Of a stretch of DNA of 64,000 nucleotides, positions 1 through 64,000 are shown piece by piece (position 1 is the stretch's first letter; every line of letters begins with the position of its first letter). The position numbers and the translations under genes are program-made. Origin of the DNA: Aromatoleum petrolei. GTDB lineage: Bacteria > Pseudomonadota > Gammaproteobacteria > Burkholderiales > Rhodocyclaceae. The DNA lies in assembly GCF_017894385.1 (NCBI RefSeq), contig NZ_CP059560.1, positions 5,340,501 to 5,404,500 of the forward strand, given 5' to 3'. Under the pieces are notes generated by a model. That model ran no database searches, was not told the origin of the DNA, and saw only the letters and a program-made list of their open reading frames with translations.

Positions 1-759
1 GATGCCGTACTTGTTGCGCCAGTACTGATATTCGGTACCGACGTAGAACGCATCTCGGCGACCCGACACGAGTTGACCGACATCCAGACGCAGCTGCGGC
101 TGACATAGCAGTTGATTCACCGTCCCCTGCCCGCGCGCTCCGATGTAGTCGCAAAAGCCCTCGAAGGTCCACTGCGTGGGGCCGATGCTGAACGGCAGCC
201 GCCATACCGGGGTCACTTGGTAGCTGTTCCGGTAATGGGGTTGCACGCCGTTGAACTGGGAACGGTCGTCATAGGCGAGCAGATCCACGTTGAAGTAGCT
301 GAAGCCGGGCACCGCGAAGTCCAGCGTCACACCGTACAGCAGGATTCGCGTACCCGCGCCGCCGGTCGACGCGCCCGCGTTTACGCCGGCAGTCAGGCTC
401 ACGTCCTTGAGAATGCCACCGCCGAACGTCGCACCGGTGGTCTTGCCAAGACTGAGGTAGTGGTAATACTCGCCGTAGATGTCGTTCGAGCGCGGGGCAT
501 TCTTCGTTCCCCAATAGGAGTCGACGAAGAAGTAGTTGCGCCCGTAGGCATAGCCGCTCACGTGCTGCAGCGTGATTGTGGTTTTCGTGACGTCGTCGTG
601 AATCCCCGGATCGCGGAAGCTCGTCCCGTTCATCATCTGCACGTCGGTCTCGCTCCAGTCCGCAGCGGTCGCCTGCCCCGCTCCAACGGCCAGTGCGAAG
701 GCCAGCGCGGTCGCCGCAGTCAAACCGCGGGATTTACGGCCTTCCAAGAGCTGTCTCAT
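1..759 (-). CDS. Tsx-like nucleoside-specific outer-membrane channel, partial
   Basis: The reading frame stays open to the left edge, so the C-terminus is missing; 253 codons are visible. An N-terminal signal peptide (about residues 1-31, hydrophobic core rich in Ala/Leu, ending near GQATA/ADW) precedes a mature start DWSETDVQ. Aromatic- and glycine-rich segments such as YGRNYFFVD and NDIYGEYYHYLSLGK are typical of the Tsx/nucleoside channel beta-barrel family. The start at 759 is chosen because GGAG lies about ten bases upstream; an in-frame ATG at 780 has no ribosome-binding site. The gene lies 39 bp downstream of the NCS1 permease on the same strand, so the pair may move one small heterocycle across the outer and inner membranes. 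The substrate is inferred from context (hydantoin/creatinine-like) and not read from the sequence. Confidence 0.8.
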   Translation of the reverse strand, partial: MRQLLEGRKSRGLTAATALAFALAVGAGQATAADWSETDVQMMNGTSFRDPGIHDDVTKTTITLQHVSGYAYGRNYFFVDSYWGTKNAPRSNDIYGEYYHYLSLGKTTGATFGGGILKDVSLTAGVNAGASTGGAGTRILLYGVTLDFAVPGFSYFNVDLLAYDDRSQFNGVQPHYRNSYQVTPVWRLPFSIGPTQWTFEGFCDYIGARGQGTVNQLLCQPQLRLDVGQLVSGRRDAFYVGTEYQYWRNKYGI

Positions 760-798
760 TTCATATTCTCCAGTTTTCATTTTTGGGCAGCCAGGGAT

Positions 799-2307
799 TT
801 ACAGGTCTTCGCGGCGCGAAAGGGCGTCGCTCAGCTGATACGAGGGCACACGCGAAAAGCCGCGAGAGGGCGCATAGGTCCAGTTGTGGCCGACGCTTGT
901 AGCCAGGAAGCGGTCGCTGTACCGGGACGTGACCTCGGCCTGTGGGTAGCGCGGCAGGACCCATACCCACATCAGCAACAGATAGAGGGCAAAGCCGAGC
1001 GCAAAGCCGACGATGAAGGCCCAGGAGCCCGAGTAGAACGCCACCGCACCACCGGCGAGCCACGTCACCACGCCGGCCGGATTGACCCCACCGAGGAAAC
1101 GGAACTGGCCATCGACTTCGTAGAGCTCCGGTACATTCAAGCGACGACGCCGGATTACGAAGTAGTCCGCGACCATGATCCCGCCGATCGTGGACAGGAA
1201 GGATCCGTACGAGAACAGGAAACTGAACAGGTTGTCGAGGATCAGCCAGGGCATCGACAGCGTGCCGATGATCCCAGCCAGCACGATGGCGGTGCGGTAC
1301 CCGAGCCGCGGCGCGCCCGCATTGACGAACGTGAGTGCAGCAGGAATCAGGTTCGCTGCATTGTTCGTCGACCACTGCGCGAGCACCACCATGATGAGCA
1401 GCACGATGAGCGAGAAACCCGTCGCGCTGCCCTGGATCACCGTGATCGGATCCCAATTGCCGGCCGCGACGAAGGAGGCCGCACCGATCACCGCCACCCA
1501 CGTCTGCGTCAACGGCAACGCGACGAGCTGGGCGAGAAAGACATGACGGTTGCGCCGCACGAAGCTCTTCGTGCCCTCCTCCACCTTCAGGAAGCGGGTA
1601 ATGTTGGGAATGTCGATCGCGAGCGTCGACCAGAACGCCATATTGGCGAGGAATAGCGTGAGGATCGTGGTGTCCTTGCCGCCGACCCAGTTCCAGATGT
1701 TGAGACCCTTGGTCTGCGCCATCACGTCGAGCGTGTAGTACATCCAGATCGAGATCGCGATGATCGCCGGCGCCGCGATATCCGCGAGCTTCTCCACCGC
1801 CTTGATGCCGCAAGCGGTGTTCCATATCTGCACGACCGCAAACACCGCATACCACAACGGCCAGCTCGAAAAGCCGGTCAGATACTCGACGATACCGTTG
1901 ATCGCGAGCGCGCCCAAGTAAGTCTGGATACCAAACCAGACCGCCGCAACCACGCCGCGAAACAGCGCCGGGAGGTGCGTGCCCGATGTCCCGAAGGGGG
2001 CGCGCAGATAGACTGCGAACGACAGGCCGTGCTCGGTACCGATATCGGCGGTGAAGGTCATCAGCAGAGCGAGAGCGACGTTGGCCGCGAGGATCACGGC
2101 GACGACCTGCCACAGTGGCAGAGATTCGACGCCGGTAGCGCCGAGCTGGAAGGTCGCGATGATGACCGCCAAGCCTATCCAGATCCACACGAAGCCAAGC
2201 GTACCGATCGTGCGCTGGGTGCTGAGAACGGGCAGGATCGACTCTTCGAGAAGGTGGGACCGGGTGGCCCCCGCGGCCGGGGCAATGGCCGCTTCGACAT
2301 TGTGCAT
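799..2307 (-). CDS. NCS1 family nucleobase/hydantoin:cation symporter
   Basis: A 502-aa inner-membrane protein with about 12 hydrophobic segments and the NCS1 family signature. Trp124 and Gln128 in WFGIQTY match the substrate-stacking Trp and Gln of the hydantoin transporter Mhp1, and a later TNNAANLIP segment matches the family's substrate-binding Asn helix. The family imports uracil, cytosine, allantoin or hydantoins with Na+ or H+. The start at 2307 is set by a strong AAGGAGGAG nearby; in-frame codons further upstream lack one. It sits downstream of hyuB and hyuA and upstream of the Tsx-like channel on the same strand. Uptake of N-methylhydantoin, hydantoin or creatinine is the best inference. 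Allantoin or uracil cannot be excluded from sequence alone. Confidence 0.88.
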   Translation of the reverse strand: MHNVEAAIAPAAGATRSHLLEESILPVLSTQRTIGTLGFVWIWIGLAVIIATFQLGATGVESLPLWQVVAVILAANVALALLMTFTADIGTEHGLSFAVYLRAPFGTSGTHLPALFRGVVAAVWFGIQTYLGALAINGIVEYLTGFSSWPLWYAVFAVVQIWNTACGIKAVEKLADIAAPAIIAISIWMYYTLDVMAQTKGLNIWNWVGGKDTTILTLFLANMAFWSTLAIDIPNITRFLKVEEGTKSFVRRNRHVFLAQLVALPLTQTWVAVIGAASFVAAGNWDPITVIQGSATGFSLIVLLIMVVLAQWSTNNAANLIPAALTFVNAGAPRLGYRTAIVLAGIIGTLSMPWLILDNLFSFLFSYGSFLSTIGGIMVADYFVIRRRRLNVPELYEVDGQFRFLGGVNPAGVVTWLAGGAVAFYSGSWAFIVGFALGFALYLLLMWVWVLPRYPQAEVTSRYSDRFLATSVGHNWTYAPSRGFSRVPSYQLSDALSRREDL

Positions 2308-2397
2308 GATGCAACTCCTCCTTGGTGATGGGACGTATTTTTTGAATGACGAACGAAAACCGGGAGGCAGGCGCCGGAACACGCGCGCACGCCTCCC

Positions 2398-2419
2398 CAC
2401 CCAGCCTTTCGGCCGGGTG
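2398..2419 (-). other. GAAA-tetraloop hairpin between hyuB and permease
   Basis: Read on the minus strand, CACCCGGCC and GGCTGGGTG pair over nine positions (one G-U) around a GAAA loop. No U-run follows, so it looks more like an mRNA-processing or stability hairpin than a terminator. It sits in the 160-bp gap between hyuB and the permease and could set their relative expression. Confidence 0.5.
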
Positions 2420-2469
2420 AGTTGCGGAGCTACTGACTGCTTGCTAGGAAGTTGAGCCGGGCGCGCGGA

Positions 2470-4278
2470 TCAGGCGGGCGACGGCTCGGAGGACCGCGGA
2501 TTTGCGGCCATCTGCCGCTCCAGGCGGAGCAGCGTGCGGCGGGCCTGGGTGGCCGCCACATCGAGGACGAGGTCCCCGGAAATCACGACGCCATAGACAT
2601 CTCGGGCATTCTGGATGGTGCAGAAATCGTCCATCACGTCCTCGAGCACCTGGCTCGCGGGGCGATCGAGCGGATCGCCATAGCCGCCTCCGCAGGGCGC
2701 GTAGTACGACATGCCGCCACCCGCCGCCACGCGCAGGTTCGAGAACTTGGCGTAGGTGTCGTACTTCGTTCCGTTCGCATGGAAGATTTCCACCCGTCCC
2801 GCCGCGCCTTCGGTGCCGCCGAAGGCGCCCCAGGGCACGTCGAGGTGCCGCTCGGATTCGTGCGTGATCGCCCCGTCGGTGAGCAGGCGCTGAGTCTTGA
2901 CGACGCCGATGCCGCCGCGGAACTGCCCCGCCCCGGGCATCACGTCGTCGCGCAGCTCGTAGCGGTCGCATACCATCGGCAGGTGCATGCCGAGGTCCTC
3001 GATCGGGTTGTTGCGCGTGTTCGCCATCAGGTTGTCGATCGAGTCCGGCCCGTCCGAATGCGGCCGGCCGCCGTAGGCGCCTTCATTTACCTCGAGAAAC
3101 ACCCAGTAGTCGCCGTCGGGCTTGATGCCCGAATACGCCGCGAAGGACAGCGTCGCCGAGTTGCCGGCCGTGACCCGCTGCGGCATCACCGGCGCAAGCG
3201 CCTTGATAATCAGATCGATCATGCGGTTGCACTGCGTGAAGCGCGCCTCGGCCGCCGCCGGGTAGATCGGATTGAAGATCGAACCCTTCGGCGCGGTGAC
3301 CTTGATCGGTCTGAAGGAGCCCTCGTTCGGCGGCAGCTTCACCTCCATCAATGCCGTGTCAGTCAGCATCGCGCGGAAGGCGCAGTAGCAGGCCGGCTTC
3401 GTCGAGCCTTCGAACGGGACGTTGAAGCCGGTCGGCACCTGATCGGCCGAGCCGGTGAGATCGACCTCGACGCTGTCGCCGGTGACACGCACGCAGACCT
3501 TGATCGGCAGGCGCTTGTCGCGATTCGCGCCGTCGTCGTCGAGATAGCCTTCGGCGAAGTACTCGCCATCGGGAATCTCGGCGATGCGGCTGCGCATCAT
3601 CGATTCCGTGTAGTCCATCAGCTGGTTCGCCGCGCCGAAGACGGTTGCCTTGCCGTAGGAGTCGAGGAGCTCCTGCATGCGCTGCGCGCCGAGCATCGCC
3701 GAGGCAATCTGCGCGTCGATGTCGTCCTTGGTCTGCTTCGCGGTGCGGCTGTTGTGGCTGATGTACTGCCACAAACCTTCGTTTCGCTTGCCCCCCTCGT
3801 AGAGCTTGATACCGGCGAAGAGCATCCCCTCGGCAAAGACATCGGGGATGTCGATGATGAGCCCGGGCGTGGCTGCGCCGATATCGACGTGGTGCGCGGT
3901 ATTCGCCGCGAAGGCGACGAGTTCGCCGCGCCAGAACACCGGCACGACGATGCACAGGTCGGGGCTGTGGCTCGATCCATAGTACGGGTGGTTATGGATG
4001 ACGACGTCGCCCTCGTTCCACGTGCCGCCCTGGAGGCAGGTGCTGATGCCGCGCAGGTAGGCCGGAATGGATCCGATATGCAGTGGCGAGCCTTCGGACT
4101 CGGTCAGCGTATTGAATTGCAGGTCGAAGAGCCCCGCACCGATGTCCTGGGACTCGCGGATGATCGACGAGAAAGACATACGGTAGAGGACGTGGCCCAT
4201 CTCTTCGGCAATGGTGTGCAGTGCGCCACTGATGACCTGGAGGGTGATCGGGTCGACCTTGGTGCTCGACGGATTCAT
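2470..4278 (-). CDS. hyuB: Hydantoinase B subunit (ATP-dependent N-methylhydantoinase type)
   Basis: A 602-aa hydantoinase B/oxoprolinase-family subunit. Family segments are visible: the N-terminal DPITLQVISGAL, SQDIGAGLFD, the conserved HNHPYYGSSHSPDL-type region, an HHVDIG motif, and a glycine-rich C-terminal GGGYGDPL. With HyuA it would hydrolyse a cyclic amide at the cost of ATP, for example N-methylhydantoin to N-carbamoylsarcosine, in the cytoplasm. The start at 4278 follows AAGGAGAACGAG closely and lies only 10 bp after the hyuA stop, so the two genes are cotranscribed. The N-carbamoylsarcosine amidase gene nearby favours N-methylhydantoin as substrate. Related acetone/acetophenone carboxylases share the fold, but no third subunit is present here. 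A diverged second pair occurs at 36475-40295. Confidence 0.88.
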   Translation of the reverse strand: MNPSSTKVDPITLQVISGALHTIAEEMGHVLYRMSFSSIIRESQDIGAGLFDLQFNTLTESEGSPLHIGSIPAYLRGISTCLQGGTWNEGDVVIHNHPYYGSSHSPDLCIVVPVFWRGELVAFAANTAHHVDIGAATPGLIIDIPDVFAEGMLFAGIKLYEGGKRNEGLWQYISHNSRTAKQTKDDIDAQIASAMLGAQRMQELLDSYGKATVFGAANQLMDYTESMMRSRIAEIPDGEYFAEGYLDDDGANRDKRLPIKVCVRVTGDSVEVDLTGSADQVPTGFNVPFEGSTKPACYCAFRAMLTDTALMEVKLPPNEGSFRPIKVTAPKGSIFNPIYPAAAEARFTQCNRMIDLIIKALAPVMPQRVTAGNSATLSFAAYSGIKPDGDYWVFLEVNEGAYGGRPHSDGPDSIDNLMANTRNNPIEDLGMHLPMVCDRYELRDDVMPGAGQFRGGIGVVKTQRLLTDGAITHESERHLDVPWGAFGGTEGAAGRVEIFHANGTKYDTYAKFSNLRVAAGGGMSYYAPCGGGYGDPLDRPASQVLEDVMDDFCTIQNARDVYGVVISGDLVLDVAATQARRTLLRLERQMAANPRSSEPSPA

Positions 4279-4288
4279 CTCGTTCTCC

Positions 4289-6385
4289 TTAGACGCGCTG
4301 CGCATTGATGTGGATGTTGCCCTTCGTCGACACCTTCGCCACGTAACCCGGCGGCACCAGCGTCGTCGAGTCGTGCTGCACGATGATCGCGGGCCCGGAG
4401 AGTTCATGCCCGGCCTTCAGTTTCTTGCGGTCATAGCGCGGCGTTGCGTAGGTCTTCCGGTCATCAAAGATCGTCGGCCGCTCGTACATGAGGGCGGCCT
4501 CGGGTCCGGTGCCGGCGGCATCCTCGAGTTCCGGCCACGCAAGGGGCCGCGTGCGGGCGATGCCGATGATGCGGATCGTCACGATCTCGACATCGACGTC
4601 GTCGAAGGACCAGCCATAGTCCCGCTTGTGCTGCGCCTGGAAGTTAGACTTGACCGCGGCAAGCTTCTCGCCGTCGACCCGGCCGTCGGGGATTTCCGCA
4701 CGCAACTCGAAGCCTTGCCCGTGATAGCGGCACTCGGCGATGCGCACGAAATGCTGGTTGTCGGGTGGCACGTCGTCGTCGTCGAGACGCTCACGGCATA
4801 GGGACGTCAATTCGTCGATGACGCGATTGAGCTTGTCGATTGCGGGTTGTTCGACATTCTTCAGCAGTGTCGGAACCGAGCGAGTGAATTCGTACTGCAT
4901 GTCGGTAACGAGCAGTCCGATCGCCGCGGTGATCCCGGGAGCCGGTGGCACGATCACTTCGCGTGCGGAGACCGCCTCGGCGAGCGCGACGCCGTTGAGT
5001 GGCCCCGCACCACCGAAGGGCGCAAGCGCGAACTTGCGCGGGTCGTAGCCCTTGGCGACCGAATTCGCGCGGATCGCGAGCGACATGTTGGAGTTGAGGA
5101 TGCGGATGATGCCGAGCGCCGCCTCTTCGACCGTGAGCCCGAGCGGCTCTGCGACCTTCGTCCGGATCGCTTCACGCGCGAGCTCGGCATCGATCTCGAT
5201 GCCACCGCCGAGGAAATGGTCGGGATCGAGACGTCCGAGCACGACCTGAGCATCAGTGACGGTCGGCTCGGTGCCGCCCTTGCCGTAGCACGCAGGGCCC
5301 GGATCCGCACCGGCCGAACGCGGCCCGACGCGGAACGCGCCGCCCTCGTCGATATAGGCGATCGACCCGCCCCCCGCCCCCATCGTCGCTAGGTCGATCA
5401 TCGGCGCAAGGATGGGATACGCACCGACGTAGGTGTCGCGCGGGTTCATGATCTTGACCTTGCCGTCGGGAATCGTGCTGAAATCCGCCGACGTGCCGCC
5501 GATGTCGACGGTGATGACGTTCTTCTCCTCCGACAGCGCGCCCGCCCAGCGGCCACCCATCACGCCGCCGGCAAGCCCCGACATCAGGATCGACACCGCC
5601 TCCTTCGAGCACTTCTCGACCGTCGACACGCCGCCGTTCGACTGCATGATGCGCAGGTGCGCCTTAATGCCCGCCTCGAGGAGCTTCTGCTCGAGGTTCT
5701 TCAGGTAAAGCGAGGTTTTGGGGCCGACGTAGGCGTTCATCGCCGTCGTCGAGAAGCGCTCGTACTCGCGAATGACGTTTGCAACCTCCGAGGAGCATGA
5801 GACGTAGGCGTCGGGCAGCACCTCCTGGATGATCTCCTTGGCGCGACGTTCGTGCGCGCTATTCAGGAAGGAGTAAAGGAAACACACGATCACGGAGCGG
5901 ATGCCGCGTGCTTTGAAGAGTTCGGCGGCCGCGCGCACCTCGTCTTCGGCCAGCGCCTGGGTGACCTCGCCGTGCGGCGGCATGACCCGCTCGCTGATGG
6001 CGATGCGGTTGCGGCGCTTAACCAGTGGCCGCGACTGCCACGGCACATCGAACTGCAGCGAGAAGTTCTCGGGTCGCTTGTGCCGGGCGATGTGCAGTAT
6101 GTCGCGGAAACCCCGCGTCGTCAGCATCCCCACTTCGGCACCGTTGTGCTCGATCGTGATGTTGGTCGCGACCGTCGTCCCATGGACGATCAGGCGCACA
6201 TCGCTGGGGTAAATTCCGCCGATGCGACAAATCTCCAGGATGCCACGCAGCACCCCTTCCGATTGATCCCATGGAGTGCTCGGTACCTTATGAACGTAGA
6301 CTCGATTCGCCCCCTCGTTCTCGCCTTCGATCTCAAGGACCAGGTCGGTAAAGGTGCCTCCGACATCTACTCCGATTCTTGCCAT
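4289..6385 (-). CDS. hyuA: Hydantoinase A subunit (ATP-dependent N-methylhydantoinase type)
   Basis: A 698-aa hydantoinase A/oxoprolinase-family protein. The N-terminal phosphate-binding loop DVGGTFTDLV (residues 6-15) and GTTVATN (about 68-74) mark the actin-like ATP-binding domain. The central region carries MQSNGG, VDIGGTSADF and GAGGGSIA motifs, and GGAGPLNG lies near residue 460. The start has GAGGAG eight to thirteen bases upstream. With hyuB it forms the ATP-coupled amidohydrolase, which binds and activates the lactam carbonyl. The length matches N-methylhydantoinase A subunits. A 496-bp AT-richer gap upstream (6386-6881) probably holds its own promoter, separating it from the amidase gene. 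N-methylhydantoin is the inferred substrate; plain hydantoin or 5-oxoproline are alternatives. Confidence 0.88.
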   Translation of the reverse strand: MARIGVDVGGTFTDLVLEIEGENEGANRVYVHKVPSTPWDQSEGVLRGILEICRIGGIYPSDVRLIVHGTTVATNITIEHNGAEVGMLTTRGFRDILHIARHKRPENFSLQFDVPWQSRPLVKRRNRIAISERVMPPHGEVTQALAEDEVRAAAELFKARGIRSVIVCFLYSFLNSAHERRAKEIIQEVLPDAYVSCSSEVANVIREYERFSTTAMNAYVGPKTSLYLKNLEQKLLEAGIKAHLRIMQSNGGVSTVEKCSKEAVSILMSGLAGGVMGGRWAGALSEEKNVITVDIGGTSADFSTIPDGKVKIMNPRDTYVGAYPILAPMIDLATMGAGGGSIAYIDEGGAFRVGPRSAGADPGPACYGKGGTEPTVTDAQVVLGRLDPDHFLGGGIEIDAELAREAIRTKVAEPLGLTVEEAALGIIRILNSNMSLAIRANSVAKGYDPRKFALAPFGGAGPLNGVALAEAVSAREVIVPPAPGITAAIGLLVTDMQYEFTRSVPTLLKNVEQPAIDKLNRVIDELTSLCRERLDDDDVPPDNQHFVRIAECRYHGQGFELRAEIPDGRVDGEKLAAVKSNFQAQHKRDYGWSFDDVDVEIVTIRIIGIARTRPLAWPELEDAAGTGPEAALMYERPTIFDDRKTYATPRYDRKKLKAGHELSGPAIIVQHDSTTLVPPGYVAKVSTKGNIHINAQRV

Positions 6386-6881
6386 TTTAGTCTCCTCTAT
6401 TCTCGCTCTATTGCGAATCTTGTGTCGCTAGGCGGTTATGCAGTGTTGATTGGTGATGAAGTCCTCTGGTGCGTAATGTTGAATCGACGACGAATCGCTT
6501 GCCGAATCAGATACTAGGCGCTGCACTATTGCTGGTCTATTGAGAAGTTTTCAGTGAATCTTGTCGTACCAGACAACAATAAATTTTGCATTGCAACGAG
6601 CAGATTGCTTGCGTTTAGACGGCTGGGGTACGAATAACGGCTTACTTTTTTGACAGCTTTGTGGACCGCGCCAATCCGGACGAAACGACTTCCGGCAAAC
6701 CTGCATGCGCAGCTTCGCGAGCCGCTTCCGCACCGCAGCAGAATTAGCCGGACGATCGAGCAGGCAACGCCGACAAGTCGTGCGGAAATTCGCAGGAAAC
6801 GCCACTACCCAGACCACCGGAAGTGGTTCGATATGGAATCAGGCTGTCGAAGCCCTATCGCCCCCGCCGCCGCGTGCCCGA
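6386..6881. promoter_or_regulatory. Intergenic region upstream of hyuA
   Basis: About 500 bp with no convincing gene; the short open frames within have neither codon bias nor homology that I recognise. The stretch 6530-6680 is clearly AT-richer than its surroundings and contains the inverted repeat listed separately at 6561-6576. It is the likely promoter/operator region for hyuA-hyuB-permease-channel. Confidence 0.5.
6561..6576. promoter_or_regulatory. Inverted repeat TTGTC-N6-GACAA, candidate operator
   Basis: TTGTCGTACCAGACAA is a dyad with five-base arms and a six-base spacer inside the AT-rich hyuA leader, about 175 bp upstream of the hyuA start. On the minus strand it contains the 8-mer TTGTCTGG, which also occurs at the edge of the repeat at 7604-7621 upstream of the amidase gene. 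The regulator is unknown. Confidence 0.4.
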
Positions 6882-7568
6882 TCAGCCCTTCATCGAGTAC
6901 AGGTAGTCGACGCAGCGGTCGACCGACTCGACGTCCGCAAACTTGGCGTCGATGTCGAACAGGTTCCACTCGACCGCGCCGGGCACGCGGTCGCCGATGC
7001 ACTCGCGCACGGCGATCGTGCGGAAGCCTTCGGCGAGGCCGTCGCACAGCGTCGTGCGCACGCAGGCCGACGCGGTGACGCCGGTCACGAGGATGGTGTC
7101 GACGCCCGCCGCGCGCAGGAAACCCGCGAGATAGGTGCCGTGGAAGGAACTCGCGCGCTTCTTGATTAGCACCTGCTCACCGGCGATCGGCGCGATGCGC
7201 GAGTCGATCGCCCAGATGTTCTCGTCTTCCTGATTGACGACGTCGACCGGGATCTTGTTGTGCCACAGGCCCATGTCGGTATGCGGATTCTTGCGGTCGG
7301 TGACCTGGTAGCAGGTCGTCACGTGGATCACCGGATGATTGTTCTCGCGGCAGGCTTTCAGCAGGCGTTGCACGCCGGGGATGATCTCGTCGTCGATCTT
7401 CTCGCAGGTGAAAGGGTTGCCGGGACGTGTCCAGGCATTGGCGAGGTCGACGTTGATCAGCGCCGGCTTCTTGCCGAAGCCCACGCGGCGCTGGAAGCCG
7501 CGGTTCTGGTACAGCTTGGTGGCTTCGGCGAAGGCTTGCTTGAGCATGTCGTTGAGTTGGCTTTCCAT
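6882..7568 (-). CDS. N-carbamoylsarcosine amidase
   Basis: A 228-aa cysteine hydrolase of the isochorismatase fold. It hydrolyses N-carbamoylsarcosine to sarcosine, ammonia and CO2 in the cytoplasm. The match to my memory of Arthrobacter N-carbamoylsarcosine amidohydrolase is close along the whole length: RGFQRRVGFG, DLANAWTRPG, TDMGLW, KIP, RAS-F-GT, IGDRVPG and NLFDIDAKFADVES. The expected catalytic triad is Asp41, Lys136 (in IKKRAS) and Cys169 (in TASACVRT). The start is supported by TTGGAGACGACAC just upstream. Its substrate is the product of N-methylhydantoinase, encoded by the next genes on the same strand, so the three genes make a complete N-methylhydantoin-to-sarcosine route. Sister families (maleamate amidase, nicotinamidase) fit the flanking motifs less well. 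Confidence 0.9.
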   Translation of the reverse strand: MESQLNDMLKQAFAEATKLYQNRGFQRRVGFGKKPALINVDLANAWTRPGNPFTCEKIDDEIIPGVQRLLKACRENNHPVIHVTTCYQVTDRKNPHTDMGLWHNKIPVDVVNQEDENIWAIDSRIAPIAGEQVLIKKRASSFHGTYLAGFLRAAGVDTILVTGVTASACVRTTLCDGLAEGFRTIAVRECIGDRVPGAVEWNLFDIDAKFADVESVDRCVDYLYSMKG

Positions 7569-7962
7569 GTGTCGTCTCCAAACAGTGTGGGTTTCGGGGT
7601 TGCGACAAAGGCGTCTTTGTCTGGAGGAATACTAGCCAATACTATTGATCCGAATATTTACAATTAACATTGGATTATTGCCGTATGCGCGCATAAAGCG
7701 ATAGACACGGCCTCGCATGCCCCTGCCCGGCACGGGACGGGCAGGGGGCGTCGCGGCGAGTCAGCGCGGAGCAGCACCGACCGGATTGCAGGGCGCAATG
7801 GCGCGGAATGTAAAGGCGCATATGACAAGCCATCACAAATCTGCACAAACGCTCGAAACCCCGTTTACAACTGCTTGCTAGCCTCCGGATCGGCAGCGAA
7901 AAAATCCTGCTGTCCTCGACGGTCGCGGACGATCGTCGGGTCATATATTCGGAGACAAAACA
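7569..7962. promoter_or_regulatory. Divergent intergenic region between amidase and nhaC-type gene
   Basis: This 394-bp region separates the leftward amidase from the rightward antiporter and should carry both promoters. It contains the perfect inverted repeat at 7604-7621, an AT-rich block at about 7630-7680, and a ten-base-pair GC-rich hairpin (7720-7747, arms CCCCTGCCCG and CGGGCAGGGG) without a U-run. No gene is seen in it. Confidence 0.5.
7604..7621. promoter_or_regulatory. Perfect inverted repeat GACAAAG-N4-CTTTGTC
   Basis: Seven-base perfect arms around GCGT, ending 36 bp upstream of the N-carbamoylsarcosine amidase start. The position and symmetry suit a repressor or activator site for that gene. 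The right arm runs into TTTGTCTGG, sharing TTGTCTGG with the dyad in the hyuA leader. Confidence 0.5.
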
Positions 7963-9471
7963 ATGAGTGATCTGCGCACCGAGAGGCCCTCGCTCGGCCT
8001 CGCCCTGCTGCCCATCGTCCTCACGCTCGGCGTGCTGGGCGTGCAACTCTTCTATTACAAGGACTTCACCCCCCACGTACCGCTGGCGATCGGGCTTGCG
8101 ATCACCGCGGCGATCGGATGGCTGCAGGGCCATCGCTGGCAGCAGATGGAACAAGGGGTGCTGCGCATCGTCAGCATCGGGCTCCAGTCGATCGCGATCC
8201 TGATCGTCGTCGGCATGATCATCGGTACGTGGATCGCGAGCGGCACGGTGCCCTATATCATTCACGCGGGACTCAACCTCCTGACGCCCCAGTGGTTCCT
8301 TGCCGCGGGCATGCTGCTGTGCTCCCTGGTGTCGGTGTCCCTGGGGACGTCCTGGGGCACGACCGGCACGGTGGGACTCGCGCTGATGGGCATTGGCGCG
8401 GGTTTCGACATCCCGCCCTACTGGACTGCCGGCGCCGTGGTATCGGGCGCGTTCTTCGGTGACAAGGTATCGCCGCTATCGGATACGACGAACCTCGCTC
8501 CCGCCGTAACCGGCGTGGGCCTGTTCGATCACATCCGCAACATGATGCCCACGACGATCCCGTCGATGCTGATCGCGTTCGCAATCTACCTCGTTGCGGG
8601 CTTCAGCCTGATCGGCGGCCAGGCGGTCGACTTCAGCAAAGTCGAGATGATCACGACCGGCATCGAGAAGCACTTCACGCTGTCGTGGACGGTCCTGCTG
8701 CCTGCCGCCCTCGTGCTGTTCCTCGCGCTGCGCAAGATGCCCGCGATCCCGTCCTTGTTCGCCGGCGCCATCGCCGGAGCGCTGGTCGCCATGGTGGTAC
8801 AGGGAGCGAGCGTGCACGATGTGTTCGCCTACATGCAGGACGGCTACAAGCTCGAGTCTGGGGTGAAGGAGATCGACAGCCTGCTCAACCGCGGCGGCAT
8901 CCAGTCGATGACCTGGGTCATCACGTTGGTCATGATCGCGCTGGGTTTCGGCGGCGCACTCGAGCACACGCGCTGCCTCGAAGTGATCGTCGACGCGATG
9001 CTCAAGCGTACGCGCCGCTTCGGTTCGATGCAGGCCGCGGCAACGGGCACCGCGATCGCGACGAACCTGGTTGCGGGCGACCCCTACCTCTCGATCGCCC
9101 TGCCCGGCCGCATGTACGCCCCCGCGTATCGCGGCAAGGGTTATTCGACGCTGAACCTTTCGCGCGCCCTTGAGGAGGGTGGCACCCTCGTGTCCCCGCT
9201 GGTGCCGTGGAACGCGGGCGGCGCCATCGTCATCACCGCACTCGGACTCGGCGTGGCCGAAGGCAATTTCCAGAACCTGCTGTATATTCCTCTGTCGTTC
9301 GCATGCTGGCTGTCGCCGGTGATCGGCATCTTCTACGGCTACATGGGCTGGTTCTCGCCACGCGCCAGCGCCGCGGAAAAAGCGCGGTGGCACGCTGACG
9401 GCGAAGCGATCCAGACCTTCGAGCACGATGAACCGATAGGTGGCCTGAAGCCGAGTCCGGCGGCGGCCTGA
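7963..9471 (+). CDS. NhaC family Na+/H+ (or substrate) antiporter
   Basis: A 502-aa polytopic inner-membrane protein with about 11-12 hydrophobic helices. The family segments SLGTSWGTTGTVG and GDKVSPLSDTTNLA are highly characteristic of NhaC antiporters. A second block, TNLVAGDPYLSIALPGRMY, is also typical. GGAGAC lies six bases before the start. NhaC members exchange Na+ for H+, and some exchange organic substrates such as malate and lactate. Here it lies divergently from the amidase gene within a catabolic island, so it may export or import a pathway compound or adjust Na+ for an Na+-coupled permease. That role is inference. A GC-rich hairpin and T-rich tract follow the stop at 9515-9549. 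Confidence 0.85.
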   Translation: MSDLRTERPSLGLALLPIVLTLGVLGVQLFYYKDFTPHVPLAIGLAITAAIGWLQGHRWQQMEQGVLRIVSIGLQSIAILIVVGMIIGTWIASGTVPYIIHAGLNLLTPQWFLAAGMLLCSLVSVSLGTSWGTTGTVGLALMGIGAGFDIPPYWTAGAVVSGAFFGDKVSPLSDTTNLAPAVTGVGLFDHIRNMMPTTIPSMLIAFAIYLVAGFSLIGGQAVDFSKVEMITTGIEKHFTLSWTVLLPAALVLFLALRKMPAIPSLFAGAIAGALVAMVVQGASVHDVFAYMQDGYKLESGVKEIDSLLNRGGIQSMTWVITLVMIALGFGGALEHTRCLEVIVDAMLKRTRRFGSMQAAATGTAIATNLVAGDPYLSIALPGRMYAPAYRGKGYSTLNLSRALEEGGTLVSPLVPWNAGGAIVITALGLGVAEGNFQNLLYIPLSFACWLSPVIGIFYGYMGWFSPRASAAEKARWHADGEAIQTFEHDEPIGGLKPSPAAA

Positions 9472-9514
9472 CGGCTATCCGGCAAGGCGGCGCCGCGATG
9501 CGCCGCAAGCCTCG

Positions 9515-9549
9515 GGCACGGCCCCTCTTCGAGGGGGGCGTGCCTTTAT
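9515..9549 (+). terminator. Intrinsic terminator after nhaC-type gene
   Basis: GGCACG and CGTGCC form the base of a long stem that continues through CCCCTC/GAGGGG to a small loop, followed by TTTAT. It lies 44 bp past the antiporter stop. The trailing bases also spell TATAAT (9547-9552), which might serve the downstream regulator as a -10 element, but no good -35 is seen. Confidence 0.7.
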
Positions 9550-9596
9550 AATTTGATCTTTCCTGCAGACACGAGCGTCGACACGACGGGACCGGC

Positions 9597-10658
9597 ATGG
9601 CTGACAATCCGCTCCAGCACCAGCGCAAGTTCGACAGTCGCCTGCGCCACAGCAATCAGGCCCACCTGCCGGGACAACCCGCCGAAGGCGTCCCCACGAC
9701 GATCCACAGGCGCATCGGTTTCCTGCTGCTCGAACATTTTTCCATGATGGCGTTTACCGGTGCCGTCGACGCGATCGTCACCGCCAACCTGGTCAGCGGC
9801 AAGCCGCTTTACAGCTTCGAGACATACAGCCTCGAAGGATCGACGATTCGCAGCGACCTCGCGATCAATATCTCGGTCGATGGCGACTTGCGATCCATCC
9901 CCGTGAAGACGCTCGACGTCCTCATCGTATGCGGCGGTTACCGCTCGAAGCTGGAGCCCGCGCGTCCGACCGTCGAGAAACTCCGCGAGGCTGCACGGCA
10001 TCGCGTCATGCTGGGCGGCCTGTGGAACGGCAGCTACCTCCTTGCCCACGCGGGACTCCTCGACGGCTACGCCTGCACGGTGCACCCCGACAGCCGCGCC
10101 GGGCTGGAGGAGGTGTGTCCGCAGGTCAAACTCCTGGCGCATCCTTTCGTCATCGATCGCGACCGGATCTCATCTGCCGGCGCCAACAGCGCCCTGAGCA
10201 TGATGCTGGCCGTGATCCGCAACCATCACGGCGAGGAGGTGGTGCGCGGCGTGGAGGAGATCCTCTCCTGCGACCGCACCCTCGATGACCTGCCCGACCT
10301 TCCGATGACGGCGCTGGCGGACGATCCCACACTGCCCGCGGCACTCCGCACGGTCCTGCAGCTGATGAAGAACAACATCGAGGAACCTCTCAGCATCGAC
10401 GACCTGGCGCAGCACGCCCAGGTGTCGCGCCGCCAGATCGACCGGATGTTCCAGCGCTACATGAATGCCACGCCGGCACGCTACTACCTCGAGACCCGCA
10501 TCACGCGCGCCCGGCGCCTCCTGCAGCAGACGAACGAGCCGATCACCAGCATCGCGATCGCCTGCGGCTTCAGCGGCGCGCCGCACTTCAGCCGTTGCTA
10601 TCGGGAATTCTTCGGCGTCTCCCCGTCCCAGGTCGGCGCGCGGCGGCGTCGCCCCTGA
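9597..10658 (+). CDS. GlxA-like AraC-family regulator with DJ-1/GATase1-like domain
   Basis: A 353-aa two-domain transcription factor. Residues about 40-200 form a DJ-1/PfpI-type amidotransferase-like sensor domain (IGFLLLEHFSMMAFTGAVDA; GGLWNGSYLLAHAGLLDG). The C-terminal 90 residues are an AraC double helix-turn-helix (DDLAQHAQVSRRQIDRMF and ITSIAIACGFSGAPHFSRCY). Relatives such as GbdR, SouR and CdhR control glycine betaine, sarcosine and carnitine use. The gene is transcribed away from the hydantoin genes and ends 6 bp from the convergent sensor-kinase gene. A GTG or other start is possible because no strong ribosome-binding site precedes the ATG. It probably activates the neighbouring creatine/hydantoin genes; the ligand is unknown. 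Confidence 0.85.
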   Translation: MADNPLQHQRKFDSRLRHSNQAHLPGQPAEGVPTTIHRRIGFLLLEHFSMMAFTGAVDAIVTANLVSGKPLYSFETYSLEGSTIRSDLAINISVDGDLRSIPVKTLDVLIVCGGYRSKLEPARPTVEKLREAARHRVMLGGLWNGSYLLAHAGLLDGYACTVHPDSRAGLEEVCPQVKLLAHPFVIDRDRISSAGANSALSMMLAVIRNHHGEEVVRGVEEILSCDRTLDDLPDLPMTALADDPTLPAALRTVLQLMKNNIEEPLSIDDLAQHAQVSRRQIDRMFQRYMNATPARYYLETRITRARRLLQQTNEPITSIAIACGFSGAPHFSRCYREFFGVSPSQVGARRRRP

Positions 10659-10664
10659 GGGGGT

Positions 10665-13052
10665 CTATGCTGCGCGGGTCAGCATCTCGTCCCGGCCGGA
10701 CGCAGCCGGGGCGGGCTCGTCGGGCTGCAGGCAAGGGCCCGCCTCCTCCAGCTCGCGCGCCAGGATGACCCCGAGCCCGTCCTGCGTGCCACGGCAGCCG
10801 ACGACGTCGTCCGCCCCTGCCTTCGCCTCCAGCGTGCGCAAGCGCTCGCTGCTGTCGATCAGGCCCAGCATCTCGCATGCGCCGGCGAGTTTGTGCGCCA
10901 GTTCCTGCACTTCGAACAGATCCCCCTGCTCGAGCGCCTCGGTGATTTGCGGCAAGGTGGCGTCAGCCTGCTCGCGCAGCAGCGCCACCAGGCTCAGGAC
11001 ACGGGCGCAGCCGAACAACCGCGCGTGAGCCACCAGCAGGCGCCTGTCCACCGTGACATTGCGCTCAGCCTCGTTCGCACCCATCTGGGCCGGGCTGTGT
11101 CGCTCCTTCGGCCCGAGCACTTCGGCAAGCGTCCGCAGCAGGTGCTCGATCCGTACGGGCTTGGCCACGACGGCGTCCATGCCGTGACCGAGACAGTGCC
11201 GGATGTCCTCGGGGCTGACGCTGGCGGTCAGCGCAATGATGGGCGTGGTCCCGTTCAGATTTCCGGGGTCGCTGCGGATCTCCCGGCTCACTTCGCTGCC
11301 GCTCATGATCGGCAGGTGCATGTCCATGAGGATCGCGTCGAACCCCTGCTGCCTGCAGATGTCGAGCGCCTGCCGGCCGTCCACGGCCGTGCACACGAGG
11401 TGTCCGGCGTGTTCGAGCAGGCCGCACAGGACCAGACGATTCACCTCGACATCCTCCACGAGGAGCAGGCTCAGGCTCGGCAGGTCCGCCGGCGCCACCG
11501 ACGGGGTCACGGATGCCTCCGGCGGCAAGGCCCGTACCGGCACTTCAACCCGGAAGCGGCTCCCCTCCCCCGGCACGCTAGCGACGCCGATCGTTCCGCC
11601 CATGCTCTCGACGAGCTTCCTGCATATCGCCAAGCCGAGGCCGGAGCCGCCGAAACGCCGCGTAATCGTGTCGTCGGCCTGGGTGAAGCGTTCGAAGATG
11701 CGCGCCTGCTGTGTTTCCTCGATGCCGATGCCGGTGTCGCAAACCTCGAAGCGCAGGCGGCTCGCGGCGCCCGCCTTGTCATCGGCGTCGACGCGCAGCC
11801 TGACCTCGCCCTCGAGGGTGAACTTGATCGCATTCGACAGCAGGTTGCCGAGGATCTGCCGCAGGCTCCCCGCGCCGCCGATATAGCGCCCCGCCAGCCC
11901 CGGCGCGATGTCGGCCGCAAGCGTCAGCCCCTTTGCACCGGCCGAGCCGGCCACGAGCAGGAGCTGATTGTCGACCAGCTCCTGAAGGTCGAAAGCCTCC
12001 TCCTCCGGCATCTCCCCACCCTCCTCGATGCGGGCGTAATCGAGGACGTGGTTGAGCGTTGCGAGCAGCAATTCGCCCGACCGCTGCAGGACATCGAGCT
12101 GGTTGCGGGAGGTTTCCGGCATCTCGCTGTGGCGCAGGAGCTGCAGCATCCCGAGCATGCCGTTCATCGGCGTGCGGATCTCGTGGCTCATCGTGGCGAG
12201 GAAGGCCGATTTCGCTCGGTTCGCCGCCTCGGCCGCATCCTTGGCCGCCTGCAGGCTGCGTGTGCGCTTTTCGACCATTTCCTTGAACTGGTCGCGGCTG
12301 TACAGCAGCCGATCGTGAGCAAGCTGGCGCCGGCTGATGTCCTGGCGGATCGCCAGCTGCATGTCGTTGAGGGCCGCGACCACGGCGTCGAGCTCGTCGG
12401 GCACCGCCGAAGGCGGACGCGCCAGCTTCAGCGGCGCATCGAGGCGCCCTTCGCCGAGCAGCCGGGCGAAGCGCGCCATGCTCTCGAGGTGGCGCGTGAC
12501 GAACCACTGGAACACCACGACCAGCGCCGCCGCGATCAGCAGGACCGTGAGCGTCTGGCTCAACAGGATGATGAGCCCGCTCCAGCCGAGCCGTGCGAAC
12601 ACCGCCCCGCGATCGGTCTGCACGACCAGCCGCCCCAGGCTCCGGTCGCCTTCGGGCGCCGGATAGACGAGCTCGAAGCCGTGCTCGATCGGCGCGATCA
12701 CGCGGCGGCGGGCGGGAATCTCGAAGGGAGTCAGGAAGCCGGCGCCCTCCAGCCGCAGGCCGCCGATGTCGGGAAAATCGGAAATCCCCTGCAATTGCAG
12801 GCGCAACTGCTCCTCGTCGAGGTCCCACACGCTGCGTGCGAGACTCGCGAGATAACCGCCGCGGATGAGCTCGATGCGCTCCTCGATCGAGCGCATCTCG
12901 CGCCGGTACTCGATCGCGACCTGCAGGGCGGTCGACAGCAGCGCGAAGCCCAGGCTGCAGGCCAGCACGTAGATCGTCACGCGATGCGCGAGGGGATGCT
13001 CGCGGCGGTAGCCGGGAAGGCGCCGCAGCCAGCGTTCAGCGGCGCGCAGCAT
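10665..13052 (-). CDS. Hybrid sensor histidine kinase (TorS-like)
   Basis: A 795-aa membrane kinase. In order: a transmembrane helix near residues 20-45, a short periplasmic segment, a second helix near 185-205, HAMP, a HisKA domain with SHEIRTPMNG, an HATPase domain with N, G1 (DTGIGI) and G2 (GGSGLGLAI) boxes, a receiver domain with LMDMHLPIMSG, and a C-terminal Hpt domain with AHKLAG. This is the full phosphorelay H-D-H arrangement. It overlaps the upstream binding-protein gene by 17 bp, and GGAGCC precedes the chosen start; upstream codons in this frame are antisense to the binding protein. With the receptor gene and the OmpR-type regulator it forms one operon, presumably sensing a periplasmic substrate through the binding protein. 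Confidence 0.9.
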   Translation of the reverse strand: MLRAAERWLRRLPGYRREHPLAHRVTIYVLACSLGFALLSTALQVAIEYRREMRSIEERIELIRGGYLASLARSVWDLDEEQLRLQLQGISDFPDIGGLRLEGAGFLTPFEIPARRRVIAPIEHGFELVYPAPEGDRSLGRLVVQTDRGAVFARLGWSGLIILLSQTLTVLLIAAALVVVFQWFVTRHLESMARFARLLGEGRLDAPLKLARPPSAVPDELDAVVAALNDMQLAIRQDISRRQLAHDRLLYSRDQFKEMVEKRTRSLQAAKDAAEAANRAKSAFLATMSHEIRTPMNGMLGMLQLLRHSEMPETSRNQLDVLQRSGELLLATLNHVLDYARIEEGGEMPEEEAFDLQELVDNQLLLVAGSAGAKGLTLAADIAPGLAGRYIGGAGSLRQILGNLLSNAIKFTLEGEVRLRVDADDKAGAASRLRFEVCDTGIGIEETQQARIFERFTQADDTITRRFGGSGLGLAICRKLVESMGGTIGVASVPGEGSRFRVEVPVRALPPEASVTPSVAPADLPSLSLLLVEDVEVNRLVLCGLLEHAGHLVCTAVDGRQALDICRQQGFDAILMDMHLPIMSGSEVSREIRSDPGNLNGTTPIIALTASVSPEDIRHCLGHGMDAVVAKPVRIEHLLRTLAEVLGPKERHSPAQMGANEAERNVTVDRRLLVAHARLFGCARVLSLVALLREQADATLPQITEALEQGDLFEVQELAHKLAGACEMLGLIDSSERLRTLEAKAGADDVVGCRGTQDGLGVILARELEEAGPCLQPDEPAPAASGRDEMLTRAA

Positions 13053-13821
13053 CCGGCTCCGTTCCTTCGAGTTCCGCCAGGTAGGCATCCGCGTGCGCGC
13101 GCTCGAGGCGCTGCAGGCTGCCGTCCGCATGCATTTCGGCGAGCCGCCGGTCGATGTGCGGGAGCAGGCTTTCCAGCGGCGAGCCCCGGCGCACGGCGAC
13201 GTAGTAGTGCTCGGTGACCAGCGGCTTAGGCAGGCGCATGATCTCGTCACCGTAGCCCAGACGCTGCCCCTGCAGACGCCAGGTGCGGAGCCCGACGGGC
13301 ATGAAGTCGATACGCCCGAGCGCGAGCTTGCGCACGTTCTGTTCGCTGCGCGACACCCGCTCGACCTTCAGACGCGCCTCGGCGAAACGGTCGAAACGCT
13401 CGCCGAAGCTGTCGCCGAGCAGCAGTCCGACGGTCTTGCCCTCCAGGTCGCTCCAGCGCGAGAACGCGAATTGCCGGTCGCGCCGGACGAAGAGGACGAT
13501 GGGGTCGGCGACGAGGTACTGTATCGAGAACGCAAGCCTCCGCTCCCGCTCCGATGTACGGTAGGCCGCGACGACGACGTCGACGCGCCCCTCCTGCGCT
13601 TCCAGCAGGCAGCGCTTCCAGTTGCCCAGCGGCTCAGTGCGCAGCTCGTGCCCCATCTCGCGGAAGATCCCGCGTACGACCTCGGGCGCGAGTCCGCGCA
13701 ACTGGCCCTGCGTGACCCACGACACCGGCGGATAGGCGGGATGGCCGCAGGCGCTGAACGTTGCCCCCTGCGCACCGGCGGCGAGCCCGCACAGGGCCAG
13801 CGCCACGCTCGCGCGCCTCAT
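13036..13821 (-). CDS. Periplasmic solute-binding-type protein paired with sensor kinase
   Basis: A 261-aa protein with a cleavable signal peptide (MRRASVALALCGLAAGAQGA) and an amino-acid-type SBP_bac_3 fold: a mature ACGHPAYPPVSW start, DVVVAAYRTSERERRLAFS and WSDLEGKTVGLLLGDSFGERF. The start ATG overlaps the response-regulator stop as ATGA, and the gene's 3' end overlaps the kinase start, so translation of all three is coupled. There is no transporter permease next to it, so it most likely acts as a ligand receptor for the kinase, as TorT does for TorS, although the fold differs from TorT. The ligand is not readable from sequence; creatine, creatinine or a hydantoin are context-based guesses. 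Confidence 0.85.
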   Translation of the reverse strand: MRRASVALALCGLAAGAQGATFSACGHPAYPPVSWVTQGQLRGLAPEVVRGIFREMGHELRTEPLGNWKRCLLEAQEGRVDVVVAAYRTSERERRLAFSIQYLVADPIVLFVRRDRQFAFSRWSDLEGKTVGLLLGDSFGERFDRFAEARLKVERVSRSEQNVRKLALGRIDFMPVGLRTWRLQGQRLGYGDEIMRLPKPLVTEHYYVAVRRGSPLESLLPHIDRRLAEMHADGSLQRLERAHADAYLAELEGTEPDAARR

Positions 13822-14543
13822 GGGCGTTCGCGTGGAACCGGAGTGAAGCGGTATCCGGCCCCGTGCACGGTCAGGATGACTTTCGGGCTCGCGGGTTCGT
13901 CCTTCAGCTTGCGGCGCAGGCGGCCGACCAGCACATCCACGGTGCGGTCGCTCGGCACCCATTCACGGTTGCGGATCTGGTCGAGCAGCTGGTCGCGGCT
14001 CATCGTCTGACCAGGATGACGGAGGAAGGCTTTCAGGAGCTGGAACTCGCCCTCGGTGAGCTCGGCCTCGACGCCCGATGCGTCGACTAGCTGGCGGCGG
14101 TCCGGGTGCAGCGTCCAGTCGCCGAACGCCACCTCCTTCCCGCGTGCGGAGCCGGCGGTCATCGACCCGGAGCGTTTCACGCGCCGGATGAGATTCTTCG
14201 CCCGCGCAAGGATCTCCCGCGGGTTGAACGGCTTGGTCACGTACTCGTCCGCCCCGCACTCGAGGCCGACGATGCGTTCGATCTCGTCCTGCTTGCCCGA
14301 CACGAGGATGATGCCGACTTCGCTATTCACGCGGAGCTCGCGCGTCAGGGTCAGCCCGTCCTTGCCCGGGAGCCGGATGTCGAGCAACACGAGGTCGATG
14401 TTCTCCCTCGCGATGACAGCCTCCGCCTCCTCTGCAGTCGCCGCGCACAGGACACCAAAGTCCTCGGCCGCGAAGTAATCCGCCAGGCAGTTTCTGGTCA
14501 CGGGGTCGTCATCGACCACCAGCACAATTGCTTCACCGGCCAC
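13818..14543 (-). CDS. OmpR/TorR-type response regulator
   Basis: A 241-aa two-domain regulator. The receiver has the acidic pair DDD near residues 11-13, the phosphorylated Asp in LVLLDIRLPGKDG (about residue 55) and the Lys in YVTKPF. The C-terminal winged helix runs to RTVDVLVGRLRRKL and GAGYRFTP. The start is a GTG at 14543 with GGAG about nine bases upstream. It is the first gene of the regulator-receptor-kinase operon. Target promoters are probably the creatine/hydantoin transport and degradation genes on both sides, which is inference from position. Confidence 0.9.
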   Translation of the reverse strand: MAGEAIVLVVDDDPVTRNCLADYFAAEDFGVLCAATAEEAEAVIARENIDLVLLDIRLPGKDGLTLTRELRVNSEVGIILVSGKQDEIERIVGLECGADEYVTKPFNPREILARAKNLIRRVKRSGSMTAGSARGKEVAFGDWTLHPDRRQLVDASGVEAELTEGEFQLLKAFLRHPGQTMSRDQLLDQIRNREWVPSDRTVDVLVGRLRRKLKDEPASPKVILTVHGAGYRFTPVPRERP

Positions 14544-14609
14544 GCCTTCGTGCTCCTACCTTCGCGATGTCCTGCGTGCGTTCATGACCACATCCACCGG
14601 ACGGCAGCG

Positions 14610-14984
14610 TCAACCAAGGACCGCAATTGCCTCGATCTCGACGCGCACGTCACGCGGCAGCTTCGCCACCTGGACCGTCGAACGCGCCGGACGATGCTCG
14701 CCGAACGCCTCGGCATAGACCGCGTTCATGTCGGCAAAATCGCCCAGATCCTTCAGGAACACGGTCGTCTTGACGATGTTCGGGAGATCTGCGCCGGCCT
14801 GCGCAAGCACCGCCTTGAGGTTCGCAAACACCTGACGGGTCTGCGTGCCGATGTCCTCGCCGGCAATCGATCCGTCGGCCGCGAGCGGGATCTGGCCCGA
14901 AACGAACAGGAGGTTGCCTGCCTGAACCGCGGGGGAATAAGGTCCGGCCGGGGATGCAGCCGAGGATGCGGTGATGAACTTCAT
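14610..14984 (-). CDS. RidA family enamine/imine deaminase
   Basis: A 124-aa RidA/YjgF protein with canonical features: GPYSPAVQAG, LLFVSGQIPL, and the active-site Arg in PARSTVQVAKLP followed by VEIEAIAV. RidA hydrolyses reactive imines/enamines such as 2-aminoacrylate to the keto acid and ammonia. GGAGAAGGC precedes the start. It lies between the MHS transporter and the sensory operon on the same strand. In amine catabolic islands it may deal with imine intermediates from sarcosine or amino-acid oxidation. It retains the key Arg, unlike the second Rid protein in this window (53422-53820). Confidence 0.9.
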   Translation of the reverse strand: MKFITASSAASPAGPYSPAVQAGNLLFVSGQIPLAADGSIAGEDIGTQTRQVFANLKAVLAQAGADLPNIVKTTVFLKDLGDFADMNAVYAEAFGEHRPARSTVQVAKLPRDVRVEIEAIAVLG

Positions 14985-15117
14985 GAAGTGCCTTCTCCGT
15001 GGGATGTGTACGTCGCCGGCCGTGGAACCGGCGACGTGGTCTTGAGCTTAGGCAGCTTTCTGGCGCATCGCTTATCGCGATCCGCCAGGGACTTGCCTGC
15101 TTGCGTCGCTTCTCGAT

Positions 15118-16446
15118 TCAGGCACGCGCTTTCGTGAAATCCTCACCCGAGTGTGCCTTCGACGCGAGGATCGCGACCAGCGACACCGCCGCCGCTACGA
15201 CCAGGTACCACGCCGGCGCGAAGGCATTGCCCGTGTTCTTGATCAGCCAGGTGCAAACGAAAGGCGCCGTGCCACCGAAGAGCGTGTTCGCGAGGTTGAA
15301 GCTCAACGCAAAACCGCTGTAGCGCACCGTGGTCGGGAAGGTCTCGGCGAGGAAGCACGCGAGCGTGCCGTCGTTCATCGCAAGCAGCAGTCCGAACATG
15401 ATCTGAATCATCAGCATGGTCTCGAAACTCGCCCCGGGCAGCGCCTGGAACAGCGCGACGCTCATCGCCATGAAGCTCACCGATGCGAAGATCAGCATGG
15501 TCTTGCGGCCGAACATGTCGGAGAGCTTGCCCATCAGGAAGATAAAACCGATGTAGGCGATCAGCGAGATCGTCGCAGCCCGGAACGATGCCGCTTCGGT
15601 CAGGCCCTGTTCGGTGCTGAGATAGGTCGGCATGTAGGACAGCAGCACATAGAAGCCCACGGCGTTCAGGCTGGCGACGCCGAGCGCGACGATTACCTGC
15701 CGGCGATAGCGGGTGAGCAGCAGCCCGAGCGGCGCGGCCTCCTTGTGCGCATGCTTGGACTCCATCGCGCGGAACGCCGGCGTGTCCTCGAGGTTCGTCC
15801 GGATCCAGCGACCGATCAGGCCGAAGGGCGCGGCGAGCAGGAAGGGCAGGCGCCAGCCCCACGAGTGCATCTCTTCGGTCGTCAGAACTGTGTGCATCCA
15901 TGCGACGAGCAGCGAACCGAAAAGCAGGCCGACAGCGGTGCTGGCCGGCACCAGGCTGGTGTACAAGCCGCGTTTCTTTGGCGGCGCGTATTCCGCGATG
16001 AATGCCGAGGCGCCGGCATACTCGCCCGAGGCCGAAAAACCCTGTACCAAGCGAACCAGCAGCAGGAGCACCGGGGCCCAGATTCCGACCATCTCGTAAC
16101 TGGGCAGGAAGGCGATCAGGAAGGTCGATCCCGACATGATCAGGATCGACAGCGAAAGCGCGTCGCGACGTCCGATGCGATCGCCGATGTGACCCCAGAT
16201 AACCCCCCCGATCGGGCGTACGAAGAAGGAAATCGCAAACACCGCGAACGTCGACATCAACGCCGTCGCGCGATCCTCGCTAGGGAAGAACACGGCCGCG
16301 ATGATGGTGGCGAGATAGCCATAGGCCGCGTAGTCGAACCATTCGACGAAATTGCCGATGAAGCTGCCGGCAGCGGCGCGGCGCAAGAGGCGCTGATCGC
16401 TATTCACGGCAGCGTCGCCCCTCAGTACGGCTTGTTGTGTATGCAT
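15118..16446 (-). CDS. MHS-type MFS transporter (ProP-like)
   Basis: A 442-aa major facilitator with 12 predicted helices. Family hallmarks of the metabolite:H+ symporter (MHS) group include an early FVEWFDYAAYG, GHIGDRIGRRDAL in loop 2-3, RLVQGFSASGEYAGAS, and a central LSDMFGRKTM. The group imports zwitterions and acids such as proline/betaine, alpha-ketoglutarate and citrate. The start at 16446 is preceded by GTGGAGACAAC. It lies downstream of creatinase on the same strand, separated by 306 bp with a strong hairpin. Creatine, a betaine-like zwitterion, is a plausible substrate by context. Sarcosine or another compound is equally possible. Confidence 0.85.
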   Translation of the reverse strand: MHTQQAVLRGDAAVNSDQRLLRRAAAGSFIGNFVEWFDYAAYGYLATIIAAVFFPSEDRATALMSTFAVFAISFFVRPIGGVIWGHIGDRIGRRDALSLSILIMSGSTFLIAFLPSYEMVGIWAPVLLLLVRLVQGFSASGEYAGASAFIAEYAPPKKRGLYTSLVPASTAVGLLFGSLLVAWMHTVLTTEEMHSWGWRLPFLLAAPFGLIGRWIRTNLEDTPAFRAMESKHAHKEAAPLGLLLTRYRRQVIVALGVASLNAVGFYVLLSYMPTYLSTEQGLTEAASFRAATISLIAYIGFIFLMGKLSDMFGRKTMLIFASVSFMAMSVALFQALPGASFETMLMIQIMFGLLLAMNDGTLACFLAETFPTTVRYSGFALSFNLANTLFGGTAPFVCTWLIKNTGNAFAPAWYLVVAAAVSLVAILASKAHSGEDFTKARA

Positions 16447-16752
16447 GTTGTCTCCACGAAACCAGGTGTGTATCCGTCCGGCGCGCACGGCAGACCACGG
16501 CAGGCCCGTGCGGTACGGGCGCGCGGAACGGCAAATCCGGATAGGCAGGCAGCGGCGACCCCGCCACGGGGGCGCAGCGCCGAAAGCCGGTTGTCAGCGG
16601 CCCTTTCAGGGCCGGTGCGGTGCGGGCGCTAGGAAAAGGCCCGGCGGCTTTTTTTCATGAATGTGTCTCCGGCGTGATCGCCGCCCTCTTGCGGGGCAGT
16701 CATAGTTTTGCATGCCTGCCGCGGGGGACGCGGCAGGCCGGTTTCCGTCGGT
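16447..16752. other. Gap between creatinase and MHS transporter
   Basis: A 306-bp region without a convincing gene. It holds a perfect ten-base-pair hairpin just after the creatinase stop (listed separately) and a smaller GGCCCT/AGGGCC hairpin at 16599-16613. Promoter elements for the transporter may lie here, but none is clear. Confidence 0.4.
16714..16738 (-). terminator. Strong hairpin after creatinase
   Basis: GCCTGCCGCG and CGCGGCAGGC pair perfectly over ten bases around a five-base loop, starting 15 bp past the creatinase stop. On the minus strand it is followed by ATGCAAAAC, not a clean U-run. It may act as a 3'-end stabiliser or partial terminator. Confidence 0.5.
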
Positions 16753-17997
16753 TTAGCGGCGGATGATGTTGTGTTCCGGCCCGTAAGGGAAGCCGGTGAT
16801 GTTCTCGGCGCCGTTCTCGGTCACGACGAGGATGTCGTGCTCGCGATAGCCGCCCGCGCCCGGCATGCCTTCCGGCAGCATGATCATCGGCTCGATCGAC
16901 ACGACCATACCCGGCTCCAGCACGGTCTCGATGTCCTCGCGGAATTCGAGGCCCGCCTCGCGACCATAATAATGCGACAGCACACCGAAGGAGTGGCCGT
17001 AGCCGAACGTGCGGTATTGCAGCAGGCCGTGCTCGGCGAAGATCTCATTCAACTGCGCGGCGACGTCGCAGCAGCGCACGCCCGGCTTCACGAGCTTGAG
17101 GCCGGCCTCGTGCACCTTGACGTTCACCTCCCACAGCTTGAGCGAGGCGTCGTCACAATGGTCGAAGAACATCGTGCGCTCGAGCGCCGTGTAGTAGCCC
17201 GAGATCATCGAGAAGCAGTTCAGCGACAGGATGTCGCCCTTCTGCACCTTGCGCGTCGTGACCGGGTTATGCGCGCCGTCGGTGTTGATGCCGGACTGGA
17301 ACCAGGTCCAGGTGTCCATCAGTTCCGAATCGGGGAAGCGCTTCGCGATCTCGCGGATCATCGCCTGCGTCGAGGCGAGCGCCACCTCGTGCTCGGGCAC
17401 GCCCTCATGCACCGCCGCCGCGAGCGCCGCGCCGCCGACGTCGCACACCTGTGCTCCGTGCTTGATCAGCGCGATTTCCTCGGCCGACTTGATCATGCGC
17501 ATGCGCATCGTCGGCACGCCGATGTCGGTCAACGTGGCATTGGGCAGTGCGGCCTTGAGCTTTTCCAGACGCTCGACGGGGATGTGGTCGTATTCGACAC
17601 CGACACGGCCCTTGTCGCCGATTTCCTGCTGGATCGCGCGGAAGTAGTTGTCGCGGCGCCAGTCGGTGTAGACGATGTTGTAGTCGCCCACGGTGCGGCG
17701 CCACGGCTGGCCGCCGTCGATGTTGGCGCTGATCGATACGACCTTGTCCTGCGTCACGACCAGGCCGTAGGGGCGGCCGAACGAGCAGTACAGGAAGTCG
17801 CTGTAGTAGTTGATGTTGTGCATCGACGTGAACAGCACGGCGTCGATATTGTTGTCGGCCATGTACTTGCGCAGCTTGGCCTGGCGGCTGTGATACTCCT
17901 GCACGGAGAAGGTGTGCTTCACCTTTTCGCCGTTCTCGATGCGCAGCAGGTCTTTCATCTCGTTGATGGACTGGATGCCGCTGACGAGATTCGTCAT
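16753..17997 (-). CDS. Creatinase (creatine amidinohydrolase)
   Basis: A 414-aa cytoplasmic pita-bread-fold enzyme converting creatine and water to sarcosine and urea. The sequence follows my memory of Pseudomonas creatinase almost residue by residue in long blocks: HNINYYSDFLYCSFGRPY, SANIDGGQPWRRTVG, MDTWTWFQSGINTDGAHN, TFGYGHSFG and YGPEHNIIRR. The expected catalytic His is His243 (GAHNPVTT, equivalent to His232 in the Pseudomonas enzyme), with Glu273 in ALERT and a later Glu in SIEPM. It is not an M24 aminopeptidase because the metal ligands are not kept. AAGGAGCGAAGAC fixes the start at 17997. It lies downstream of the ABC transporter operon but is separated by a strong terminator, so it needs its own promoter in 18000-18160. 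Confidence 0.96.
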   Translation of the reverse strand: MTNLVSGIQSINEMKDLLRIENGEKVKHTFSVQEYHSRQAKLRKYMADNNIDAVLFTSMHNINYYSDFLYCSFGRPYGLVVTQDKVVSISANIDGGQPWRRTVGDYNIVYTDWRRDNYFRAIQQEIGDKGRVGVEYDHIPVERLEKLKAALPNATLTDIGVPTMRMRMIKSAEEIALIKHGAQVCDVGGAALAAAVHEGVPEHEVALASTQAMIREIAKRFPDSELMDTWTWFQSGINTDGAHNPVTTRKVQKGDILSLNCFSMISGYYTALERTMFFDHCDDASLKLWEVNVKVHEAGLKLVKPGVRCCDVAAQLNEIFAEHGLLQYRTFGYGHSFGVLSHYYGREAGLEFREDIETVLEPGMVVSIEPMIMLPEGMPGAGGYREHDILVVTENGAENITGFPYGPEHNIIRR

Positions 17998-18162
17998 GTC
18001 TTCGCTCCTTGATGTGTATGGATCTAGGTATTCGCGGTTGCCCCGCAGCGATGCGGCGACAACGTGGAAGTCATGGTAGATAGCCCGGACTCCCCCTAAT
18101 TTCCGCGCTCCGACGAGCATTTGCGCGAAAACGACTTTCATTGATTTCGCATTTTTCAGGAG

Positions 18163-18199
18163 AAAAAAAAGCCCTCCGGACGGGGTTGCACCGGAGGGC
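18163..18199 (-). terminator. Rho-independent terminator of the ABC transporter operon
   Basis: On the minus strand GCCCTCCGG and CCGGAGGGC form a nine-base-pair stem around an eleven-base loop, followed directly by eight U residues. It lies 55 bp beyond the last permease gene and upstream of creatinase, so transport and creatinase expression are separate units. This is one of the clearest terminators in the window. Confidence 0.93.
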
Positions 18200-18254
18200 T
18201 GCACGGTCGCAAACAACCGCGGGAGAGAAACGGAAAGGCTGGTTCAGGCGCAGT

Positions 18255-19085
18255 TCAGTCGGCAAGCCCCCGCATGCGGGCATTGCGTCGACGCAGGAAT
18301 TCGAGCGTCAGCAACATGGCGACCGAGATCACGATCAGCACCGTTGCGACCGCGAGGATCGTCGGACTGAGCTGTTCGCGTACGCCCGACCACATCTGCC
18401 GCGGCACGGTGCGCTGCTCGACCCCGCCCAGGAAAAGCACCGTGACGACTTCGTCGAACGAAGTCGCGAACGCGAACAACGCCCCCGAGAGGATGCCCGG
18501 CCACACGAGCGGAATCGTGACCGTGCGGAAGGCATACAGCGGCGAGGCACCAAGGTTGCGTGCGGCGCGCGTCAGCGAGTGGTCGAAGCCGACCATCGTC
18601 GCGGTCACCGTAATCACGACAAAGGGCGTTCCGAGCGCTGCGTGCGACAGGATGATCGCCGTGAGGCTGTTGGCGATGCCGAGGTTCGAATAGAAGAAAT
18701 ACGAACCAACCGCCGTGATGATGATCGGCACGATCATCGGCGACACGAGGACCGCTGTGATCAGCCCCTTGCCTGGCAGGTCCTTGCGCATCAGCCCGAT
18801 CGCCGCAAGCGTGCCCAGCGAAGTCGATATCACGGTCGAGGCGACGGCGACGACGATGCTGTTGCGGATCGCCTGCAGCCATATCGTGTCCTGCCAGATC
18901 GCCTCGAACCAGCGCAGGCTGAAACCTGGAATCGGATAGGTGAAGTAAGGCTGCGAGTTGAACGCGAGCGGCACGATGACGAGGATCGGCGCCATCAGGA
19001 ACAGCAGCACGAGACCGCAGAAACTGCGATAGCCGTAGAACCAGGCCCGTCCGCCGAGCCCGACATAGGGAGGAAATTGGGTCAT
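18255..19085 (-). CDS. ABC transporter permease (PotC-like)
   Basis: A 276-aa inner-membrane permease with six predicted helices and the EAA-type loop (RAARNLGASPLYAFRTVTIPLVWPGI) typical of the spermidine/putrescine/iron/opine class. A GGTGA-containing site precedes the start, which lies 4 bp after the previous permease stop, so the two are coupled. It is the last gene of a four-gene ABC system on the minus strand and is followed by a strong intrinsic terminator. The substrate is inferred from context as creatine, creatinine or a similar guanidino compound. Polyamines remain possible. Confidence 0.88.
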   Translation of the reverse strand: MTQFPPYVGLGGRAWFYGYRSFCGLVLLFLMAPILVIVPLAFNSQPYFTYPIPGFSLRWFEAIWQDTIWLQAIRNSIVVAVASTVISTSLGTLAAIGLMRKDLPGKGLITAVLVSPMIVPIIITAVGSYFFYSNLGIANSLTAIILSHAALGTPFVVITVTATMVGFDHSLTRAARNLGASPLYAFRTVTIPLVWPGILSGALFAFATSFDEVVTVLFLGGVEQRTVPRQMWSGVREQLSPTILAVATVLIVISVAMLLTLEFLRRRNARMRGLAD

Positions 19086-19089
19086 CGCT

Positions 19090-20352
19090 TCACCCCAGCT
19101 TGACGTTGGTGACACCGACGAGTCGGTCATAAACGGCATACAGCGCGAGCACCCCCGCCAGCAGCACGCCGCCGAGCGCGGACGCGAGGCCCCAGTTGAG
19201 CGAGCGCCCGATGTGGTCGGCGATGAAGTAGCTGATCATCTGGTCCGCAGGGCCGCCAACCAGCGCCGGCGTGATGTAGTAACCCAACGCGAGGATGAAC
19301 ACGAGCAGCGCCCCGGCGCTCACCCCGGGCATCGTCTGCGGCACATAGACCTTGAAGAAGGCGGTGACCGGCCCGGCGCCGAGCGAGCGTGCCGCGCGCA
19401 CGAGGCTGGGCGGCACTTGCTTCATGACGCTGTAGATCGGTAGGATCATGAAAGGCAGCAGGATATGGGTCATCGCAGTGACGACGCCGAAGCGGTTGAA
19501 GATCAGTTGCACCCGCTCGTCGATCAGACCCAGCGCCATGAGCAGGTCGTTGAAGAGCCCTTCGCGCTGCAGGATCACGATCCACGACGTCGTGCGCACG
19601 AGAAGCGAGGTCCAGAACGGCAGCAGCACACAGATCATCAGCAGGTTGCCCGTCTTCGGGGGGAGAGTCGCCAGCAGGTAGGCGACCGGGTAGCCGGCGA
19701 GCAACGTGAAGAAAGTCACCAGCGCGCCGACCCACAGCGTGCGCGACATCGCATCGACGTACAGGCGCTGGTCCTCGGGCTGGCGAACGATCTGGTCGTC
19801 GGCATCTCGGCGCAGATCGAGCGCCGCAAGATAATAGCCGGCAGTGAAGGGATCTCCGGCCTGGCGGAACACGGCCCAGGTCTCCCGCTTGCCCCACGCC
19901 GCGTCCACCGCGAGCAGGCGTTCCTTCCACGGTCCAGTGTCGCCGTCCTTGATGCGGCGGGCTGTGCCCATCAGCAGGCTGCGCATCCCGCCGCTGTCGT
20001 AATTGAGGCGCGTGGCAACCTTGCTCAGTTCGCCCGCCTTGCGGCTCACCTTCAACTCTTCGGCAAACGCTTCATATACACCCTCCGGCGGCGTGGGCTC
20101 GGCGGTCCGCCCCCACGCGGCGAGCGCTGTGAGCGTACGCGGAAACTGGCTCGCAACGACGGGGTTCTGCACGCTGTTGATCAGCATCAGCGTGATCGGC
20201 ACGACGAAAGCGAGGAGGATGAAGGCGAGCAGCGGCGCGACGGCGGCGTAGGCGCGCACGCGCCCCATCCGCTCGGCGCGGCGCAGCCGGGATTTGAGCG
20301 ATCGGCGCTCGGCAGCACTGAGCGGTTCGGCATCGAGAATGGTGGCAGTCAT
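19090..20352 (-). CDS. ABC transporter permease (PotB-like)
   Basis: A 420-aa permease, longer than typical PotB (about 280 aa). The first helix (PLLAFILLAFVVPITLMLI, about residues 38-56) is followed by a roughly 140-residue hydrophilic insert, predicted periplasmic, before the five-helix core. The core has the EAA loop VRAARSLGAGPVTAFFKVYVP. The insert is a feature of a PotB subset in proteobacteria. The start at 20352 is the first ATG with a plausible purine-rich leader (AGAGAG); upstream residues look non-coding. It pairs with the PotC-like protein as a heterodimeric channel. Confidence 0.88.
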   Translation of the reverse strand: MTATILDAEPLSAAERRSLKSRLRRAERMGRVRAYAAVAPLLAFILLAFVVPITLMLINSVQNPVVASQFPRTLTALAAWGRTAEPTPPEGVYEAFAEELKVSRKAGELSKVATRLNYDSGGMRSLLMGTARRIKDGDTGPWKERLLAVDAAWGKRETWAVFRQAGDPFTAGYYLAALDLRRDADDQIVRQPEDQRLYVDAMSRTLWVGALVTFFTLLAGYPVAYLLATLPPKTGNLLMICVLLPFWTSLLVRTTSWIVILQREGLFNDLLMALGLIDERVQLIFNRFGVVTAMTHILLPFMILPIYSVMKQVPPSLVRAARSLGAGPVTAFFKVYVPQTMPGVSAGALLVFILALGYYITPALVGGPADQMISYFIADHIGRSLNWGLASALGGVLLAGVLALYAVYDRLVGVTNVKLG

Positions 20353-20432
20353 GGCTCGGACTCTCTGCGGGGTGGCTGCGGCGGTCGGGATCAGCAAGTG
20401 GTGTCGACCGCCGCACATGGTGTTGCGCGGAC

Positions 20433-21575
20433 TTACTTCGCGAGCCAGACTGCGAACTTCTGGTTGATCTCGTCGGCGTGGTCAGCCCACCACTCGGCAT
20501 TGCTCACGAGCACACGACCGGGATGGCCGGCGTTCGGCAGCCAGAAGCGCACAGAACTGTCGACCTCCGGGATCGACGAACGGCGGCCCGGGGCGTAGGC
20601 GACGTACTTCGCCTGGTCGGCCAGTGGCTTCGTGCCGGTCGCGAACTTCAGGAACTCCTTCGCCGCGGCGAGATTCTTCGAGCCCTTCACGATCGCGAAC
20701 TGGTCCGAGACCTGGATCTGGCCGTCCCACACCGGCACGAAACTCTGCTTCTCGTTGCGCACGGCGTTGAAGATGCGCCCGTGGTACGCCGAAGTCATCG
20801 CTACCTCTCCATCCGCGAGGAGTTGCGGCGCCTGCGCACCGGCCTGCCACCACACGATACTGCCCTTGATCGTATCGAGCTTGCGGAAAGCGCGCTGCAG
20901 CCCTTCCGGCGTGCCGAGCACCGCGTACACCTGCTCGGGCGGCACGCCGTCGGCCATCAGCGCCCATTCGAGGTTCACGTTCGGCTCCTTCTTCAGGCCA
21001 CGCTTGCCGGGAAATTTCTTCAGGTCGAAGAAGTCCGCGAGGGTCTTCGGCACATCGCTCTTGAAGCGCTTCGAGTCGAAGGCGACGATGTTGGACCAGC
21101 TGATGTTGCGCACGGCGCAGTCCATGATCGCGCCCTCGAAGAAGTCCTCGCTCGCCGGCTTGCCATCACTTCCTTTCGGCAGCGACGCCGCCTCGACACG
21201 CTCGAACAAGCCTTCGTCGCAACCGCGGATCGCCTCGGCGGTCTCGACATCGACGACGTCCCACTTCACGTTACCGGTGCTCACCTGCGCGCGGATCTCC
21301 GCCAGTCCGCCGTTGTAGTCCTCGGACAGCACCTTCACCCCGCTCGCCGCCGAGAACGGCTTGTGCATCGCTTCGATCTGGCTCGTGCCGTAGGTGCCGC
21401 CGAACGAGGTCACGGTGATCGCCGACTCCGCCGCGGCGGCACCGGAGATCAGCGCCAACGCGAGCACCGCAAAGGTCTTCAACGGCAGGCCACCGTGCTT
21501 GCCACGCCCGCTGCCCGACACCGTGAACGGTGTCGCCTGATTCGTTGCCGGATTGATAGTCGCTTTCGTCTTCAT
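20433..21575 (-). CDS. ABC transporter periplasmic substrate-binding protein (PotD-like)
   Basis: A 380-aa type II periplasmic binding protein. An unusually long N-terminus (about 28 polar residues) comes before the hydrophobic signal core (TFAVLALALISGAAA), with the mature protein starting near AESAITVTSFGGTYG. PotD-family features follow: WDVVDVETAEA, LADFFDLKKFPGKRGL and FAIVKGSKN. AGGAG motifs lie upstream of the ATG at 21575. A shorter start at the Met-free signal core is not available, so the long leader may be genuine. It delivers substrate to the two permeases downstream. The ligand is unknown; the island suggests creatine or creatinine. Confidence 0.88.
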   Translation of the reverse strand: MKTKATINPATNQATPFTVSGSGRGKHGGLPLKTFAVLALALISGAAAAESAITVTSFGGTYGTSQIEAMHKPFSAASGVKVLSEDYNGGLAEIRAQVSTGNVKWDVVDVETAEAIRGCDEGLFERVEAASLPKGSDGKPASEDFFEGAIMDCAVRNISWSNIVAFDSKRFKSDVPKTLADFFDLKKFPGKRGLKKEPNVNLEWALMADGVPPEQVYAVLGTPEGLQRAFRKLDTIKGSIVWWQAGAQAPQLLADGEVAMTSAYHGRIFNAVRNEKQSFVPVWDGQIQVSDQFAIVKGSKNLAAAKEFLKFATGTKPLADQAKYVAYAPGRRSSIPEVDSSVRFWLPNAGHPGRVLVSNAEWWADHADEINQKFAVWLAK

Positions 21576-21718
21576 GGTTGTCTCCTACTCCTTATTGTGG
21601 TGCTACCGGCTGCGGCCGCCCTGCTCGCGCGAGTCATCGGCGGACGCGCCGTCGATGGCTGCGTCGCGCGGATCCTCCTGTTTGTGATGCGTCGGTTTTT
21701 TTTGGGATAGGAAGGGCG

Positions 21719-22852
21719 TCAGGCCCGCGGCGCGTCGAGCGCGCGGCAGTCGGCCGCGTGCCAGCCGACGCGCACGCGGTGGCCCGGAGCGAGCCGCCCG
21801 TGACGGGAGCTGTTGGGCATCTTCGCGACGAGGGTATTCCGGCCGCCGAGATCGAGCCCGATGCGCAGGTGGTCGCCGAGATAGACGAGATCGCGCACGG
21901 TCGCCTCGAAGGCGTTCGGAACCGAACCCTCGGGCGGGTCGATCTGCACGCGTTCCGGGCGCAGCGAAAGCATCGTCGGAGCCCCGGCCTGCAGCGCCGC
22001 AACCCGCGCCGCCTGCACCGCGCCGCAACCTTTCATTTCGACTACGCACTCGTCGCCGTCGAGCCGGAGCACGTCGCCGGAAATGCGGTTGTTCTCCCCG
22101 ATGAAGCGCGCAACGAAGGAATTCACCGGCGCCTCGTAGAGACGCTCGGGCGTGTCGAGTTGCTGGATCACACCCTCGTTGAACACCGCAATACGGTCGG
22201 ACATCGTCAGCGCTTCGGATTGGTCGTGCGTGACATAGACGATGGTCACGCCGAGGCGGTCGTGGATCGCCTTGACCTCGTACTGCATCTGTTCCCGGAG
22301 CTGCTTGTCGAGCGCCGAAAGGGGCTCGTCCATCAACACCAGCTTGGGCTCGAACACCAACGCCCGCGCCACGGCGACGCGCTGCGCCTGGCCACCCGAC
22401 ATCTGCCCGGGCCGCCGCGACGCGAAGCCGCCGAGGCCGACCATATCGAGGGCACGCTTGACCTTGGCCTCGATCTCGCTCGCGGAGATCTTCCGCACCT
22501 TGAGCGGAAAGGCGAGGTTCTCCGCCACAGTCATGTGCGGAAACAGCGCGTAATTCTGGAACACCATGCCGATGTTGCGCCTCTCGGGCGCAAGGGCATT
22601 GATGGGCCGTCCGTCGAGATAAATCTCGCCGTGGGTCGCGGTCTCAAAGCCCGCGAGCATCATCAGGGAAGTCGTCTTGCCCGAACCCGACGGCCCGAGC
22701 ATCGTCAGGAACTCACCCTTGGCAATGTCTAGATTGAGGTTCTTGACGACCAGAGTCTCGCCGTCATACGTCTTCTGGACGTTCCTGAAGCGGACGTACG
22801 GCTCCTCCTGTGCGGCGGCGCGAGGTGCGCTCCGCAGCATTGCAGCTTCCAT
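21719..22852 (-). CDS. ABC transporter ATP-binding protein (PotA-like)
   Basis: A 377-aa ATPase. Walker A is GPSGSGKTT, the Q-loop lies in VFQNYALFPH, the signature is MSGGQAQRVA, Walker B is KLVLMDEPLSALD, and the switch His is in VYVTHDQ. A C-terminal TOBE-like domain (about residues 285-377) is present, as in PotA/FbpC. AGGAGA precedes the ATG at 22852; an upstream in-frame ATG is less well placed. It is the first gene of the ABC operon and energises the PotB/PotC-like permeases. Confidence 0.92.
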   Translation of the reverse strand: MEAAMLRSAPRAAAQEEPYVRFRNVQKTYDGETLVVKNLNLDIAKGEFLTMLGPSGSGKTTSLMMLAGFETATHGEIYLDGRPINALAPERRNIGMVFQNYALFPHMTVAENLAFPLKVRKISASEIEAKVKRALDMVGLGGFASRRPGQMSGGQAQRVAVARALVFEPKLVLMDEPLSALDKQLREQMQYEVKAIHDRLGVTIVYVTHDQSEALTMSDRIAVFNEGVIQQLDTPERLYEAPVNSFVARFIGENNRISGDVLRLDGDECVVEMKGCGAVQAARVAALQAGAPTMLSLRPERVQIDPPEGSVPNAFEATVRDLVYLGDHLRIGLDLGGRNTLVAKMPNSSRHGRLAPGHRVRVGWHAADCRALDAPRA

Positions 22853-23022
22853 CGTTGTCTCCTGCCGTTGCACTGGACTGCATGCCGGCCGGCGCCATTC
22901 GGACGATGGTTTGCCGACCCCAACCGGTTCTGCGACCGTTTGTTGAAGTGCATGCTAGGCCCCGGGGGCCCGCGCAACATTCTGGAAACCGACAGGGATT
23001 TTTCTGAAAACGATGCACCCGC

Positions 23023-24054
23023 TCAGGGCGGTTTGGTCGTCTTCTCGGTATCGCTCGTCTGCCGCCGCCGCTCGGCGCTCGGCGAGATGCCGAAGCCCGC
23101 GTGGTATCGGTGCGAGAAATGGGCAAAGGAGACGAAGCCGCAGGCCATCACGATGTCGGCGATGGGGCGGTTGGTGCGCGTCAGGAGCTGGCGCGCGCGT
23201 TCGAGGCGAATCTGCAGGTAGTACTGCCGCGGCGTGCAGTTCAGGGTCTCGCGGAACAGGCGTTCGAGCTGGCGCGCGGAGAACTGCATGTGCGCGGCGA
23301 GTTCCTCCATCGAGAGCGGTTCCTCGATGTTGCACTCCATGATCTTGATCGCCTCGACGAGCTTGGGATGCGACGCGTTGGAGACGTCGCGCAGCGAGGT
23401 CTTCTGCTTCTCGTCCGGGCCGCGGCACTCGTAGATCAGCAACTCGGCCACTGCCTTCGCAATCTTGCGCCCGCCTCCACCAAGGCCGATCAGGTGGATC
23501 ATCATCTCGACCGGCGCAATGCCTCCGGAGCAGGAGCAGCGATTGCGGTCGACCTCGTAGATCTTGTTCGACACCACCAGGCGCGGGAAGCGGTCGAGCA
23601 GCGCGTCCATGTCTTCCCAGTGGATCGTGCTGCGATAGCCGTCGAGCAGGCCGGCGCAGGCGAGGAAGTAGCTGCCGGTATCGACCCCGCCGAGGGCGAC
23701 GCCGCGTCCGGCGAGCGTCCGCAGCCAGCGCTGGATCGGCTCGGTGCCGGTAACCGGCAAGGGATTCGGCCCCACCACGAAGACGCCATCGAGCTCAACC
23801 GCATCAGCGGCCGCGCAGTCCGGCTGAACGCACACGCCGGCGCTCGATCGCACCGGCTGGCCGTCCATCGTGATCGTCACGAATTCATACAACTTCCTGC
23901 GCGCCACCATGTTCGCAAGGCGCAGGGGATCGATCGCCGCACCGAAACCGATCAGCGTGAAATCGGGCACAAGAAGAAAGCCGAAGCGGATTGGCGCATC
24001 GCCGCCCCGCCCGGCCCAGTGGCCCGGACCCTGGCTGGGAGTGGAATTGTTCAT
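23023..24054 (-). CDS. GlxA-like AraC-family regulator with GATase1-like domain (GbdR/CahR type)
   Basis: A 343-aa regulator. Residues about 22-190 are a DJ-1/PfpI amidotransferase-like sensor (FGFLLVPDFTLIGFGAAIDP; GVDTGSYFLACAGLLDGYR), and about 235-330 an AraC-type DNA-binding domain (MEELAAHMQFSARQLERLF; ADIVMACGFVSFAHFSHRYH). It resembles regulators of quaternary-amine and creatine catabolism in Pseudomonas (GbdR, SouR, and the creatine regulator CahR as I recall it). It lies directly upstream of the ABC operon on the same strand and downstream of purU. It is the best candidate to activate the transporter and creatinase in response to creatine or sarcosine. Ligand assignment is inference. 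Confidence 0.85.
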   Translation of the reverse strand: MNNSTPSQGPGHWAGRGGDAPIRFGFLLVPDFTLIGFGAAIDPLRLANMVARRKLYEFVTITMDGQPVRSSAGVCVQPDCAAADAVELDGVFVVGPNPLPVTGTEPIQRWLRTLAGRGVALGGVDTGSYFLACAGLLDGYRSTIHWEDMDALLDRFPRLVVSNKIYEVDRNRCSCSGGIAPVEMMIHLIGLGGGGRKIAKAVAELLIYECRGPDEKQKTSLRDVSNASHPKLVEAIKIMECNIEEPLSMEELAAHMQFSARQLERLFRETLNCTPRQYYLQIRLERARQLLTRTNRPIADIVMACGFVSFAHFSHRYHAGFGISPSAERRRQTSDTEKTTKPP

Positions 24055-24142
24055 CGAAATGCCCTGAAAGTCGCAGTTTCATTTCCAAGTCTATACGCAC
24101 TGCCGGTGCCATCAACGCGCCGGCAGGCGGGACTCGATACGA

Positions 24143-25012
24143 TCAGGGCAGGACGACCGTCCTTGTGCCGTTGAGGAAGATGCGGCGTTCGATATGGAAG
24201 CGCACGGCGCGCGCCAGTGCCTGGCACTCCATGTCGCGGCCGACCGTGAGCAGTTGTTCCGGGCTATGCGCATGCGTCACACGCTCCACGACCTGCTCGA
24301 CGATAGGCCCCTCGTCGAGATCGCCGGTCACATAGTGGGCGGTGGCCCCGATCAGCTTCACGCCACGCTCGTGCGCCTGATGATAGGGCTTCGCCCCCTT
24401 GAATCCCGGCAGGAAGGAGTGATGGATGTTGATCGCGCGGCCATGCAGACGCCGGCACAGATCGTCGGTCAGAACCTGCATGTAGCGCGCCAGCACCACC
24501 AGCTCGGCCCCCGTTTGCTCGACGATCGCCATCAGCTTCGCTTCCTGCTGCGGCTTGGTCTCCGCAGTCACGGGCAGATGGTGGAAGGCCAGCCCCTCAG
24601 CCGTCGCCAGATGCTCGAGGTCGGGGTGATTCGAAACCACGGCGACGATGTCGATGGGCAGTTCGCCAATCCGCCAGCGGTACAGCAGGTCACGCAGGCA
24701 GTGATCGAGCTTCGACACCATGATCAGGACCTTGGGCCGCTCGCACAGCGCGTGCATCGCCCAGTCCATACCGAACCGTTCCGCCAGCGGCGCGAACTCG
24801 CGACGCAGGGTCGCACCGTCGATCGCTCCCTCGGTATCATGGCTGAAGACGCATCGGACGAAGAAACGGTCGTTCAGCTCATCGTCGAAACACGAGTACT
24901 CGTTGATGTAGCACCCCTGACGATCGAGGAAACCGGAAATCGCCGCGACCTGGCCTGCCGCGCTCGGACACGAAACGGTCAGCGTCCAGCGCTTTTCTTG
25001 TGAGTTGTGCAT
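24143..25012 (-). CDS. purU: Formyltetrahydrofolate deformylase
   Basis: A 289-aa enzyme hydrolysing 10-formyltetrahydrofolate to formate and tetrahydrofolate. It has an N-terminal ACT domain (LTVSCPSAAGQVAAISGFL) and a C-terminal formyltransferase-like domain with the catalytic INIHHSFLPGFKGAKPYHQA block and GATAHYVTGDLDEGPI. A strong AGGAGGAGAGAC selects the start at 25012. It sits at the head of the leftward run containing the AraC-type regulator and ABC transporter. PurU often accompanies sarcosine/dimethylglycine oxidation genes, where it frees tetrahydrofolate loaded with one-carbon units. That matches the sarcosine-forming enzymes in this island. Confidence 0.95.
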   Translation of the reverse strand: MHNSQEKRWTLTVSCPSAAGQVAAISGFLDRQGCYINEYSCFDDELNDRFFVRCVFSHDTEGAIDGATLRREFAPLAERFGMDWAMHALCERPKVLIMVSKLDHCLRDLLYRWRIGELPIDIVAVVSNHPDLEHLATAEGLAFHHLPVTAETKPQQEAKLMAIVEQTGAELVVLARYMQVLTDDLCRRLHGRAINIHHSFLPGFKGAKPYHQAHERGVKLIGATAHYVTGDLDEGPIVEQVVERVTHAHSPEQLLTVGRDMECQALARAVRFHIERRIFLNGTRTVVLP

Positions 25013-25354
25013 GTCTCTCCTCCTGTTATGCGTCGTAAAGGTACGTGAGACGTCAGGAGGCGACTTGTCTGCACGCGACAGCTGTTCCACGATTTTCGAC
25101 GCGGGTGCGCAGGCCTTGATCAAGTCGCACGGCATGCCTGATGCGGCGCTCGCGTACGCGGGGCTCTCGGACGACCCTACGCGCTTTGCCGTCGCTGCCC
25201 GAAGGGCTCCCCCTGCCGCCGAAGGTGCATCCGCGGATCGACTGTCGCGGTGCAGACGTGGGTGGCGGGCGCAGGCCGGAAGCGCTCGCGGCGAGATTCA
25301 CGCTGGCGGCCGTTTCATGGCCCCGCGTCTCCGGCAGGCCATCGCAGCCTCAGG
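25013..25354. other. Gap between LuxR-type regulator and purU
   Basis: A 342-bp stretch between the end of the MalT-like regulator and the purU start. The overlapping short open frames do not look coding. It should contain the purU promoter. I see no clear terminator or operator. It is also the boundary between the creatine island and the auxin region. Confidence 0.4.
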
Positions 25355-28030
25355 TCAATCCAGGATCCCCAGCAACCTTGCACGATCCACGGCATGCCGG
25401 CGGTTCGCGGCGTTGAGCTTGGCCAGCAGGTTCCGCATGTGCCACTTGATCGTCTCGGGGCCGACGTCGAGGATGTTTGCGATTTCCTTGTTCGTACGGC
25501 CATGTGCCAGCGCGGCGAGGATCTCCATTTCGCGCGCCGACAGCTGCGCGGGGCGCTGGGTTGCCGCAGCGGTTTTCGGCGTCGCGGCCTTGGGCACCCA
25601 ACCGACGCGGCAGCGCTCGGTGGCGCGTTCGATGAAGGCGGGCGATACGCCGGCAGCGGCGCCGCAGCCGGAGCGGTCGAGTTCCGGAAGCACGTCGAGC
25701 GCCGCCGGCCAGTCGTCCGCGAGCACGCGCACGAGGCCGAAGGATTCGGCGAGACTCAGCGCCTCGGCGAGCAGCGGCGGACCCTCGGCGTCGTCGCGCA
25801 GGCTGCTGGCGCGCACGATGCGCACCGCGATCTGGTCGCGGCCGCGCCGCAACCGCGCGGCGATTTCGGCGGCGTGATCGAGCGCGGCCAGGGCCACCGT
25901 GTCGTCGTGCTCGAGCAGCGCGACGCGCGCCGCGGCGATCTCGCGGATCAGCCGCAGCTCGGCCTCGAGCCCGCGGTCGGCCCGCGCGGGGTCGCCAGCG
26001 ATCGCATCGAGGCCGTTCATCAGCATGCGGCACGACATGAGCCGGCTGCGAATCGCATGCTGGCGGATCTGTTCCCCGAGGCTCGCAGCGACGAGGCGCG
26101 GCTGGCCGCGCAGCTCGCCGATCGCGGCCAGGCTGTTGAGCGCGTCGAAGGCCTTGCCTTCGCTGCCCTTCTGGCTTTCGTAGCGCGCGAGGGTCAGGTA
26201 GGCGAGGATCACGGCGTCCGGCAGCGCGGCCTGCTCGATCAGGTCGAGTCGGTTCGCGAGCAGTGCGCGCGCCTCGTCCTCGGCGCCGAGTTCCCAGTTC
26301 GCGGCGGCGAGCCCTGCCGCGTGGATCGCGGCCGGCATCGACCGCCAGCCGGTCACGCTCTCCGCGCGTTCCAGCGCCGCAGCGAATACGCCGGCGGCTT
26401 CCTTCGCCTGGCCTTCGATCAGGTAGCTGAGCCCGACCGCGAATGCGCCGTAGATCGAATCGTAGAAACTGCGCGCCACCCGGCCGTGGCCGTCGGAGAT
26501 CTGCTGGTAGTAGCGCGCACGTTCGGGAAATCCGCTGTGGATCGCGATGAAGGACAGCGTGTTGCAGTAGAGCGGGCCGAGCGCGGGGTCGTAGGTGTCG
26601 ATGCACCCGCGCGCGCGCTGGTAGTCGTCGCAATGGATCGCCGCGGCCGAGCGCACGATGTTCGCCTGCAGCACGACCTCGGGCGTCACGCCCGGTCGCG
26701 CCAGGATCACGTCGGTGAGGCGCTCGGCGTCCTGCGGGCGGTAGCACAGCGCGCACGCCCAGGCGGCCGTGAGCTGGATGCCTTCGCGCCGCGCAATCTC
26801 CTCCGGCGGCAGGCGGTCAAGCCACGCGAGCACCTCGACGATGCGCCCCTGCACGCCGAGGTAACGCACGCGCTTCTCGATCCAGTCCATCGCCTCGGCG
26901 CGCAGGCCGCCGAGGAAGGCGTGCTCGGCGGCGTGCTCGAGCATGTCGTGCGCCGCGAACCATTCCGCCGCCTTGGCGTGCAGCGCGGTGCGTTCGCTGG
27001 CCGGCAGCTCCGCGAGCAGGCTCGCGAGGTACTCGCGGAACAACGGATGCATGCGATAGACGTCGCCACCATCGACCGACGTCACGAGGCCGGTCTGTTG
27101 TTCGAGCCGGACGAGGATCTCGGCCGCGTCGACGCCGCCCCCGAGCGCCGCGCACAGCCCCGGATGCAGGGTTTCGAGCAGGGACGCGCGCACCAGCATC
27201 GTGACCGCCCCTTCATCGAGACTTTCCAGCACGAATTGCGAGAAATAGCGCGCCACGTCCCCGCTCGCGCCTGACAGGCTCGCAACCGTCCCGGCGATGT
27301 CGCTGCGGCGGGCCATCGCCGAGGTCACGATCTGCAGCGCCATCGGCCAGCCTTCGGTGCGCTCGTGCAGGCGCGCGCCGGTTTCGATGTCGACCTCGTC
27401 GCCGAGGCGGCGGCGCAGGAAGCCGACCGTATCTTCCAGTCGGAGACGCAGGTCCTCGGTGACGAACTGGGTGTAGAGCCCGTGCGCGCGCAGTTCCTCG
27501 ACCGGGAATGGGGGGTCGGTGCGCGAGCTGACGACGACGTGAAAGTTGGACGGCGCGTTCGTGACGAGGTAGTAGATGAAATCGATCGCGTCGCGGTCGG
27601 CGAGCTGGTGCAGGTCGTCGATCAGCAGCCAGGTCGGGCGGGCGAGTTCGTGCAACTGCACGAGCAGCTCGCTCGCGGCCCACAGGTCCGCACCGGCCTG
27701 CCCCACCTGATCGAAGGCGCGCGCGGGCATTTCGAGCCCGAGCGCAGTGCTCAGCGACGCGATGATCGCGGGCGCGACGCTCGCCCGGTCGTCGCTGGCC
27801 TCGATGGTCAGCCACGCGACCGCGGCGCCGGGCGCCAGCAGTTCGCGCCGCAGCTGCACGAGCAGCGACGTCTTGCCGAAGCCCGCGAGCGAAGTCACCG
27901 CCACCAGCGGCTGCTCGACCGCCTCGCGCAGCCGCGCGAGCAGGCGCGGCGGGGCGACCGCCTGTCGCGCCGAGTGGGGCGGCATCGTCTTCAGGGCGAG
28001 ACGATACGGGACGGCGGCGGTCTTCTTCAT
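25355..28030 (-). CDS. MalT-like (LAL-type) LuxR-family ATP-dependent regulator
   Basis: An 891-aa regulator. An N-terminal STAND-type ATPase carries a Walker A-like SLAGFGKTSLL (near residue 50) and a Walker B-like WLLIDDLHQL. A long middle region of helical tetratricopeptide-like repeats follows, then a C-terminal LuxR helix-turn-helix (REMEILAALAHGRTNKEIAN; ETIKWHMRNLL). Such proteins bind an inducer and ATP, oligomerise, and activate catabolic operons. It starts 30 bp after the zinc-ribbon gene on the same strand with no good ribosome-binding site, so it may be read through from the iaa leftward arm. Its inducer and targets are unknown; an aromatic acid or CoA ester is a context guess. 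Confidence 0.85.
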   Translation of the reverse strand: MKKTAAVPYRLALKTMPPHSARQAVAPPRLLARLREAVEQPLVAVTSLAGFGKTSLLVQLRRELLAPGAAVAWLTIEASDDRASVAPAIIASLSTALGLEMPARAFDQVGQAGADLWAASELLVQLHELARPTWLLIDDLHQLADRDAIDFIYYLVTNAPSNFHVVVSSRTDPPFPVEELRAHGLYTQFVTEDLRLRLEDTVGFLRRRLGDEVDIETGARLHERTEGWPMALQIVTSAMARRSDIAGTVASLSGASGDVARYFSQFVLESLDEGAVTMLVRASLLETLHPGLCAALGGGVDAAEILVRLEQQTGLVTSVDGGDVYRMHPLFREYLASLLAELPASERTALHAKAAEWFAAHDMLEHAAEHAFLGGLRAEAMDWIEKRVRYLGVQGRIVEVLAWLDRLPPEEIARREGIQLTAAWACALCYRPQDAERLTDVILARPGVTPEVVLQANIVRSAAAIHCDDYQRARGCIDTYDPALGPLYCNTLSFIAIHSGFPERARYYQQISDGHGRVARSFYDSIYGAFAVGLSYLIEGQAKEAAGVFAAALERAESVTGWRSMPAAIHAAGLAAANWELGAEDEARALLANRLDLIEQAALPDAVILAYLTLARYESQKGSEGKAFDALNSLAAIGELRGQPRLVAASLGEQIRQHAIRSRLMSCRMLMNGLDAIAGDPARADRGLEAELRLIREIAAARVALLEHDDTVALAALDHAAEIAARLRRGRDQIAVRIVRASSLRDDAEGPPLLAEALSLAESFGLVRVLADDWPAALDVLPELDRSGCGAAAGVSPAFIERATERCRVGWVPKAATPKTAAATQRPAQLSAREMEILAALAHGRTNKEIANILDVGPETIKWHMRNLLAKLNAANRRHAVDRARLLGILD

Positions 28031-28060
28031 CGGCGTTCGGCAAACTCCATGTAGCGGACC

Positions 28061-28279
28061 CTAGCGCGCGGCGGGATCGGCGGGCGCCCCCGGTGCGGCA
28101 CCGCCGCAGGTCGCCTCGCGTGCGCGAAAACGCTCCACGGCCTGGTTGAACTCGGCGATGGATTCGGCGCTCACCTTCGTGCCGCACTCGTAGCAGGTGT
28201 CGTTGATGCGGTCGAACCAGCGGCAGCCGCACTGCTCGCACGCAAGCTCGGGCGCGCCGGCGGGATTGTGGAAGATCAT
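28061..28279 (-). CDS. Small zinc-ribbon protein
   Basis: A 72-aa protein with two CxxC knuckles separated by 11 residues (first knuckle CEQC, second CYEC), a zinc-ribbon pattern; the remainder is charged and Ala/Pro-rich. Its ATG overlaps the stop of the upstream gene as ATGA, which implies translational coupling and supports it as a real gene. Thiolases of the SCP2-like type often need a small zinc-finger/DUF35 partner, as with BbsA-BbsB of anaerobic toluene degradation. This protein might play that part for the iaa thiolase, but it lacks the OB-fold extension of DUF35. I do not recognise a specific family. Confidence 0.72.
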   Translation of the reverse strand: MIFHNPAGAPELACEQCGCRWFDRINDTCYECGTKVSAESIAEFNQAVERFRAREATCGGAAPGAPADPAAR

Positions 28280-28767
28280 CGGCAGGCCCCGAGGAAGGCA
28301 AGGCCGAGCGTATCGAGGAATTCCTCGTAGCCCGCGTCCTGCAATTCGAATTTCGTGCGCAGCACGAAGAACATGATATGCCCCTGCCGGATCAGTCGCT
28401 TGATCAGCGACAAGGTGTCGCCGGCAAGGCTCGCGCGCATCGCTTCGAGCGCCGCGTCGTCGGCGACGAAGAGCAGATCCACGCGCGCCTCCTGGAAGCC
28501 CGCGTAGCGCATCACGCCGGCCGACATGCCGCTGCCGTCGTTGAGCCATTTCATCATCGGCACCTCGCCCGCGGCCTCGACCAGCCCCGCGACGTGCTTG
28601 CCGGGCTGTATGCCCGAGCCGCTCCGCGGCACGAAGCCGACCGACGAGCCTTCGACCATGTCGGTGAAGAGCCCGTTGTAGCGGTCGAGCATCGCCTGCC
28701 ACGGCGCCATGTCGCCGAAGGCATCCCCGGCTGTCGCCGGCGCGTCCGCTTCCAGTTCAATCTGCAT
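28276..28767 (-). CDS. Conserved-looking protein of unknown function (163 aa)
   Basis: Soluble, no signal peptide, no membrane helix, and only one Cys (near the C-terminus). A GGAGG site five bases from the ATG and overlaps with both neighbours (11 bp with the thioesterase gene, 4 bp with the zinc-ribbon gene) argue strongly for a real, coupled gene. Visible stretches include PGKHVAGLVEAAGEVPMMKW and LIRQGHIMFFVLRTKFELQD, but I recognise no family. Because it lies in the leftward iaa arm between CoA-thioester enzymes, it may be an accessory or chaperone-type protein for that pathway. No function is claimed. Confidence 0.8.
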   Translation of the reverse strand: MQIELEADAPATAGDAFGDMAPWQAMLDRYNGLFTDMVEGSSVGFVPRSGSGIQPGKHVAGLVEAAGEVPMMKWLNDGSGMSAGVMRYAGFQEARVDLLFVADDAALEAMRASLAGDTLSLIKRLIRQGHIMFFVLRTKFELQDAGYEEFLDTLGLAFLGACR

Positions 28768-29320
28768 GCTTGCCTCCGTCAGTGGCCCGCCGGTTGCCGT
28801 CGGCGGGCAGGGAAAGAGCATCGGCCGCGAGTTCCGGCACGGGCTGACAATAGCGCCCAAGGCAGGCACGGATGTCCGGCGGAATCGGCACCGAATTCAT
28901 CGTCTCGAGGTCCATCGTGACGAGCGTCTGCCGGGCCCGCAGGCGCAACTCGTCGCCGACCCGGCCCTGCACGTCGAGACCGATCGAGCTTTCGCCGATG
29001 CGCGTGACGGTGAGCCCGAGCATGAGCGCGTCACCCATCCTGCTCGGCCGCGTGAAGGTGCAGTCCATGCGCACCGTCGGAATTCCGAGCCGGCGCGTCA
29101 TGATCAGATCCGCGAACGAGGTGCCGAGCCCGTCCGTCAGCCAGTCCTCGACGAGCCCGTTGAGGAGCACGAAATACTGCGGGTAGAACACGATGCCGGC
29201 CGGGTCGCAGTGCGCGAAGCGCACCAGCACCTCGCGCTCGAACATTGCCGGCCGCGCCGGAGCGGGTGTCTTCGCTCCGACCTCGCCGACGAACGCGATC
29301 GCGCTGCTGAGGTCTGTCAT
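28757..29320 (-). CDS. 4-hydroxybenzoyl-CoA thioesterase-like acyl-CoA thioesterase
   Basis: A 187-aa hot-dog-fold protein. The motif FAHCDPAGIVFYPQYF contains the catalytic Asp (about residue 39) in the DPAG context of Pseudomonas-type 4-hydroxybenzoyl-CoA thioesterase. Substrate-tunnel residues differ, so the acyl group is not predictable. AGGAGACAGGACG precedes the start at 29320. It lies 87 bp after the fused dehydrogenase/hydratase gene and overlaps the next gene. Within the indole-acetate region it could hydrolyse 2-aminobenzoyl-CoA or stalled CoA esters to recycle CoA when flow is blocked, which is inference. Confidence 0.85.
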   Translation of the reverse strand: MTDLSSAIAFVGEVGAKTPAPARPAMFEREVLVRFAHCDPAGIVFYPQYFVLLNGLVEDWLTDGLGTSFADLIMTRRLGIPTVRMDCTFTRPSRMGDALMLGLTVTRIGESSIGLDVQGRVGDELRLRARQTLVTMDLETMNSVPIPPDIRACLGRYCQPVPELAADALSLPADGNRRATDGGKHAD

Positions 29321-29407
29321 CGTCCTGTCTCCTATGCGCGTGGTCATGGGCTCAATGTATCCACGCGCCGCTGCGGGCGCCCCCCCCACCCGGTATGGCC
29401 CGGGCCA

Positions 29408-31423
29408 TCACGGCGTCTTCGTGAAATCCGGCTTGCGCTTTTCCTGGAAGGCGGTGATGCCCTCGCGGGCGGCTGCCGTGCAGGCGCTGTCGCCCCAGGC
29501 CAGGTAGCCGATCTCCAGCGCCTCCTCGAAGGTCGGCGCGGCCGCCGCGGCCTCGACGGCCCGCTCGAGGATGCCGATGACTTCGGCACTGAGCGGCTGG
29601 CCATTGGCGGCGACCGGGGCAATGGGGTCGAGCGGGGCGATCTGCACCACGCCGTCGGGGATGCCGCCCACCCTGCCCTCCAGGGCCTTGACGCGGGCAA
29701 CGGCCGCGCGGATGAGTTCCGGGTAGTCGCGGGCGAGCCCGTCGACGATGCCCAGCTCGAACGCCCGCGTCGCCTTCAGCCGCTCGGCCCGGCGCAGCAT
29801 GCCGTGGAACTCGGCCGACGCCTGCGGCCAGCGCCGGTATGGCACGACCATCGCGCCGATGCCGTGGACGATGCCGAGCGTGATCTCGGGCATCTGCATC
29901 CAGGCGCTCGCCTGCGCGACGATACCGTGGCAACGCATCGCCAGCTCGAAGCCGCCGCCCAGCGCCATGCCGTTGATCGCGGCGACGACCGGTTTCTTCA
30001 TGCGGTCGAGGTGCACCAGCAGGCGCGAACAGTCGCGGGCGTACTGCGCGGAGGACGGCGCATCGCCGAGCATGTTCACGAAGCGCCCGATGTCGCCGCC
30101 GGCGCAGAAGGCGCGATTGCCGTAGCCGACGAGGACGAAACCCGCCACCGCGGGGTCCTCTTCGAAGTACCGGATGACCGACAGGATCTCGTCGGTCAAT
30201 TCATCGTGGAGCGCGTTCAGAGCTTCGGGGCGGCGCAGCGTGATGACCTTGACGTCGCCGATGTCGTCGACGAGCACATGACGCAGGAAGCCCTGGTAGT
30301 CGCCGAGCGGCTTCCGGGCGGCGGGCATGCCGCGCCGCTCGCTGCAAAAGCGCGCGAGCATGCGGCCGGCTTCGCCGTCGCCGAGGTCGCGCATCAATTC
30401 GAGCGGCCCCTTCTTGAACCCGAGCGCCTGTCGGCAGCCGAAATCGAGGTCGGCCGGCTCGCCGATGTCGCGGTCGAGGATGTCCACGGTCTGCGAGAAC
30501 AGCACCCCGAGCAGACGCTCACGCACCGTCGCTGTAAGGTCGTCCGCGACAGTAAGCGGCTTGCCGGGGGGCACCGTCAGCCAGCGGTCGACCGAACGGA
30601 ACACCGGGGCCGGACGGTAGTGCTCGCCTTCGACTTCGGCCTGCAGCATGTTCGTCTCGGTAATGATCGGGTTGCCGTTGGCGAGGTTCAGCACGAAGAA
30701 CGGCCCGGCGTGCACGAACTCGCCCGCGACGCTGTCGATCTCCGCCGCGGTCGCGCGCTCGAGCAGCAGTCCGGACTCGTTGCACCAGTTGTCGAAGATC
30801 CGGTCGAGCATGAAGCACGCGACATCGTCGGTGACGAGGGGCACCTTCCCGGTCGAACAGAAGACCCAGCGCAGGTATTCGACGACGGCAGGATCGGTAC
30901 GCGCCCAGCGGACGACCTCGACGACCGGGTTGCGCCAGGCCGGCGCGAAGAAGTGCGTGACGGTGGCACGCTCGGGATGCTTCAGCGCGGAGAAGATCTG
31001 CTCGGCCGGCAGCGAACTCGTGTTCGACGTGATCAGCGCGTCCGCGCGGACGACGGCCTCGACGTCGGCGAAGATACGGCGTTTCAACGCGAGGTTCTCG
31101 GTCGCCGCTTCGAGCACCCAGTCCGCTTCCGCGAGATCGCGATAGTCGCGCGTGCCGACCACGCCGGCGGTGACCGCCGCGGCTTCGGCCTCGCTCATCT
31201 TGCCTTTCGCGACCGCTTTCGCCGCGTAATCGGCGAAGCGCTGCAACGCGCGGTCGAGCGCCGCCTGGGCAACGTCGACGAGGATCAGCTTCAGGCCCGG
31301 CAATGCGCTCTTCAGGTAATAGCCGATATCCGGGCCTATCGTGCCGGCACCGATTATCGCGACGGTTTGCGGCAGCGGGCGCTGCGGCGTGGCGAGCAAC
31401 GGATTGGCGAAACGGGTGACCAT
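29408..31423 (-). CDS. Fused 3-hydroxyacyl-CoA dehydrogenase/enoyl-CoA hydratase
   Basis: A 671-aa bifunctional beta-oxidation enzyme with domain order reversed relative to FadB. Residues about 18-320 are the NAD-dependent dehydrogenase (IGAGTIGPDIGYYL; catalytic His in THFFAPAWRNPVVEV), and about 400-670 the crotonase domain (oxyanion-hole motif AFCAGGDIG; Glu in MPEITLGIVHGIG). AAGGAGG sets the start at 31423. In the anaerobic indole-acetate pathway such a fusion hydrates 2-aminocinnamoyl-CoA and oxidises the alcohol to the 3-oxo ester for thiolysis. It is the first gene of the leftward arm, and a palindrome at 31567-31580 lies in its promoter region. Confidence 0.9.
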   Translation of the reverse strand: MVTRFANPLLATPQRPLPQTVAIIGAGTIGPDIGYYLKSALPGLKLILVDVAQAALDRALQRFADYAAKAVAKGKMSEAEAAAVTAGVVGTRDYRDLAEADWVLEAATENLALKRRIFADVEAVVRADALITSNTSSLPAEQIFSALKHPERATVTHFFAPAWRNPVVEVVRWARTDPAVVEYLRWVFCSTGKVPLVTDDVACFMLDRIFDNWCNESGLLLERATAAEIDSVAGEFVHAGPFFVLNLANGNPIITETNMLQAEVEGEHYRPAPVFRSVDRWLTVPPGKPLTVADDLTATVRERLLGVLFSQTVDILDRDIGEPADLDFGCRQALGFKKGPLELMRDLGDGEAGRMLARFCSERRGMPAARKPLGDYQGFLRHVLVDDIGDVKVITLRRPEALNALHDELTDEILSVIRYFEEDPAVAGFVLVGYGNRAFCAGGDIGRFVNMLGDAPSSAQYARDCSRLLVHLDRMKKPVVAAINGMALGGGFELAMRCHGIVAQASAWMQMPEITLGIVHGIGAMVVPYRRWPQASAEFHGMLRRAERLKATRAFELGIVDGLARDYPELIRAAVARVKALEGRVGGIPDGVVQIAPLDPIAPVAANGQPLSAEVIGILERAVEAAAAAPTFEEALEIGYLAWGDSACTAAAREGITAFQEKRKPDFTKTP

Positions 31424-31539
31424 CTGGGAGCCTCCTTCGGTAGTCTCAAGCGGCGAGCCGTCTTTGCGGCGCGCATTCTTATCGGCCGGCCACACGGCGC
31501 CGGCCGGCGAACTCCTCTGGGGCACCCGTACAGGGCGGT

Positions 31540-31567
31540 CGGCGGATTTCAGCCGCCGTTTTGTTTT
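31540..31567 (+). terminator. Terminator-like hairpin on the plus strand in the iaa leader
   Basis: CGGCGG and CCGCCG form a six-base-pair stem around ATTTCAG, followed by TTTTGTTTT. The orientation is rightward although no rightward gene precedes it, and its U-run touches the palindrome at 31567-31580. It may stop antisense transcription toward the operator, or be a leader hairpin for the leftward mRNA. Confidence 0.5.
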
Positions 31568-31580
31568 AATGTATACAGTA
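31567..31580. promoter_or_regulatory. Operator candidate TAATGTATACAGTA (leftward iaa arm)
   Basis: A 14-base near-palindrome (one mismatch) centred on GTATAC, 144 bp upstream of the fused dehydrogenase/hydratase start. It differs by one base from the perfect palindrome upstream of the GntR gene. GntR-family FCD-type repressors often bind sites with a GTATAC core. Confidence 0.7.
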
Positions 31581-31657
31581 TCCTGTGCACTGAAGAAAAA
31601 AAGCAACCACTCCAGGCGCCGGTAATGGAACGACGCCATCGAGATCGACGGATATCT

Positions 31658-32572
31658 TCAGGAAGCGGGCCGAACCTTCGATGCGACGCCGGGCGATTCC
31701 ACACCGCGGCGCAGCGTGTCCACCATGGCCGCGGCGATCTCGTCGGTCGAACGCCGGCCTTCGCGATACCAGACGTGCACCCAGTTCAGGAAGCTCAGGA
31801 GCATCAGCCGCAGCAGGCTGCGGTCGGCATGCGGGGCGAGCGGCAACTCATCGATGAGCCCGCGGTAGACGTCCTCATACGCTTCCCGCATCGGACGGAT
31901 CTTCGCGAAGAGTTCCGGGTTGCCGGTCATCGCGAGGCTGTGGCCGGTGACGCGGTCGATGTAGCTGCCGCTGGTGATCGCGGCGATGTGCACCTGGCAG
32001 ACACGGGTGAGCCGCTCCCAAGGGTCGCTGGAAGCCGTCAGCGCCTCTGCCACGGCGGCCATCAGGCGCCGGAAGCCCTCTCCATGCACGGCGAGATAGA
32101 GCTCGTCCTTGGATGCAAAGTAATGGTAGATCGACCCCGGCAACAGCCCGACCCGGCGGGCAATGTCGCGAATGGAGGTGCTGTCGTAGCCCTGCTCCGC
32201 AAAGAGCGCAGCCGCCGCATCGAGGATCACCTGACGGCGGTCGATCGGCTCACCGTCCGTCGCGGCGTCGCCTAAGACGAGCTGCGCGGCGAGCGCCCCG
32301 CGTTCCAGCAATCCGCGCTGCGAGTCGGTGAGCGCCGCCACGCCCTCGCGCGACGATTGCGCGATCGCCCGCAAGCGCTTCACCGCGGTCTCGAGGTCGT
32401 GCTTCTGCCAGATGTAGCGCACCCCCGAGGGCGAAACCACGAATCCGTCACGCCGCAGCCGGGCCGACACCGCTGCCTGCCCCAATTGCGGCTCGTCGCG
32501 AGCGAGTCGAAGGATCGCAGCCTCGACGTCCGGGGCGCGACGCTCTTCTTCATGGCAGGCATCAAGGCTCAT
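31658..32572 (-). CDS. TetR-family regulator with extra N-terminal helix-turn-helix domain
   Basis: A 304-aa protein, about 100 residues longer than usual TetR regulators. Residues about 10-75 form an additional winged-helix-like segment (LGQAAVSARLRRDGFVVSPS, then VRYIWQKHDLETAVKRL), similar to helix-turn-helix domains of transposases. The TetR DNA-binding domain follows at about 110-155 (AAALFAEQGYDSTSIRDIAR; GLLPGSIYHYFASKDELY), then a helical ligand domain. AGGTGA eight bases upstream favours the ATG at 32572; an ATG at 32578 and a GTG at 32581 are alternatives. It lies between the two iaa arms and divergently from GntR, so it may control either arm in response to a CoA ester. Confidence 0.85.
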   Translation of the reverse strand: MSLDACHEEERRAPDVEAAILRLARDEPQLGQAAVSARLRRDGFVVSPSGVRYIWQKHDLETAVKRLRAIAQSSREGVAALTDSQRGLLERGALAAQLVLGDAATDGEPIDRRQVILDAAAALFAEQGYDSTSIRDIARRVGLLPGSIYHYFASKDELYLAVHGEGFRRLMAAVAEALTASSDPWERLTRVCQVHIAAITSGSYIDRVTGHSLAMTGNPELFAKIRPMREAYEDVYRGLIDELPLAPHADRSLLRLMLLSFLNWVHVWYREGRRSTDEIAAAMVDTLRRGVESPGVASKVRPAS

Positions 32573-32739
32573 GCACATCACCTAATTGATTGGATATCCA
32601 TCATAGCCAAGCGGCCGCCGTGCCGGCAAACTGCTGCAGCGGCTTTCGGTGGCGGACAGTCTCGAATGCAGGACCGGCGAAGTCCGTGTCGAAGCCGATT
32701 CCACCCGCGAAGACAAGATGCACTTTACACCCTAAAAAA

Positions 32740-32753
32740 TACTGTATACAGTA
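32740..32753. promoter_or_regulatory. Operator candidate TACTGTATACAGTA (rightward iaa arm)
   Basis: A perfect 14-base palindrome ending 28 bp before the GntR start and overlapping promoter-like bases (TTTACA at 32724-32729 and TATACA at 32745-32750, spacing shorter than ideal). The 12-mer ATACTGTATACA is shared with the site upstream of the leftward arm. Autoregulation by GntR and shared control of both arms is the simplest reading. Confidence 0.78.
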
Positions 32754-32781
32754 CACATCAACTCGAAAGCCGCCGCCAACA

Positions 32782-33489
32782 ATGAACCATCAAAGGCTCC
32801 AGAAAATGGTTTCCACGCTTCAGCCTGTCGAACGTCCTCTTGCCCTCGGTGAACGGGTCTATCACACCTTGCGCGATCATCTGCGCAACGGTCAGATCCT
32901 CGCCGGCCAGCCGCTGCAGGAAGTCCAGCTCGCCGAAAAGCTCGGCGTCTCGCGGACTCCCGTGCGTGAAGCCTTGCGCCGCCTCGCCAGCGAAGGCCTG
33001 CTCGTGTCCGACAACCGCAGTTTCGTCGTGCCGGCGCTGACGCTGCAGGACGTCAACGACATCTACGAGATCCGCTTCCTCATCGAACCGGCCGCGATCC
33101 GCAGCATCGCCCCGCTGACACGTTCGCCGCAGGGACGCCGCGGCATCGAGGACGCGCTCGCCGCGATCGTTCGAGCGCACAAGGTCGGCAACGCCGAGGC
33201 ATTCCGCGACGCGACGATCTGCTTCCGCGCGGCGTGGCTCGCGCTGGTGCCGAATCCGCGGCTCGTGCGCATCGTCGAACAGTACGCCGACCACATGCAG
33301 CGCATCCGCACGCTGACGCTGGACGATCCGGAGATCCGCACGATCGTGCTGCGCGGCCTGAACCGCATCTCGGCCGCACTGGCCGCGGGGGACGGCGACA
33401 CCGCCGCGACGGCCATGCTCGAACACCTGGTCGAGGCGAAGCGCGCATTTATCGCCGCCGTCGGCCTCACCGAAGACGGCCGGGCCTGA
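32782..33489 (+). CDS. GntR-family (FCD subfamily) regulator of the iaa genes
   Basis: A 235-aa regulator. It has an N-terminal winged helix (LAEKLGVSRTPVREALRRLA, about residues 52-71) and a C-terminal all-helical FCD ligand domain with the characteristic NDIYEIRFLIEPAAIR and a metal/ligand-binding His in LEHLVEAK. A GntR gene is a recognised member of the auxin-degradation cluster in Aromatoleum. The ATG at 32782 has a weak ribosome-binding site; Met9 (32806) behind AAAGG is an alternative start. It is the first gene of the rightward arm, 55 bp ahead of the thiolase gene, and has a perfect palindrome in its promoter. Confidence 0.88.
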   Translation: MNHQRLQKMVSTLQPVERPLALGERVYHTLRDHLRNGQILAGQPLQEVQLAEKLGVSRTPVREALRRLASEGLLVSDNRSFVVPALTLQDVNDIYEIRFLIEPAAIRSIAPLTRSPQGRRGIEDALAAIVRAHKVGNAEAFRDATICFRAAWLALVPNPRLVRIVEQYADHMQRIRTLTLDDPEIRTIVLRGLNRISAALAAGDGDTAATAMLEHLVEAKRAFIAAVGLTEDGRA

Positions 33490-33544
33490 CCCAGGCATTC
33501 GGCCGTTCGTGCACCAGAAGAAAAAAGACCGGAGACCGCAGACG

Positions 33545-34753
33545 ATGACCCGCTACACGGCCGAAATTCCATACGGCGCCTACTGGAGCACGCCCTTCGC
33601 GCGCTGGCAGGGCAGTTTCGCGTCGCTGCACAGCGTGCGCTTCGCCGCGCACGTGGCGAAGAACGAGCTCGCGAAGCGCGCCATCGATCCGCAGGTGATC
33701 GATTACGGCGTGCTCGGGTTCTCGGTGCCGCAGCAGCATGCGTTCTACGGACTGCCCTGGCTCACGGGCCTCGTCGGCGCGACGCGCGCGGGCGGACCGA
33801 CGATGATGCAGGCATGCGCGACCGGCGTGCGCACCCTGCTCGCCGCTGCGCAGGAGATCGAGGCCGGCATGGCCGAGGTCGCGCTCGTCGTGAATTGCGA
33901 CCGCACCTCGAACGGCCCCCACCTCTACTACCCGAATCCGCGCGGGGCCGGCGGCACGGGCACGTCCGAGAACTGGGTGCTCGACAATTTCGGCTGCGAC
34001 CCTTTGGGCGGCCACTCGATGCTGCAAACGGCGGAGAACGTCGCCGCCAAGCATCGCGTCACGACCTCTCAGCAGCACGAGCTCGTGCTGCGACGCGAGG
34101 CGCAATACGGCGACGCACTGAAGGACGATTCCGCCTTCCTGCGCCGCTTCATGACCCTGCCCTTCGAGGTCCCGAGCGCCGATTTCCGCAAGATCGCGGC
34201 GACGCTCGACGGCGACGAGGGCACGTCGCGCTCCACGGCCGAGGGCCTCGCGAAACTGAAGCCCGCCGCCGAGGGAGGGACGGTCACTTTCGGCGCCCAG
34301 ACGCATCCGGCCGACGGCAACGCGGGGATCCTCGTGACGACGCCCGAGCGGGCGAAAGCGCTGTCGAAGGATCCGGCGATCGCCGTGCGGCTTCACGGCT
34401 TCGGCCTCGCCCGCACAGAGCTCGCGCACATGCCCGAGGCGATGATTCCCGCCGCGCGGCGCGCGCTCGACCAGGCCGGCCGCGGCATCGCCGACATGAC
34501 CGCCATCAAGACGCACAACCCGTTCGCGGTGAACGACATCGTCTTCGCCCGCGAGACCGGCGCAAACCTGGACACGATCAATAACTTCGGGTGCTCGCTG
34601 GTCTGGGGGCATCCGCAGGCGCCGATGGGCACACGCGCGATCATCGAACTCGTCGAGGAGCTCGCGCTGCGCGGCGGCGGTTACGGCCTCTTCACGGGCT
34701 GCGCCGCCGGCGACACGGCGATGGCAGTCGTCGTCGAGGTCGGCGACCGATAG
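33545..34753 (+). CDS. Thiolase (SCP2/acetyl-CoA acetyltransferase-like), probable IaaA
   Basis: A 402-aa thiolase-fold protein. The nucleophilic Cys is in MMQACATGVR (about residue 98). The third motif is HNPFAVND, resembling the HDCF-type motif of SCP2-like thiolases, where FadA-type enzymes have NEAF. The His motif is VWGHPQAPMG, and GCAAGDTAMA lies at the C-terminus. Predicted reaction: cleavage of 3-(2-aminophenyl)-3-oxopropionyl-CoA with CoA to 2-aminobenzoyl-CoA and acetyl-CoA. GGAGA precedes the ATG at 33545. The published cluster includes a beta-ketothiolase. SCP2-like thiolases often require a small zinc-binding partner, and one candidate lies at 28061-28279. Confidence 0.87.
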   Translation: MTRYTAEIPYGAYWSTPFARWQGSFASLHSVRFAAHVAKNELAKRAIDPQVIDYGVLGFSVPQQHAFYGLPWLTGLVGATRAGGPTMMQACATGVRTLLAAAQEIEAGMAEVALVVNCDRTSNGPHLYYPNPRGAGGTGTSENWVLDNFGCDPLGGHSMLQTAENVAAKHRVTTSQQHELVLRREAQYGDALKDDSAFLRRFMTLPFEVPSADFRKIAATLDGDEGTSRSTAEGLAKLKPAAEGGTVTFGAQTHPADGNAGILVTTPERAKALSKDPAIAVRLHGFGLARTELAHMPEAMIPAARRALDQAGRGIADMTAIKTHNPFAVNDIVFARETGANLDTINNFGCSLVWGHPQAPMGTRAIIELVEELALRGGGYGLFTGCAAGDTAMAVVVEVGDR

Positions 34754-34942
34754 ACCTTGCAGGCGCGCCGCCCACGTCGAAGGGACACGCGGCGCAAGGC
34801 AGCACAGGACCACGCATCACCTCTCCCCTCGGGGAGAATCGAGAGGCGCAAAAGCGCCCGGACGCAGCATCCCCAACCGGATTCGAACGAGTCAGAAGAG
34901 GCGCGTATAGCGCCCGTGACCGAACTTGGAGGAGGAATGGGG

Positions 34943-36475
34943 ATGGACCTGTCCGAATGGATCGTCCGTCAGGCCGGGCTCGCGCCCGACAAGACGGCGA
35001 TCCGCTTCCCGGAGCGCGACGTGACGTACGCGGCGTTTGCCGCGGAGATCGAGCGACTCGCGTCGGCGCTCCACGTGTCCGGCGTCGAGCGCGGCGACTG
35101 CGTGGCGTTTCTCGGCTACAACCGCCCGGAGACGCTCGCCGCGTTGTTCGCCTGTGCGCGTCTGGGTGCGCTCTTCATGCCGCTCAATTGGCGGCTCGCC
35201 GGCCCGGAGCACCGGCAACTGCTCGCCGACTGTCCGCCGAAGGTGCTGCTCGCGGAGCCGCGCTTCATCGAGCAGATCGACGCCTTCCGCGATGAACTCG
35301 GCGCGATGACGCTCGTCGCGTTCGGCGCACCGCCGCGAGGCTGGATCGCCTTCGACGACCTGATGCGGCGCGGCGACGCGCCCTTGCCGCAGGACCCGCG
35401 CGTCGGCCCCGATACGCCGCTGCTGATCTGCTACACGTCGGGCACGACCGGCAAGGCGAAGGGCGCGCTCCTGACGCAGGACGCGCTGGCGTGGAACGCC
35501 GCGAACAGCGCCGACCTGCACGGCCTCACGAGCGAGGACCGCATCCTCACGACGCTGCCGCTGTTCCATGTCGGCGGGCTCAACAACCAGACCACGCCCG
35601 CCCTGTCGCGCGGCTGCACCGTCGTCCTGCACCCGCGCTTCGACGTCGATGCGACCTTCGACGCAATCGAAGGCGAGCGCATCACGCTGACCGTGCTCGT
35701 ACCGGCGCAGATCGAGGCGATGATGGCGCACCCGCGCTGGCCGAAGGCGGATCTCTCCAGCCTGCGCATGATCACCACGGGCTCGACGATCGTGCCGGAC
35801 CGGCTCTTCCGCGCAGTCCACGAACGCGGCATCCCGCTCGTGCAGATCTACGGATCGACCGAAACCAGCCCGATCGCCGCCTACGTCAAGGCCGCCGACG
35901 CCTTCACGCACGCGGGCTCGGCGGGACGCCCTGCCCGTCACTGCAGCGTTCGCGTCGCGGGCGAAGGCGGAACCGACGCGAAGACGGGCGCGAGCGGCGA
36001 GATCCTCGTGCGCGGCCCGAACGTCATGGCCGGCTACTGGAACAACCCGCAGGCAAGCTCCGAGGCGCTGCGTGACGGCTGGTTCCACACCGGCGACATG
36101 GGCCATTTCGATGCCGACGGCTGGCTGTGGGTCGACGGCCGCAAGAAGGAAATGATCATTTCCGGCGGCGAAAACATCTATCCGGCCGAGATCGAGAACC
36201 TCCTCGCCGAGTCGTCCGACATCGCCGAGGTGGCCATCGTCGGCCGCCCCGATGAACGCTGGGGCGAATCCGTCGTCGCGGTCATCGTCACCCACGCAGG
36301 CTCGACGCTCGATGCGGACGGTGTGCTCGGACTCCTCGAGGGCCGCATCGCCCGCTACAAGCTGCCGAAGGAAGTGTTGTTCGTCGACGAACTCCCGCGC
36401 ACCGCACTGGGCAAGGTCCGAAAGGACGAAGTGCGGCGCCTGGTCGCGCGCAAAACGTTCATGGAGCACATCTGA
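34943..36475 (+). CDS. iaaB: Indoleacetate-CoA ligase type AMP-forming ligase
   Basis: A 510-aa ANL-superfamily ligase. Motifs in order: YTSGTTGKAKG phosphate loop, YGSTETSP, WFHTGDMG, GRKKEMIISGGENIYPAE hinge and the catalytic Lys in RTALGKVRKDE. The described IaaB of Aromatoleum activates indole-3-acetate. GGAGGAGGA is seven bases from the ATG at 34943; the ATG at 34937 is too close. A 189-bp gap separates it from the thiolase gene and holds a small hairpin (34822-34837, arms TCTCCC and GGGAGA) that could tune readthrough. Its stop overlaps the next start as TGATG. The true substrate in vivo is uncertain because the ring-opening steps may act on the free acid. Confidence 0.85.
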   Translation: MDLSEWIVRQAGLAPDKTAIRFPERDVTYAAFAAEIERLASALHVSGVERGDCVAFLGYNRPETLAALFACARLGALFMPLNWRLAGPEHRQLLADCPPKVLLAEPRFIEQIDAFRDELGAMTLVAFGAPPRGWIAFDDLMRRGDAPLPQDPRVGPDTPLLICYTSGTTGKAKGALLTQDALAWNAANSADLHGLTSEDRILTTLPLFHVGGLNNQTTPALSRGCTVVLHPRFDVDATFDAIEGERITLTVLVPAQIEAMMAHPRWPKADLSSLRMITTGSTIVPDRLFRAVHERGIPLVQIYGSTETSPIAAYVKAADAFTHAGSAGRPARHCSVRVAGEGGTDAKTGASGEILVRGPNVMAGYWNNPQASSEALRDGWFHTGDMGHFDADGWLWVDGRKKEMIISGGENIYPAEIENLLAESSDIAEVAIVGRPDERWGESVVAVIVTHAGSTLDADGVLGLLEGRIARYKLPKEVLFVDELPRTALGKVRKDEVRRLVARKTFMEHI

Positions 36476-38601
36476 TGACATTGAAAATCGGAATCGACGT
36501 CGGGGGTACCTTCACCGATTTCGTCGTTACCCGCGACGGCGCCGAGCCGGCGATCTTCAAGACGCTGTCGACGCCGTCCGACCCCTCGATCGCGGTGGTC
36601 AACGGCCTCACCGATATCGCCGCAAGCATGCATCCGCCGATGACGCTCGAGGCGTTCGCGCCGACGATCGACACCATCGTGCACGGCACGACCGTGACGA
36701 CGAACGCGACCCTGACCGGCACCGGCGCGAAGAGCGGCCTGCTGACGACCGAAGGGGTGCGCGACGCGCTGGAGATGCGCCGCGGCATCCGTGAGGAGCA
36801 GTACAACAACCGCTACACCAACGTGAAGCCGCTCGTGCCGCGCTACCTGCGGGCGGGCATCCCGGGCCGGCTCGATCGCGACGGCGGGGAGGCCGCGCCG
36901 CTCGATCTCGACGCGGTGAAGGAGGCGATCGCCCTCTTCCGCAGTGAAGGCGTGCAGGCGGTGTCGATCTGCTTCATAAACTCCTTCGCCAACCCGGCCC
37001 ACGAACAGGCTGCCGCCGACATGGTCCGCCGCGAGCTGCCCGACGCCTACCTGTCGGTATCGACCGATCTGCTGCCCTCGATCCGCTTCTACGAGCGCGT
37101 CAGCACGACGGCGCTGAACTCCTACGTCGGCCCGAAGCTGAACCATTACCTCGACCAGCTCGTCGGGCGATTGAAGGGCATCGGCTTCGACGGGCTGCTG
37201 CTGATCATGCAGTCAAACGGCGGGGTGATCTCGCCGCAGCTCGCGCGCGAGAAGGCGGCGCTGACGCTGCTGTCGGGACCCGCGGGCGGCCCGGGCGCCG
37301 GCCTCCACTACGTGCGCATCCACGGCCAGAACAAGTGCATTGTCACCGACATGGGCGGCACGAGCTTCGAGGCGTCCGTGGCCGTCGATGCACCGATGAT
37401 CAAGAACGACGGCGAGATCGCGCGCCACAAGATCGCGCTGCCGATGCTCGACATCCACACGATAGGCGCGGGCGGCGGCTCGATCGGCTGGCTCGACGAA
37501 GGCGGCCTCCTGCGCATGGGCCCTGCGAGCGCCGGCGCCGACCCCGGGCCCGCGTCCTACGGCAAGGGCGGCAAGCTCCCCGCGACGACCGATGCAAACG
37601 TCGTGCTGGGCTACCTCGACCCGGATTTCTTCGCCGGCGGGAAGATGAAGCTCGACGTCGCCGCCGCGCGTGCCGCGATCGAAGAACACATCGCGCAGCC
37701 GATGGGCCTGAGCATCGAGGAGGCCGCGGCCGGCATGTACCGCGTCGCGTGCAACAACATGGCGCAGGGCGTGCGCGAGGTGACGATCAAGCGCGGCTTC
37801 GATCCGCGCGAGTTCCCCTTCATCCCCGCCGGTGGTGCCGGACCCATCCATTCCTGCCTGATCTGCGACGAACTCGAAATCCCGCTGCAGATCGTGCCGC
37901 GCGAATCCTCGGTGCTGTGCGCGTTCGGCATGCTGATGAGCGAGCTCAAGCACGATTTCGTGCGCACCTTCGTTTCGCGGCTCGACGCGGCCGACTGGAC
38001 GAAGCTCGACGGCATCATCGCCGCGATGGCCGTCGACGGGGCCCGTCAGCTCGACGCGGAGCGCATCCCGGAGGGACGCCGCCGCTTCGACGTGAAGCTC
38101 GACTGCCGCTACGTGAAGCAGTACCACGAGGTCTCGTTCGTCGTGCCGCAGGCGCTGATCGCCACGGGCGACGCCGCAGGCATTGCGCGCGCCTTCCACG
38201 CCGAGCACAACCGCCTGTACGGCTATTCGCTCGAAGCCGAGAACACGCCGGTCGAGATCATCAACGTGCGCGTGCAGGCGATCGGCGTCACCGACAAGCC
38301 GGTCGCGCGCCACGAGTCGTGGGCGGGCGAGGACGCCGCGCACGCGCTGAAGGGCCGGCGCGCCGTCTATATCCCCGAGACCCGGAAGTTCCGCGAAGTC
38401 CCGGTCTATGACGGCCACCGCATGCGCCACGGCAACCGCATCGAGGGACCAGCGATGATCGAGCAGGAGACGACCGCGATTTTCGTGTCGGCGTCCTTCG
38501 ACTGCGTCGTCGATGCGCTTGGCTCGTTCGCGCTGTACCGCAAGGGGCGTGAGGACCTCGTCGAATCGTGCATTCCCGAGAAGAAGGAGGCGCTGGCATG
38601 A
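36475..38601 (+). CDS. iaaC: Hydantoinase A-like subunit of the oxindole-acetate ring-opening enzyme
   Basis: A 708-aa member of the hydantoinase A/acetone-carboxylase beta family. It has an ATP-binding loop DVGGTFTDFV (residues 7-16), GTTVTTN, MQSNGGVIS, a VTDMGGTSFEASVAVD block, GAGGGSIGW, and GGAGPIHS near residue 460. It is thought to hydrolyse the lactam of 2-oxoindole-3-acetate to (2-aminophenyl)succinate with ATP. Its context between a CoA ligase and a B12 mutase, with a molybdenum hydroxylase downstream, matches the anaerobic auxin cluster, whereas acetophenone carboxylase has more subunits. The symbol rests on matching gene order. Its stop overlaps the iaaE start as ATGA. Confidence 0.85.
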   Translation: MTLKIGIDVGGTFTDFVVTRDGAEPAIFKTLSTPSDPSIAVVNGLTDIAASMHPPMTLEAFAPTIDTIVHGTTVTTNATLTGTGAKSGLLTTEGVRDALEMRRGIREEQYNNRYTNVKPLVPRYLRAGIPGRLDRDGGEAAPLDLDAVKEAIALFRSEGVQAVSICFINSFANPAHEQAAADMVRRELPDAYLSVSTDLLPSIRFYERVSTTALNSYVGPKLNHYLDQLVGRLKGIGFDGLLLIMQSNGGVISPQLAREKAALTLLSGPAGGPGAGLHYVRIHGQNKCIVTDMGGTSFEASVAVDAPMIKNDGEIARHKIALPMLDIHTIGAGGGSIGWLDEGGLLRMGPASAGADPGPASYGKGGKLPATTDANVVLGYLDPDFFAGGKMKLDVAAARAAIEEHIAQPMGLSIEEAAAGMYRVACNNMAQGVREVTIKRGFDPREFPFIPAGGAGPIHSCLICDELEIPLQIVPRESSVLCAFGMLMSELKHDFVRTFVSRLDAADWTKLDGIIAAMAVDGARQLDAERIPEGRRRFDVKLDCRYVKQYHEVSFVVPQALIATGDAAGIARAFHAEHNRLYGYSLEAENTPVEIINVRVQAIGVTDKPVARHESWAGEDAAHALKGRRAVYIPETRKFREVPVYDGHRMRHGNRIEGPAMIEQETTAIFVSASFDCVVDALGSFALYRKGREDLVESCIPEKKEALA

Positions 38602-40295
38602 GCAACGCGAAGATCGACCCCATCCTGCTGTCCGTCTATGCGCGGACCTTCCGCTCGATCACCGACGAGATGAGCATCTCGATGGAGCAGACGACGCGCT
38701 CGCCGATCCTGTGCGAGGCCAAGGACTACGTCACCGGCCTGTACGACGGCGACGGCAACATGCTGGAGCAGACGGAGAACCTGCCGATCCTCGCGTTCTC
38801 GCTGGCGCCGGTGTGCAAGTACATCAAGGACTACTTCGGCGACGACCTGCATCCGGGCGACGTGATCTTCCACAACGACGTGTTCAGTCTGGGCAACCAG
38901 AACAACGACGTCGCGGTGTTCAAGCCCGTGTTCTTCGAAGGCAAGCTCGTCGCCTGGACCGCGGTCAAGGGTCACCAGGCCGACATCGGCGGCAACGTCG
39001 CGGGCGGCTACAACCCGAACGCAGTCGAGGTGTGGCAGGAGGCGCTGCGCATCCCGCCGGTGAAGGTCGTCGAAAAGGGCAAGCTCAGGAAGGACGTGTG
39101 GAACCTGATCTTCGCCAACGTGCGGCTCGACATCGTGCAGCACGACATGAAGGCCGAGATGGGCGCGTGCACGGTCGGCGAGCGGCGTTTCCTTGAGCTG
39201 ATCTCGAAGTACGGCGTCGCGAGCTACGAGTCGCACAAGCAGGCTTTGTTCGACGCGACGCGCCGGATGATGGAAGCGGAGATCGCGAAGATCCCGAACG
39301 GCCGCTACTCGGGCGAAGGCAAGGTGTTCTACGACGGCCGCCACGTCGGTTCGGAGTTCACGATCCGCGTCGATATCGAGGTGCAGGACCGCGCCATCCG
39401 CTTCGACTACTCGCGCACCGATGCGCAGACCAACGGCTTCGTGAACGGCACCTTCACGTCGAGCGCGTCGGCGACGATCCTGACGCTGCTGCAGATGGTG
39501 AACCCGGACATCCCGCACAACGAGGGCATGGTGCAGCCGATCGAGATCGTGATCCCGGAAGGCACGATCCTCAACGCGGCCTACCCGAAGGCGACGACTT
39601 TCGGCAACCACCTGTGCCCGCCCAACGCGGACGCGATCCAGCGCGCGCTCGCGCCGGTGATGCCCGAGCGCGTGACCGCCGGCTGGAACAACCTGCTCGC
39701 GAGCCTCACGACCGGCATCGACCCGAAGACCAACGAGAAGTATGTCGACATCGGCTTCATGGGCCTCAAGGGCGGCTCGGGCGCGATGCTCGGCACCGAC
39801 GGCTACGATCACATCGGCATGATCGATGCGTCCGGCGGCGTGCTCGACCAGGACTACGAGATGTTCGAGCAGCAGACGCCGCATCGCCTGATCCGCCACG
39901 AACTTCTCGCCGACTCGGCCGGCGCCGGCGAATGGCGCGGGGGGCTGGGCGTCGAGACGATCTTCGAGATCGGCTCCAACGACACGCAGCTCGTGACCTT
40001 TGGCGACGGCGACTTCGAGCCGGCCTTCGGGCTCTTCGGCGGCGGCGAGGGCGGGCTCAACTTCATCCGCCTGCACTACCCCGACGGCCAGACCGTCGTG
40101 CCGAAGAACAAGGACCTGATCACCGGCGTACCGAAAGGCACGATCTACCATCAGGTCGCGAGCGGCGGCGGCGGCTACGGCGATCCGAAGCGGCGCGACC
40201 GCAAGCTGCTCGCCGATGAGATCCGCAACGGCGTGATTTCGGAGCAGGCGGCGCGCGAGCTGTACGGGTATGAGCCGGAAAAGGCGCCGGCATGA
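38598..40295 (+). CDS. iaaE: Hydantoinase B-like subunit of the oxindole-acetate ring-opening enzyme
   Basis: A 565-aa hydantoinase B-family protein. Family motifs include MSISMEQTTRSPIL, HPGDVIFHNDVF, a GHQADIGG metal-site-like motif, CPPNADAIQRALAP, and the C-terminal GGGGYGDPKRR. It partners IaaC in ATP-dependent lactam opening. AAGAAGGAGG sits upstream of the ATG at 38598, which overlaps the iaaC stop, so synthesis is coupled one to one. It is about 40 residues shorter than the HyuB at 2470-4278. The overlap with iaaF is again ATGA. Confidence 0.85.
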   Translation: MSNAKIDPILLSVYARTFRSITDEMSISMEQTTRSPILCEAKDYVTGLYDGDGNMLEQTENLPILAFSLAPVCKYIKDYFGDDLHPGDVIFHNDVFSLGNQNNDVAVFKPVFFEGKLVAWTAVKGHQADIGGNVAGGYNPNAVEVWQEALRIPPVKVVEKGKLRKDVWNLIFANVRLDIVQHDMKAEMGACTVGERRFLELISKYGVASYESHKQALFDATRRMMEAEIAKIPNGRYSGEGKVFYDGRHVGSEFTIRVDIEVQDRAIRFDYSRTDAQTNGFVNGTFTSSASATILTLLQMVNPDIPHNEGMVQPIEIVIPEGTILNAAYPKATTFGNHLCPPNADAIQRALAPVMPERVTAGWNNLLASLTTGIDPKTNEKYVDIGFMGLKGGSGAMLGTDGYDHIGMIDASGGVLDQDYEMFEQQTPHRLIRHELLADSAGAGEWRGGLGVETIFEIGSNDTQLVTFGDGDFEPAFGLFGGGEGGLNFIRLHYPDGQTVVPKNKDLITGVPKGTIYHQVASGGGGYGDPKRRDRKLLADEIRNGVISEQAARELYGYEPEKAPA

Positions 40296-41425
40296 ACTTC
40301 GATCTCACCGACGAACAACGCGCGATACAGGACACCTTCGCGCGCTTCTGCGACGAGCGCATCGCCCCGCAGGCGGCGGCGCTCGACGAGGCGCGCGCCT
40401 TCCCGCGTGCGCTCTTCCGCGAGCTCGCCGAGCTCGGCTTCTTCGGCATGCGCTATCCCGAATCGGTCGGCGGCACCGGGCTGGCGCTGACCGAGTTCTG
40501 TCTCGCGCTCACCGAGGTCGCGCGTGGCTCGATGTCGCTGGCCGGCGCGGTGGCGATGCAGTCGCTGATGGGGACGAAGTTCCTGCAGCTCCTCGGCAAC
40601 GCCGACATCATCGAGAGCCTCTTCAAGCCGGCGCTGCGCGGCGACAGGATCGGCGCGATCTGCATGACCGAGCCGAACGCAGGCTCCGACCTCGAATCGA
40701 TCGCAACCACCGCGACGAAGGTCGACGGCGGCTACGTCCTCAACGGCCAGAAGACCTGGATCACGTCGGCGCCGCTTGCCGACTTCTTCACCGTGTTCGC
40801 CCGCGCCGGCGACGAGAAGAAGCTGACGATCTTCCTCGTCGAGAAGGAGTTCAGGGGCCTCGTCGTCGGGCGCGAGATCCACAAGATGGGCGTTTGGGCG
40901 CTGCCGACCTCGGAAGTGGCCTTCAACGACTGCTTCGTGCCGGACAGCCATCGCCTGTCGAAGGAGGAAGGCGACGGCGAGGCGCATCTGAGGAAGACCC
41001 TCGCCGAGATCCGCATCATCACCGGCGCGATGGCGCTCGGCGTCGCGCGCGCGGCGCTCAACGAAGCCGTGCGCTACGCCGGCGAGCGCCAGCAGTTCGG
41101 CAAGCCGATCAACCGCTTCCAGGCAATCCAGCTCAAGCTCGCCGAGATGGCGACCGGACTGGAGGCGGCAACCGCCCTCGTCCACCGCGCCGCGTGGCTG
41201 TGCGACGCGAAGCGCCCGCACCACAAGGAGGCCGCGATGGCGAAGCTGTTCGCGACCGAAACCGCGGCGTCGATCTGCGACCAGGCCGCGCGTGTGCTCG
41301 CGTCCTACGGCTACGCGATGGAGTACCCGGTGCAGCGTTACCTGCGCGACGTGCGCTTCACGCTGATCGGCGGCGGCACCAGCGAAATCCTCAAACTCGT
41401 CATTGCGAAGGAGGTCAGCGCATGA
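40292..41425 (+). CDS. iaaF: Acyl-CoA dehydrogenase, probable decarboxylating benzylmalonyl-CoA dehydrogenase
   Basis: A 377-aa FAD-dependent acyl-CoA dehydrogenase with usual landmarks: MTEPNAGSDLESIAT, GQKTWITSAP, and RYAGERQQFGKPINRF. In place of the common catalytic-base motif YEGT near the C-terminus, it reads GGGTSEIL, so the usual Glu is Gly361. IaaF of Aromatoleum oxidises and decarboxylates benzylmalonyl-CoA to cinnamoyl-CoA without needing proton abstraction at C2, which fits a missing base. Isovaleryl-CoA-type enzymes also have Gly here and carry the base elsewhere, so this is supportive only. It lies directly before the mutase genes that would make its substrate. Confidence 0.87.
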   Translation: MNFDLTDEQRAIQDTFARFCDERIAPQAAALDEARAFPRALFRELAELGFFGMRYPESVGGTGLALTEFCLALTEVARGSMSLAGAVAMQSLMGTKFLQLLGNADIIESLFKPALRGDRIGAICMTEPNAGSDLESIATTATKVDGGYVLNGQKTWITSAPLADFFTVFARAGDEKKLTIFLVEKEFRGLVVGREIHKMGVWALPTSEVAFNDCFVPDSHRLSKEEGDGEAHLRKTLAEIRIITGAMALGVARAALNEAVRYAGERQQFGKPINRFQAIQLKLAEMATGLEAATALVHRAAWLCDAKRPHHKEAAMAKLFATETAASICDQAARVLASYGYAMEYPVQRYLRDVRFTLIGGGTSEILKLVIAKEVSA

Positions 41426-41829
41426 ACGACACCGCACAACAACGCCCCATCCGCGTGCTGCTCGCAAAGCCGGGCCTCGACGGTCACGATCAGGGCGCGA
41501 AGGTCGTCGCCCGCGCGATGATGGACGCAGGCTTCGAGGTCATCTACACAGGCCTGCGGCAGACGCCCGAACAGGTGAGCCGCATCGCGCTCGACGAGGA
41601 CGTCGACGTCATCGCGCTCTCCAGCATGGCGGGCTCGCACCTGCCCTTCTGCCGCAAGCTGAAACCGCTGCTCGAAGCGAACGGCCTCGACGACAAGCTG
41701 TGGATGATCGGCGGCAACCTGCCGGCCCAGGACCACGACGCGCTGCGCGAGCTGGGCTTCAAGGGCATCTTCCCGACCGGCTCGAAGCTCGATGCGATCG
41801 CAGACTACATCCGGGAGAACGTCGCATGA
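41422..41829 (+). CDS. iaaG: B12-binding small subunit of phenylsuccinyl-CoA-type mutase
   Basis: A 135-aa Rossmann-like cobalamin-binding protein. The base-off/His-on motif DGHDQG (Asp20, His22, Gly25) is intact, followed by SSMAGSH and GGNLPAQD motifs that wrap the nucleotide tail. It corresponds to the small subunit of two-part isobutyryl-/methylmalonyl-CoA mutases. Start and stop overlap the neighbouring genes as ATGA, so it is coupled to the dehydrogenase and to the large subunit. It supplies the cofactor for carbon-skeleton rearrangement in the auxin pathway. Confidence 0.9.
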   Translation: MNDTAQQRPIRVLLAKPGLDGHDQGAKVVARAMMDAGFEVIYTGLRQTPEQVSRIALDEDVDVIALSSMAGSHLPFCRKLKPLLEANGLDDKLWMIGGNLPAQDHDALRELGFKGIFPTGSKLDAIADYIRENVA

Positions 41830-43439
41830 ACGACCGAGCGCAGACGACGGTGAAGCGCGTCATCAACGAATCCGGCCTCGAAGTCCAGCCGCTCTACACC
41901 GCCGAGGACGTCGCGGCGAGCGGCGGCGACGCGATGATCGGCCTGCCCGGGGAATATCCCTTCACCCGTGGCATCCACCGCGAGATGTACCGCAAGCAGC
42001 CCTGGACGATGCGCCAGTACGCGGGCTTCGGCAATCCGCAGGACACCAACCAGCGCTTCAAGTACCTGATCGCGAACGGGCAGACGGGCCTCAACGTGGC
42101 CTTCGACCTGCCGACGCAGATCGGCCTCGATTCGGACGATCCGCTCGCACAGGGCGAGATCGGTCGCGTCGGCATGTCGGTCGACACGCTGCGTGACTTC
42201 GAGATCGCGTTCGACGGCATCGACCTCGAAAAGATCACGGTGTCGATGACGATCAACGGCGCGGCGGCGATCGCCATCGCGATGTACCTCGCGATGGCCG
42301 AGAAACGCGGCTACGACATCAAGAAGCTGCGCGGCACCGCGCAGAACGACATCCTCAAGGAGTTCATCGGCCGCGGGACCTGGATCTTCCCGGTCGAGCC
42401 CTCGATCCGACTCGTCGGCGACACGATCGAGTACTGCGCCGAGCACGCGCCGAAGTACAGCCCGGTGTCGGTGTGCGGCTACCACATCCGCGAATCGGGT
42501 GCGACGCCGGCCGAGGAGATGGCCTACGCCTTCTGCATCGCGCGCGCCTATGCCGACGAAGTCATCGCGCGCGGCCTCCACGTCGACGAGTTCGCCGGGC
42601 GGCTGTCGTACAACTTCAACATCTTCGGCAACCTTTTCGAGCAGGTCTGCAAGTTCCGCGCGGGCCGCAGCCTGTGGGCGAAGATCATGAAGGAGGAATA
42701 CAAGGCCGAGAAGCCCGGCTCGATGTGGCTGCGCATGATTGCGGCGGGCGGCGGCGGCGGGCTCACCTTCGAACAGCCGGAACTCAACATCGTGCGCGGC
42801 GCCTACTACGCGCTGATCAGCGCACTGTCGGGCACGCAGACGATGGCGCTGTGTTCGTACGACGAAGCCTACACGATTCCCACGGAGTATTCGGCTCGCA
42901 TCTCGCTGCGCACGATGCAGATCCTCATCGCGGAGATGGGGATGACCGAGACGGTCGATCCGCTCGGCGGCTCGTACTACGTCGAGACGATGACGAACCA
43001 GATGCGCGAGAAGATGGAGCAGATCATCGCCGAGACCGACGCGCAGGGCGGCATCGTCAAGCTGGTGTCCGAAGGCGCGATCCAGGCCAAGGTGTCCGCG
43101 CAGGCGTACAAGATGCAGCGCGACATCGAGAGCGGCAAGTTCCCGAAGGTCGGCGTCAATTGCTACCGCAACGACCAGGAGGACGAGCATCCGGTCGAAT
43201 TCCACCCCTACAACGAGGACGACGCGCGCGTGCAGATCGAGTCGCTGAACCGCGTGCGCGCCGAGCGCGATGCGGAACGGGTGACTCGTGCGCTCGCCGC
43301 GGTGGGCGACGCCGCTCGGGCCGGCACGAACGTCATGCCGGCGATCGTCGAGGCGGTGAAGGCCTACGCGAGCGTCGGGGAGATCACGCAGGAACTGGTG
43401 AAAGTGTTCGGACGGTACCAGGAACCGATCCGCTTCTGA
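41826..43439 (+). CDS. iaaH: Catalytic large subunit of phenylsuccinyl-CoA-type mutase
   Basis: A 537-aa methylmalonyl-CoA mutase-family TIM-barrel subunit. Aligning by eye to Propionibacterium methylmalonyl-CoA mutase gives Tyr65, Gln173, Arg183 and His220 at positions 89, 197, 207 and 244. Tyr and Arg at the first and third positions are the carboxylate-binding pair of methylmalonyl-CoA mutase; isobutyryl- and 2-hydroxyisobutyryl-CoA mutases differ at both. This suits rearrangement of (2-aminophenyl)succinyl-CoA to (2-aminobenzyl)malonyl-CoA, which carries a free carboxylate. No B12 domain is fused, so it needs the iaaG product. It starts as ATGA from iaaG. Confidence 0.88.
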   Translation: MNDRAQTTVKRVINESGLEVQPLYTAEDVAASGGDAMIGLPGEYPFTRGIHREMYRKQPWTMRQYAGFGNPQDTNQRFKYLIANGQTGLNVAFDLPTQIGLDSDDPLAQGEIGRVGMSVDTLRDFEIAFDGIDLEKITVSMTINGAAAIAIAMYLAMAEKRGYDIKKLRGTAQNDILKEFIGRGTWIFPVEPSIRLVGDTIEYCAEHAPKYSPVSVCGYHIRESGATPAEEMAYAFCIARAYADEVIARGLHVDEFAGRLSYNFNIFGNLFEQVCKFRAGRSLWAKIMKEEYKAEKPGSMWLRMIAAGGGGGLTFEQPELNIVRGAYYALISALSGTQTMALCSYDEAYTIPTEYSARISLRTMQILIAEMGMTETVDPLGGSYYVETMTNQMREKMEQIIAETDAQGGIVKLVSEGAIQAKVSAQAYKMQRDIESGKFPKVGVNCYRNDQEDEHPVEFHPYNEDDARVQIESLNRVRAERDAERVTRALAAVGDAARAGTNVMPAIVEAVKAYASVGEITQELVKVFGRYQEPIRF

Positions 43440-43449
43440 GGAACGATCA

Positions 43450-44316
43450 ATGACAGCAATCGAAAGATATGCCGCGCCGCAGAGCCTCGACGAGGCACTC
43501 GGCATCCTGCAGCAGGACGAGGTGACGATACTGGCCGGCGGCACCGACCTGATGCCGCAGACGAAGGCCGGCCGCATCGGGTTCAAGCCGACGCTGATGA
43601 ACATCGGCCGTGTCGCCGGATTGAAAGGTGTCACGCTCGACGGCCAGCACCTGCGCATCGGTGCACTCACCACGATCAGCGAGCTCCTCCGCGATCCACT
43701 CATTGCGCAGCACGCGCCGGTGCTCGCGGAGGCCTGCGATCACTTCGCGAGCGACCAGATCCGCAACGCGGGCACGCTCGGCGGCAACATCAACAACGCC
43801 TCGCCCGCGGGCGACACGCTGGTGCCGCTGATCGTGCTCGACGCCGAGGTCGAGCTCGCCTCCAAGCCCAACGGCAGCGTCACCACGCGCCGCATGCCGC
43901 TCGCCGAGTTCTTCACCGGCCCGGGCAGGACGAAGCGCGCCGCGAACGAATTGCTGACCGCCGTGCGCATCCCGCTGCCGAAACCGGGTCACGTCGCGCG
44001 CTTCTACAAGTTCGGCACGCGCCCCGCGCTCGACATCTCGACGATTTCGATCGGCATCGCCGGCATCAAGCGCGACGGCGCGCTCACTGACACCCGCGTC
44101 GCGTTCGGCGCGGTCGCCCCGACGCCGGTGCGCGCGCCGCGCACCGAAGCCGCGCTCGAAGGACGCCGCCTCAACGCCGAGGCCATCGAAGCCGCCGCCG
44201 ACGCCGCCCGCGACGAGGTGAGCCCGATCGACGACGTGCGCGCCAGCGCGTGGTACCGCAAGGAACTGATCCACAACATGACCAGAAGGATGCTCGACCA
44301 TGTTGCTCACGCATGA
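43450..44316 (+). CDS. FAD subunit of xanthine dehydrogenase-family molybdenum hydroxylase
   Basis: A 288-aa CoxM/HcrB-type flavoprotein. FAD-binding motifs ILAGGTDLMPQ (about residues 28-38) and the NAGTLGGNINNASPAGD block are clear, and a CO_deh_flav_C domain follows. It passes electrons from the iron-sulfur subunit to the acceptor. It lies 10 bp after the mutase gene and overlaps the iron-sulfur gene by 17 bp. In the published cluster it would be one of iaaI-iaaK; I do not assign the letter. No 4Fe-4S insert (as in 4-hydroxybenzoyl-CoA reductase) is seen. Confidence 0.88.
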   Translation: MTAIERYAAPQSLDEALGILQQDEVTILAGGTDLMPQTKAGRIGFKPTLMNIGRVAGLKGVTLDGQHLRIGALTTISELLRDPLIAQHAPVLAEACDHFASDQIRNAGTLGGNINNASPAGDTLVPLIVLDAEVELASKPNGSVTTRRMPLAEFFTGPGRTKRAANELLTAVRIPLPKPGHVARFYKFGTRPALDISTISIGIAGIKRDGALTDTRVAFGAVAPTPVRAPRTEAALEGRRLNAEAIEAAADAARDEVSPIDDVRASAWYRKELIHNMTRRMLDHVAHA

Positions 44317-44773
44317 CATCGAATTCACGCTGAACGGCGTCACGAAAAAGCTCACCATCGACGTCACGATGAACGCACTCGACATGCTGCGCGACGTCGT
44401 CGGCCTGACCGGCACGAAGTACGGCTGTGGCGAAGGCGAGTGCGGCGCATGCACGATCCGCGTCGATGGCGAGACGCGCAATTCCTGCCTGATGTTTGCG
44501 GTCGATTTCGACGGCCGCGACATCGTCACGATCGAAGGCCTCGCCGCCGACCCGAAGGCCGACGCGCTACGCGAGTCCTTCGTCGAGCACGGCGCGGTGC
44601 AGTGCGGCTTCTGCACGCCGGGCATGGTCATGCAGGCGTCCCACATCCTCGACACGCACCCGGATGCCGATGCCGCGACCATCAAGCGCGGCCTCGAAGG
44701 AAACCTCTGCCGCTGCACCGGCTACAAGAAGATCGTCGACGCGGTCGAATCCGCGTGCTGCGGCGGGCGATGA
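44300..44773 (+). CDS. 2Fe-2S subunit of xanthine dehydrogenase-family molybdenum hydroxylase
   Basis: A 157-aa CoxS-type protein with two cluster motifs: the plant-ferredoxin-like CGEGECGACTIRVDG (about residues 48-62) and the C-terminal pair CGFCTPGM and CRCTGYKK. It relays electrons from the molybdenum site to FAD. Its start overlaps the FAD-subunit gene, indicating coupled synthesis of the three-subunit enzyme proposed to hydroxylate indole-3-acetate at C2 with water. Confidence 0.92.
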   Translation: MLLTHDIEFTLNGVTKKLTIDVTMNALDMLRDVVGLTGTKYGCGEGECGACTIRVDGETRNSCLMFAVDFDGRDIVTIEGLAADPKADALRESFVEHGAVQCGFCTPGMVMQASHILDTHPDADAATIKRGLEGNLCRCTGYKKIVDAVESACCGGR

Positions 44774-44786
44774 GGAGAACGACAGC

Positions 44787-47195
44787 ATGAACGTCGCAGA
44801 AAAACCCGTGATCGCACCCGAATCCCTGATCGGCCAGCGCATCCAGAAGAAGGACGCGCCCGAGAAGGCCGCCGGCAAGACGCGCTACATCCAGGACATG
44901 GTCGTGCCGGGCATGCTGCACGCGAAGATCCTGCGCTCGTCGCGCGTGCACGCGAGGATCAAGAGCATCGACACCTCGGCGGCGAAGGCGCTGCCGGGCG
45001 TGCATGTCGTCCTCACCGCGGCCGACGTGCCCGACCAGCAGCCGATCGGCGTCGCGCGCGACCACCTGCCGCTGAAGGGGGAACGCGTGCGCAGCCAGCG
45101 CGACGAGATCGCCGCAGTCGCCGCCGACAGCGAGGAGATCGCCGAGGCCGCCTTGCGCCTGATCCGCGTCGAATACGAGGACCTGCCGGTCGTCGCCACG
45201 CCCGAGGAGGCGATCAAACCCGGCGCGCCGCTGATCCACCCTGCCCCGCTCGGCGCCGACGGACGCCCGCAGGCGCTGCCGCCGAAAACACCGATCGCGT
45301 TCGCCGGCAAGGCGGACAACGTCGCGATGCGCTTCGACTACACGCACGGCGACATCGCGCAGGCCGAAGCCGAGTCCGACGTCGTCGTCGAGGACACCTT
45401 CCAGCTGCATTACGTGACGCACTGCTGCATGGGCGTGTCGGGTGTCATCGCCGAGTTCGACGCCTCCGGCAACCTGCTGATGTACTCGAACACGCAGGTG
45501 CCCTTCCTGCACAAGCGTGAATTCGCCGAGTACCTGAACATCGACCCGAGCCGCGTGCGCATCATTCAGCCGCCGATCGGCGGCGGCTTCGGCTCCAAGC
45601 TCGACATCTACCCCTTCGAGGTCATCTGCATCTTCCTCGCGCGCGCTGCGAAGCGCCCGGTGAAGATGGTCTTTACACGCGAGGAAGAGTTCCTCGCCTC
45701 GCCTACTCGCCAGCCGGTGCTGCTGACGCTGCGCTCCGGCTGCAAGAAGGACGGGTCGCTGACCTTCCGCCAGGTGCATACGCTGCACGACAACGGCGCC
45801 TACACGTCCTGGGGCGCGACAACGCCGTTCGTGATGATGCAGACTTTCTCGTCGCTGTACCGCGTGCCCGCCTGCGACTACCACACGACGGTCGTCTACA
45901 CGAACAACCCCTACGCCGGCTCCTTCCGCGGCTACGGCAACCTGCAGGCGACCTTCGCCATCGAGCAGCACATGGACATGCTGGCCGAGAAGATCGGCAT
46001 GGACCCGCTCGATTTCCGCATGAAGAACGCGCAGAACGCCGGCGAAGTCACCGGCCAGGGCATGACGTTCAAGAGCTGCGGCTTCAAGGAATGCCTGACG
46101 ACCGCGGCCGAGCGCAGCGGCTACCAGAAGAAGCACGCCGACAACCTCGCCAACCGCGACGCGCCCGGACCGGTGAAGCGCGGCATCGGCATCGCGTCGA
46201 TGCTGCACGTCGGCGGCGGCGCGAAGATCTATCCGTCGGACGGCTGCGGCACCATCCTGAAGCTCGACGATTTTGCGAACGTCACGCTGATCACCGGCGC
46301 GTCCGAGATCGGCCAGGGCTCGGAGACGGTGCTGTCGCAGCTCGTCTGCGAGGAGCTGGGGCTGCCGATCTCGGCGGTCACCGTCGTCAATAACGACACC
46401 GCGATCACGCCCTGGGACGTCGGCGTGCATGCGAGCCGCACGACCTTCATCGCCGGCAATTCGGCGATCGGCGCGGCGCGCAAGGCGAAGGCGAAGATCC
46501 TCGCGGCCGCGGCGAAGAAGCATGGCTGCGACGAGTCGGAGCTGGATCTGCGCGGCGGCTTCGTCATCAAGGCCGACTCGGGCGAGCCGCTGGTCGAGCT
46601 CGCGCGGCTGATGCGGAACCTGCACTTCTCGGACAAGGCCGAGCTCGTGATGACGACCTTCTACTACGAGCCGCCGAGCGTGCATCAGGACAAGGCCTTC
46701 AAGGGCGATGTGTCGGCCGCCTACGCATGGGCGGCGCAGGTGGTCGAAGTCGAGGTCGATACCGACACCGGCATCGTGAAGATGACGAAGGTGACCGGTA
46801 CGCACGACGTCGGCCGCGTGCTCAACCGCCTCGGCCTCGAGGGCCAGATCGAAGGCGGCGTGGTGATGGGCCAGGGCTACGCGCTGACCGAGAACCTGAT
46901 CGTCGAGAACGGCGTCACCCGCAACCCGAACTTCCGCGACTACAAGCTCGTGACCGCACCCGAGATCCCCGAGATGGACATCACCTTCGTCGAGTCGATG
47001 GACGGCGAAGGTCCGCAGGGCGCCAAGGGCGTCGGCGAGGCGCCGGCGATCTGCATCGCCGCGGCGGCGGCGAATGCGATCTACAACGCGACCGGCGTGC
47101 GCATCTTCGCCCTGCCCTTCACGCCGGAGGCGGTGTACCGGGCATTGCGCGGCGCGGCGCCGAAACCCCATTGGCAAGCGTGGAAACCGGAATGA
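44787..47195 (+). CDS. Molybdopterin subunit of xanthine dehydrogenase-family hydroxylase (indole-acetate type)
   Basis: An 802-aa catalytic subunit. Molybdenum-cofactor motifs are present: [20 protein letters not shown], and the C-terminal [11 protein letters not shown], whose Glu is the expected catalytic base. GAGGAG lies about 10 bases before the ATG at 44787. Predicted reaction: water-dependent oxidation of the pyrrole ring of indole-3-acetate to the 2-oxo form, which the hydantoinase-like IaaCE then opens. Substrate-channel residues cannot be judged by eye. Alternatives within the family (isoquinoline, nicotinate or aldehyde oxidation) are less likely given the operon. Confidence 0.9.
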
Positions 47196-48388
47196 AGCGG
47201 CGCACCATACTCTCGATGGAGCAGGCGCTGTCGATGCCCTACGCGACGCTGCGCTTCGCGCAGCTCGGCTGGCGCGTGATCCGCCTCGAATCGACGCCGG
47301 CTGGCGATGGCCTGCCCGGCGATCCCAACCGCTACATCGGCGGCAAGGTCGCCGACGACGACCGGCGTACCTATTTCATCGCACCCAACGTCGGCAAGGA
47401 AGCGATCGCGCTCAACCTCAAGGAACCCGACGGCCAGGCGCTGTTGAGGCGCCTGCTGGTCGAGCTCGACGTCGATGTCTTCTGCTGCAACACGGTGCCG
47501 CGCCGCTACAAGCAACTCGGCATCGACTACGCAACGCTCGCCGCGGCGAAGCCGGATCTGATCTGGGCGGGGATTTCGGCGATGGGCCCGGACTACCCCG
47601 ATGCGCCCGGCTACGATCCGGTGATCCAGGCGATGGCGGGCTACATGGAGCTCACCGGCGCCGCCGACGGGCCGCCGACCCTCGCTGGCGTGCCGCTCGT
47701 CGACCTCAAGGCGGGCGACGAGGTCTATGCGAACGTGATGATGGCGCTGCTCGAACGCGCCGAGAGCGGCAAGGGCACGCGCATCGACGTGTCGATGCTG
47801 CAGGCCGCCGCCTCGTGGCTGATCACGACGCTGCCGCTGCTCGATTTCGACTGCCAGCCGGCCGAAATCACCCGCTGCGGCAACGAGCACCGCAAGTTCA
47901 TCCCCACGAACGTCTATCCGACCGCCGACGGATTCATCTACATGGCGATCGGCAGCGACGTACAGTGGAAGCGCCTCTCGGAAATCCCGAAGTTCGCGTC
48001 GATCGCCAGCGCAGCGCGCGCGACCAACGAAGGCCGCGCCCGCGAGCGCGACGCGATCCATTGCGACGTCGCCGCCGTCACGAGCCGCTATCCGACCACC
48101 GAGATCGCCGCCGACTTCCGCGATGCCACGATCCCCCACGCGCCGATCCACGACATCCCCGCCGTGCGCGACATGGAGGCGGTCCGCCGACGGCTGACGA
48201 CGACGCGCATGCCGGGCGGCAAGCTCGTGCATATGCAGCCGATGGCGGTCGACGTCGCTGGTGCCGATGGCGGTGAACTGCCGTTTGCGCCACGCTACGG
48301 CCAGCACACGGACGCCGTCCTGCGCGAGGCCGGATGCAGCGAGGACGACATCGCGCTGCTGCACTCACGCGGAATCGTCGCCGGCTGA
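47192..48388 (+). CDS. iaaL: Family III CoA-transferase, probable phenylsuccinyl-CoA transferase
   Basis: A 398-aa CaiB/BaiF-type CoA-transferase. The catalytic Asp is expected at Asp171 in [15 protein letters not shown], and the family glycine-rich loops are visible. IaaL of Aromatoleum moves CoA onto phenylsuccinate-type acids. Here it would make (2-aminophenyl)succinyl-CoA for the mutase. The start overlaps the molybdenum-subunit stop as ATGA. The N-terminus is shorter than in formyl-CoA transferase because it begins directly with a helix before the CoA-binding region. It is the last enzyme gene before a 157-bp gap and the binding protein. Confidence 0.87.
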
Positions 48389-48545
48389 GCCCCGGCGCCA
48401 GATCGTCATGCGGCGCCCCACCGGGAGGGGCGCCGCCTTCTACTCACGAACCCCGGAAACCATCGACGGCGAGAGGAGCGCGCGGACCCGATCCGCACGC
48501 GCGACCAGAGGTCCTTGTGGTGCACACCGTAGGAGACATCAGAAC

Positions 48546-49694
48546 ATGAAGATGCTTGGCATTCGATTTGCGCTGTCCGGACTCGTCCTGGCGGCTTCGC
48601 TGTCGGCTCACGCCCAGGTGAAGATCGGCGTGGTGTCGTCGGCGACCGGCCCGACCGCGCTGGTCGGCATCCCGCAGAAGAACACCGTTGCGCTGCTGCC
48701 GGCGAAGATCGGGGATCTCAGCGTCGAGTACATCCCGCTCGACGACGCGAGCGATCCGACTGCCTCCGTCACCGCGGTGAAGAAGCTGATCTCGGAGCAG
48801 AACGTCGACGCGATCATCGGCCCCTCGGGCTCGCCCAACGCGATGGGCGTGATCCAGTTCGTCGCCGACGCCGGCGTGCCGCTGCTCGCCCCGGTCGGCA
48901 CCGCCGCCGTCGTGACGCCCATGGACGACAAGAAGAAGTGGGTGTTCAAGACCACCCAGAACGACGACATCATCGCCACGGCGCTGGTCGGCCACATGGT
49001 GAAGTCCGGCGTGAAGACGGTCGGCTTCATCGGCGTCGGCGACCCCTACGGCGAGAACTGGTACAAGGTGTTCTCGGCGCTCGCTGAAAAGAACGGCATG
49101 AAGATCGTCGCCAACGAGCGCTTCCAGCGCCAGGACGCGTCGGTTACCGGCCAGAGCCTGAAAATCCTCGGCGCCGCCCCCGACGCCGTGCTCGTCGCCG
49201 CCGCCGGCGGGCCCGCGGTGCTGCCGCAGACCACCCTCGTCGAGCAGGGCTACAAGGGCCAGATCTACCAGACTCACGGCGCCGCCCTGCCCGATTTCCT
49301 CAAGCTCGGCGGCAAGAAGGTCGAGGGCACGATCCTCGCCGCGAGCCTGATGCTGGTGCTGCCCGAGATCGCCGACAGCCATCCGTCGAAGAAGATCGCC
49401 GCCGAGTACATCGCCGCCTACGAGAAGGCGCACGGCACCAAGCCCGCGACCTTCGGCGCCAATGTCTTCGACGCCGGCCTGCTGCTGCAGCAGGCGATCC
49501 CGGCCGCCGCGAAGGTCGCCAAGCCCGGCACCAAGGAGTTCCGCGCCGCGCTGCGCGACAGCCTCGAGCAGACCCGCGAGCTCGTCGGCACCCAAGGCAT
49601 CTACAACATGAGCGCGACCGACCACAGCGGCTTCGACGAGCGCGGCCGCGTGCTCATCGCCGTCAAGGACGGCAACTGGACGCTGGCGAAGTAA
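48546..49694 (+). CDS. Periplasmic LivK-type substrate-binding protein, iaa-linked
   Basis: A 382-aa type I periplasmic binding protein with a signal peptide (LGIRFALSGLVLAASLSAHA, cleaved before QVKIGV). Family features follow: SSATGPTALVGI, DDASDPTASVTAVKKLI, and IIGPSGSPNAMG. TAGGAGACATCAGAAC precedes the start. A periplasmic binding protein was among the auxin-induced proteins in A. evansii. No membrane or ATPase genes accompany it here, so it must share a transporter encoded elsewhere. Indole-3-acetate is the likely ligand, by context. Confidence 0.87.
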   Translation: MKMLGIRFALSGLVLAASLSAHAQVKIGVVSSATGPTALVGIPQKNTVALLPAKIGDLSVEYIPLDDASDPTASVTAVKKLISEQNVDAIIGPSGSPNAMGVIQFVADAGVPLLAPVGTAAVVTPMDDKKKWVFKTTQNDDIIATALVGHMVKSGVKTVGFIGVGDPYGENWYKVFSALAEKNGMKIVANERFQRQDASVTGQSLKILGAAPDAVLVAAAGGPAVLPQTTLVEQGYKGQIYQTHGAALPDFLKLGGKKVEGTILAASLMLVLPEIADSHPSKKIAAEYIAAYEKAHGTKPATFGANVFDAGLLLQQAIPAAAKVAKPGTKEFRAALRDSLEQTRELVGTQGIYNMSATDHSGFDERGRVLIAVKDGNWTLAK

Positions 49695-49712
49695 GCGCTC
49701 CGCCAGCAAAGC

Positions 49713-49735
49713 AAAAAGGGGGCTCACGCCCCCTT
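49713..49735. terminator. Bidirectional terminator between convergent operons
   Basis: AAGGGGGC and GCCCCCTT pair over eight bases around a four-base loop. On the minus strand a T-run follows, and the plus-strand 3' side ends in TT. It separates the rightward iaa operon from the leftward abm operon, whose last genes converge here with only 65 bp between stops. Confidence 0.85.
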
Positions 49736-49759
49736 GCTCGTCCCGAAAGGTCGGGTGCC

Positions 49760-50935
49760 TTACATGCGGCAGCCGCGCGCCGGGTCCGCCAGCGCCTTCT
49801 CTGCGACGCCGACGAGCTTGTTGTCGCGCCCCTCGGCCTTGCGCAGGTAGATGTCCTGCACCGGGTTGTGCGCTTTCGACAGTGTGAACGCGCCGCGCGG
49901 GCTGTCGATCTTCGCCGCTTCCATCGCCTTGATCATCGCCGGCTGCTCGAGCTTGCCGCCCTTGACCGCATCCAGGCCCACGCGCAGCAGCTGGGCGGCG
50001 TCGTAACCCTGCACCGCATACACGTCGGGCTGCATCTTGTAGCTCGTCGCGTACTTGGTGCGGAAGGCCGTGTCCTTCGCGTTGGTCAGGCCGTCGGCGT
50101 AATGCAGCGCCGTCAGCAGCCCTTCTCCCGCACCGCCCATCGCGTCCAGCGTACCGTCGGTGAGGAAGCCCGATGCGTACAGCGGAATGGTCTTCTTCAG
50201 GCCCGCGGCGTCGTAGTCCCTCACGAACTTGGCGGCCCCGCCGCCCGCGAAGAACACGAACACGGCGTCGGGCTTCAGGTTCGCGATCTCGGTCAGGTAG
50301 GCCTGGAATTCGACGTTCGGGAAAGGCAGGTAGAGTTCCTTCGCGATCTTGCCGCCCGCCTTCTCGAAGGCCTCCTTGAAGCCGCCGACGGCCTGTTCGC
50401 CGGCCGCGTATTTCCACGTCAGCGTAACGACGTTCTTGTGTCCACGCTCGGCCGCGACCTTGCCCATGCCGTACGCGGGCTGCCAGTTCGTGAACGAGGT
50501 GCGGAACACGTTCGGCGCGCACAGCGGGCCGGTGAGCTCGTCGGCACCGGCGTTGGGGACGATCAGGAGGGTCTTGGTGTCGCGCGCGACCTTGGCCATC
50601 GCCAGCGCCACGCCCGAATGCACGGTGCCGACCAGCACGTCGACGTTGTCGCGCTTGACGAGCTTGGAGGCGTTCTCGGTCGCCTTGGCCGGATCGGATT
50701 CGTCATCGACGACGAAATACTCGACCTCGCGCCCGCCCAGCGTGCCGCCCTGCTCCGTCACGTACTGCTTGAACCCGTTGGTGATCGCGGTGCCGAGCGC
50801 GGCATAGGTGCCGGTGTAGGGCAGCATCAGCCCGACCTTGACCTTCTCGGCCGCCTGCGCCGCACCGAACGTCAGCGTGCCGAGCGCTACGACGGCGATC
50901 CCACGGACCACTTTGGCTCCCTTCTTCCTGGTCAT
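49760..50935 (-). CDS. Periplasmic LivK-type substrate-binding protein, abm-linked
   Basis: A 391-aa type I periplasmic binding protein. The signal peptide has a Lys/Arg-rich N-region (MTRKKGAKVVR) and a hydrophobic core ending at AQAA. Motifs include GLMLPYTGTYAALG and VDDESDPAKATENASKLV. The C-terminus ends in a Cys-containing RGCRM. GGAGACGAAGA precedes the ATG. It is the last gene of the leftward 2-aminobenzoate operon and probably binds 2-aminobenzoate or a related aromatic acid. As with the iaa-linked protein, no permease or ATPase lies nearby. Confidence 0.86.
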   Translation of the reverse strand: MTRKKGAKVVRGIAVVALGTLTFGAAQAAEKVKVGLMLPYTGTYAALGTAITNGFKQYVTEQGGTLGGREVEYFVVDDESDPAKATENASKLVKRDNVDVLVGTVHSGVALAMAKVARDTKTLLIVPNAGADELTGPLCAPNVFRTSFTNWQPAYGMGKVAAERGHKNVVTLTWKYAAGEQAVGGFKEAFEKAGGKIAKELYLPFPNVEFQAYLTEIANLKPDAVFVFFAGGGAAKFVRDYDAAGLKKTIPLYASGFLTDGTLDAMGGAGEGLLTALHYADGLTNAKDTAFRTKYATSYKMQPDVYAVQGYDAAQLLRVGLDAVKGGKLEQPAMIKAMEAAKIDSPRGAFTLSKAHNPVQDIYLRKAEGRDNKLVGVAEKALADPARGCRM

Positions 50936-51021
50936 TCTTCGTCTCCTCCGGTCTTTTAATGTGTTCGCATCAAACTTCGATTGCGGACAGCTATGATTTT
51001 CTCATCCGGCGATTGCCGGTA

Positions 51022-52650
51022 TCAGGGTTTCCCCTCGCGCAGCCGGAAACGCTGCAGTTTTCCGGTCTCGGTGCGCGGCAGCGAATCGCGGAATTCGATC
51101 GCACGCGGATATTTGTACGGAGCGATCGTGCGCTTGACGAAGTCCTGCAGCTCGCGCACGAGCAGCTCCCCCGCCCCGTGGCCGGGGCGCGGCACGATGA
51201 AGGCCTTGACGATCTGCCCGCGCTCCTCGTCGGGCACGCCGATGACCGCGCATTCCGCGACCGCCGGATGCTGCATCAGCGCATCCTCCACTTCCGGCGC
51301 GCCGATGTTGTAGCCGGCCGACACGATCATGTCGTCGAGCCGCGACTGGTAGTGGAAATAACCGTCGGCATCCATGTAGTACGCGTCGCCGGTGTAGTTC
51401 CAGCCGTCGCCGACGTAGTTGCGCTGGCGCGAGTCGTCCAGGTAGCGACAGCCGGTCGGCCCTTTCACGGCGAGCCGGCCGACGGTGCCGGCGGGCACTT
51501 CGCGCCCTTCGTCGTCGACGATGCGGGCGCGGTAACCCGGCACGACGGTGCCGGTCGCGCCGGGGCGGGCGTGCTCCTCGTCGGCGGAGATGAAGATGTG
51601 GAACATCTCGGTCGCGCCGATGCCGTCGATGATCTCGATGCCCGTCGCATCCTTCCACAGCGCCCGCGTCGCCGCCGGCAGCACTTCGCCCGCCGACACG
51701 CACTTCACCAGCGGTCCGCCCAGGGGTGCGCCGAGCCGGCGCTCGCGGGCGCCCTCGGCCATCGCGCGATACGAGGTCGGCGCGGTGAAGAGGATCGTCG
51801 CGCCGAATTCGCCGATCGCGTCGAGGAGTTTCGGCGGAGAAGCCTGTTCGAGCAGCACCGTCGATGCACCCACGCTCATCGGGAACAGCAGCATGCCGCC
51901 CAGCCCGAACGTGAACGCGAGCGGCGGGCTGCCGATGAAGACGTCGTCCGGCTGCGGCCGCAGCACGTGCGGCGGCCAGCAGCGGCAGGCGGCGATGACG
52001 TCGCGGTGGAAATGCATCGTCGCCTTCGGCTGTCCCGTCGTGCCCGACGTGAACGCGAGGATGCAGGTGTCGTCGGAGGCGGTCGCGACGTTGTCGAACT
52101 CGTCGGATTGGCGCGCCATCGCCGCTTCGAGGCCCGCGCCGGACGGGTCGCCGAAGGAGACCACGTGCGCGACGGACGGACGCGTCGCCACCGCCTCGTC
52201 GAGTTCGCCGCGCAGCGCGTGCGCGCACAGCGCATGCGTGATGCGGCCCTTGTCGAGGATCTGCCCGAGCTCCTTCGCGCGCAGCAGCGGCATCGTCGCG
52301 ACCGCGATCGCGCCGGCCTTCATGATTGCGAACCAGCACGCGGCCAACATGGGGCTGTTCGGCCCGCGCAACAGGACGCGATTGCCCGGCACGACGCCGA
52401 GCTCATGCACGAGCACGTTGGCGATGCGGTTCGCGTGCCCGAGCAGATCGCGGTAAGTCCAGCACAGGCCGCCGGGGGCACGCAGGCAGACGCGCTCGCC
52501 CTCGCCGCCGAGAACGCGGCGGTCGAGCAGTTCGACGGCACAGTTCATCAGGGGAGGAAACTGCAGCGACGGCAGTTCGAAGAGGAATTCCGGCTGCTGC
52601 TCGGGCGGCGGCAGGCGGTCGCGGGCGAAGGTATCGACGTGACTCGTCAC
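51022..52650 (-). CDS. abmG: 2-Aminobenzoate-CoA ligase (benzoate-CoA ligase family)
   Basis: A 542-aa AMP-forming aryl-CoA ligase. Motifs in order: FTSGTTGQPKATMHFHRD, IDGIGATEMFHIF, and the hinge SRLDDMIVSAGYNIGAPEVE. The catalytic Lys is in RTETGKLQRFRLR. This pattern, especially GATEMFHIF, is typical of benzoate/2-aminobenzoate-CoA ligases rather than fatty-acid ligases. It would convert anthranilate to 2-aminobenzoyl-CoA, the substrate of the fused monooxygenase in this operon and the end product of the auxin pathway. The symbol follows the A. evansii cluster. A 184-bp gap precedes it, so a secondary promoter is possible. Confidence 0.87.
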   Translation of the reverse strand: MTSHVDTFARDRLPPPEQQPEFLFELPSLQFPPLMNCAVELLDRRVLGGEGERVCLRAPGGLCWTYRDLLGHANRIANVLVHELGVVPGNRVLLRGPNSPMLAACWFAIMKAGAIAVATMPLLRAKELGQILDKGRITHALCAHALRGELDEAVATRPSVAHVVSFGDPSGAGLEAAMARQSDEFDNVATASDDTCILAFTSGTTGQPKATMHFHRDVIAACRCWPPHVLRPQPDDVFIGSPPLAFTFGLGGMLLFPMSVGASTVLLEQASPPKLLDAIGEFGATILFTAPTSYRAMAEGARERRLGAPLGGPLVKCVSAGEVLPAATRALWKDATGIEIIDGIGATEMFHIFISADEEHARPGATGTVVPGYRARIVDDEGREVPAGTVGRLAVKGPTGCRYLDDSRQRNYVGDGWNYTGDAYYMDADGYFHYQSRLDDMIVSAGYNIGAPEVEDALMQHPAVAECAVIGVPDEERGQIVKAFIVPRPGHGAGELLVRELQDFVKRTIAPYKYPRAIEFRDSLPRTETGKLQRFRLREGKP

Positions 52651-52834
52651 GATGGCATCTCCCCTGATGAGGTGAATTCAGGATAGTGGCGGATTCCGGC
52701 CACGCTGCGCCCCCCCATGAGGGGGAGAAACGCGGGCGCCGGATCGGTGTCGGCGCAGCCGGGCCGTCGCAAGCGGTGTGCTGTGCCGCTTCGCTTGCGC
52801 TGTCGCGGCGAGGCCGCCGCCGGCGCGCGAGCCC

Positions 52835-53320
52835 TCAGGCGGGCATCGTCGAGAGATGCGCCTTCAGACGATCGAGCAGCTTCAGCATCTGCCGCTTCTC
52901 GGCATGGTCGAGCCCGGCCAGCAGGCCGACGACCCATTGCTCGTGCTCGCGCGCCATCCGATCGAACTGGCGCCGGCCCTCGGCGGTCAGCATCACCGTG
53001 AATGAACGCCGATCGCGCGGATCGTCGTGCCGCTCCACGAGGCCTTCCTCGGCCAGCTTGTCGGTCAGCCCGGTCACGTTGCCGCCCGTCACCATCAGCA
53101 GGCGCGACAGCTCGCTCATCTTCAGCCCTTCCGGATGACGGTCGAGCTGCGCCATCAGGTCGAAGCGCGGCAGCGTCGAATCGAAGTTCGTCCGCAGCCG
53201 CGTGCGCAGCTGCGCCTCGACGAGGTTCGTGCAGGTCAGCAGCCGCAGCCAGACGCGCAGCGCCTCGTGCTCGGCGTCGCGTGCATCGGTCGAGGGGCGG
53301 GCGGTGGCGGGCGTGGACAT
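52835..53320 (-). CDS. MarR-family regulator of the 2-aminobenzoate operon
   Basis: A 161-aa winged-helix regulator with the MarR core: FDLMAQLDRHPEGLKMSELS, a recognition helix around LMVTGGNVTGLTDKL, and the wing DDPRDRRSFTVMLTAEG. Relatives near aromatic CoA-ester pathways are repressors relieved by the CoA ester. It lies inside the abm operon between the Rid-family and ligase genes. A perfect GAATTAATTC palindrome 63 bp upstream of its start is a candidate site. The probable inducer is 2-aminobenzoyl-CoA, which is inference. Confidence 0.87.
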   Translation of the reverse strand: MSTPATARPSTDARDAEHEALRVWLRLLTCTNLVEAQLRTRLRTNFDSTLPRFDLMAQLDRHPEGLKMSELSRLLMVTGGNVTGLTDKLAEEGLVERHDDPRDRRSFTVMLTAEGRRQFDRMAREHEQWVVGLLAGLDHAEKRQMLKLLDRLKAHLSTMPA

Positions 53321-53382
53321 GCGGGCTCGGAGTCGGGGAAAGAACGGGAAGAGGCCGGATCGGCAAAAATACTTTACTCATG

Positions 53383-53392
53383 AATTAATTCG
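53383..53392. promoter_or_regulatory. Palindrome GAATTAATTC upstream of marR
   Basis: A perfect ten-base palindrome in a small AT-rich island (about 53366-53395) within the 101-bp gap between the Rid-family and MarR genes. It would suit an internal promoter/operator controlled by MarR. Confidence 0.45.
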
Positions 53393-53421
53393 GACTCAAG
53401 CAAAATCGCCCCGTGCGGGGG

Positions 53422-53820
53422 TCAGTCCGGGATCACCGCAGTGACCTCGATCTCGACTTTCGCGACGTCCTCGACGAGGTCGGCGACCTGCACCGCCGTC
53501 ATCGCCGGGAAGTTGCGCCCCATCACCTCGCGGTAGGCCTGGCCGATCTCCTTCAAGCGGGCGACGTACTCCTTCTTGTCGACCAGGTACCAGGTCATGC
53601 GCGTGACGTGCTCGGGTCCGCCGCCGGCGCTGCGCACGACGTCGATGGCATTCTTCAGCGCGAGGAAGACCTGCTGCACGAGGTCGTCGCTCGTGAAGCG
53701 GCATTGCGTGTCCCAGCCGATCTGGCCGCCGACGAAGATCTGGCGTCCGCGCGCCTCGATGCCGTTCGAGTAGCCCTTGGGCGCTGCCCAGCCCTCGGGC
53801 TGAATCACCTTATGAACCAT
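53422..53820 (-). CDS. RidA-family protein lacking the canonical active-site arginine
   Basis: A 132-aa Rid protein. The fold is clear ([21 protein letters not shown]; a C-terminal [11 protein letters not shown]), but the position of the Arg in the RidA motif PARS-VxV is Met here ([12 protein letters not shown]). That places it among Rid subfamilies reported to lack 2-aminoacrylate deaminase activity. It overlaps the acyl-CoA dehydrogenase gene by 11 bp. The product of 2-aminobenzoyl-CoA monooxygenase/reductase is an enamine-type amino-oxocyclohexene carboxyl-CoA, so a deaminase- or hydrolase-like role on that ring is attractive. It is unproven. Confidence 0.87.
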
Positions 53821-55015
53821 GCTTGTCTCCTTCGGGGGATGCCTTTCCTGCCGCGGACGGCGCCGGCTGTTTCATGAGTTCGCGCGCGACGATGAGCTTC
53901 TGCACCTCGGTCGCGCCTTCGTAGATGCGCAGCGCGCGGATCTCGCGGTACAGCGACTCGACCTTGACGCCGACCCTCACGCCCTGCCCGCCGTGCATCT
54001 GCACCGCGGCGTCGATGACGCGCTGTGCGTTCTCGGTCGCGGTCATCTTCGCCATCGCCGCCTCGCGCGTCGTCGGGCGCTTCGCGACGTCGCGCTGCCA
54101 CGCGGCACGCGCCGTCAGCAGCGCCGCCGCGTCGATGTCGGTCGCCATCTCGCCGAGCTTCGCCTGCGTGAGCTGGAAGTCCGCGAGCGTGTGGCCGAAC
54201 ATCGCGCGGCCCTTCGCGTGCGCGAGCGCCTCGTCGAGCGCGCGGCGCGCGAAGCCCAGCGCCGCCGCGGCGACGGACGCGCGGAAGATGTCGAGCGTGC
54301 GCATCGCGATCTTGAAACCTTCGCCCGAGGCGCCGAGGCGGTTCCCGGCCGGAACACGCAGGCCGTTGAAGCGCAGCCTCGCGAGCGGGTGCGGCGCGAT
54401 GACGTCGAGCCGCTCGGCGACCTCGAAGCCCGGCATGTCCGGCGTCACGACGAAGGCCGACAGTCCGCGCGTGCCCGGCGCATCGCCGGTGCGCGCGAAC
54501 ACGCAATACACGTCGGCGATGCCGCCGTTCGAGATCCACGTCTTCTCGCCGTCGAGTACGTAGTGGTCGCCGTCCACCCGGGCGGTCGTTGCGATCGCGG
54601 CAACGTCGGAGCCCGCGTCGGGCTCGGTCAGTGCGAACGCGGCGATCCACTCGCCGGACGCGACCTTGGGCAGGACGCGGCGCTGAAGCTCGGGCGAGCC
54701 CGCGAGCGTGATCGCGCCCGAGCCCAGCCCCTGCATCGCGAACGCGAAGTCGGCAAGCCCGTCGTGGTACGCGAGCGTCTCCCGCGCGATGCACAACGCC
54801 CGCGAATCGAGCTCCGGCAGCGCGCCGCCGAACGCGGCCGGCACGCAGTAGCGCAGGAAACCGGCGCGGCCGAGCGCGGCGACGAGGCGGCGGCACGCGG
54901 CGTCGGTGTCGTGATGGTTGATGGGGGGCATCGCGGCCGCCCAATCGAAAATCGCGTCCGAGAGCGCGCGGTGCTCGGGGCCGAAGAACGGCAGGTCGAG
55001 GAAGCTGCGGTCCAT
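53810..55015 (-). CDS. Acyl-CoA dehydrogenase of the 2-aminobenzoate pathway
   Basis: A 401-aa FAD enzyme with [23 protein letters not shown] and the C-terminal [18 protein letters not shown]. The usual catalytic Glu in YEGA is present, unlike in IaaF. About 25 residues extend beyond the family C-terminus and look disordered. It lies 4 bp after the enoyl-CoA hydratase-family gene and overlaps the Rid gene, so it is tightly cotranscribed. It should oxidise an alicyclic or opened-chain CoA ester formed after ring reduction, passing electrons to ETF. The exact step is not known to me. Confidence 0.88.
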
Positions 55016-55019
55016 GATC

Positions 55020-55865
55020 TCAGCAGCCTTCGAACTTCGGCTTTTCCTTCGCAGCGAACGCCTGGAACGCGCGCCCGAAGTCGCCGGTCACCATGCAGAT
55101 CGCCTGGGCCTGGGCCTCGGACTCGATCATCTCCTCGATGCCCATCGCCCATTCCTGGTTCAGCATGGTCTTGGTCATCGTGTGCGCGAACCACGGCCCG
55201 TCGGCGAGGGTTTTCGCGAGGGCCTGAGCCTTGCCGAGCAGTTCGGCGGGCGCATGCACCGCGCTGAAGAAGCCGCAGGCGAGCGCCTCGTCGGCGCCCA
55301 TCGCGCGCCCGGTCATCAGCAGGTCGGTCGCCTTGCCCTGGCCGACGACGCGCGGCAGCAACCCGCAGGCGCCCATGTCGGCGCCGGCGAGCCCGACGCG
55401 CGTGAAGAGATACGCGGTCTTCGCCTCCGCGGTGCCGAGGCGGAAATCCGCCGCAAGGGCGACCATGGCCCCGGCGCCGGCGCAGATGCCGTCGATCGCC
55501 GCGATGATCGGCTGCGGGGCGCGGCGCATCGCCTTGACGAGATCGCCGGTCATGCGCGTGAAGGCCAGCAGCTCGGGCATCGTCATCTTCGTCAGCGGCT
55601 CGATGATCTCGAACACGTCGCCGCCGGAGCAGAAGTTGCCGCCGGCCCCCTGGATCACCACCGTGCGCACGTCGCTCGCATACGCGAGGCCGCGGAACAG
55701 GTCGCGCAGCTCGGCGTACGAGTCGAAGGTGAGCGGGTTCTTCTTCTCCGGGCGGTTCAGCGTGATCGTCGCGACGCGTCCGTCGTCGGAGCACTCCCAG
55801 CGGAAATGGCGCGCCGTATAGTCCTTGAAGGGGTGCTTGTGGTCCTGCATCGACAGTTCGGCCAT
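55020..55865 (-). CDS. Enoyl-CoA hydratase/isomerase-family protein, probable ring hydrolase-like
   Basis: A 281-aa crotonase-fold protein. The oxyanion-hole motif [12 protein letters not shown] and [13 protein letters not shown] are present, but the two Glu residues of true hydratases are not. Instead Asp163 in [18 protein letters not shown] sits with the same spacing to the LPRVVG motif as the catalytic Asp of 4-chlorobenzoyl-CoA dehalogenase. That suggests hydrolytic or C-C-cleaving chemistry rather than hydration, for example opening of an alicyclic oxo-acyl-CoA ring. AAGGAGAACGAG fixes the start at 55865. It follows the SDR gene by 70 bp. Confidence 0.85.
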
Positions 55866-55935
55866 CTCGTTCTCCTTGGGTGACTCGCGCGACGGTCGGG
55901 ACGCGCGGAAAGTTCTTGTAGGTGTCGGCGCGGCC

Positions 55936-56748
55936 TCAGCCGCACATCACTTCGCCGCCGGCGACTGCGATCGATTGCCCGTGGATCGCGTCGCTCGACG
56001 GCAGACACAGCCAGCCGACGGTCGCCGCGACGTCCTCGGGCTGCACCAGCCGGCCCTGCGGGTTGCGCGCCGCGAGCGCTGCCTTCGCGTCGTCGGTGCT
56101 GCGACCGGTCTTGGCAACGATGTTGTCGACGGCGCCTTCGATCAGCGGGGTGTCGGTATAGCCGGGGCACACCGCGTTGACCGTGATCCCCTGCTTCGCG
56201 ACCTCCAGCGCAAGCGCGCGCGTGAGGCCGACGACGCCGTGCTTGGCCGCGCAGTACGCGGCGACGTAGGCGTAGCCGACGAGCCCCGCGGTGCTCGCGA
56301 CGTTGACGATGCGCCCCCAGCCCCCGGCCTGCATGCCGGCCAGCACCGCGTGCGTGCAGTGGTAGGTGCCTGTGAGATTCACGGCGAGCATCTCGCTCCA
56401 CAGCTCGGGATCGGTGCGGCCGAAGGGCGCGCTTTTCGCCGCGCCGGCGTTATTCACCAGGATCGCGATCGGCCCGCGCGCCGCCGCGGCGGCATCGAAC
56501 GCCGCGCGCACGGCGGCGAAGTCCGTGATGTCGGCGACGGCGAGGCCATGGCCTTCGCCGTCGAGTTCCGCGCAAGTCGCCTCGAGCGCCGGCCCGCGCC
56601 GGCCGACGAGCGTCAGCGTCGCGCCGAGGCGCGCGAGTTCCAGCGCGCAGGCGCGGCCGATGCCGCTGCCGGCACCGGTCACCAGCGCATGCCGGCCGGC
56701 GAGCGGCGCGGCGGCGTTTTCTCTCTTGGGATCGGGGGTGATTGTCAT
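55936..56748 (-). CDS. Short-chain dehydrogenase/reductase (3-hydroxyacyl-CoA dehydrogenase-like)
   Basis: A 270-aa classical SDR. The NAD(P)-binding [10 protein letters not shown] (about residues 24-33), NNAG, catalytic Ser in [10 protein letters not shown] and the [11 protein letters not shown]yr-Lys pair are intact. It probably interconverts a hydroxy and oxo group on the alicyclic CoA ester formed from 2-aminobenzoyl-CoA. An acidic residue near the end of beta-2 is not obvious, so the NAD versus NADP choice is open. It lies 40 bp after the fused monooxygenase gene in the same operon. Confidence 0.9.
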
Positions 56749-56788
56749 CGTGATGTTCCCGTGCTCGCTTGCGGGTCTGGGTTCCAGG

Positions 56789-59113
56789 CTATTTGGCTAT
56801 CGAGGCCGCCGCGGCGGCGCGCTGCAGGTTGGTCTCGTATTGGCCGCGGGCGGAGCGGTACTGCTTCGGCCACGCGACGTCGCCGAAGCCGATCTTCGCC
56901 GCTTCGTGCAGCGTCCACGCCGGGTCCGCAAGGTGCGGTCGCGCGATGGCGCACAGGTCCGCGCGGCCCGCAGCGATGATGCTGTTCGCGTGGTCGGCCT
57001 CGGAGATCGCACCAACCGCGAGCGTCGGGATGCCGACCTCGTTGCGAATGCGGTCGGCGAACGGCGTCTGGTACATGCGGCCGTACACCGGCTGGTCGCC
57101 CTTCCACACCTGGCCAGACGAGCAGTCGATGATGTCGGCGCCGGCCTCCTTGAAAAGACGCGCGATCGCGACGGCGTCGTCAGCGGTGTTGCCCCCCGGG
57201 AACCAGTCGTGGCACGACAGGCGCACCGACATCGGGCGGTTCGTCGGCCACATCGCACGCATTGCCTTGAACACTTCGAGCGGGAAGCGCGCACGGTTCT
57301 CGAGGTCACCGCCGAACTCGTCCGTGCGGCGGTTGGTCAGCGGCGACAGGAAGCTCGACAGCAGATAGCCGTGCGCGCAGTGCAGCTCCAGGATGTCGAA
57401 GCCGGCCTCGGCCGCCATGCGCGTGGCGCGCACGAAGTCGTTGCGCACGCGCTCCATGTCGTCGCGCGTCATCGCACGCGGCACCTGCGAGTGCGGCAGG
57501 TAGGGCAGCGGCGAGGCGGAGATCAGTTCCCATGCACCGGTGTCGAGCGGTTCGTCGATGCCTTCCCAGGCGAGCTTCGTCGCGCCCTTGCGGCCGGCAT
57601 GGCCGAGCTGCATACCGATCTTCGCATCCGAATTGCCATGCACGAAATCGACGATGCGCTTCCACGCATTCACATGCTCGGGCTTGTACATGCCCGCGCA
57701 TCCCGGCGTGATGCGCGCATCGGGCGACACGCAGGTCATCTCGGTATACAGGAGCCCCGCGCCGCCCAAGGCACGCGAGCCGAAATGCACGAGGTGGAAG
57801 TCGTTGGCGGCGCCGTCCTCGGCCGAGTACATCGCCATCGGTGACATCACGATGCGGTTCGCGAGCGTCAGGCCCCGCAGCTTGAACGGGGTGAACATCG
57901 GCGGCGGCGGGGTCTCGTCGTCGCGTACCTCCAGCCCGGCCTTGCGCGCGAGCCAGCGTTCGTAGCCTTCGAGCCAGCCCGCGTCGCGCAGCCGCAGGTT
58001 CTCGTGCGAAATGCGCTGCGAGCGCGTCAGCATCGAGTACATGAACTGCTCAGGCTCCAAGGTATCGCAGTAGCGTGCGCCGCACACCTCGAACCATTCC
58101 ATCGCGTTCCACGCGGCGTTCTGCAGCCGCAGCACGTCGATGTTGCGGGCCGCCTGATAGCGCTCCAGCACCGCGGGGATGTGTTCGCGCGTATCGCCCT
58201 CGTCGCGGAAGAGCCGCGTGAGCTCGATCGCATCTTCGAGCGCGAGCTTGGTGCCCGAGCCGATCGCGAAATGCGCGGTGTGCACGGCATCGCCCATCAG
58301 CACGACGTGGCTCTTGCCGTTGTAGTGGTGCCACTGCTCGCACTTCACGCGCTGGAAGTTGAGCCACGCCGAGCCGCGCAGGTGGCGCGAGTTGGTCATC
58401 AGGCGGTGGCCATCGAGGTGCTTGCCGAAGAGCTGTTCGCAGAACGCGATCGACTGCTCCTGGTCGGCGGTGTCGAGGCCGTGCGCCTTCCACACGTGCT
58501 CGGGGCATTCGACGATGAAGGTCGTCGTGTTGTCGTCGAACTTGTAGATGTGGGCCTGGAACCAGCCATGCTCGGTCTTCTCGAAGAAGAACGTGAAGGC
58601 GTCGAAGAGCTTGGTCGTGCCGAGCCAGATGTAGCGGTTGGGCCGCGTGACGATGTCGGGCTTGAACACCTCCGCGTATTTGTTGCGGACGCGTGAGTTG
58701 ATGCCGTCGGAGGCGATGACGAGATCGGCGTCGGGAAACTCGGCGTCCGACTCGACCTCGCGATCGAACACGAGCTCGACGCCCAGTTCCTCGCAGCGCG
58801 CCTGCAGGATGTTGAGCATCATCTTGCGGCCGATGCCGACGAAGCCGTGCCCGCCGCTGCGGATCGTGCGCCCCTTGAAATGGAGCTCGATGTCGTCCCA
58901 GTGGTTGAACGCGACCTGGATCGCGTCGGCCGTCTCCGGGTCCCACTCGCGCATGTTGTCCATCGTCGCGTCCGAGAACACGACGCCCCAGCCGAAGGTG
59001 TCGTAGGGGCGGTTCCGCTCGATCACGCGGATCTCGTGCGCCGGGTTCAGCTTCTTCATCAGGATCGCGAAATACAGCCCCGCGGGCCCGCCACCGATAC
59101 AGACGATACGCAT
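56789..59113 (-). CDS. abmA: 2-Aminobenzoyl-CoA monooxygenase/reductase (fused flavoenzyme)
   Basis: A 774-aa fusion. Residues 1 to about 390 form an FAD monooxygenase with [24 protein letters not shown] and [13 protein letters not shown]. About 398-770 form an old-yellow-enzyme-type FMN reductase with [36 protein letters not shown] and [16 protein letters not shown]. This architecture matches the A. evansii enzyme that hydroxylates and then hydrogenates the ring of 2-aminobenzoyl-CoA using O2 and NADH. Shorter salicyloyl-CoA hydroxylases lack the second half, and databases often name the fusion a salicylyl-CoA hydroxylase. It is the first gene of the leftward operon. A 343-bp AT-richer promoter region lies upstream. 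Confidence 0.93.
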
Positions 59114-59456
59114 CTCAGGTCTCCTCCATCTGGGCGCCCGGCTTCACCCCTGGGCGTCGTGTCGCTCTATTTTAGTTGCGAATATTTCATACTTAAAGCA
59201 CTTAGTCAAACGCTGACGCAGTGCGCACCCGAAGGCTTCGGATCGTCGGGGCTGCGAACTGCGCTGCGTTGGGTGTATTACCCCACATCTGCCGACGCTT
59301 TGACCCCCCCATGTGGGGGAGGTGCGGTGCGCCGCGAAGACGCACTATCCCCCGACGCCTAGCGGTGACGGCTGCTGCACTGCAGAAATAAAACTTCGTG
59401 ACTGAATATTTTAAGCCTGATATATCTTCGCTCCACTCTACTCGCGGGAGTTCGGC
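59114..59456. promoter_or_regulatory. Divergent promoter region between abmA and TRAP genes
   Basis: A 343-bp region, GC-rich in the centre with AT-rich ends at 59168-59210 and 59385-59430. The octamer GAATATTT occurs in both ends (59180-59187 and 59404-59411), each followed by a TTAA-containing stretch. No gene is seen. It probably holds the abm promoter at the left end and the TRAP promoter at the right. Confidence 0.5.
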
Positions 59457-59987
59457 ATGGCCATACAGCAAGCGGCAATCGGAACCGGGATCACGATCCG
59501 ATCCCGCCCCGGACGGTTCTACCACCAGTTGATGAACGCCTGCGGCATGCTCGCGGCGCTGCTCTTCGGCGGCATGGCGCTGCTCGTGTGCGCCGACGTC
59601 GTGATGCGCAACGTCGGCCTCGGGTCGATCGCATGGGCCGTCGAGGCGACCGAATACATCCTGATGGTCGCGACCTTTGTCGCGGCGCCATGGCTGCTGT
59701 ACCTGAACGACCACATCCGCGTCGACGTCGTGCTGCGCGCGCTGTCGGCGCCGATGCAGCGCCGTCTGGAGCTCGCGACCGACCTCGCCTGCTGCGTGAT
59801 CTGCGCGGTCCTCGCGTGGCAGACCGTCGCGGTGGCACATGACACGGCTGCCCAGGGCAGTCTCGTGTTCAAGGTGCTGGTGTTCCCGGAATGGTGGCTG
59901 AACCTGCCGATGGTGTTCTCGTGCGCGCTGCTCGCGGTCGAGTTCGCGCGCCGCTTCATCAATCTGCTGACGCGGGAGGCGCACTGA
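59457..59987 (+). CDS. TRAP transporter small membrane subunit (DctQ-like)
   Basis: A 176-aa protein with four predicted helices. DVVMRNVGLGSIAWAVEATE is the usual DctQ-type conserved block. It associates with the large DctM-type subunit in the inner membrane of a Na+-driven TRAP transporter. Only one base separates it from the next gene. The three subunits are all present in the order Q-M-P. The position opposite abmA suggests uptake of 2-aminobenzoate or another aromatic acid. Confidence 0.88.
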   Translation: MAIQQAAIGTGITIRSRPGRFYHQLMNACGMLAALLFGGMALLVCADVVMRNVGLGSIAWAVEATEYILMVATFVAAPWLLYLNDHIRVDVVLRALSAPMQRRLELATDLACCVICAVLAWQTVAVAHDTAAQGSLVFKVLVFPEWWLNLPMVFSCALLAVEFARRFINLLTREAH

Positions 59988-59988
59988 G

Positions 59989-61305
59989 ATGGAATGGTAC
60001 TGGGCGCTTGCACTGATGCTCGGCCTGATGTTCGGGCTGATGGGGGTCGGACTGCCGGTCGCGTTCACGTTCCTCGGCGTGAACCTCGTCGGGGCCTGGG
60101 TGTTCCTCGGCGGCGAAGCCGGCCTCGCGCAGCTCGTGAGGAATTCGGTCGGCGCGGTGACGAGCTTTTCGCTCACGCCGATCCCGCTGTTCGTGCTGAT
60201 GGGCGAGGTGCTGTTCCACACCGGGCTCGCATTCCGCGCGATCGAGGCGATCGAGCGGCTGATCGCGCGGCTGCCGGGGAGGCTCTCGGTGGTCTCGGTC
60301 CTCGGCGGCACGACCTTCGCCGCGCTGTCGGGCTCGACGATCGCGAACACCGCGATGATGGGCGGCGTGATGCTGCCCGAGATGTTGAAGCGCGGCTATC
60401 ACCCGACGCTCGCGATGGGGCCGATCATGGCGGTCGGCGGCATCGCGATGCTGATCCCGCCATCGGCGCTCGCGGTCATGCTCGGCAGCCTCGCGGGCAT
60501 CTCGATTGCCCAGTTGCTGGTCGGCGGCATCCTACCCGGCCTCGTGATGGCGGTCTGCTTCCTCGCCTACGTGATGATCCGCTGCCGCATCGATCCGGGC
60601 CTCGCGCCGCTCGACGAAACGCCGCGCGCCCCCGACGCCTGGACGCGCTGGAAGCCGTTCGTGCGCGACGTCGTGCCGCTGTTCTCGATCTTCGCCGCGG
60701 TGGTCGGCAGCATGCTCGCCGGCTGGGCGTCGCCGACCGAGTCGGCCGCGATCGGCGCCGTCGCCTCGGTGCTCGCGACCGTGTGCTACCGCGCGCTGAC
60801 GTTTGCCGCCCTCAGGAAATCGCTCGTCGAGACCGCGCGCGTGTCGGTCGTGATCCTGTTCGTGCTCGTCGCCTCGACGACCTTCGCGCAGATCCTGAGC
60901 TTCTCGGGCGCAACGAGCGGCGCGCTGGGCCTGATCCGCTCTCTCGAACTCTCGCCCTTGATGCTCGTCCTCGGCATGTTGGCGATCCTGCTGGTGCTCG
61001 GCTGCGTCATCGACCAGATCAGCATGATGATGATCACGCTGCCGTTCTTCATGCCGCTCGCCAACGCCGCCGGCATCGACCCGGTATGGCTGGGCGTCAT
61101 GATGCTGGTTGCGATGGAACTCGGCCTGCTGACGCCCCCCTTCGGCCTGCTGCTGATGGTGATGCAGTCGGTGGCGCCGCCGCCGATCCAGCTGCGCCAG
61201 ATCTACGCCGCCGCGACGCCTTTCGTGCTGATCGAGATCGGCGTGCTCGCCCTCATCGTCGCACTGCCCTGGCTGGCCGTCGGGCTGCCACGGCTGATGC
61301 AGTAG
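59989..61305 (+). CDS. TRAP transporter large membrane subunit (DctM-like)
   Basis: A 438-aa protein with about 12 helices. Family motifs include FVLMGEVLFHTGLA, LSGSTIANTAMMGGVMLPEM, IPPSALAVMLGSLAGIS and LLTPPFGLLLMVMQSVAP. It forms the ion-coupled substrate channel. It is preceded by DctQ and followed 51 bp later by the DctP-type receptor. The substrate is inferred from context only. Confidence 0.92.
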   Translation: MEWYWALALMLGLMFGLMGVGLPVAFTFLGVNLVGAWVFLGGEAGLAQLVRNSVGAVTSFSLTPIPLFVLMGEVLFHTGLAFRAIEAIERLIARLPGRLSVVSVLGGTTFAALSGSTIANTAMMGGVMLPEMLKRGYHPTLAMGPIMAVGGIAMLIPPSALAVMLGSLAGISIAQLLVGGILPGLVMAVCFLAYVMIRCRIDPGLAPLDETPRAPDAWTRWKPFVRDVVPLFSIFAAVVGSMLAGWASPTESAAIGAVASVLATVCYRALTFAALRKSLVETARVSVVILFVLVASTTFAQILSFSGATSGALGLIRSLELSPLMLVLGMLAILLVLGCVIDQISMMMITLPFFMPLANAAGIDPVWLGVMMLVAMELGLLTPPFGLLLMVMQSVAPPPIQLRQIYAAATPFVLIEIGVLALIVALPWLAVGLPRLMQ

Positions 61306-61356
61306 TCCGCCTTCCCCATGTACTACCCGCATTACACACACAAGGAGAACGAGGAG

Positions 61357-62328
61357 ATGAAGACCCCTGCCCGCAAGCTCGCCTTTGCCGCATTGATCGC
61401 GTTGCTCGCCAGCGGTGCGAGCGCTGCCGAGATCACGCTGAAGGCCGTCAGCGCGTTCGGCCATGACACCTTCTTCAACCAGCGCTTCCGGACCTTCGTC
61501 GACAAGGTCAATGCCGAAGGCAAGGGCATCATGAAGATCCAGGTCGTCGGCGGCCCCGAGGCAATCCCGCCGCTCGAAGTCGGCAACGCGGTGCGCACCG
61601 GTGTCGTCGACCTGGCGAATACCACCGGCGTGTTCCATGCGAACCTCGTCCCGGAGGCGCTCGCCGGCTCCTTCGCCGAAAAATCGATGGCGGAGCTGCG
61701 CGCCAACGGCGGCTACGCGCTGCTCGACCGCATCCACCGCGACAAGGCCAACATGGTGTGGCTCGCGCGCGTCTCCGACGGGCTGCAGTACCACATCTAC
61801 ACGAACAAGAAGGTCGACGCCGGCAATTTCTCGGGCATGAAGCTCAGGAGCGTGCCGGTCTATCGCGCGTTCTTCCAGGCGCTCGGTGCGACGCCGCTGC
61901 AGGTGCCGCCGGGCGAAGTGTTCACCGCACTCGAGCGCGGCGTCGTCGAGGGGTACGGCTGGCCCTCGGTAGGCATCTTCGACCTCGGCTGGCAGGAGAA
62001 GACGAAGTACCGCGTCGAACCGGGCTTCTACAACGTCGAGGTCGGCCTCTACATGAATCAGAACACCTGGAAGAAGCTCGACGACGCGCAGCGCGCGTTC
62101 CTCGAGAAGCAGATCGCGTGGGTCGAGGCGGAGAACGTCAAGGACCTGAAGGCGGCCGAGGCCGAGAAGGCGCGTCAGGCCGGCGCGAAGATCGAGACCA
62201 TCGCGATTCCCGAGGCCGAGGTCCGGCAGTTCCGCGCCCGCGCCTACGACGCGGGCTGGAAGGGCATCGAACAGGCGAGCTCGCAGAACGTCGCGAAGCT
62301 GCGCGAACTCTTCGGCAACGTGCACTGA
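61357..62328 (+). CDS. TRAP transporter periplasmic binding protein (DctP-like)
   Basis: A 323-aa TAXI-unrelated DctP-type receptor with a signal peptide (ARKLAFAALIALLASGASA, cleaved before AEITLK). Motifs include GGPEAIPPLEVGNAVRTG, GMKLRSVPVYRAFFQALGA and LERGVVEGYGWP. The Arg in KLRSVP is the conserved carboxylate-binding position of the family, so an organic acid is the expected ligand. AAGGAGAACGAGGAG precedes the ATG at 61357. Confidence 0.9.
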   Translation: MKTPARKLAFAALIALLASGASAAEITLKAVSAFGHDTFFNQRFRTFVDKVNAEGKGIMKIQVVGGPEAIPPLEVGNAVRTGVVDLANTTGVFHANLVPEALAGSFAEKSMAELRANGGYALLDRIHRDKANMVWLARVSDGLQYHIYTNKKVDAGNFSGMKLRSVPVYRAFFQALGATPLQVPPGEVFTALERGVVEGYGWPSVGIFDLGWQEKTKYRVEPGFYNVEVGLYMNQNTWKKLDDAQRAFLEKQIAWVEAENVKDLKAAEAEKARQAGAKIETIAIPEAEVRQFRARAYDAGWKGIEQASSQNVAKLRELFGNVH

Positions 62329-62331
62329 GCC

Positions 62332-62362
62332 GCGCCCGGCGGGCCGGAGGGCCCGCGGGCGC
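62332..62362. terminator. GC-rich hairpin between convergent TRAP and marR genes
   Basis: A long stem (GCGCCC, one bulge, then GCGGGCC paired with GGGCCCGC and GGGCGC around a three-base loop) starts 3 bp past the DctP stop. There is no U-run on either side, so it may be a weak terminator or a 3'-end stabiliser. Confidence 0.5.
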
Positions 62363-62377
62363 TACCCACCGCCGGCC

Positions 62378-62875
62378 TTACTCGCCGTCGGCGAGCGGCG
62401 CTGCCGGCGGGTGCAGCGCGATCAGATCCTTCAGCATGCCGATCAGCAGCGCCGCATTGTCGTGGCCGAACGGTTCCAGCACGGCCTGCTGGTGGCGCAA
62501 GGCGCGCGCGCACAGCGAGTCCCCAAGCCCCCGCCCCTTGCGCGTGAGGCGCACGAGCGTCTGACGGCGATCGTGGCGCACGCCGGTGCGCTCGACGAGC
62601 CCGTCGGCCTCCATCCGCTGCACGACCTTGCTCAGCGTCGGCTGTTTCGTCAGCGCGAGCTGCGCGAGCGTGCCGATGCTCTCGCCCTCGCTGCCGAACA
62701 GACTCGCGAGCACGCGCCATTCGGTCACTGACAGGCCGGCGGCCTCCACCTCGCGATGGAACTCGCGCGAGATGCGGCTGCTCGCCTGCGCGAGCAGGTA
62801 CGCGAGATAGCCGTCGACGAAGCGTGCCGACGATTGCGCCAAAGGCTCGTTTTCCGTTGTCGTGCCGTCCGTCAT
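62378..62875 (-). CDS. MarR-family regulator
   Basis: A 165-aa winged-helix regulator. The MarR core is clear: VTEWRVLASLFGSEGESIGT, LTKQPTLSKVVQRMEADGLV (recognition helix) and HDRRQTLVRLTRKG. CGGAG and GGGGC lie before the ATG at 62875, and upstream codons look non-coding. It converges on the TRAP operon and lies upstream of the porin gene's end, so it may regulate either. It is distinct from the MarR protein at 52835-53320. Confidence 0.85.
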   Translation of the reverse strand: MTDGTTTENEPLAQSSARFVDGYLAYLLAQASSRISREFHREVEAAGLSVTEWRVLASLFGSEGESIGTLAQLALTKQPTLSKVVQRMEADGLVERTGVRHDRRQTLVRLTRKGRGLGDSLCARALRHQQAVLEPFGHDNAALLIGMLKDLIALHPPAAPLADGE

Positions 62876-63036
62876 GCCCCGCTCCGTTCCCGCCGGACCC
62901 TGCTCTGACTGGGTCCTGCGCGGCGAGCGCGACATGCGCCGCCGATGTTGCGGCTGATTATGCTTCAGGTCAGGGCACGTTCGACACGCCGGCGATGCAT
63001 TTGCCGGATCGTGCCGGGGAACGGGGCAGGCGGCAG

Positions 63037-64000
63037 CTATTCGAAGCGGTAGCGCACCATCGCGCTCAGCCGGCTGATCGTGCCCTCGTCGTCCTGGAAG
63101 GTTTCCCGCTGGCCGACGGTGTAGTCGAGGCCGACGTCCACGTTACGGTAGGGATTCCACAGCGTATTGAGGAAGAGCTGGCGCAAGGCGCGGTTCGGTG
63201 CGAAGTCGGAGTTCGCTCCGCCGACGGCCGCGAGTTGGGCGGCGTTCGCGGCGTCGTCGCGCTGGAAACGAGTGTACGCCACGGCGGCGGTGCTGCGCAG
63301 CGTGTCGGTCCACTTGTGCGTGTAGCCGAGATGCGCCCCCCAGGCTTTCCACAGGCGCAGGCCATCCGGCGTCTCGGCCGCCTGCTGCACGAGGCCGTTG
63401 TACATGTAACGGCCGATGCCGTCGCCGCCGGCGGCCAGCATCACGATGCTGTCGCGCGCGCCGAGATTGACGCGCGCGCTTGCCGCCAAGCCGTAGCCGC
63501 GCTTCGAGTGGCGGTCGTTCTCGTACTCCATCGTCACGCCGCGCAGCGAGAAATGGCCCCAGTCGGTGTCGCGGTCGAAGCGTGCGACGAGGTCGTAGGA
63601 GGTGTCGAAGTCCGCATTCGGCGTGCGCGCCCAGCTGTTGCCGATCGAATTCTCGACCGCGAGTTCGACGCGCGAGCGCTCGTCCAGCGGCTTCGTGTAG
63701 CGCAGCATCGCCTGGCGGATCGTCGGCACGATGCCAGTGCTGTTCCACTCGACGAGTTCGGGAACCGCGCGCAGGTCCACGAAAGTGCTCCAGCTCTGGC
63801 CGACCAGGAGCCCGCCGACCTTCATGTACGCCTCGCGCAGGCGCACCGCCGTCTGCGTTTCGCCGCCGAGGTCGTTGCGGCCGTCGAAATCGGCCTCGAG
63901 CTTCGCGAGCAACGGTCCCGCCTCGGTGCCCGTGGGCGTCGAGGCCAACAGGCCGAAGCGCGAGCCGCGCGCGGTCACGTAGGTCTGGCCGGGGCGCCCG
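63037..64000 (-). CDS. DcaP-like outer-membrane porin, partial
   Basis: The C-terminal 320 codons are visible, and the frame is open to the right edge, so the N-terminus and signal peptide are missing. GQTYVTARGSRFGL at the visible start, VGQSWSTFVD, alternating beta-strand patterns and the terminal aromatic-ending strand (SAMVRYRFE) fit the DcaP trimeric porin family, which passes dicarboxylic and aromatic acids. Internal GTG codons should not be taken as starts. The setting suggests diffusion of aromatic acids for the adjacent TRAP system. Confidence 0.82.
   Translation of the reverse strand, partial: GRPGQTYVTARGSRFGLLASTPTGTEAGPLLAKLEADFDGRNDLGGETQTAVRLREAYMKVGGLLVGQSWSTFVDLRAVPELVEWNSTGIVPTIRQAMLRYTKPLDERSRVELAVENSIGNSWARTPNADFDTSYDLVARFDRDTDWGHFSLRGVTMEYENDRHSKRGYGLAASARVNLGARDSIVMLAAGGDGIGRYMYNGLVQQAAETPDGLRLWKAWGAHLGYTHKWTDTLRSTAAVAYTRFQRDDAANAAQLAAVGGANSDFAPNRALRQLFLNTLWNPYRNVDVGLDYTVGQRETFQDDEGTISRLSAMVRYRFE

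Follow-up and report, generated by a model that had tools for sequence, protein, structure and literature searches.

An indole-3-acetate operon abutting a 2-aminobenzoyl-CoA operon in Aromatoleum petrolei: a candidate oxic continuation of an auxin route

Why should a gene cluster for the degradation of the auxin indole-3-acetate (iaa) and an operon for 2-aminobenzoate (abm) stand next to each other? The question is raised by a 64-kb stretch of the genome of the denitrifying bacterium Aromatoleum petrolei – the window, as we call the whole of the DNA analysed – in which the enzymes of both halves of a possible common pathway are all encoded. According to published work on these enzyme families, iaa proteins turn indoleacetate into 2-aminobenzoyl-CoA by activation, hydroxylation, opening and rearrangement; AbmA, together with O2, hydroxylates and reduces that compound to a non-aromatic ring, which is then processed in β-oxidation-like steps.

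The reading that we favour, with a probability of roughly two in three, is that the window holds a complete indole-3-acetate route that branches, depending on oxygen, at 2-aminobenzoyl-CoA, and in which iaa is the oxygen-indifferent upper part and abm the oxic lower part. With oxygen, the iaa product would pass directly to AbmA, the short-chain dehydrogenase (SDR), hydratase and dehydrogenase of the abm operon would carry out the β-oxidation-like steps, and the Rid protein may take off the amino group; without it, 2-aminobenzoyl-CoA would enter a benzoyl-CoA route whose genes lie at other places in the genome. The ligase AbmG and its binding protein would serve the uptake or recapture of free anthranilate.

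The two operons and their junction

Profile matches and reading frames delimit a complete iaa cluster (28061-49694) and a complete abm operon (49760-59113, minus strand; Table 1). The former comprises the ligase, molybdenum hydroxylase, hydantoinase, class III CoA-transferase, B12 mutase, IaaF, IaaI and thiolase; its plus-strand arm runs, in the order of Table 1, from the GntR regulator to a binding protein, and a divergent minus-strand arm holds TetR, the IaaI fusion, a thioesterase, a protein that matched nothing in Pfam or NCBIfam, and a small Cys-rich protein. The last of these adjoins the iaaI arm in CIB-like, EbN1-like, A. buckelii and metagenome-assembled genome (MAG) loci, and lies next to abmA in one genome (G048) and close to it in another (G236). 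The mutase small subunit, counted at 57/80 iaaL loci, is encoded in the window, and its loss there is ruled out. The abm operon, recognised by AbmA in the company of a CoA ligase and β-oxidation-type genes, is read from AbmA through SDR, hydratase, dehydrogenase, Rid, MarR and ligase to a binding protein.

Table 1. Features of the iaa–abm region, with positions in the window
Feature	Position	Strand	Basis
Small Cys-rich (zinc-ribbon-like) protein, 72 aa	28061..28279	-	reading frame; 'zinc ribbon' from Cys pattern by eye
Conserved protein, function not assigned	28276..28869	-	conserved with iaaI arm; true start probably ~28767 (by eye)
4HBT-type thioesterase	28757..29389	-	PF13279
IaaI-type 3-hydroxyacyl-CoA dehydrogenase/enoyl-CoA hydratase fusion	29408..31639 (ORF)	-	PF02737, PF00725, PF00378
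Operator-like palindrome TAATGTATACAGTA, upstream of probable iaaI start	31567..31580		motif search
TetR regulator	31658..32581	-	PF00440
Operator-like palindrome TACTGTATACAGTA, upstream of gntR/iaaA	32740..32753		motif search; also in relatives
GntR/FCD regulator	32779..33489	+	PF00392, PF07729; ORF from 32590, start by eye
IaaA thiolase	33509..34753	+	PF00108, PF02803
IaaB acyl-CoA ligase (indoleacetate-CoA ligase by position)	34757..36475	+	PF00501; name per PMC8360864 (accessible part)
Hydantoinase/oxoprolinase-type subunit A	36475..38601	+	PF01968; best NCBIfam caprolactamase alpha, below cut-off
Hydantoinase-type subunit B	38568..40295	+	PF02538
IaaF acyl-CoA dehydrogenase (decarboxylating benzylmalonyl-CoA dehydrogenase by homology)	40292..41425	+	PF00441
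B12-binding mutase small subunit	41422..41829	+	translation, recognised by eye
Mutase large subunit	41829..43439	+	PF01642
Molybdenum hydroxylase FAD subunit	43450..44316	+	PF00941
Molybdenum hydroxylase 2Fe-2S subunit	44300..44773	+	PF01799, PF00111
Molybdenum hydroxylase Mo-cofactor subunit	44773..47195	+	PF02738, PF20256
IaaL class III CoA-transferase	47189..48388	+	PF02515; alignment
IaaM periplasmic binding protein	48390..49694 (ORF from 48261)	+	PF13458
Hairpin between operons	49716-49735		T-run on minus (abm-direction) strand only
abm periplasmic binding protein	49760..50935	-	PF13458
AbmG 2-aminobenzoate-CoA ligase	51022..52650	-	PF00501; TIGR02262 371 vs 375 bits cut-off (just below)
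MarR regulator	52835..53320	-	PF01047
Rid-family protein (enamine/imine deaminase-like)	53422..53820	-	PF01042
Acyl-CoA dehydrogenase	53810..55015	-	PF00441
Enoyl-CoA hydratase family protein	55020..55865	-	NF006107 above cut-off
Short-chain dehydrogenase	55936..56748	-	PF00106
AbmA 2-aminobenzoyl-CoA monooxygenase/reductase (FAD monooxygenase fused to OYE reductase)	56789..59113	-	PF01494 + PF00724; NF006101 above cut-off
TRAP transporter DctQ-DctM-DctP, divergent from abmA	59457..62328	+	PF04290, PF06808, PF03480
Second MarR regulator	62378..62935	-	PF12802

Both halves resemble known systems closely. The iaa genes are those of A. aromaticum EbN1 and A. evansii, in the same order (71-94% identity to an EbN1-like genome, 86-99% to the two A. 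evansii loci), and the published EbN1 iaaF primer sites are found in the iaaF of the window with 1 and 3 mismatches. The abm genes have the order of A. evansii KB740, with 90-99% identity at both KB740 loci and 99% between the AbmG proteins. From the 99% identity of AbmA, encoded by a single copy in its own genome, to an A. evansii AbmA, we infer that it acts on 2-aminobenzoyl-CoA.

AbmA also exceeds the cut-off of NF006101, which is named for bifunctional salicylyl-CoA 5-hydroxylase/oxidoreductase, so that the fusion might be that hydroxylase and the neighbouring operon one for salicylate. We consider this extremely improbable: KB740 has two such genes, 94 and 99% identical to that of the window, which fits its two published abm clusters for aerobic 2-aminobenzoate degradation (Schuhle 2001, as cited in the accessible part of PMC4539516).

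The original prediction, that the two clusters are contiguous across a junction of 65 bp, is borne out: they meet tail to tail, and the gap (49695-49759) separates two complete units. The bidirectional terminator placed there is not, as the T-run follows the hairpin on the minus strand only and plus-strand (iaa) transcripts would read TTGCTCG after the stem. By itself the pattern is not significant (6 terminator-like sites in the window, 5.2 expected); the stem is present in 5/5 aligned junctions. The length of the gap is particular to the window, being greater in A. evansii and A. toluvorans.

Regulation and the supply of AbmA

An operator shared by iaa and abm, as expected of a single co-regulated system, was not found in the window. 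The iaa palindrome has three matches there (up to 3 mismatches; 0.03 expected), two of them at iaa – the one at 31567 lying upstream of iaaI if, as judged by eye, the true start is probably near 31423 – and no copy within 3 mismatches at the abm operon, which is equipped with a MarR, a ligase and a binding protein of its own. The promoters of abmA and dctQ have a motif in common, but a weak one (2 matches, 0.77 expected); three further genomes of the Aromatoleum group have the TRAP transporter 2-5 kb away from iaaM.

Such autonomy favours the view that abm serves free anthranilate only and adjoins iaa through a common tryptophan- or indole-derived diet, with no carbon flowing between them. Consistent with it, abm clusters are also present where the genome has no iaa mutase of at least 78% identity (e.g. 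G086, G150, G049), and iaa occurs without AbmA in three others (G044, G167, G017). AbmA can, moreover, evidently be fed in other ways: eight iaa-negative genomes (G026, G086, G150, G049, G180, G161, G115, G067) carry an abmA of 83-87% identity with no ligase resembling abmG or iaaB within the surrounding 18-19 kb.

Against this stand three genomes – EbN1-like (G100), A. bremense-like (G137) and G048 – that keep iaa and abmA but show no match to abmG at an E-value of 1e-110 or lower, and in which iaa makes the substrate of AbmA by published chemistry. The argument that iaa must feed AbmA where abmG is missing is weakened by the eight iaa-negative genomes, because of which a missing abmG is no proof of iaa as the source. 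In G048, abmA sits in an iaaI-led array: it comes after iaaI, is read from the same strand and has an iaa-operator-like site (3 mismatches) upstream. The abmG of A. buckelii and A. anaerobium is likewise preceded, on its own strand, by a palindrome-like site before iaaI (2-3 mismatches over these genomes); the G048 abmA is perhaps under the iaa regulator. Since linkage also recurs in dissimilar arrangements, an abm operon for free anthranilate alone seems to us unlikely, at something like one chance in four.

Co-occurrence at the level of whole genomes was dropped as evidence for coupling. AbmA-like proteins are found in 22/25 iaa-positive and 29/174 iaa-negative genomes, BoxB in 24/25 and 17/174; as BoxB co-occurs with iaa just as strongly, the association is unspecific, and among BoxB-positive genomes the difference in AbmA vanishes (21/24 vs 12/17, p = 0.24).

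Linkage across relatives

Separation of the two clusters in all close relatives would have told against the predicted connection. A comparison of synteny gives a different picture: A. evansii has this junction at both of its iaa copies, A. toluvorans has it too, and in the MAG QDN-W01B it can be traced across a contig break. It is also rare, present at 4/80 iaaL loci besides the window and absent at 76/80, close relatives included; at 75/80 loci no abmA, SDR, hydratase, dehydrogenase or abmG lies within 10 kb of iaaL, a span that contig ends shorten at many of them. The clusters are apart in EbN1-like and A. bremense-like genomes, A. buckelii, A. anaerobium and A. toluclasticum, and AbmA is missing in the CIB-like genome, A. 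tolulyticum and A. toluolicum. In the first four of the genomes with separate clusters, abmA stands some 55-105 kb from iaa without other recognised abm genes; they and G048 also lack the abm hydratase ortholog, having only a paralog of 63-64% identity that is found in other genomes too. The idea that remains of abm genes lie between iaaM and dctQ in the A. bremense-like genome, A. anaerobium and A. buckelii was rejected, the sole protein-level match being a 30% SDR in A. buckelii that other SDRs match better.

That the exact junction is confined to two named species and one MAG, besides the window, would suit a neutral origin, in which two catabolic operons came to abut by chance within a single Aromatoleum clade and have since been passed on as a pair. 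This account is very improbable – far more so than that of a separate anthranilate system – given at least five further linking arrangements. Besides G048, they include A. buckelii and A. anaerobium, where abmG and its binding protein directly follow iaaI; Vin_29, with iaa and then abm in one direction; two magnetospirilla, with abmA divergent from iaaA; and further linkage in the draft genomes G236, G270 and G114. On an AbmA tree of 75 of 76 rows – A. evansii copy b, whose locus ends inside abmA, was omitted, and A. buckelii and A. anaerobium counted as unlinked – the label 'linked' (11/75 rows) requires 8 gains or losses, at least 6 of them forced by well-supported branches. Among seven genomes with both clusters on one contig of more than 3 Mb (G000, G048, G100, G137, G010, G073, G261), two have them at most 15 kb apart (binomial p ~9e-4 for random placement in 4.5 Mb, with a post hoc 15-kb limit and some genomes related).

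What was predicted as a modular island joining the auxin route to ring attack on 2-aminobenzoyl-CoA is supported as to the coupling, for which the recurrent linkage speaks, and not supported as to an island in the mobile sense, for which there is no mobility signature: GC content runs between 0.59 and 0.71 in 2-kb steps with no step at the clusters, no tRNA was found, and no integrase or transposase is among those of the window's genes that were scanned. A search of 72,556 plasmid records gave no IaaL match at E 1e-60; AbmA relatives are found on 100 plasmid records, with up to ~74% identity among the matches listed.

As a control for neighbourhood, 59 ORFs from bzd, hbd, box and mbd regions were compared with the 80 iaaL loci at 45% identity or more; L277, taken as a bzd region, proved to be of the 3-methylbenzoyl-CoA-reductase type and was rejected as a control for benzoyl-CoA reductase. 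Matches were given by six transporter ORFs (ABC, branched-chain permease, DctM); apart from these, an acyl-CoA dehydrogenase and an enoyl-CoA hydratase matched at locus L148 alone, where they are located among abm genes. From the genome's own box region, 1/13 ORFs, for an ABC transporter, matches any of the 80 loci.

An auxin route with alternative lower halves

The box pathway is a hybrid of CoA activation followed by oxygen-dependent ring attack; iaa–abm shares this CoA-first logic, and box uses another oxygenase. To serve the benzoyl-CoA branch, the A. petrolei genome has a BoxB gene and two bzdO-type reductase genes, the bzd type having been found with TIGR03191 (TIGR02260 does not pick it up). 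Three genomes of the Ca. Desulfobacillus group have a cluster of the benzoyl-CoA-reductase type at a distance of 8-9 kb from iaa instead, beyond the reach of the neighbour control, which spans at most 10 kb from iaaL.

If the oxygen branch lies at 2-aminobenzoyl-CoA, iaa is not strictly anaerobic; it would be an oxygen-indifferent upper module whose lower modules vary by lineage. Taken further, iaa could be an interchangeable module, docked to abm in some lineages and near a benzoyl-CoA-reductase-type module in the Ca. Desulfobacillus group, so that the 'anaerobic' route would also be a general aerobic auxin sink – a proposal on which we lean barely to the side of acceptance. To call the upper route O2-independent, as the original prediction did, calls for caution: the sole electron acceptor of IaaF found so far is O2 (accessible part of PMC8360864).

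Known aerobic auxin degradation by iac and iad starts from the same substrate and uses different enzymes; according to the accessible part of PMC9613470, iad ends in anthranilate, and those enzymes are highly divergent from those of iaa. The iaa–abm route works on CoA esters. That large study of auxin degraders sets iaa aside as anaerobic, and the literature, as far as it was accessible, calls the iaa cluster anaerobic and does not tie it to abm, which it abuts here. The KB740 abm appears in review as an anthranilate pathway (PMC4539516, accessible part), whereas each KB740 copy abuts an iaa copy – a suggested reason for there being two. Our literature search, beyond whose reach two key papers lay, returned no account of the junction.

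If iaa commonly feeds AbmA, many bacteria would newly count as aerobic auxin degraders, and a candidate lower route would be at hand to account for how well A. aromaticum grows aerobically on indoleacetate. The junction and the differing arrangements of iaa and abm in other bacteria suggest that an auxin route labelled anaerobic can, in addition, form the opening half of an aerobic pathway.

The iaa–abm junction and its regulation

The window spans positions 5,340,501–5,404,500 of a genome that forms one contig of 5,407,396 bases. In it the indoleacetate (iaa) cluster meets the 2-aminobenzoate (abm) operon tail to tail, and the 65-bp gap of the original prediction was confirmed by measurement, between 49694 and 49760. 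Gene families, assigned with Pfam and NCBIfam, place iaa in two divergent arms flanking GntR and TetR genes; the long arm ends with the binding-protein gene iaaM and is faced by abm (table).

Features of the window and of related loci
Feature	Coordinates	Strand	Remark
MalT/LuxR-type regulator	25355–28030		conserved border of the iaaI arm, shared by the CIB-like, EbN1-like and MAG loci
Small Cys-rich protein and Pfam-less protein (the pair)	28061–28869		conserved on the iaaI arm; near abmA in G048 and G236
Palindrome, one mismatch	31567–31580		upstream of iaaI
Palindrome	32740–32753		upstream of gntR/iaaA
Mutase B12-binding small subunit	~41422–41829	+	reading frame translation
Long iaa arm, end	49694	+	last gene, binding protein
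abm operon, end	49760	−	faces iaa
TRAP transporter DctQMP	59457–62328		adjoins abm; in the A. bremense-like genome, A. buckelii and A. anaerobium these genes lie 2–5 kb from iaaM instead
abmA, A. bremense-like	G137:C1:1464075-1466378		one internal TAG in reading frame
MbdO-like subunit, magnetospirilla	L228:15918-17342; L293:4938-6239		lone; flanked by Rid on one side and by abmG with a MarR gene on the other

The 2-aminobenzoyl-CoA monooxygenase/reductase AbmA combines an N-terminal FAD monooxygenase – the nearest solved chain to this half being VioD – with a C-terminal OYE reductase. It is single-copy in the A. petrolei genome, where six other matches cover the OYE half only; the 2-aminobenzoate–CoA ligase AbmG is also single-copy, the next ligase being only 36% identical.

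The junction carries a hairpin, AAGGGGGC-TCAC-GCCCCCTT, present with some changed positions in all five aligned junctions. Its T-run is placed for abm transcripts and those of iaa would meet a poor tail; a bidirectional terminator, as proposed earlier, is not supported.

A palindrome, TACTGTATACAGTA, lies upstream of gntR/iaaA, with a one-mismatch copy upstream of iaaI (the dehydrogenase/hydratase fusion gene of the divergent arm); a scan of the window gave three matches within three mismatches, two of them at iaa, against 0.03 expected. At the corresponding positions, copies with zero to three mismatches are present in G048, in A. buckelii and at the CIB-like, EbN1-like and MAG loci; A. anaerobium has one upstream of iaaI. 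The two iaa copies are probably sites of the GntR regulator. As no copy was found at abm in the window, any co-induction there would need another way, such as the abm MarR.

Recurrence of the coupling

A profile search of named genomes with the class III CoA-transferase IaaL gave 186 relatives, and the best 80 of these 186 loci were kept and searched by tblastn with the window's genes. A. evansii KB740 shows the complete junction at each of its two loci, as does A. toluvorans, with an intergenic gap about 120 bp longer than in the window. The clusters lie apart in EbN1-like, A. bremense-like, A. buckelii, A. anaerobium and A. toluclasticum genomes. In the MAG QDN-W01B we infer contiguity only, because the junction is split over two contigs, each with part of the acyl-CoA dehydrogenase gene near its end; tblastn gave no match for the abm binding protein, and a stretch alignable to the 3′ end of its gene persists at the junction. 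Each KB740 abm cluster (L092, L138) abuts its own iaa cluster, so that the long-known abm pair looks like part of a doubled iaa–abm block.

Genes specific to abm lie within 10 kb of iaaL at five of the 80 loci (four of window type and the Rhodobacteraceae MAG Vin_29), many loci being shortened by contig ends. AbmA stands on the iaa contig in three further genomes (G264, G265, G270), and abmA–iaa linkage, with QDN-W01B included by inference, amounts to 7 of 79 genomes.

Several arrangements differ from that of the window. In G048 one strand carries in succession iaaI, an OYE-type reductase identified by eye, Rid, the pair and abmA, followed by MeaB-XdhC, XdhC and MobA-like genes; two imperfect palindrome copies (three mismatches each) lie upstream of iaaI, and a genome-wide search with a cut-off of E 1e-110 found no abmG. 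G236 has iaaI, the pair and abmA on one 8.7-kb contig. In A. buckelii and A. anaerobium, iaaI is followed directly by abmG and its binding protein, with abmA some 55–57 kb from iaaL. In Vin_29, iaaA to iaaL are followed by an SDR, a ligase, abmA and another SDR, then by genes for MarR, hydratase, dehydrogenase, AbmG, the binding protein and branched-chain-type components of an ABC transporter, thioesterase and Rid; the array runs in a single direction, and its only ORF on the opposite strand, for a hydrolase, lies between the ligase and abmA. In Phaeospirillum GS7 and Paramagnetospirillum caucaseum, abmA and iaaA are divergent. In G270, abmA, SDR, hydratase, dehydrogenase and Rid adjoin a divergent iaa-like set, and the 40.7-kb contig also carries the main iaa; in G114 the same genes adjoin a divergent iaa-like locus, with abmG elsewhere in the genome. 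The latter locus (L243, L279; hydantoinase ~51–54% and mutase ~40% identity) perhaps serves another indole-type acid, because molybdenum hydroxylase is absent among the genes recognised there.

Since some arrangements may share an origin, at least five beyond the window type is the safe minimum. On an AbmA tree (75 rows, quick method, LG+G4) the label 'linked', carried by 11 rows, requires eight gains or losses, at least six of them forced.

Co-occurrence, separation and alternative partners

A family sample of 199 genomes contains 25 with iaa, called at a mutase identity of at least 78%. AbmA-like proteins occur in 22 of these 25 against 29 of the other 174, and BoxB in 24 against 17; when the comparison is confined to BoxB-positive genomes, no significant AbmA difference is left (p = 0.24). 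Presence is therefore a weak indicator, and position a better one. Across the 79 genomes that contribute IaaL loci, AbmA matches at 1e-100 were found in 36/40 and 38/40 (two sets, A. evansii in both), a few covering the OYE half only (G272 and G276, 45–47% identity; G277, 62%; G207, at a contig end).

As a neighbour control, 59 ORFs of bzd, hbd, box and mbd regions were compared with the 80 IaaL loci at a threshold of 45% identity: no reductase or Box oxygenase gene matched, while transporter ORFs did, as did an acyl-CoA dehydrogenase and a hydratase at L148. Against the reading that iaa feeds AbmA counts the absence of a nearby abmG-like ligase in eight iaa-negative genomes with abmA, where AbmA would have other feeders. 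Their abm clusters (L236–L242 and L088; abmA 83–87% identity) show no such ligase in the stretch read, and seven of the eight, L088 being the exception, hold a 4HBT thioesterase-like match.

Where the clusters are apart, abmA lies ~55–105 kb from iaa, with no other recognised abm neighbours (EbN1-like G100, A. bremense-like G137, A. buckelii, A. anaerobium); A. toluclasticum has a complete abm cluster on a different contig from iaa. No AbmA was found in CIB-like G044 at E 1e-150, or in A. tolulyticum and A. toluolicum at E 1e-100. Both published iaaF primers match G100 exactly, and A. buckelii equally.

In three genomes of the Ca. Desulfobacillus group (G010, G073, G121; L305, L306, L307), the far side of the iaa GntR gene carries a benzoyl-CoA-reductase-type cluster; the first of its genes to be recognised is ~2 kb away and the reductase genes ~8–9 kb. 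The subunits are 75–86% identical to an A. petrolei region, presumably hbd, with a bzdO-type gene above the cut-off and two HGD-D-type subunits. Such a pairing is what a modular reading would predict. The MbdO-like subunit of the magnetospirilla, which in P. caucaseum lies on the iaa–abmA contig, is a speculative candidate for a 2-aminobenzoyl-CoA reductase, deaminating to benzoyl-CoA.

Possible meaning of the coupling

Passages of PMC8360864 give the iaa gene roles and state that IaaF uses O2; iaa is called anaerobic, without further discussion there, in part of PMC9613470. Sections of PMC4539516 describe AbmA chemistry and, for A. evansii, a route by which anthranilate is turned anaerobically into benzoyl-CoA. 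A term search of the main text of PMC9765128 found neither indole, anthranil nor aminobenzo, and the titles and abstract openings of the papers listed in literature searches yielded no report of the junction, which Ebenau-Jehle 2012 and Schuhle 2001/2016 may mention.

The physical coupling of iaa and abm is real and recurrent: the contiguity noted in the original prediction stands, and linkage recurs in differently arranged loci. A physiological meaning is so far only suggested. Both clusters were already known; the novelty lies in their repeated joining and in the oxygen branch point that it would imply.
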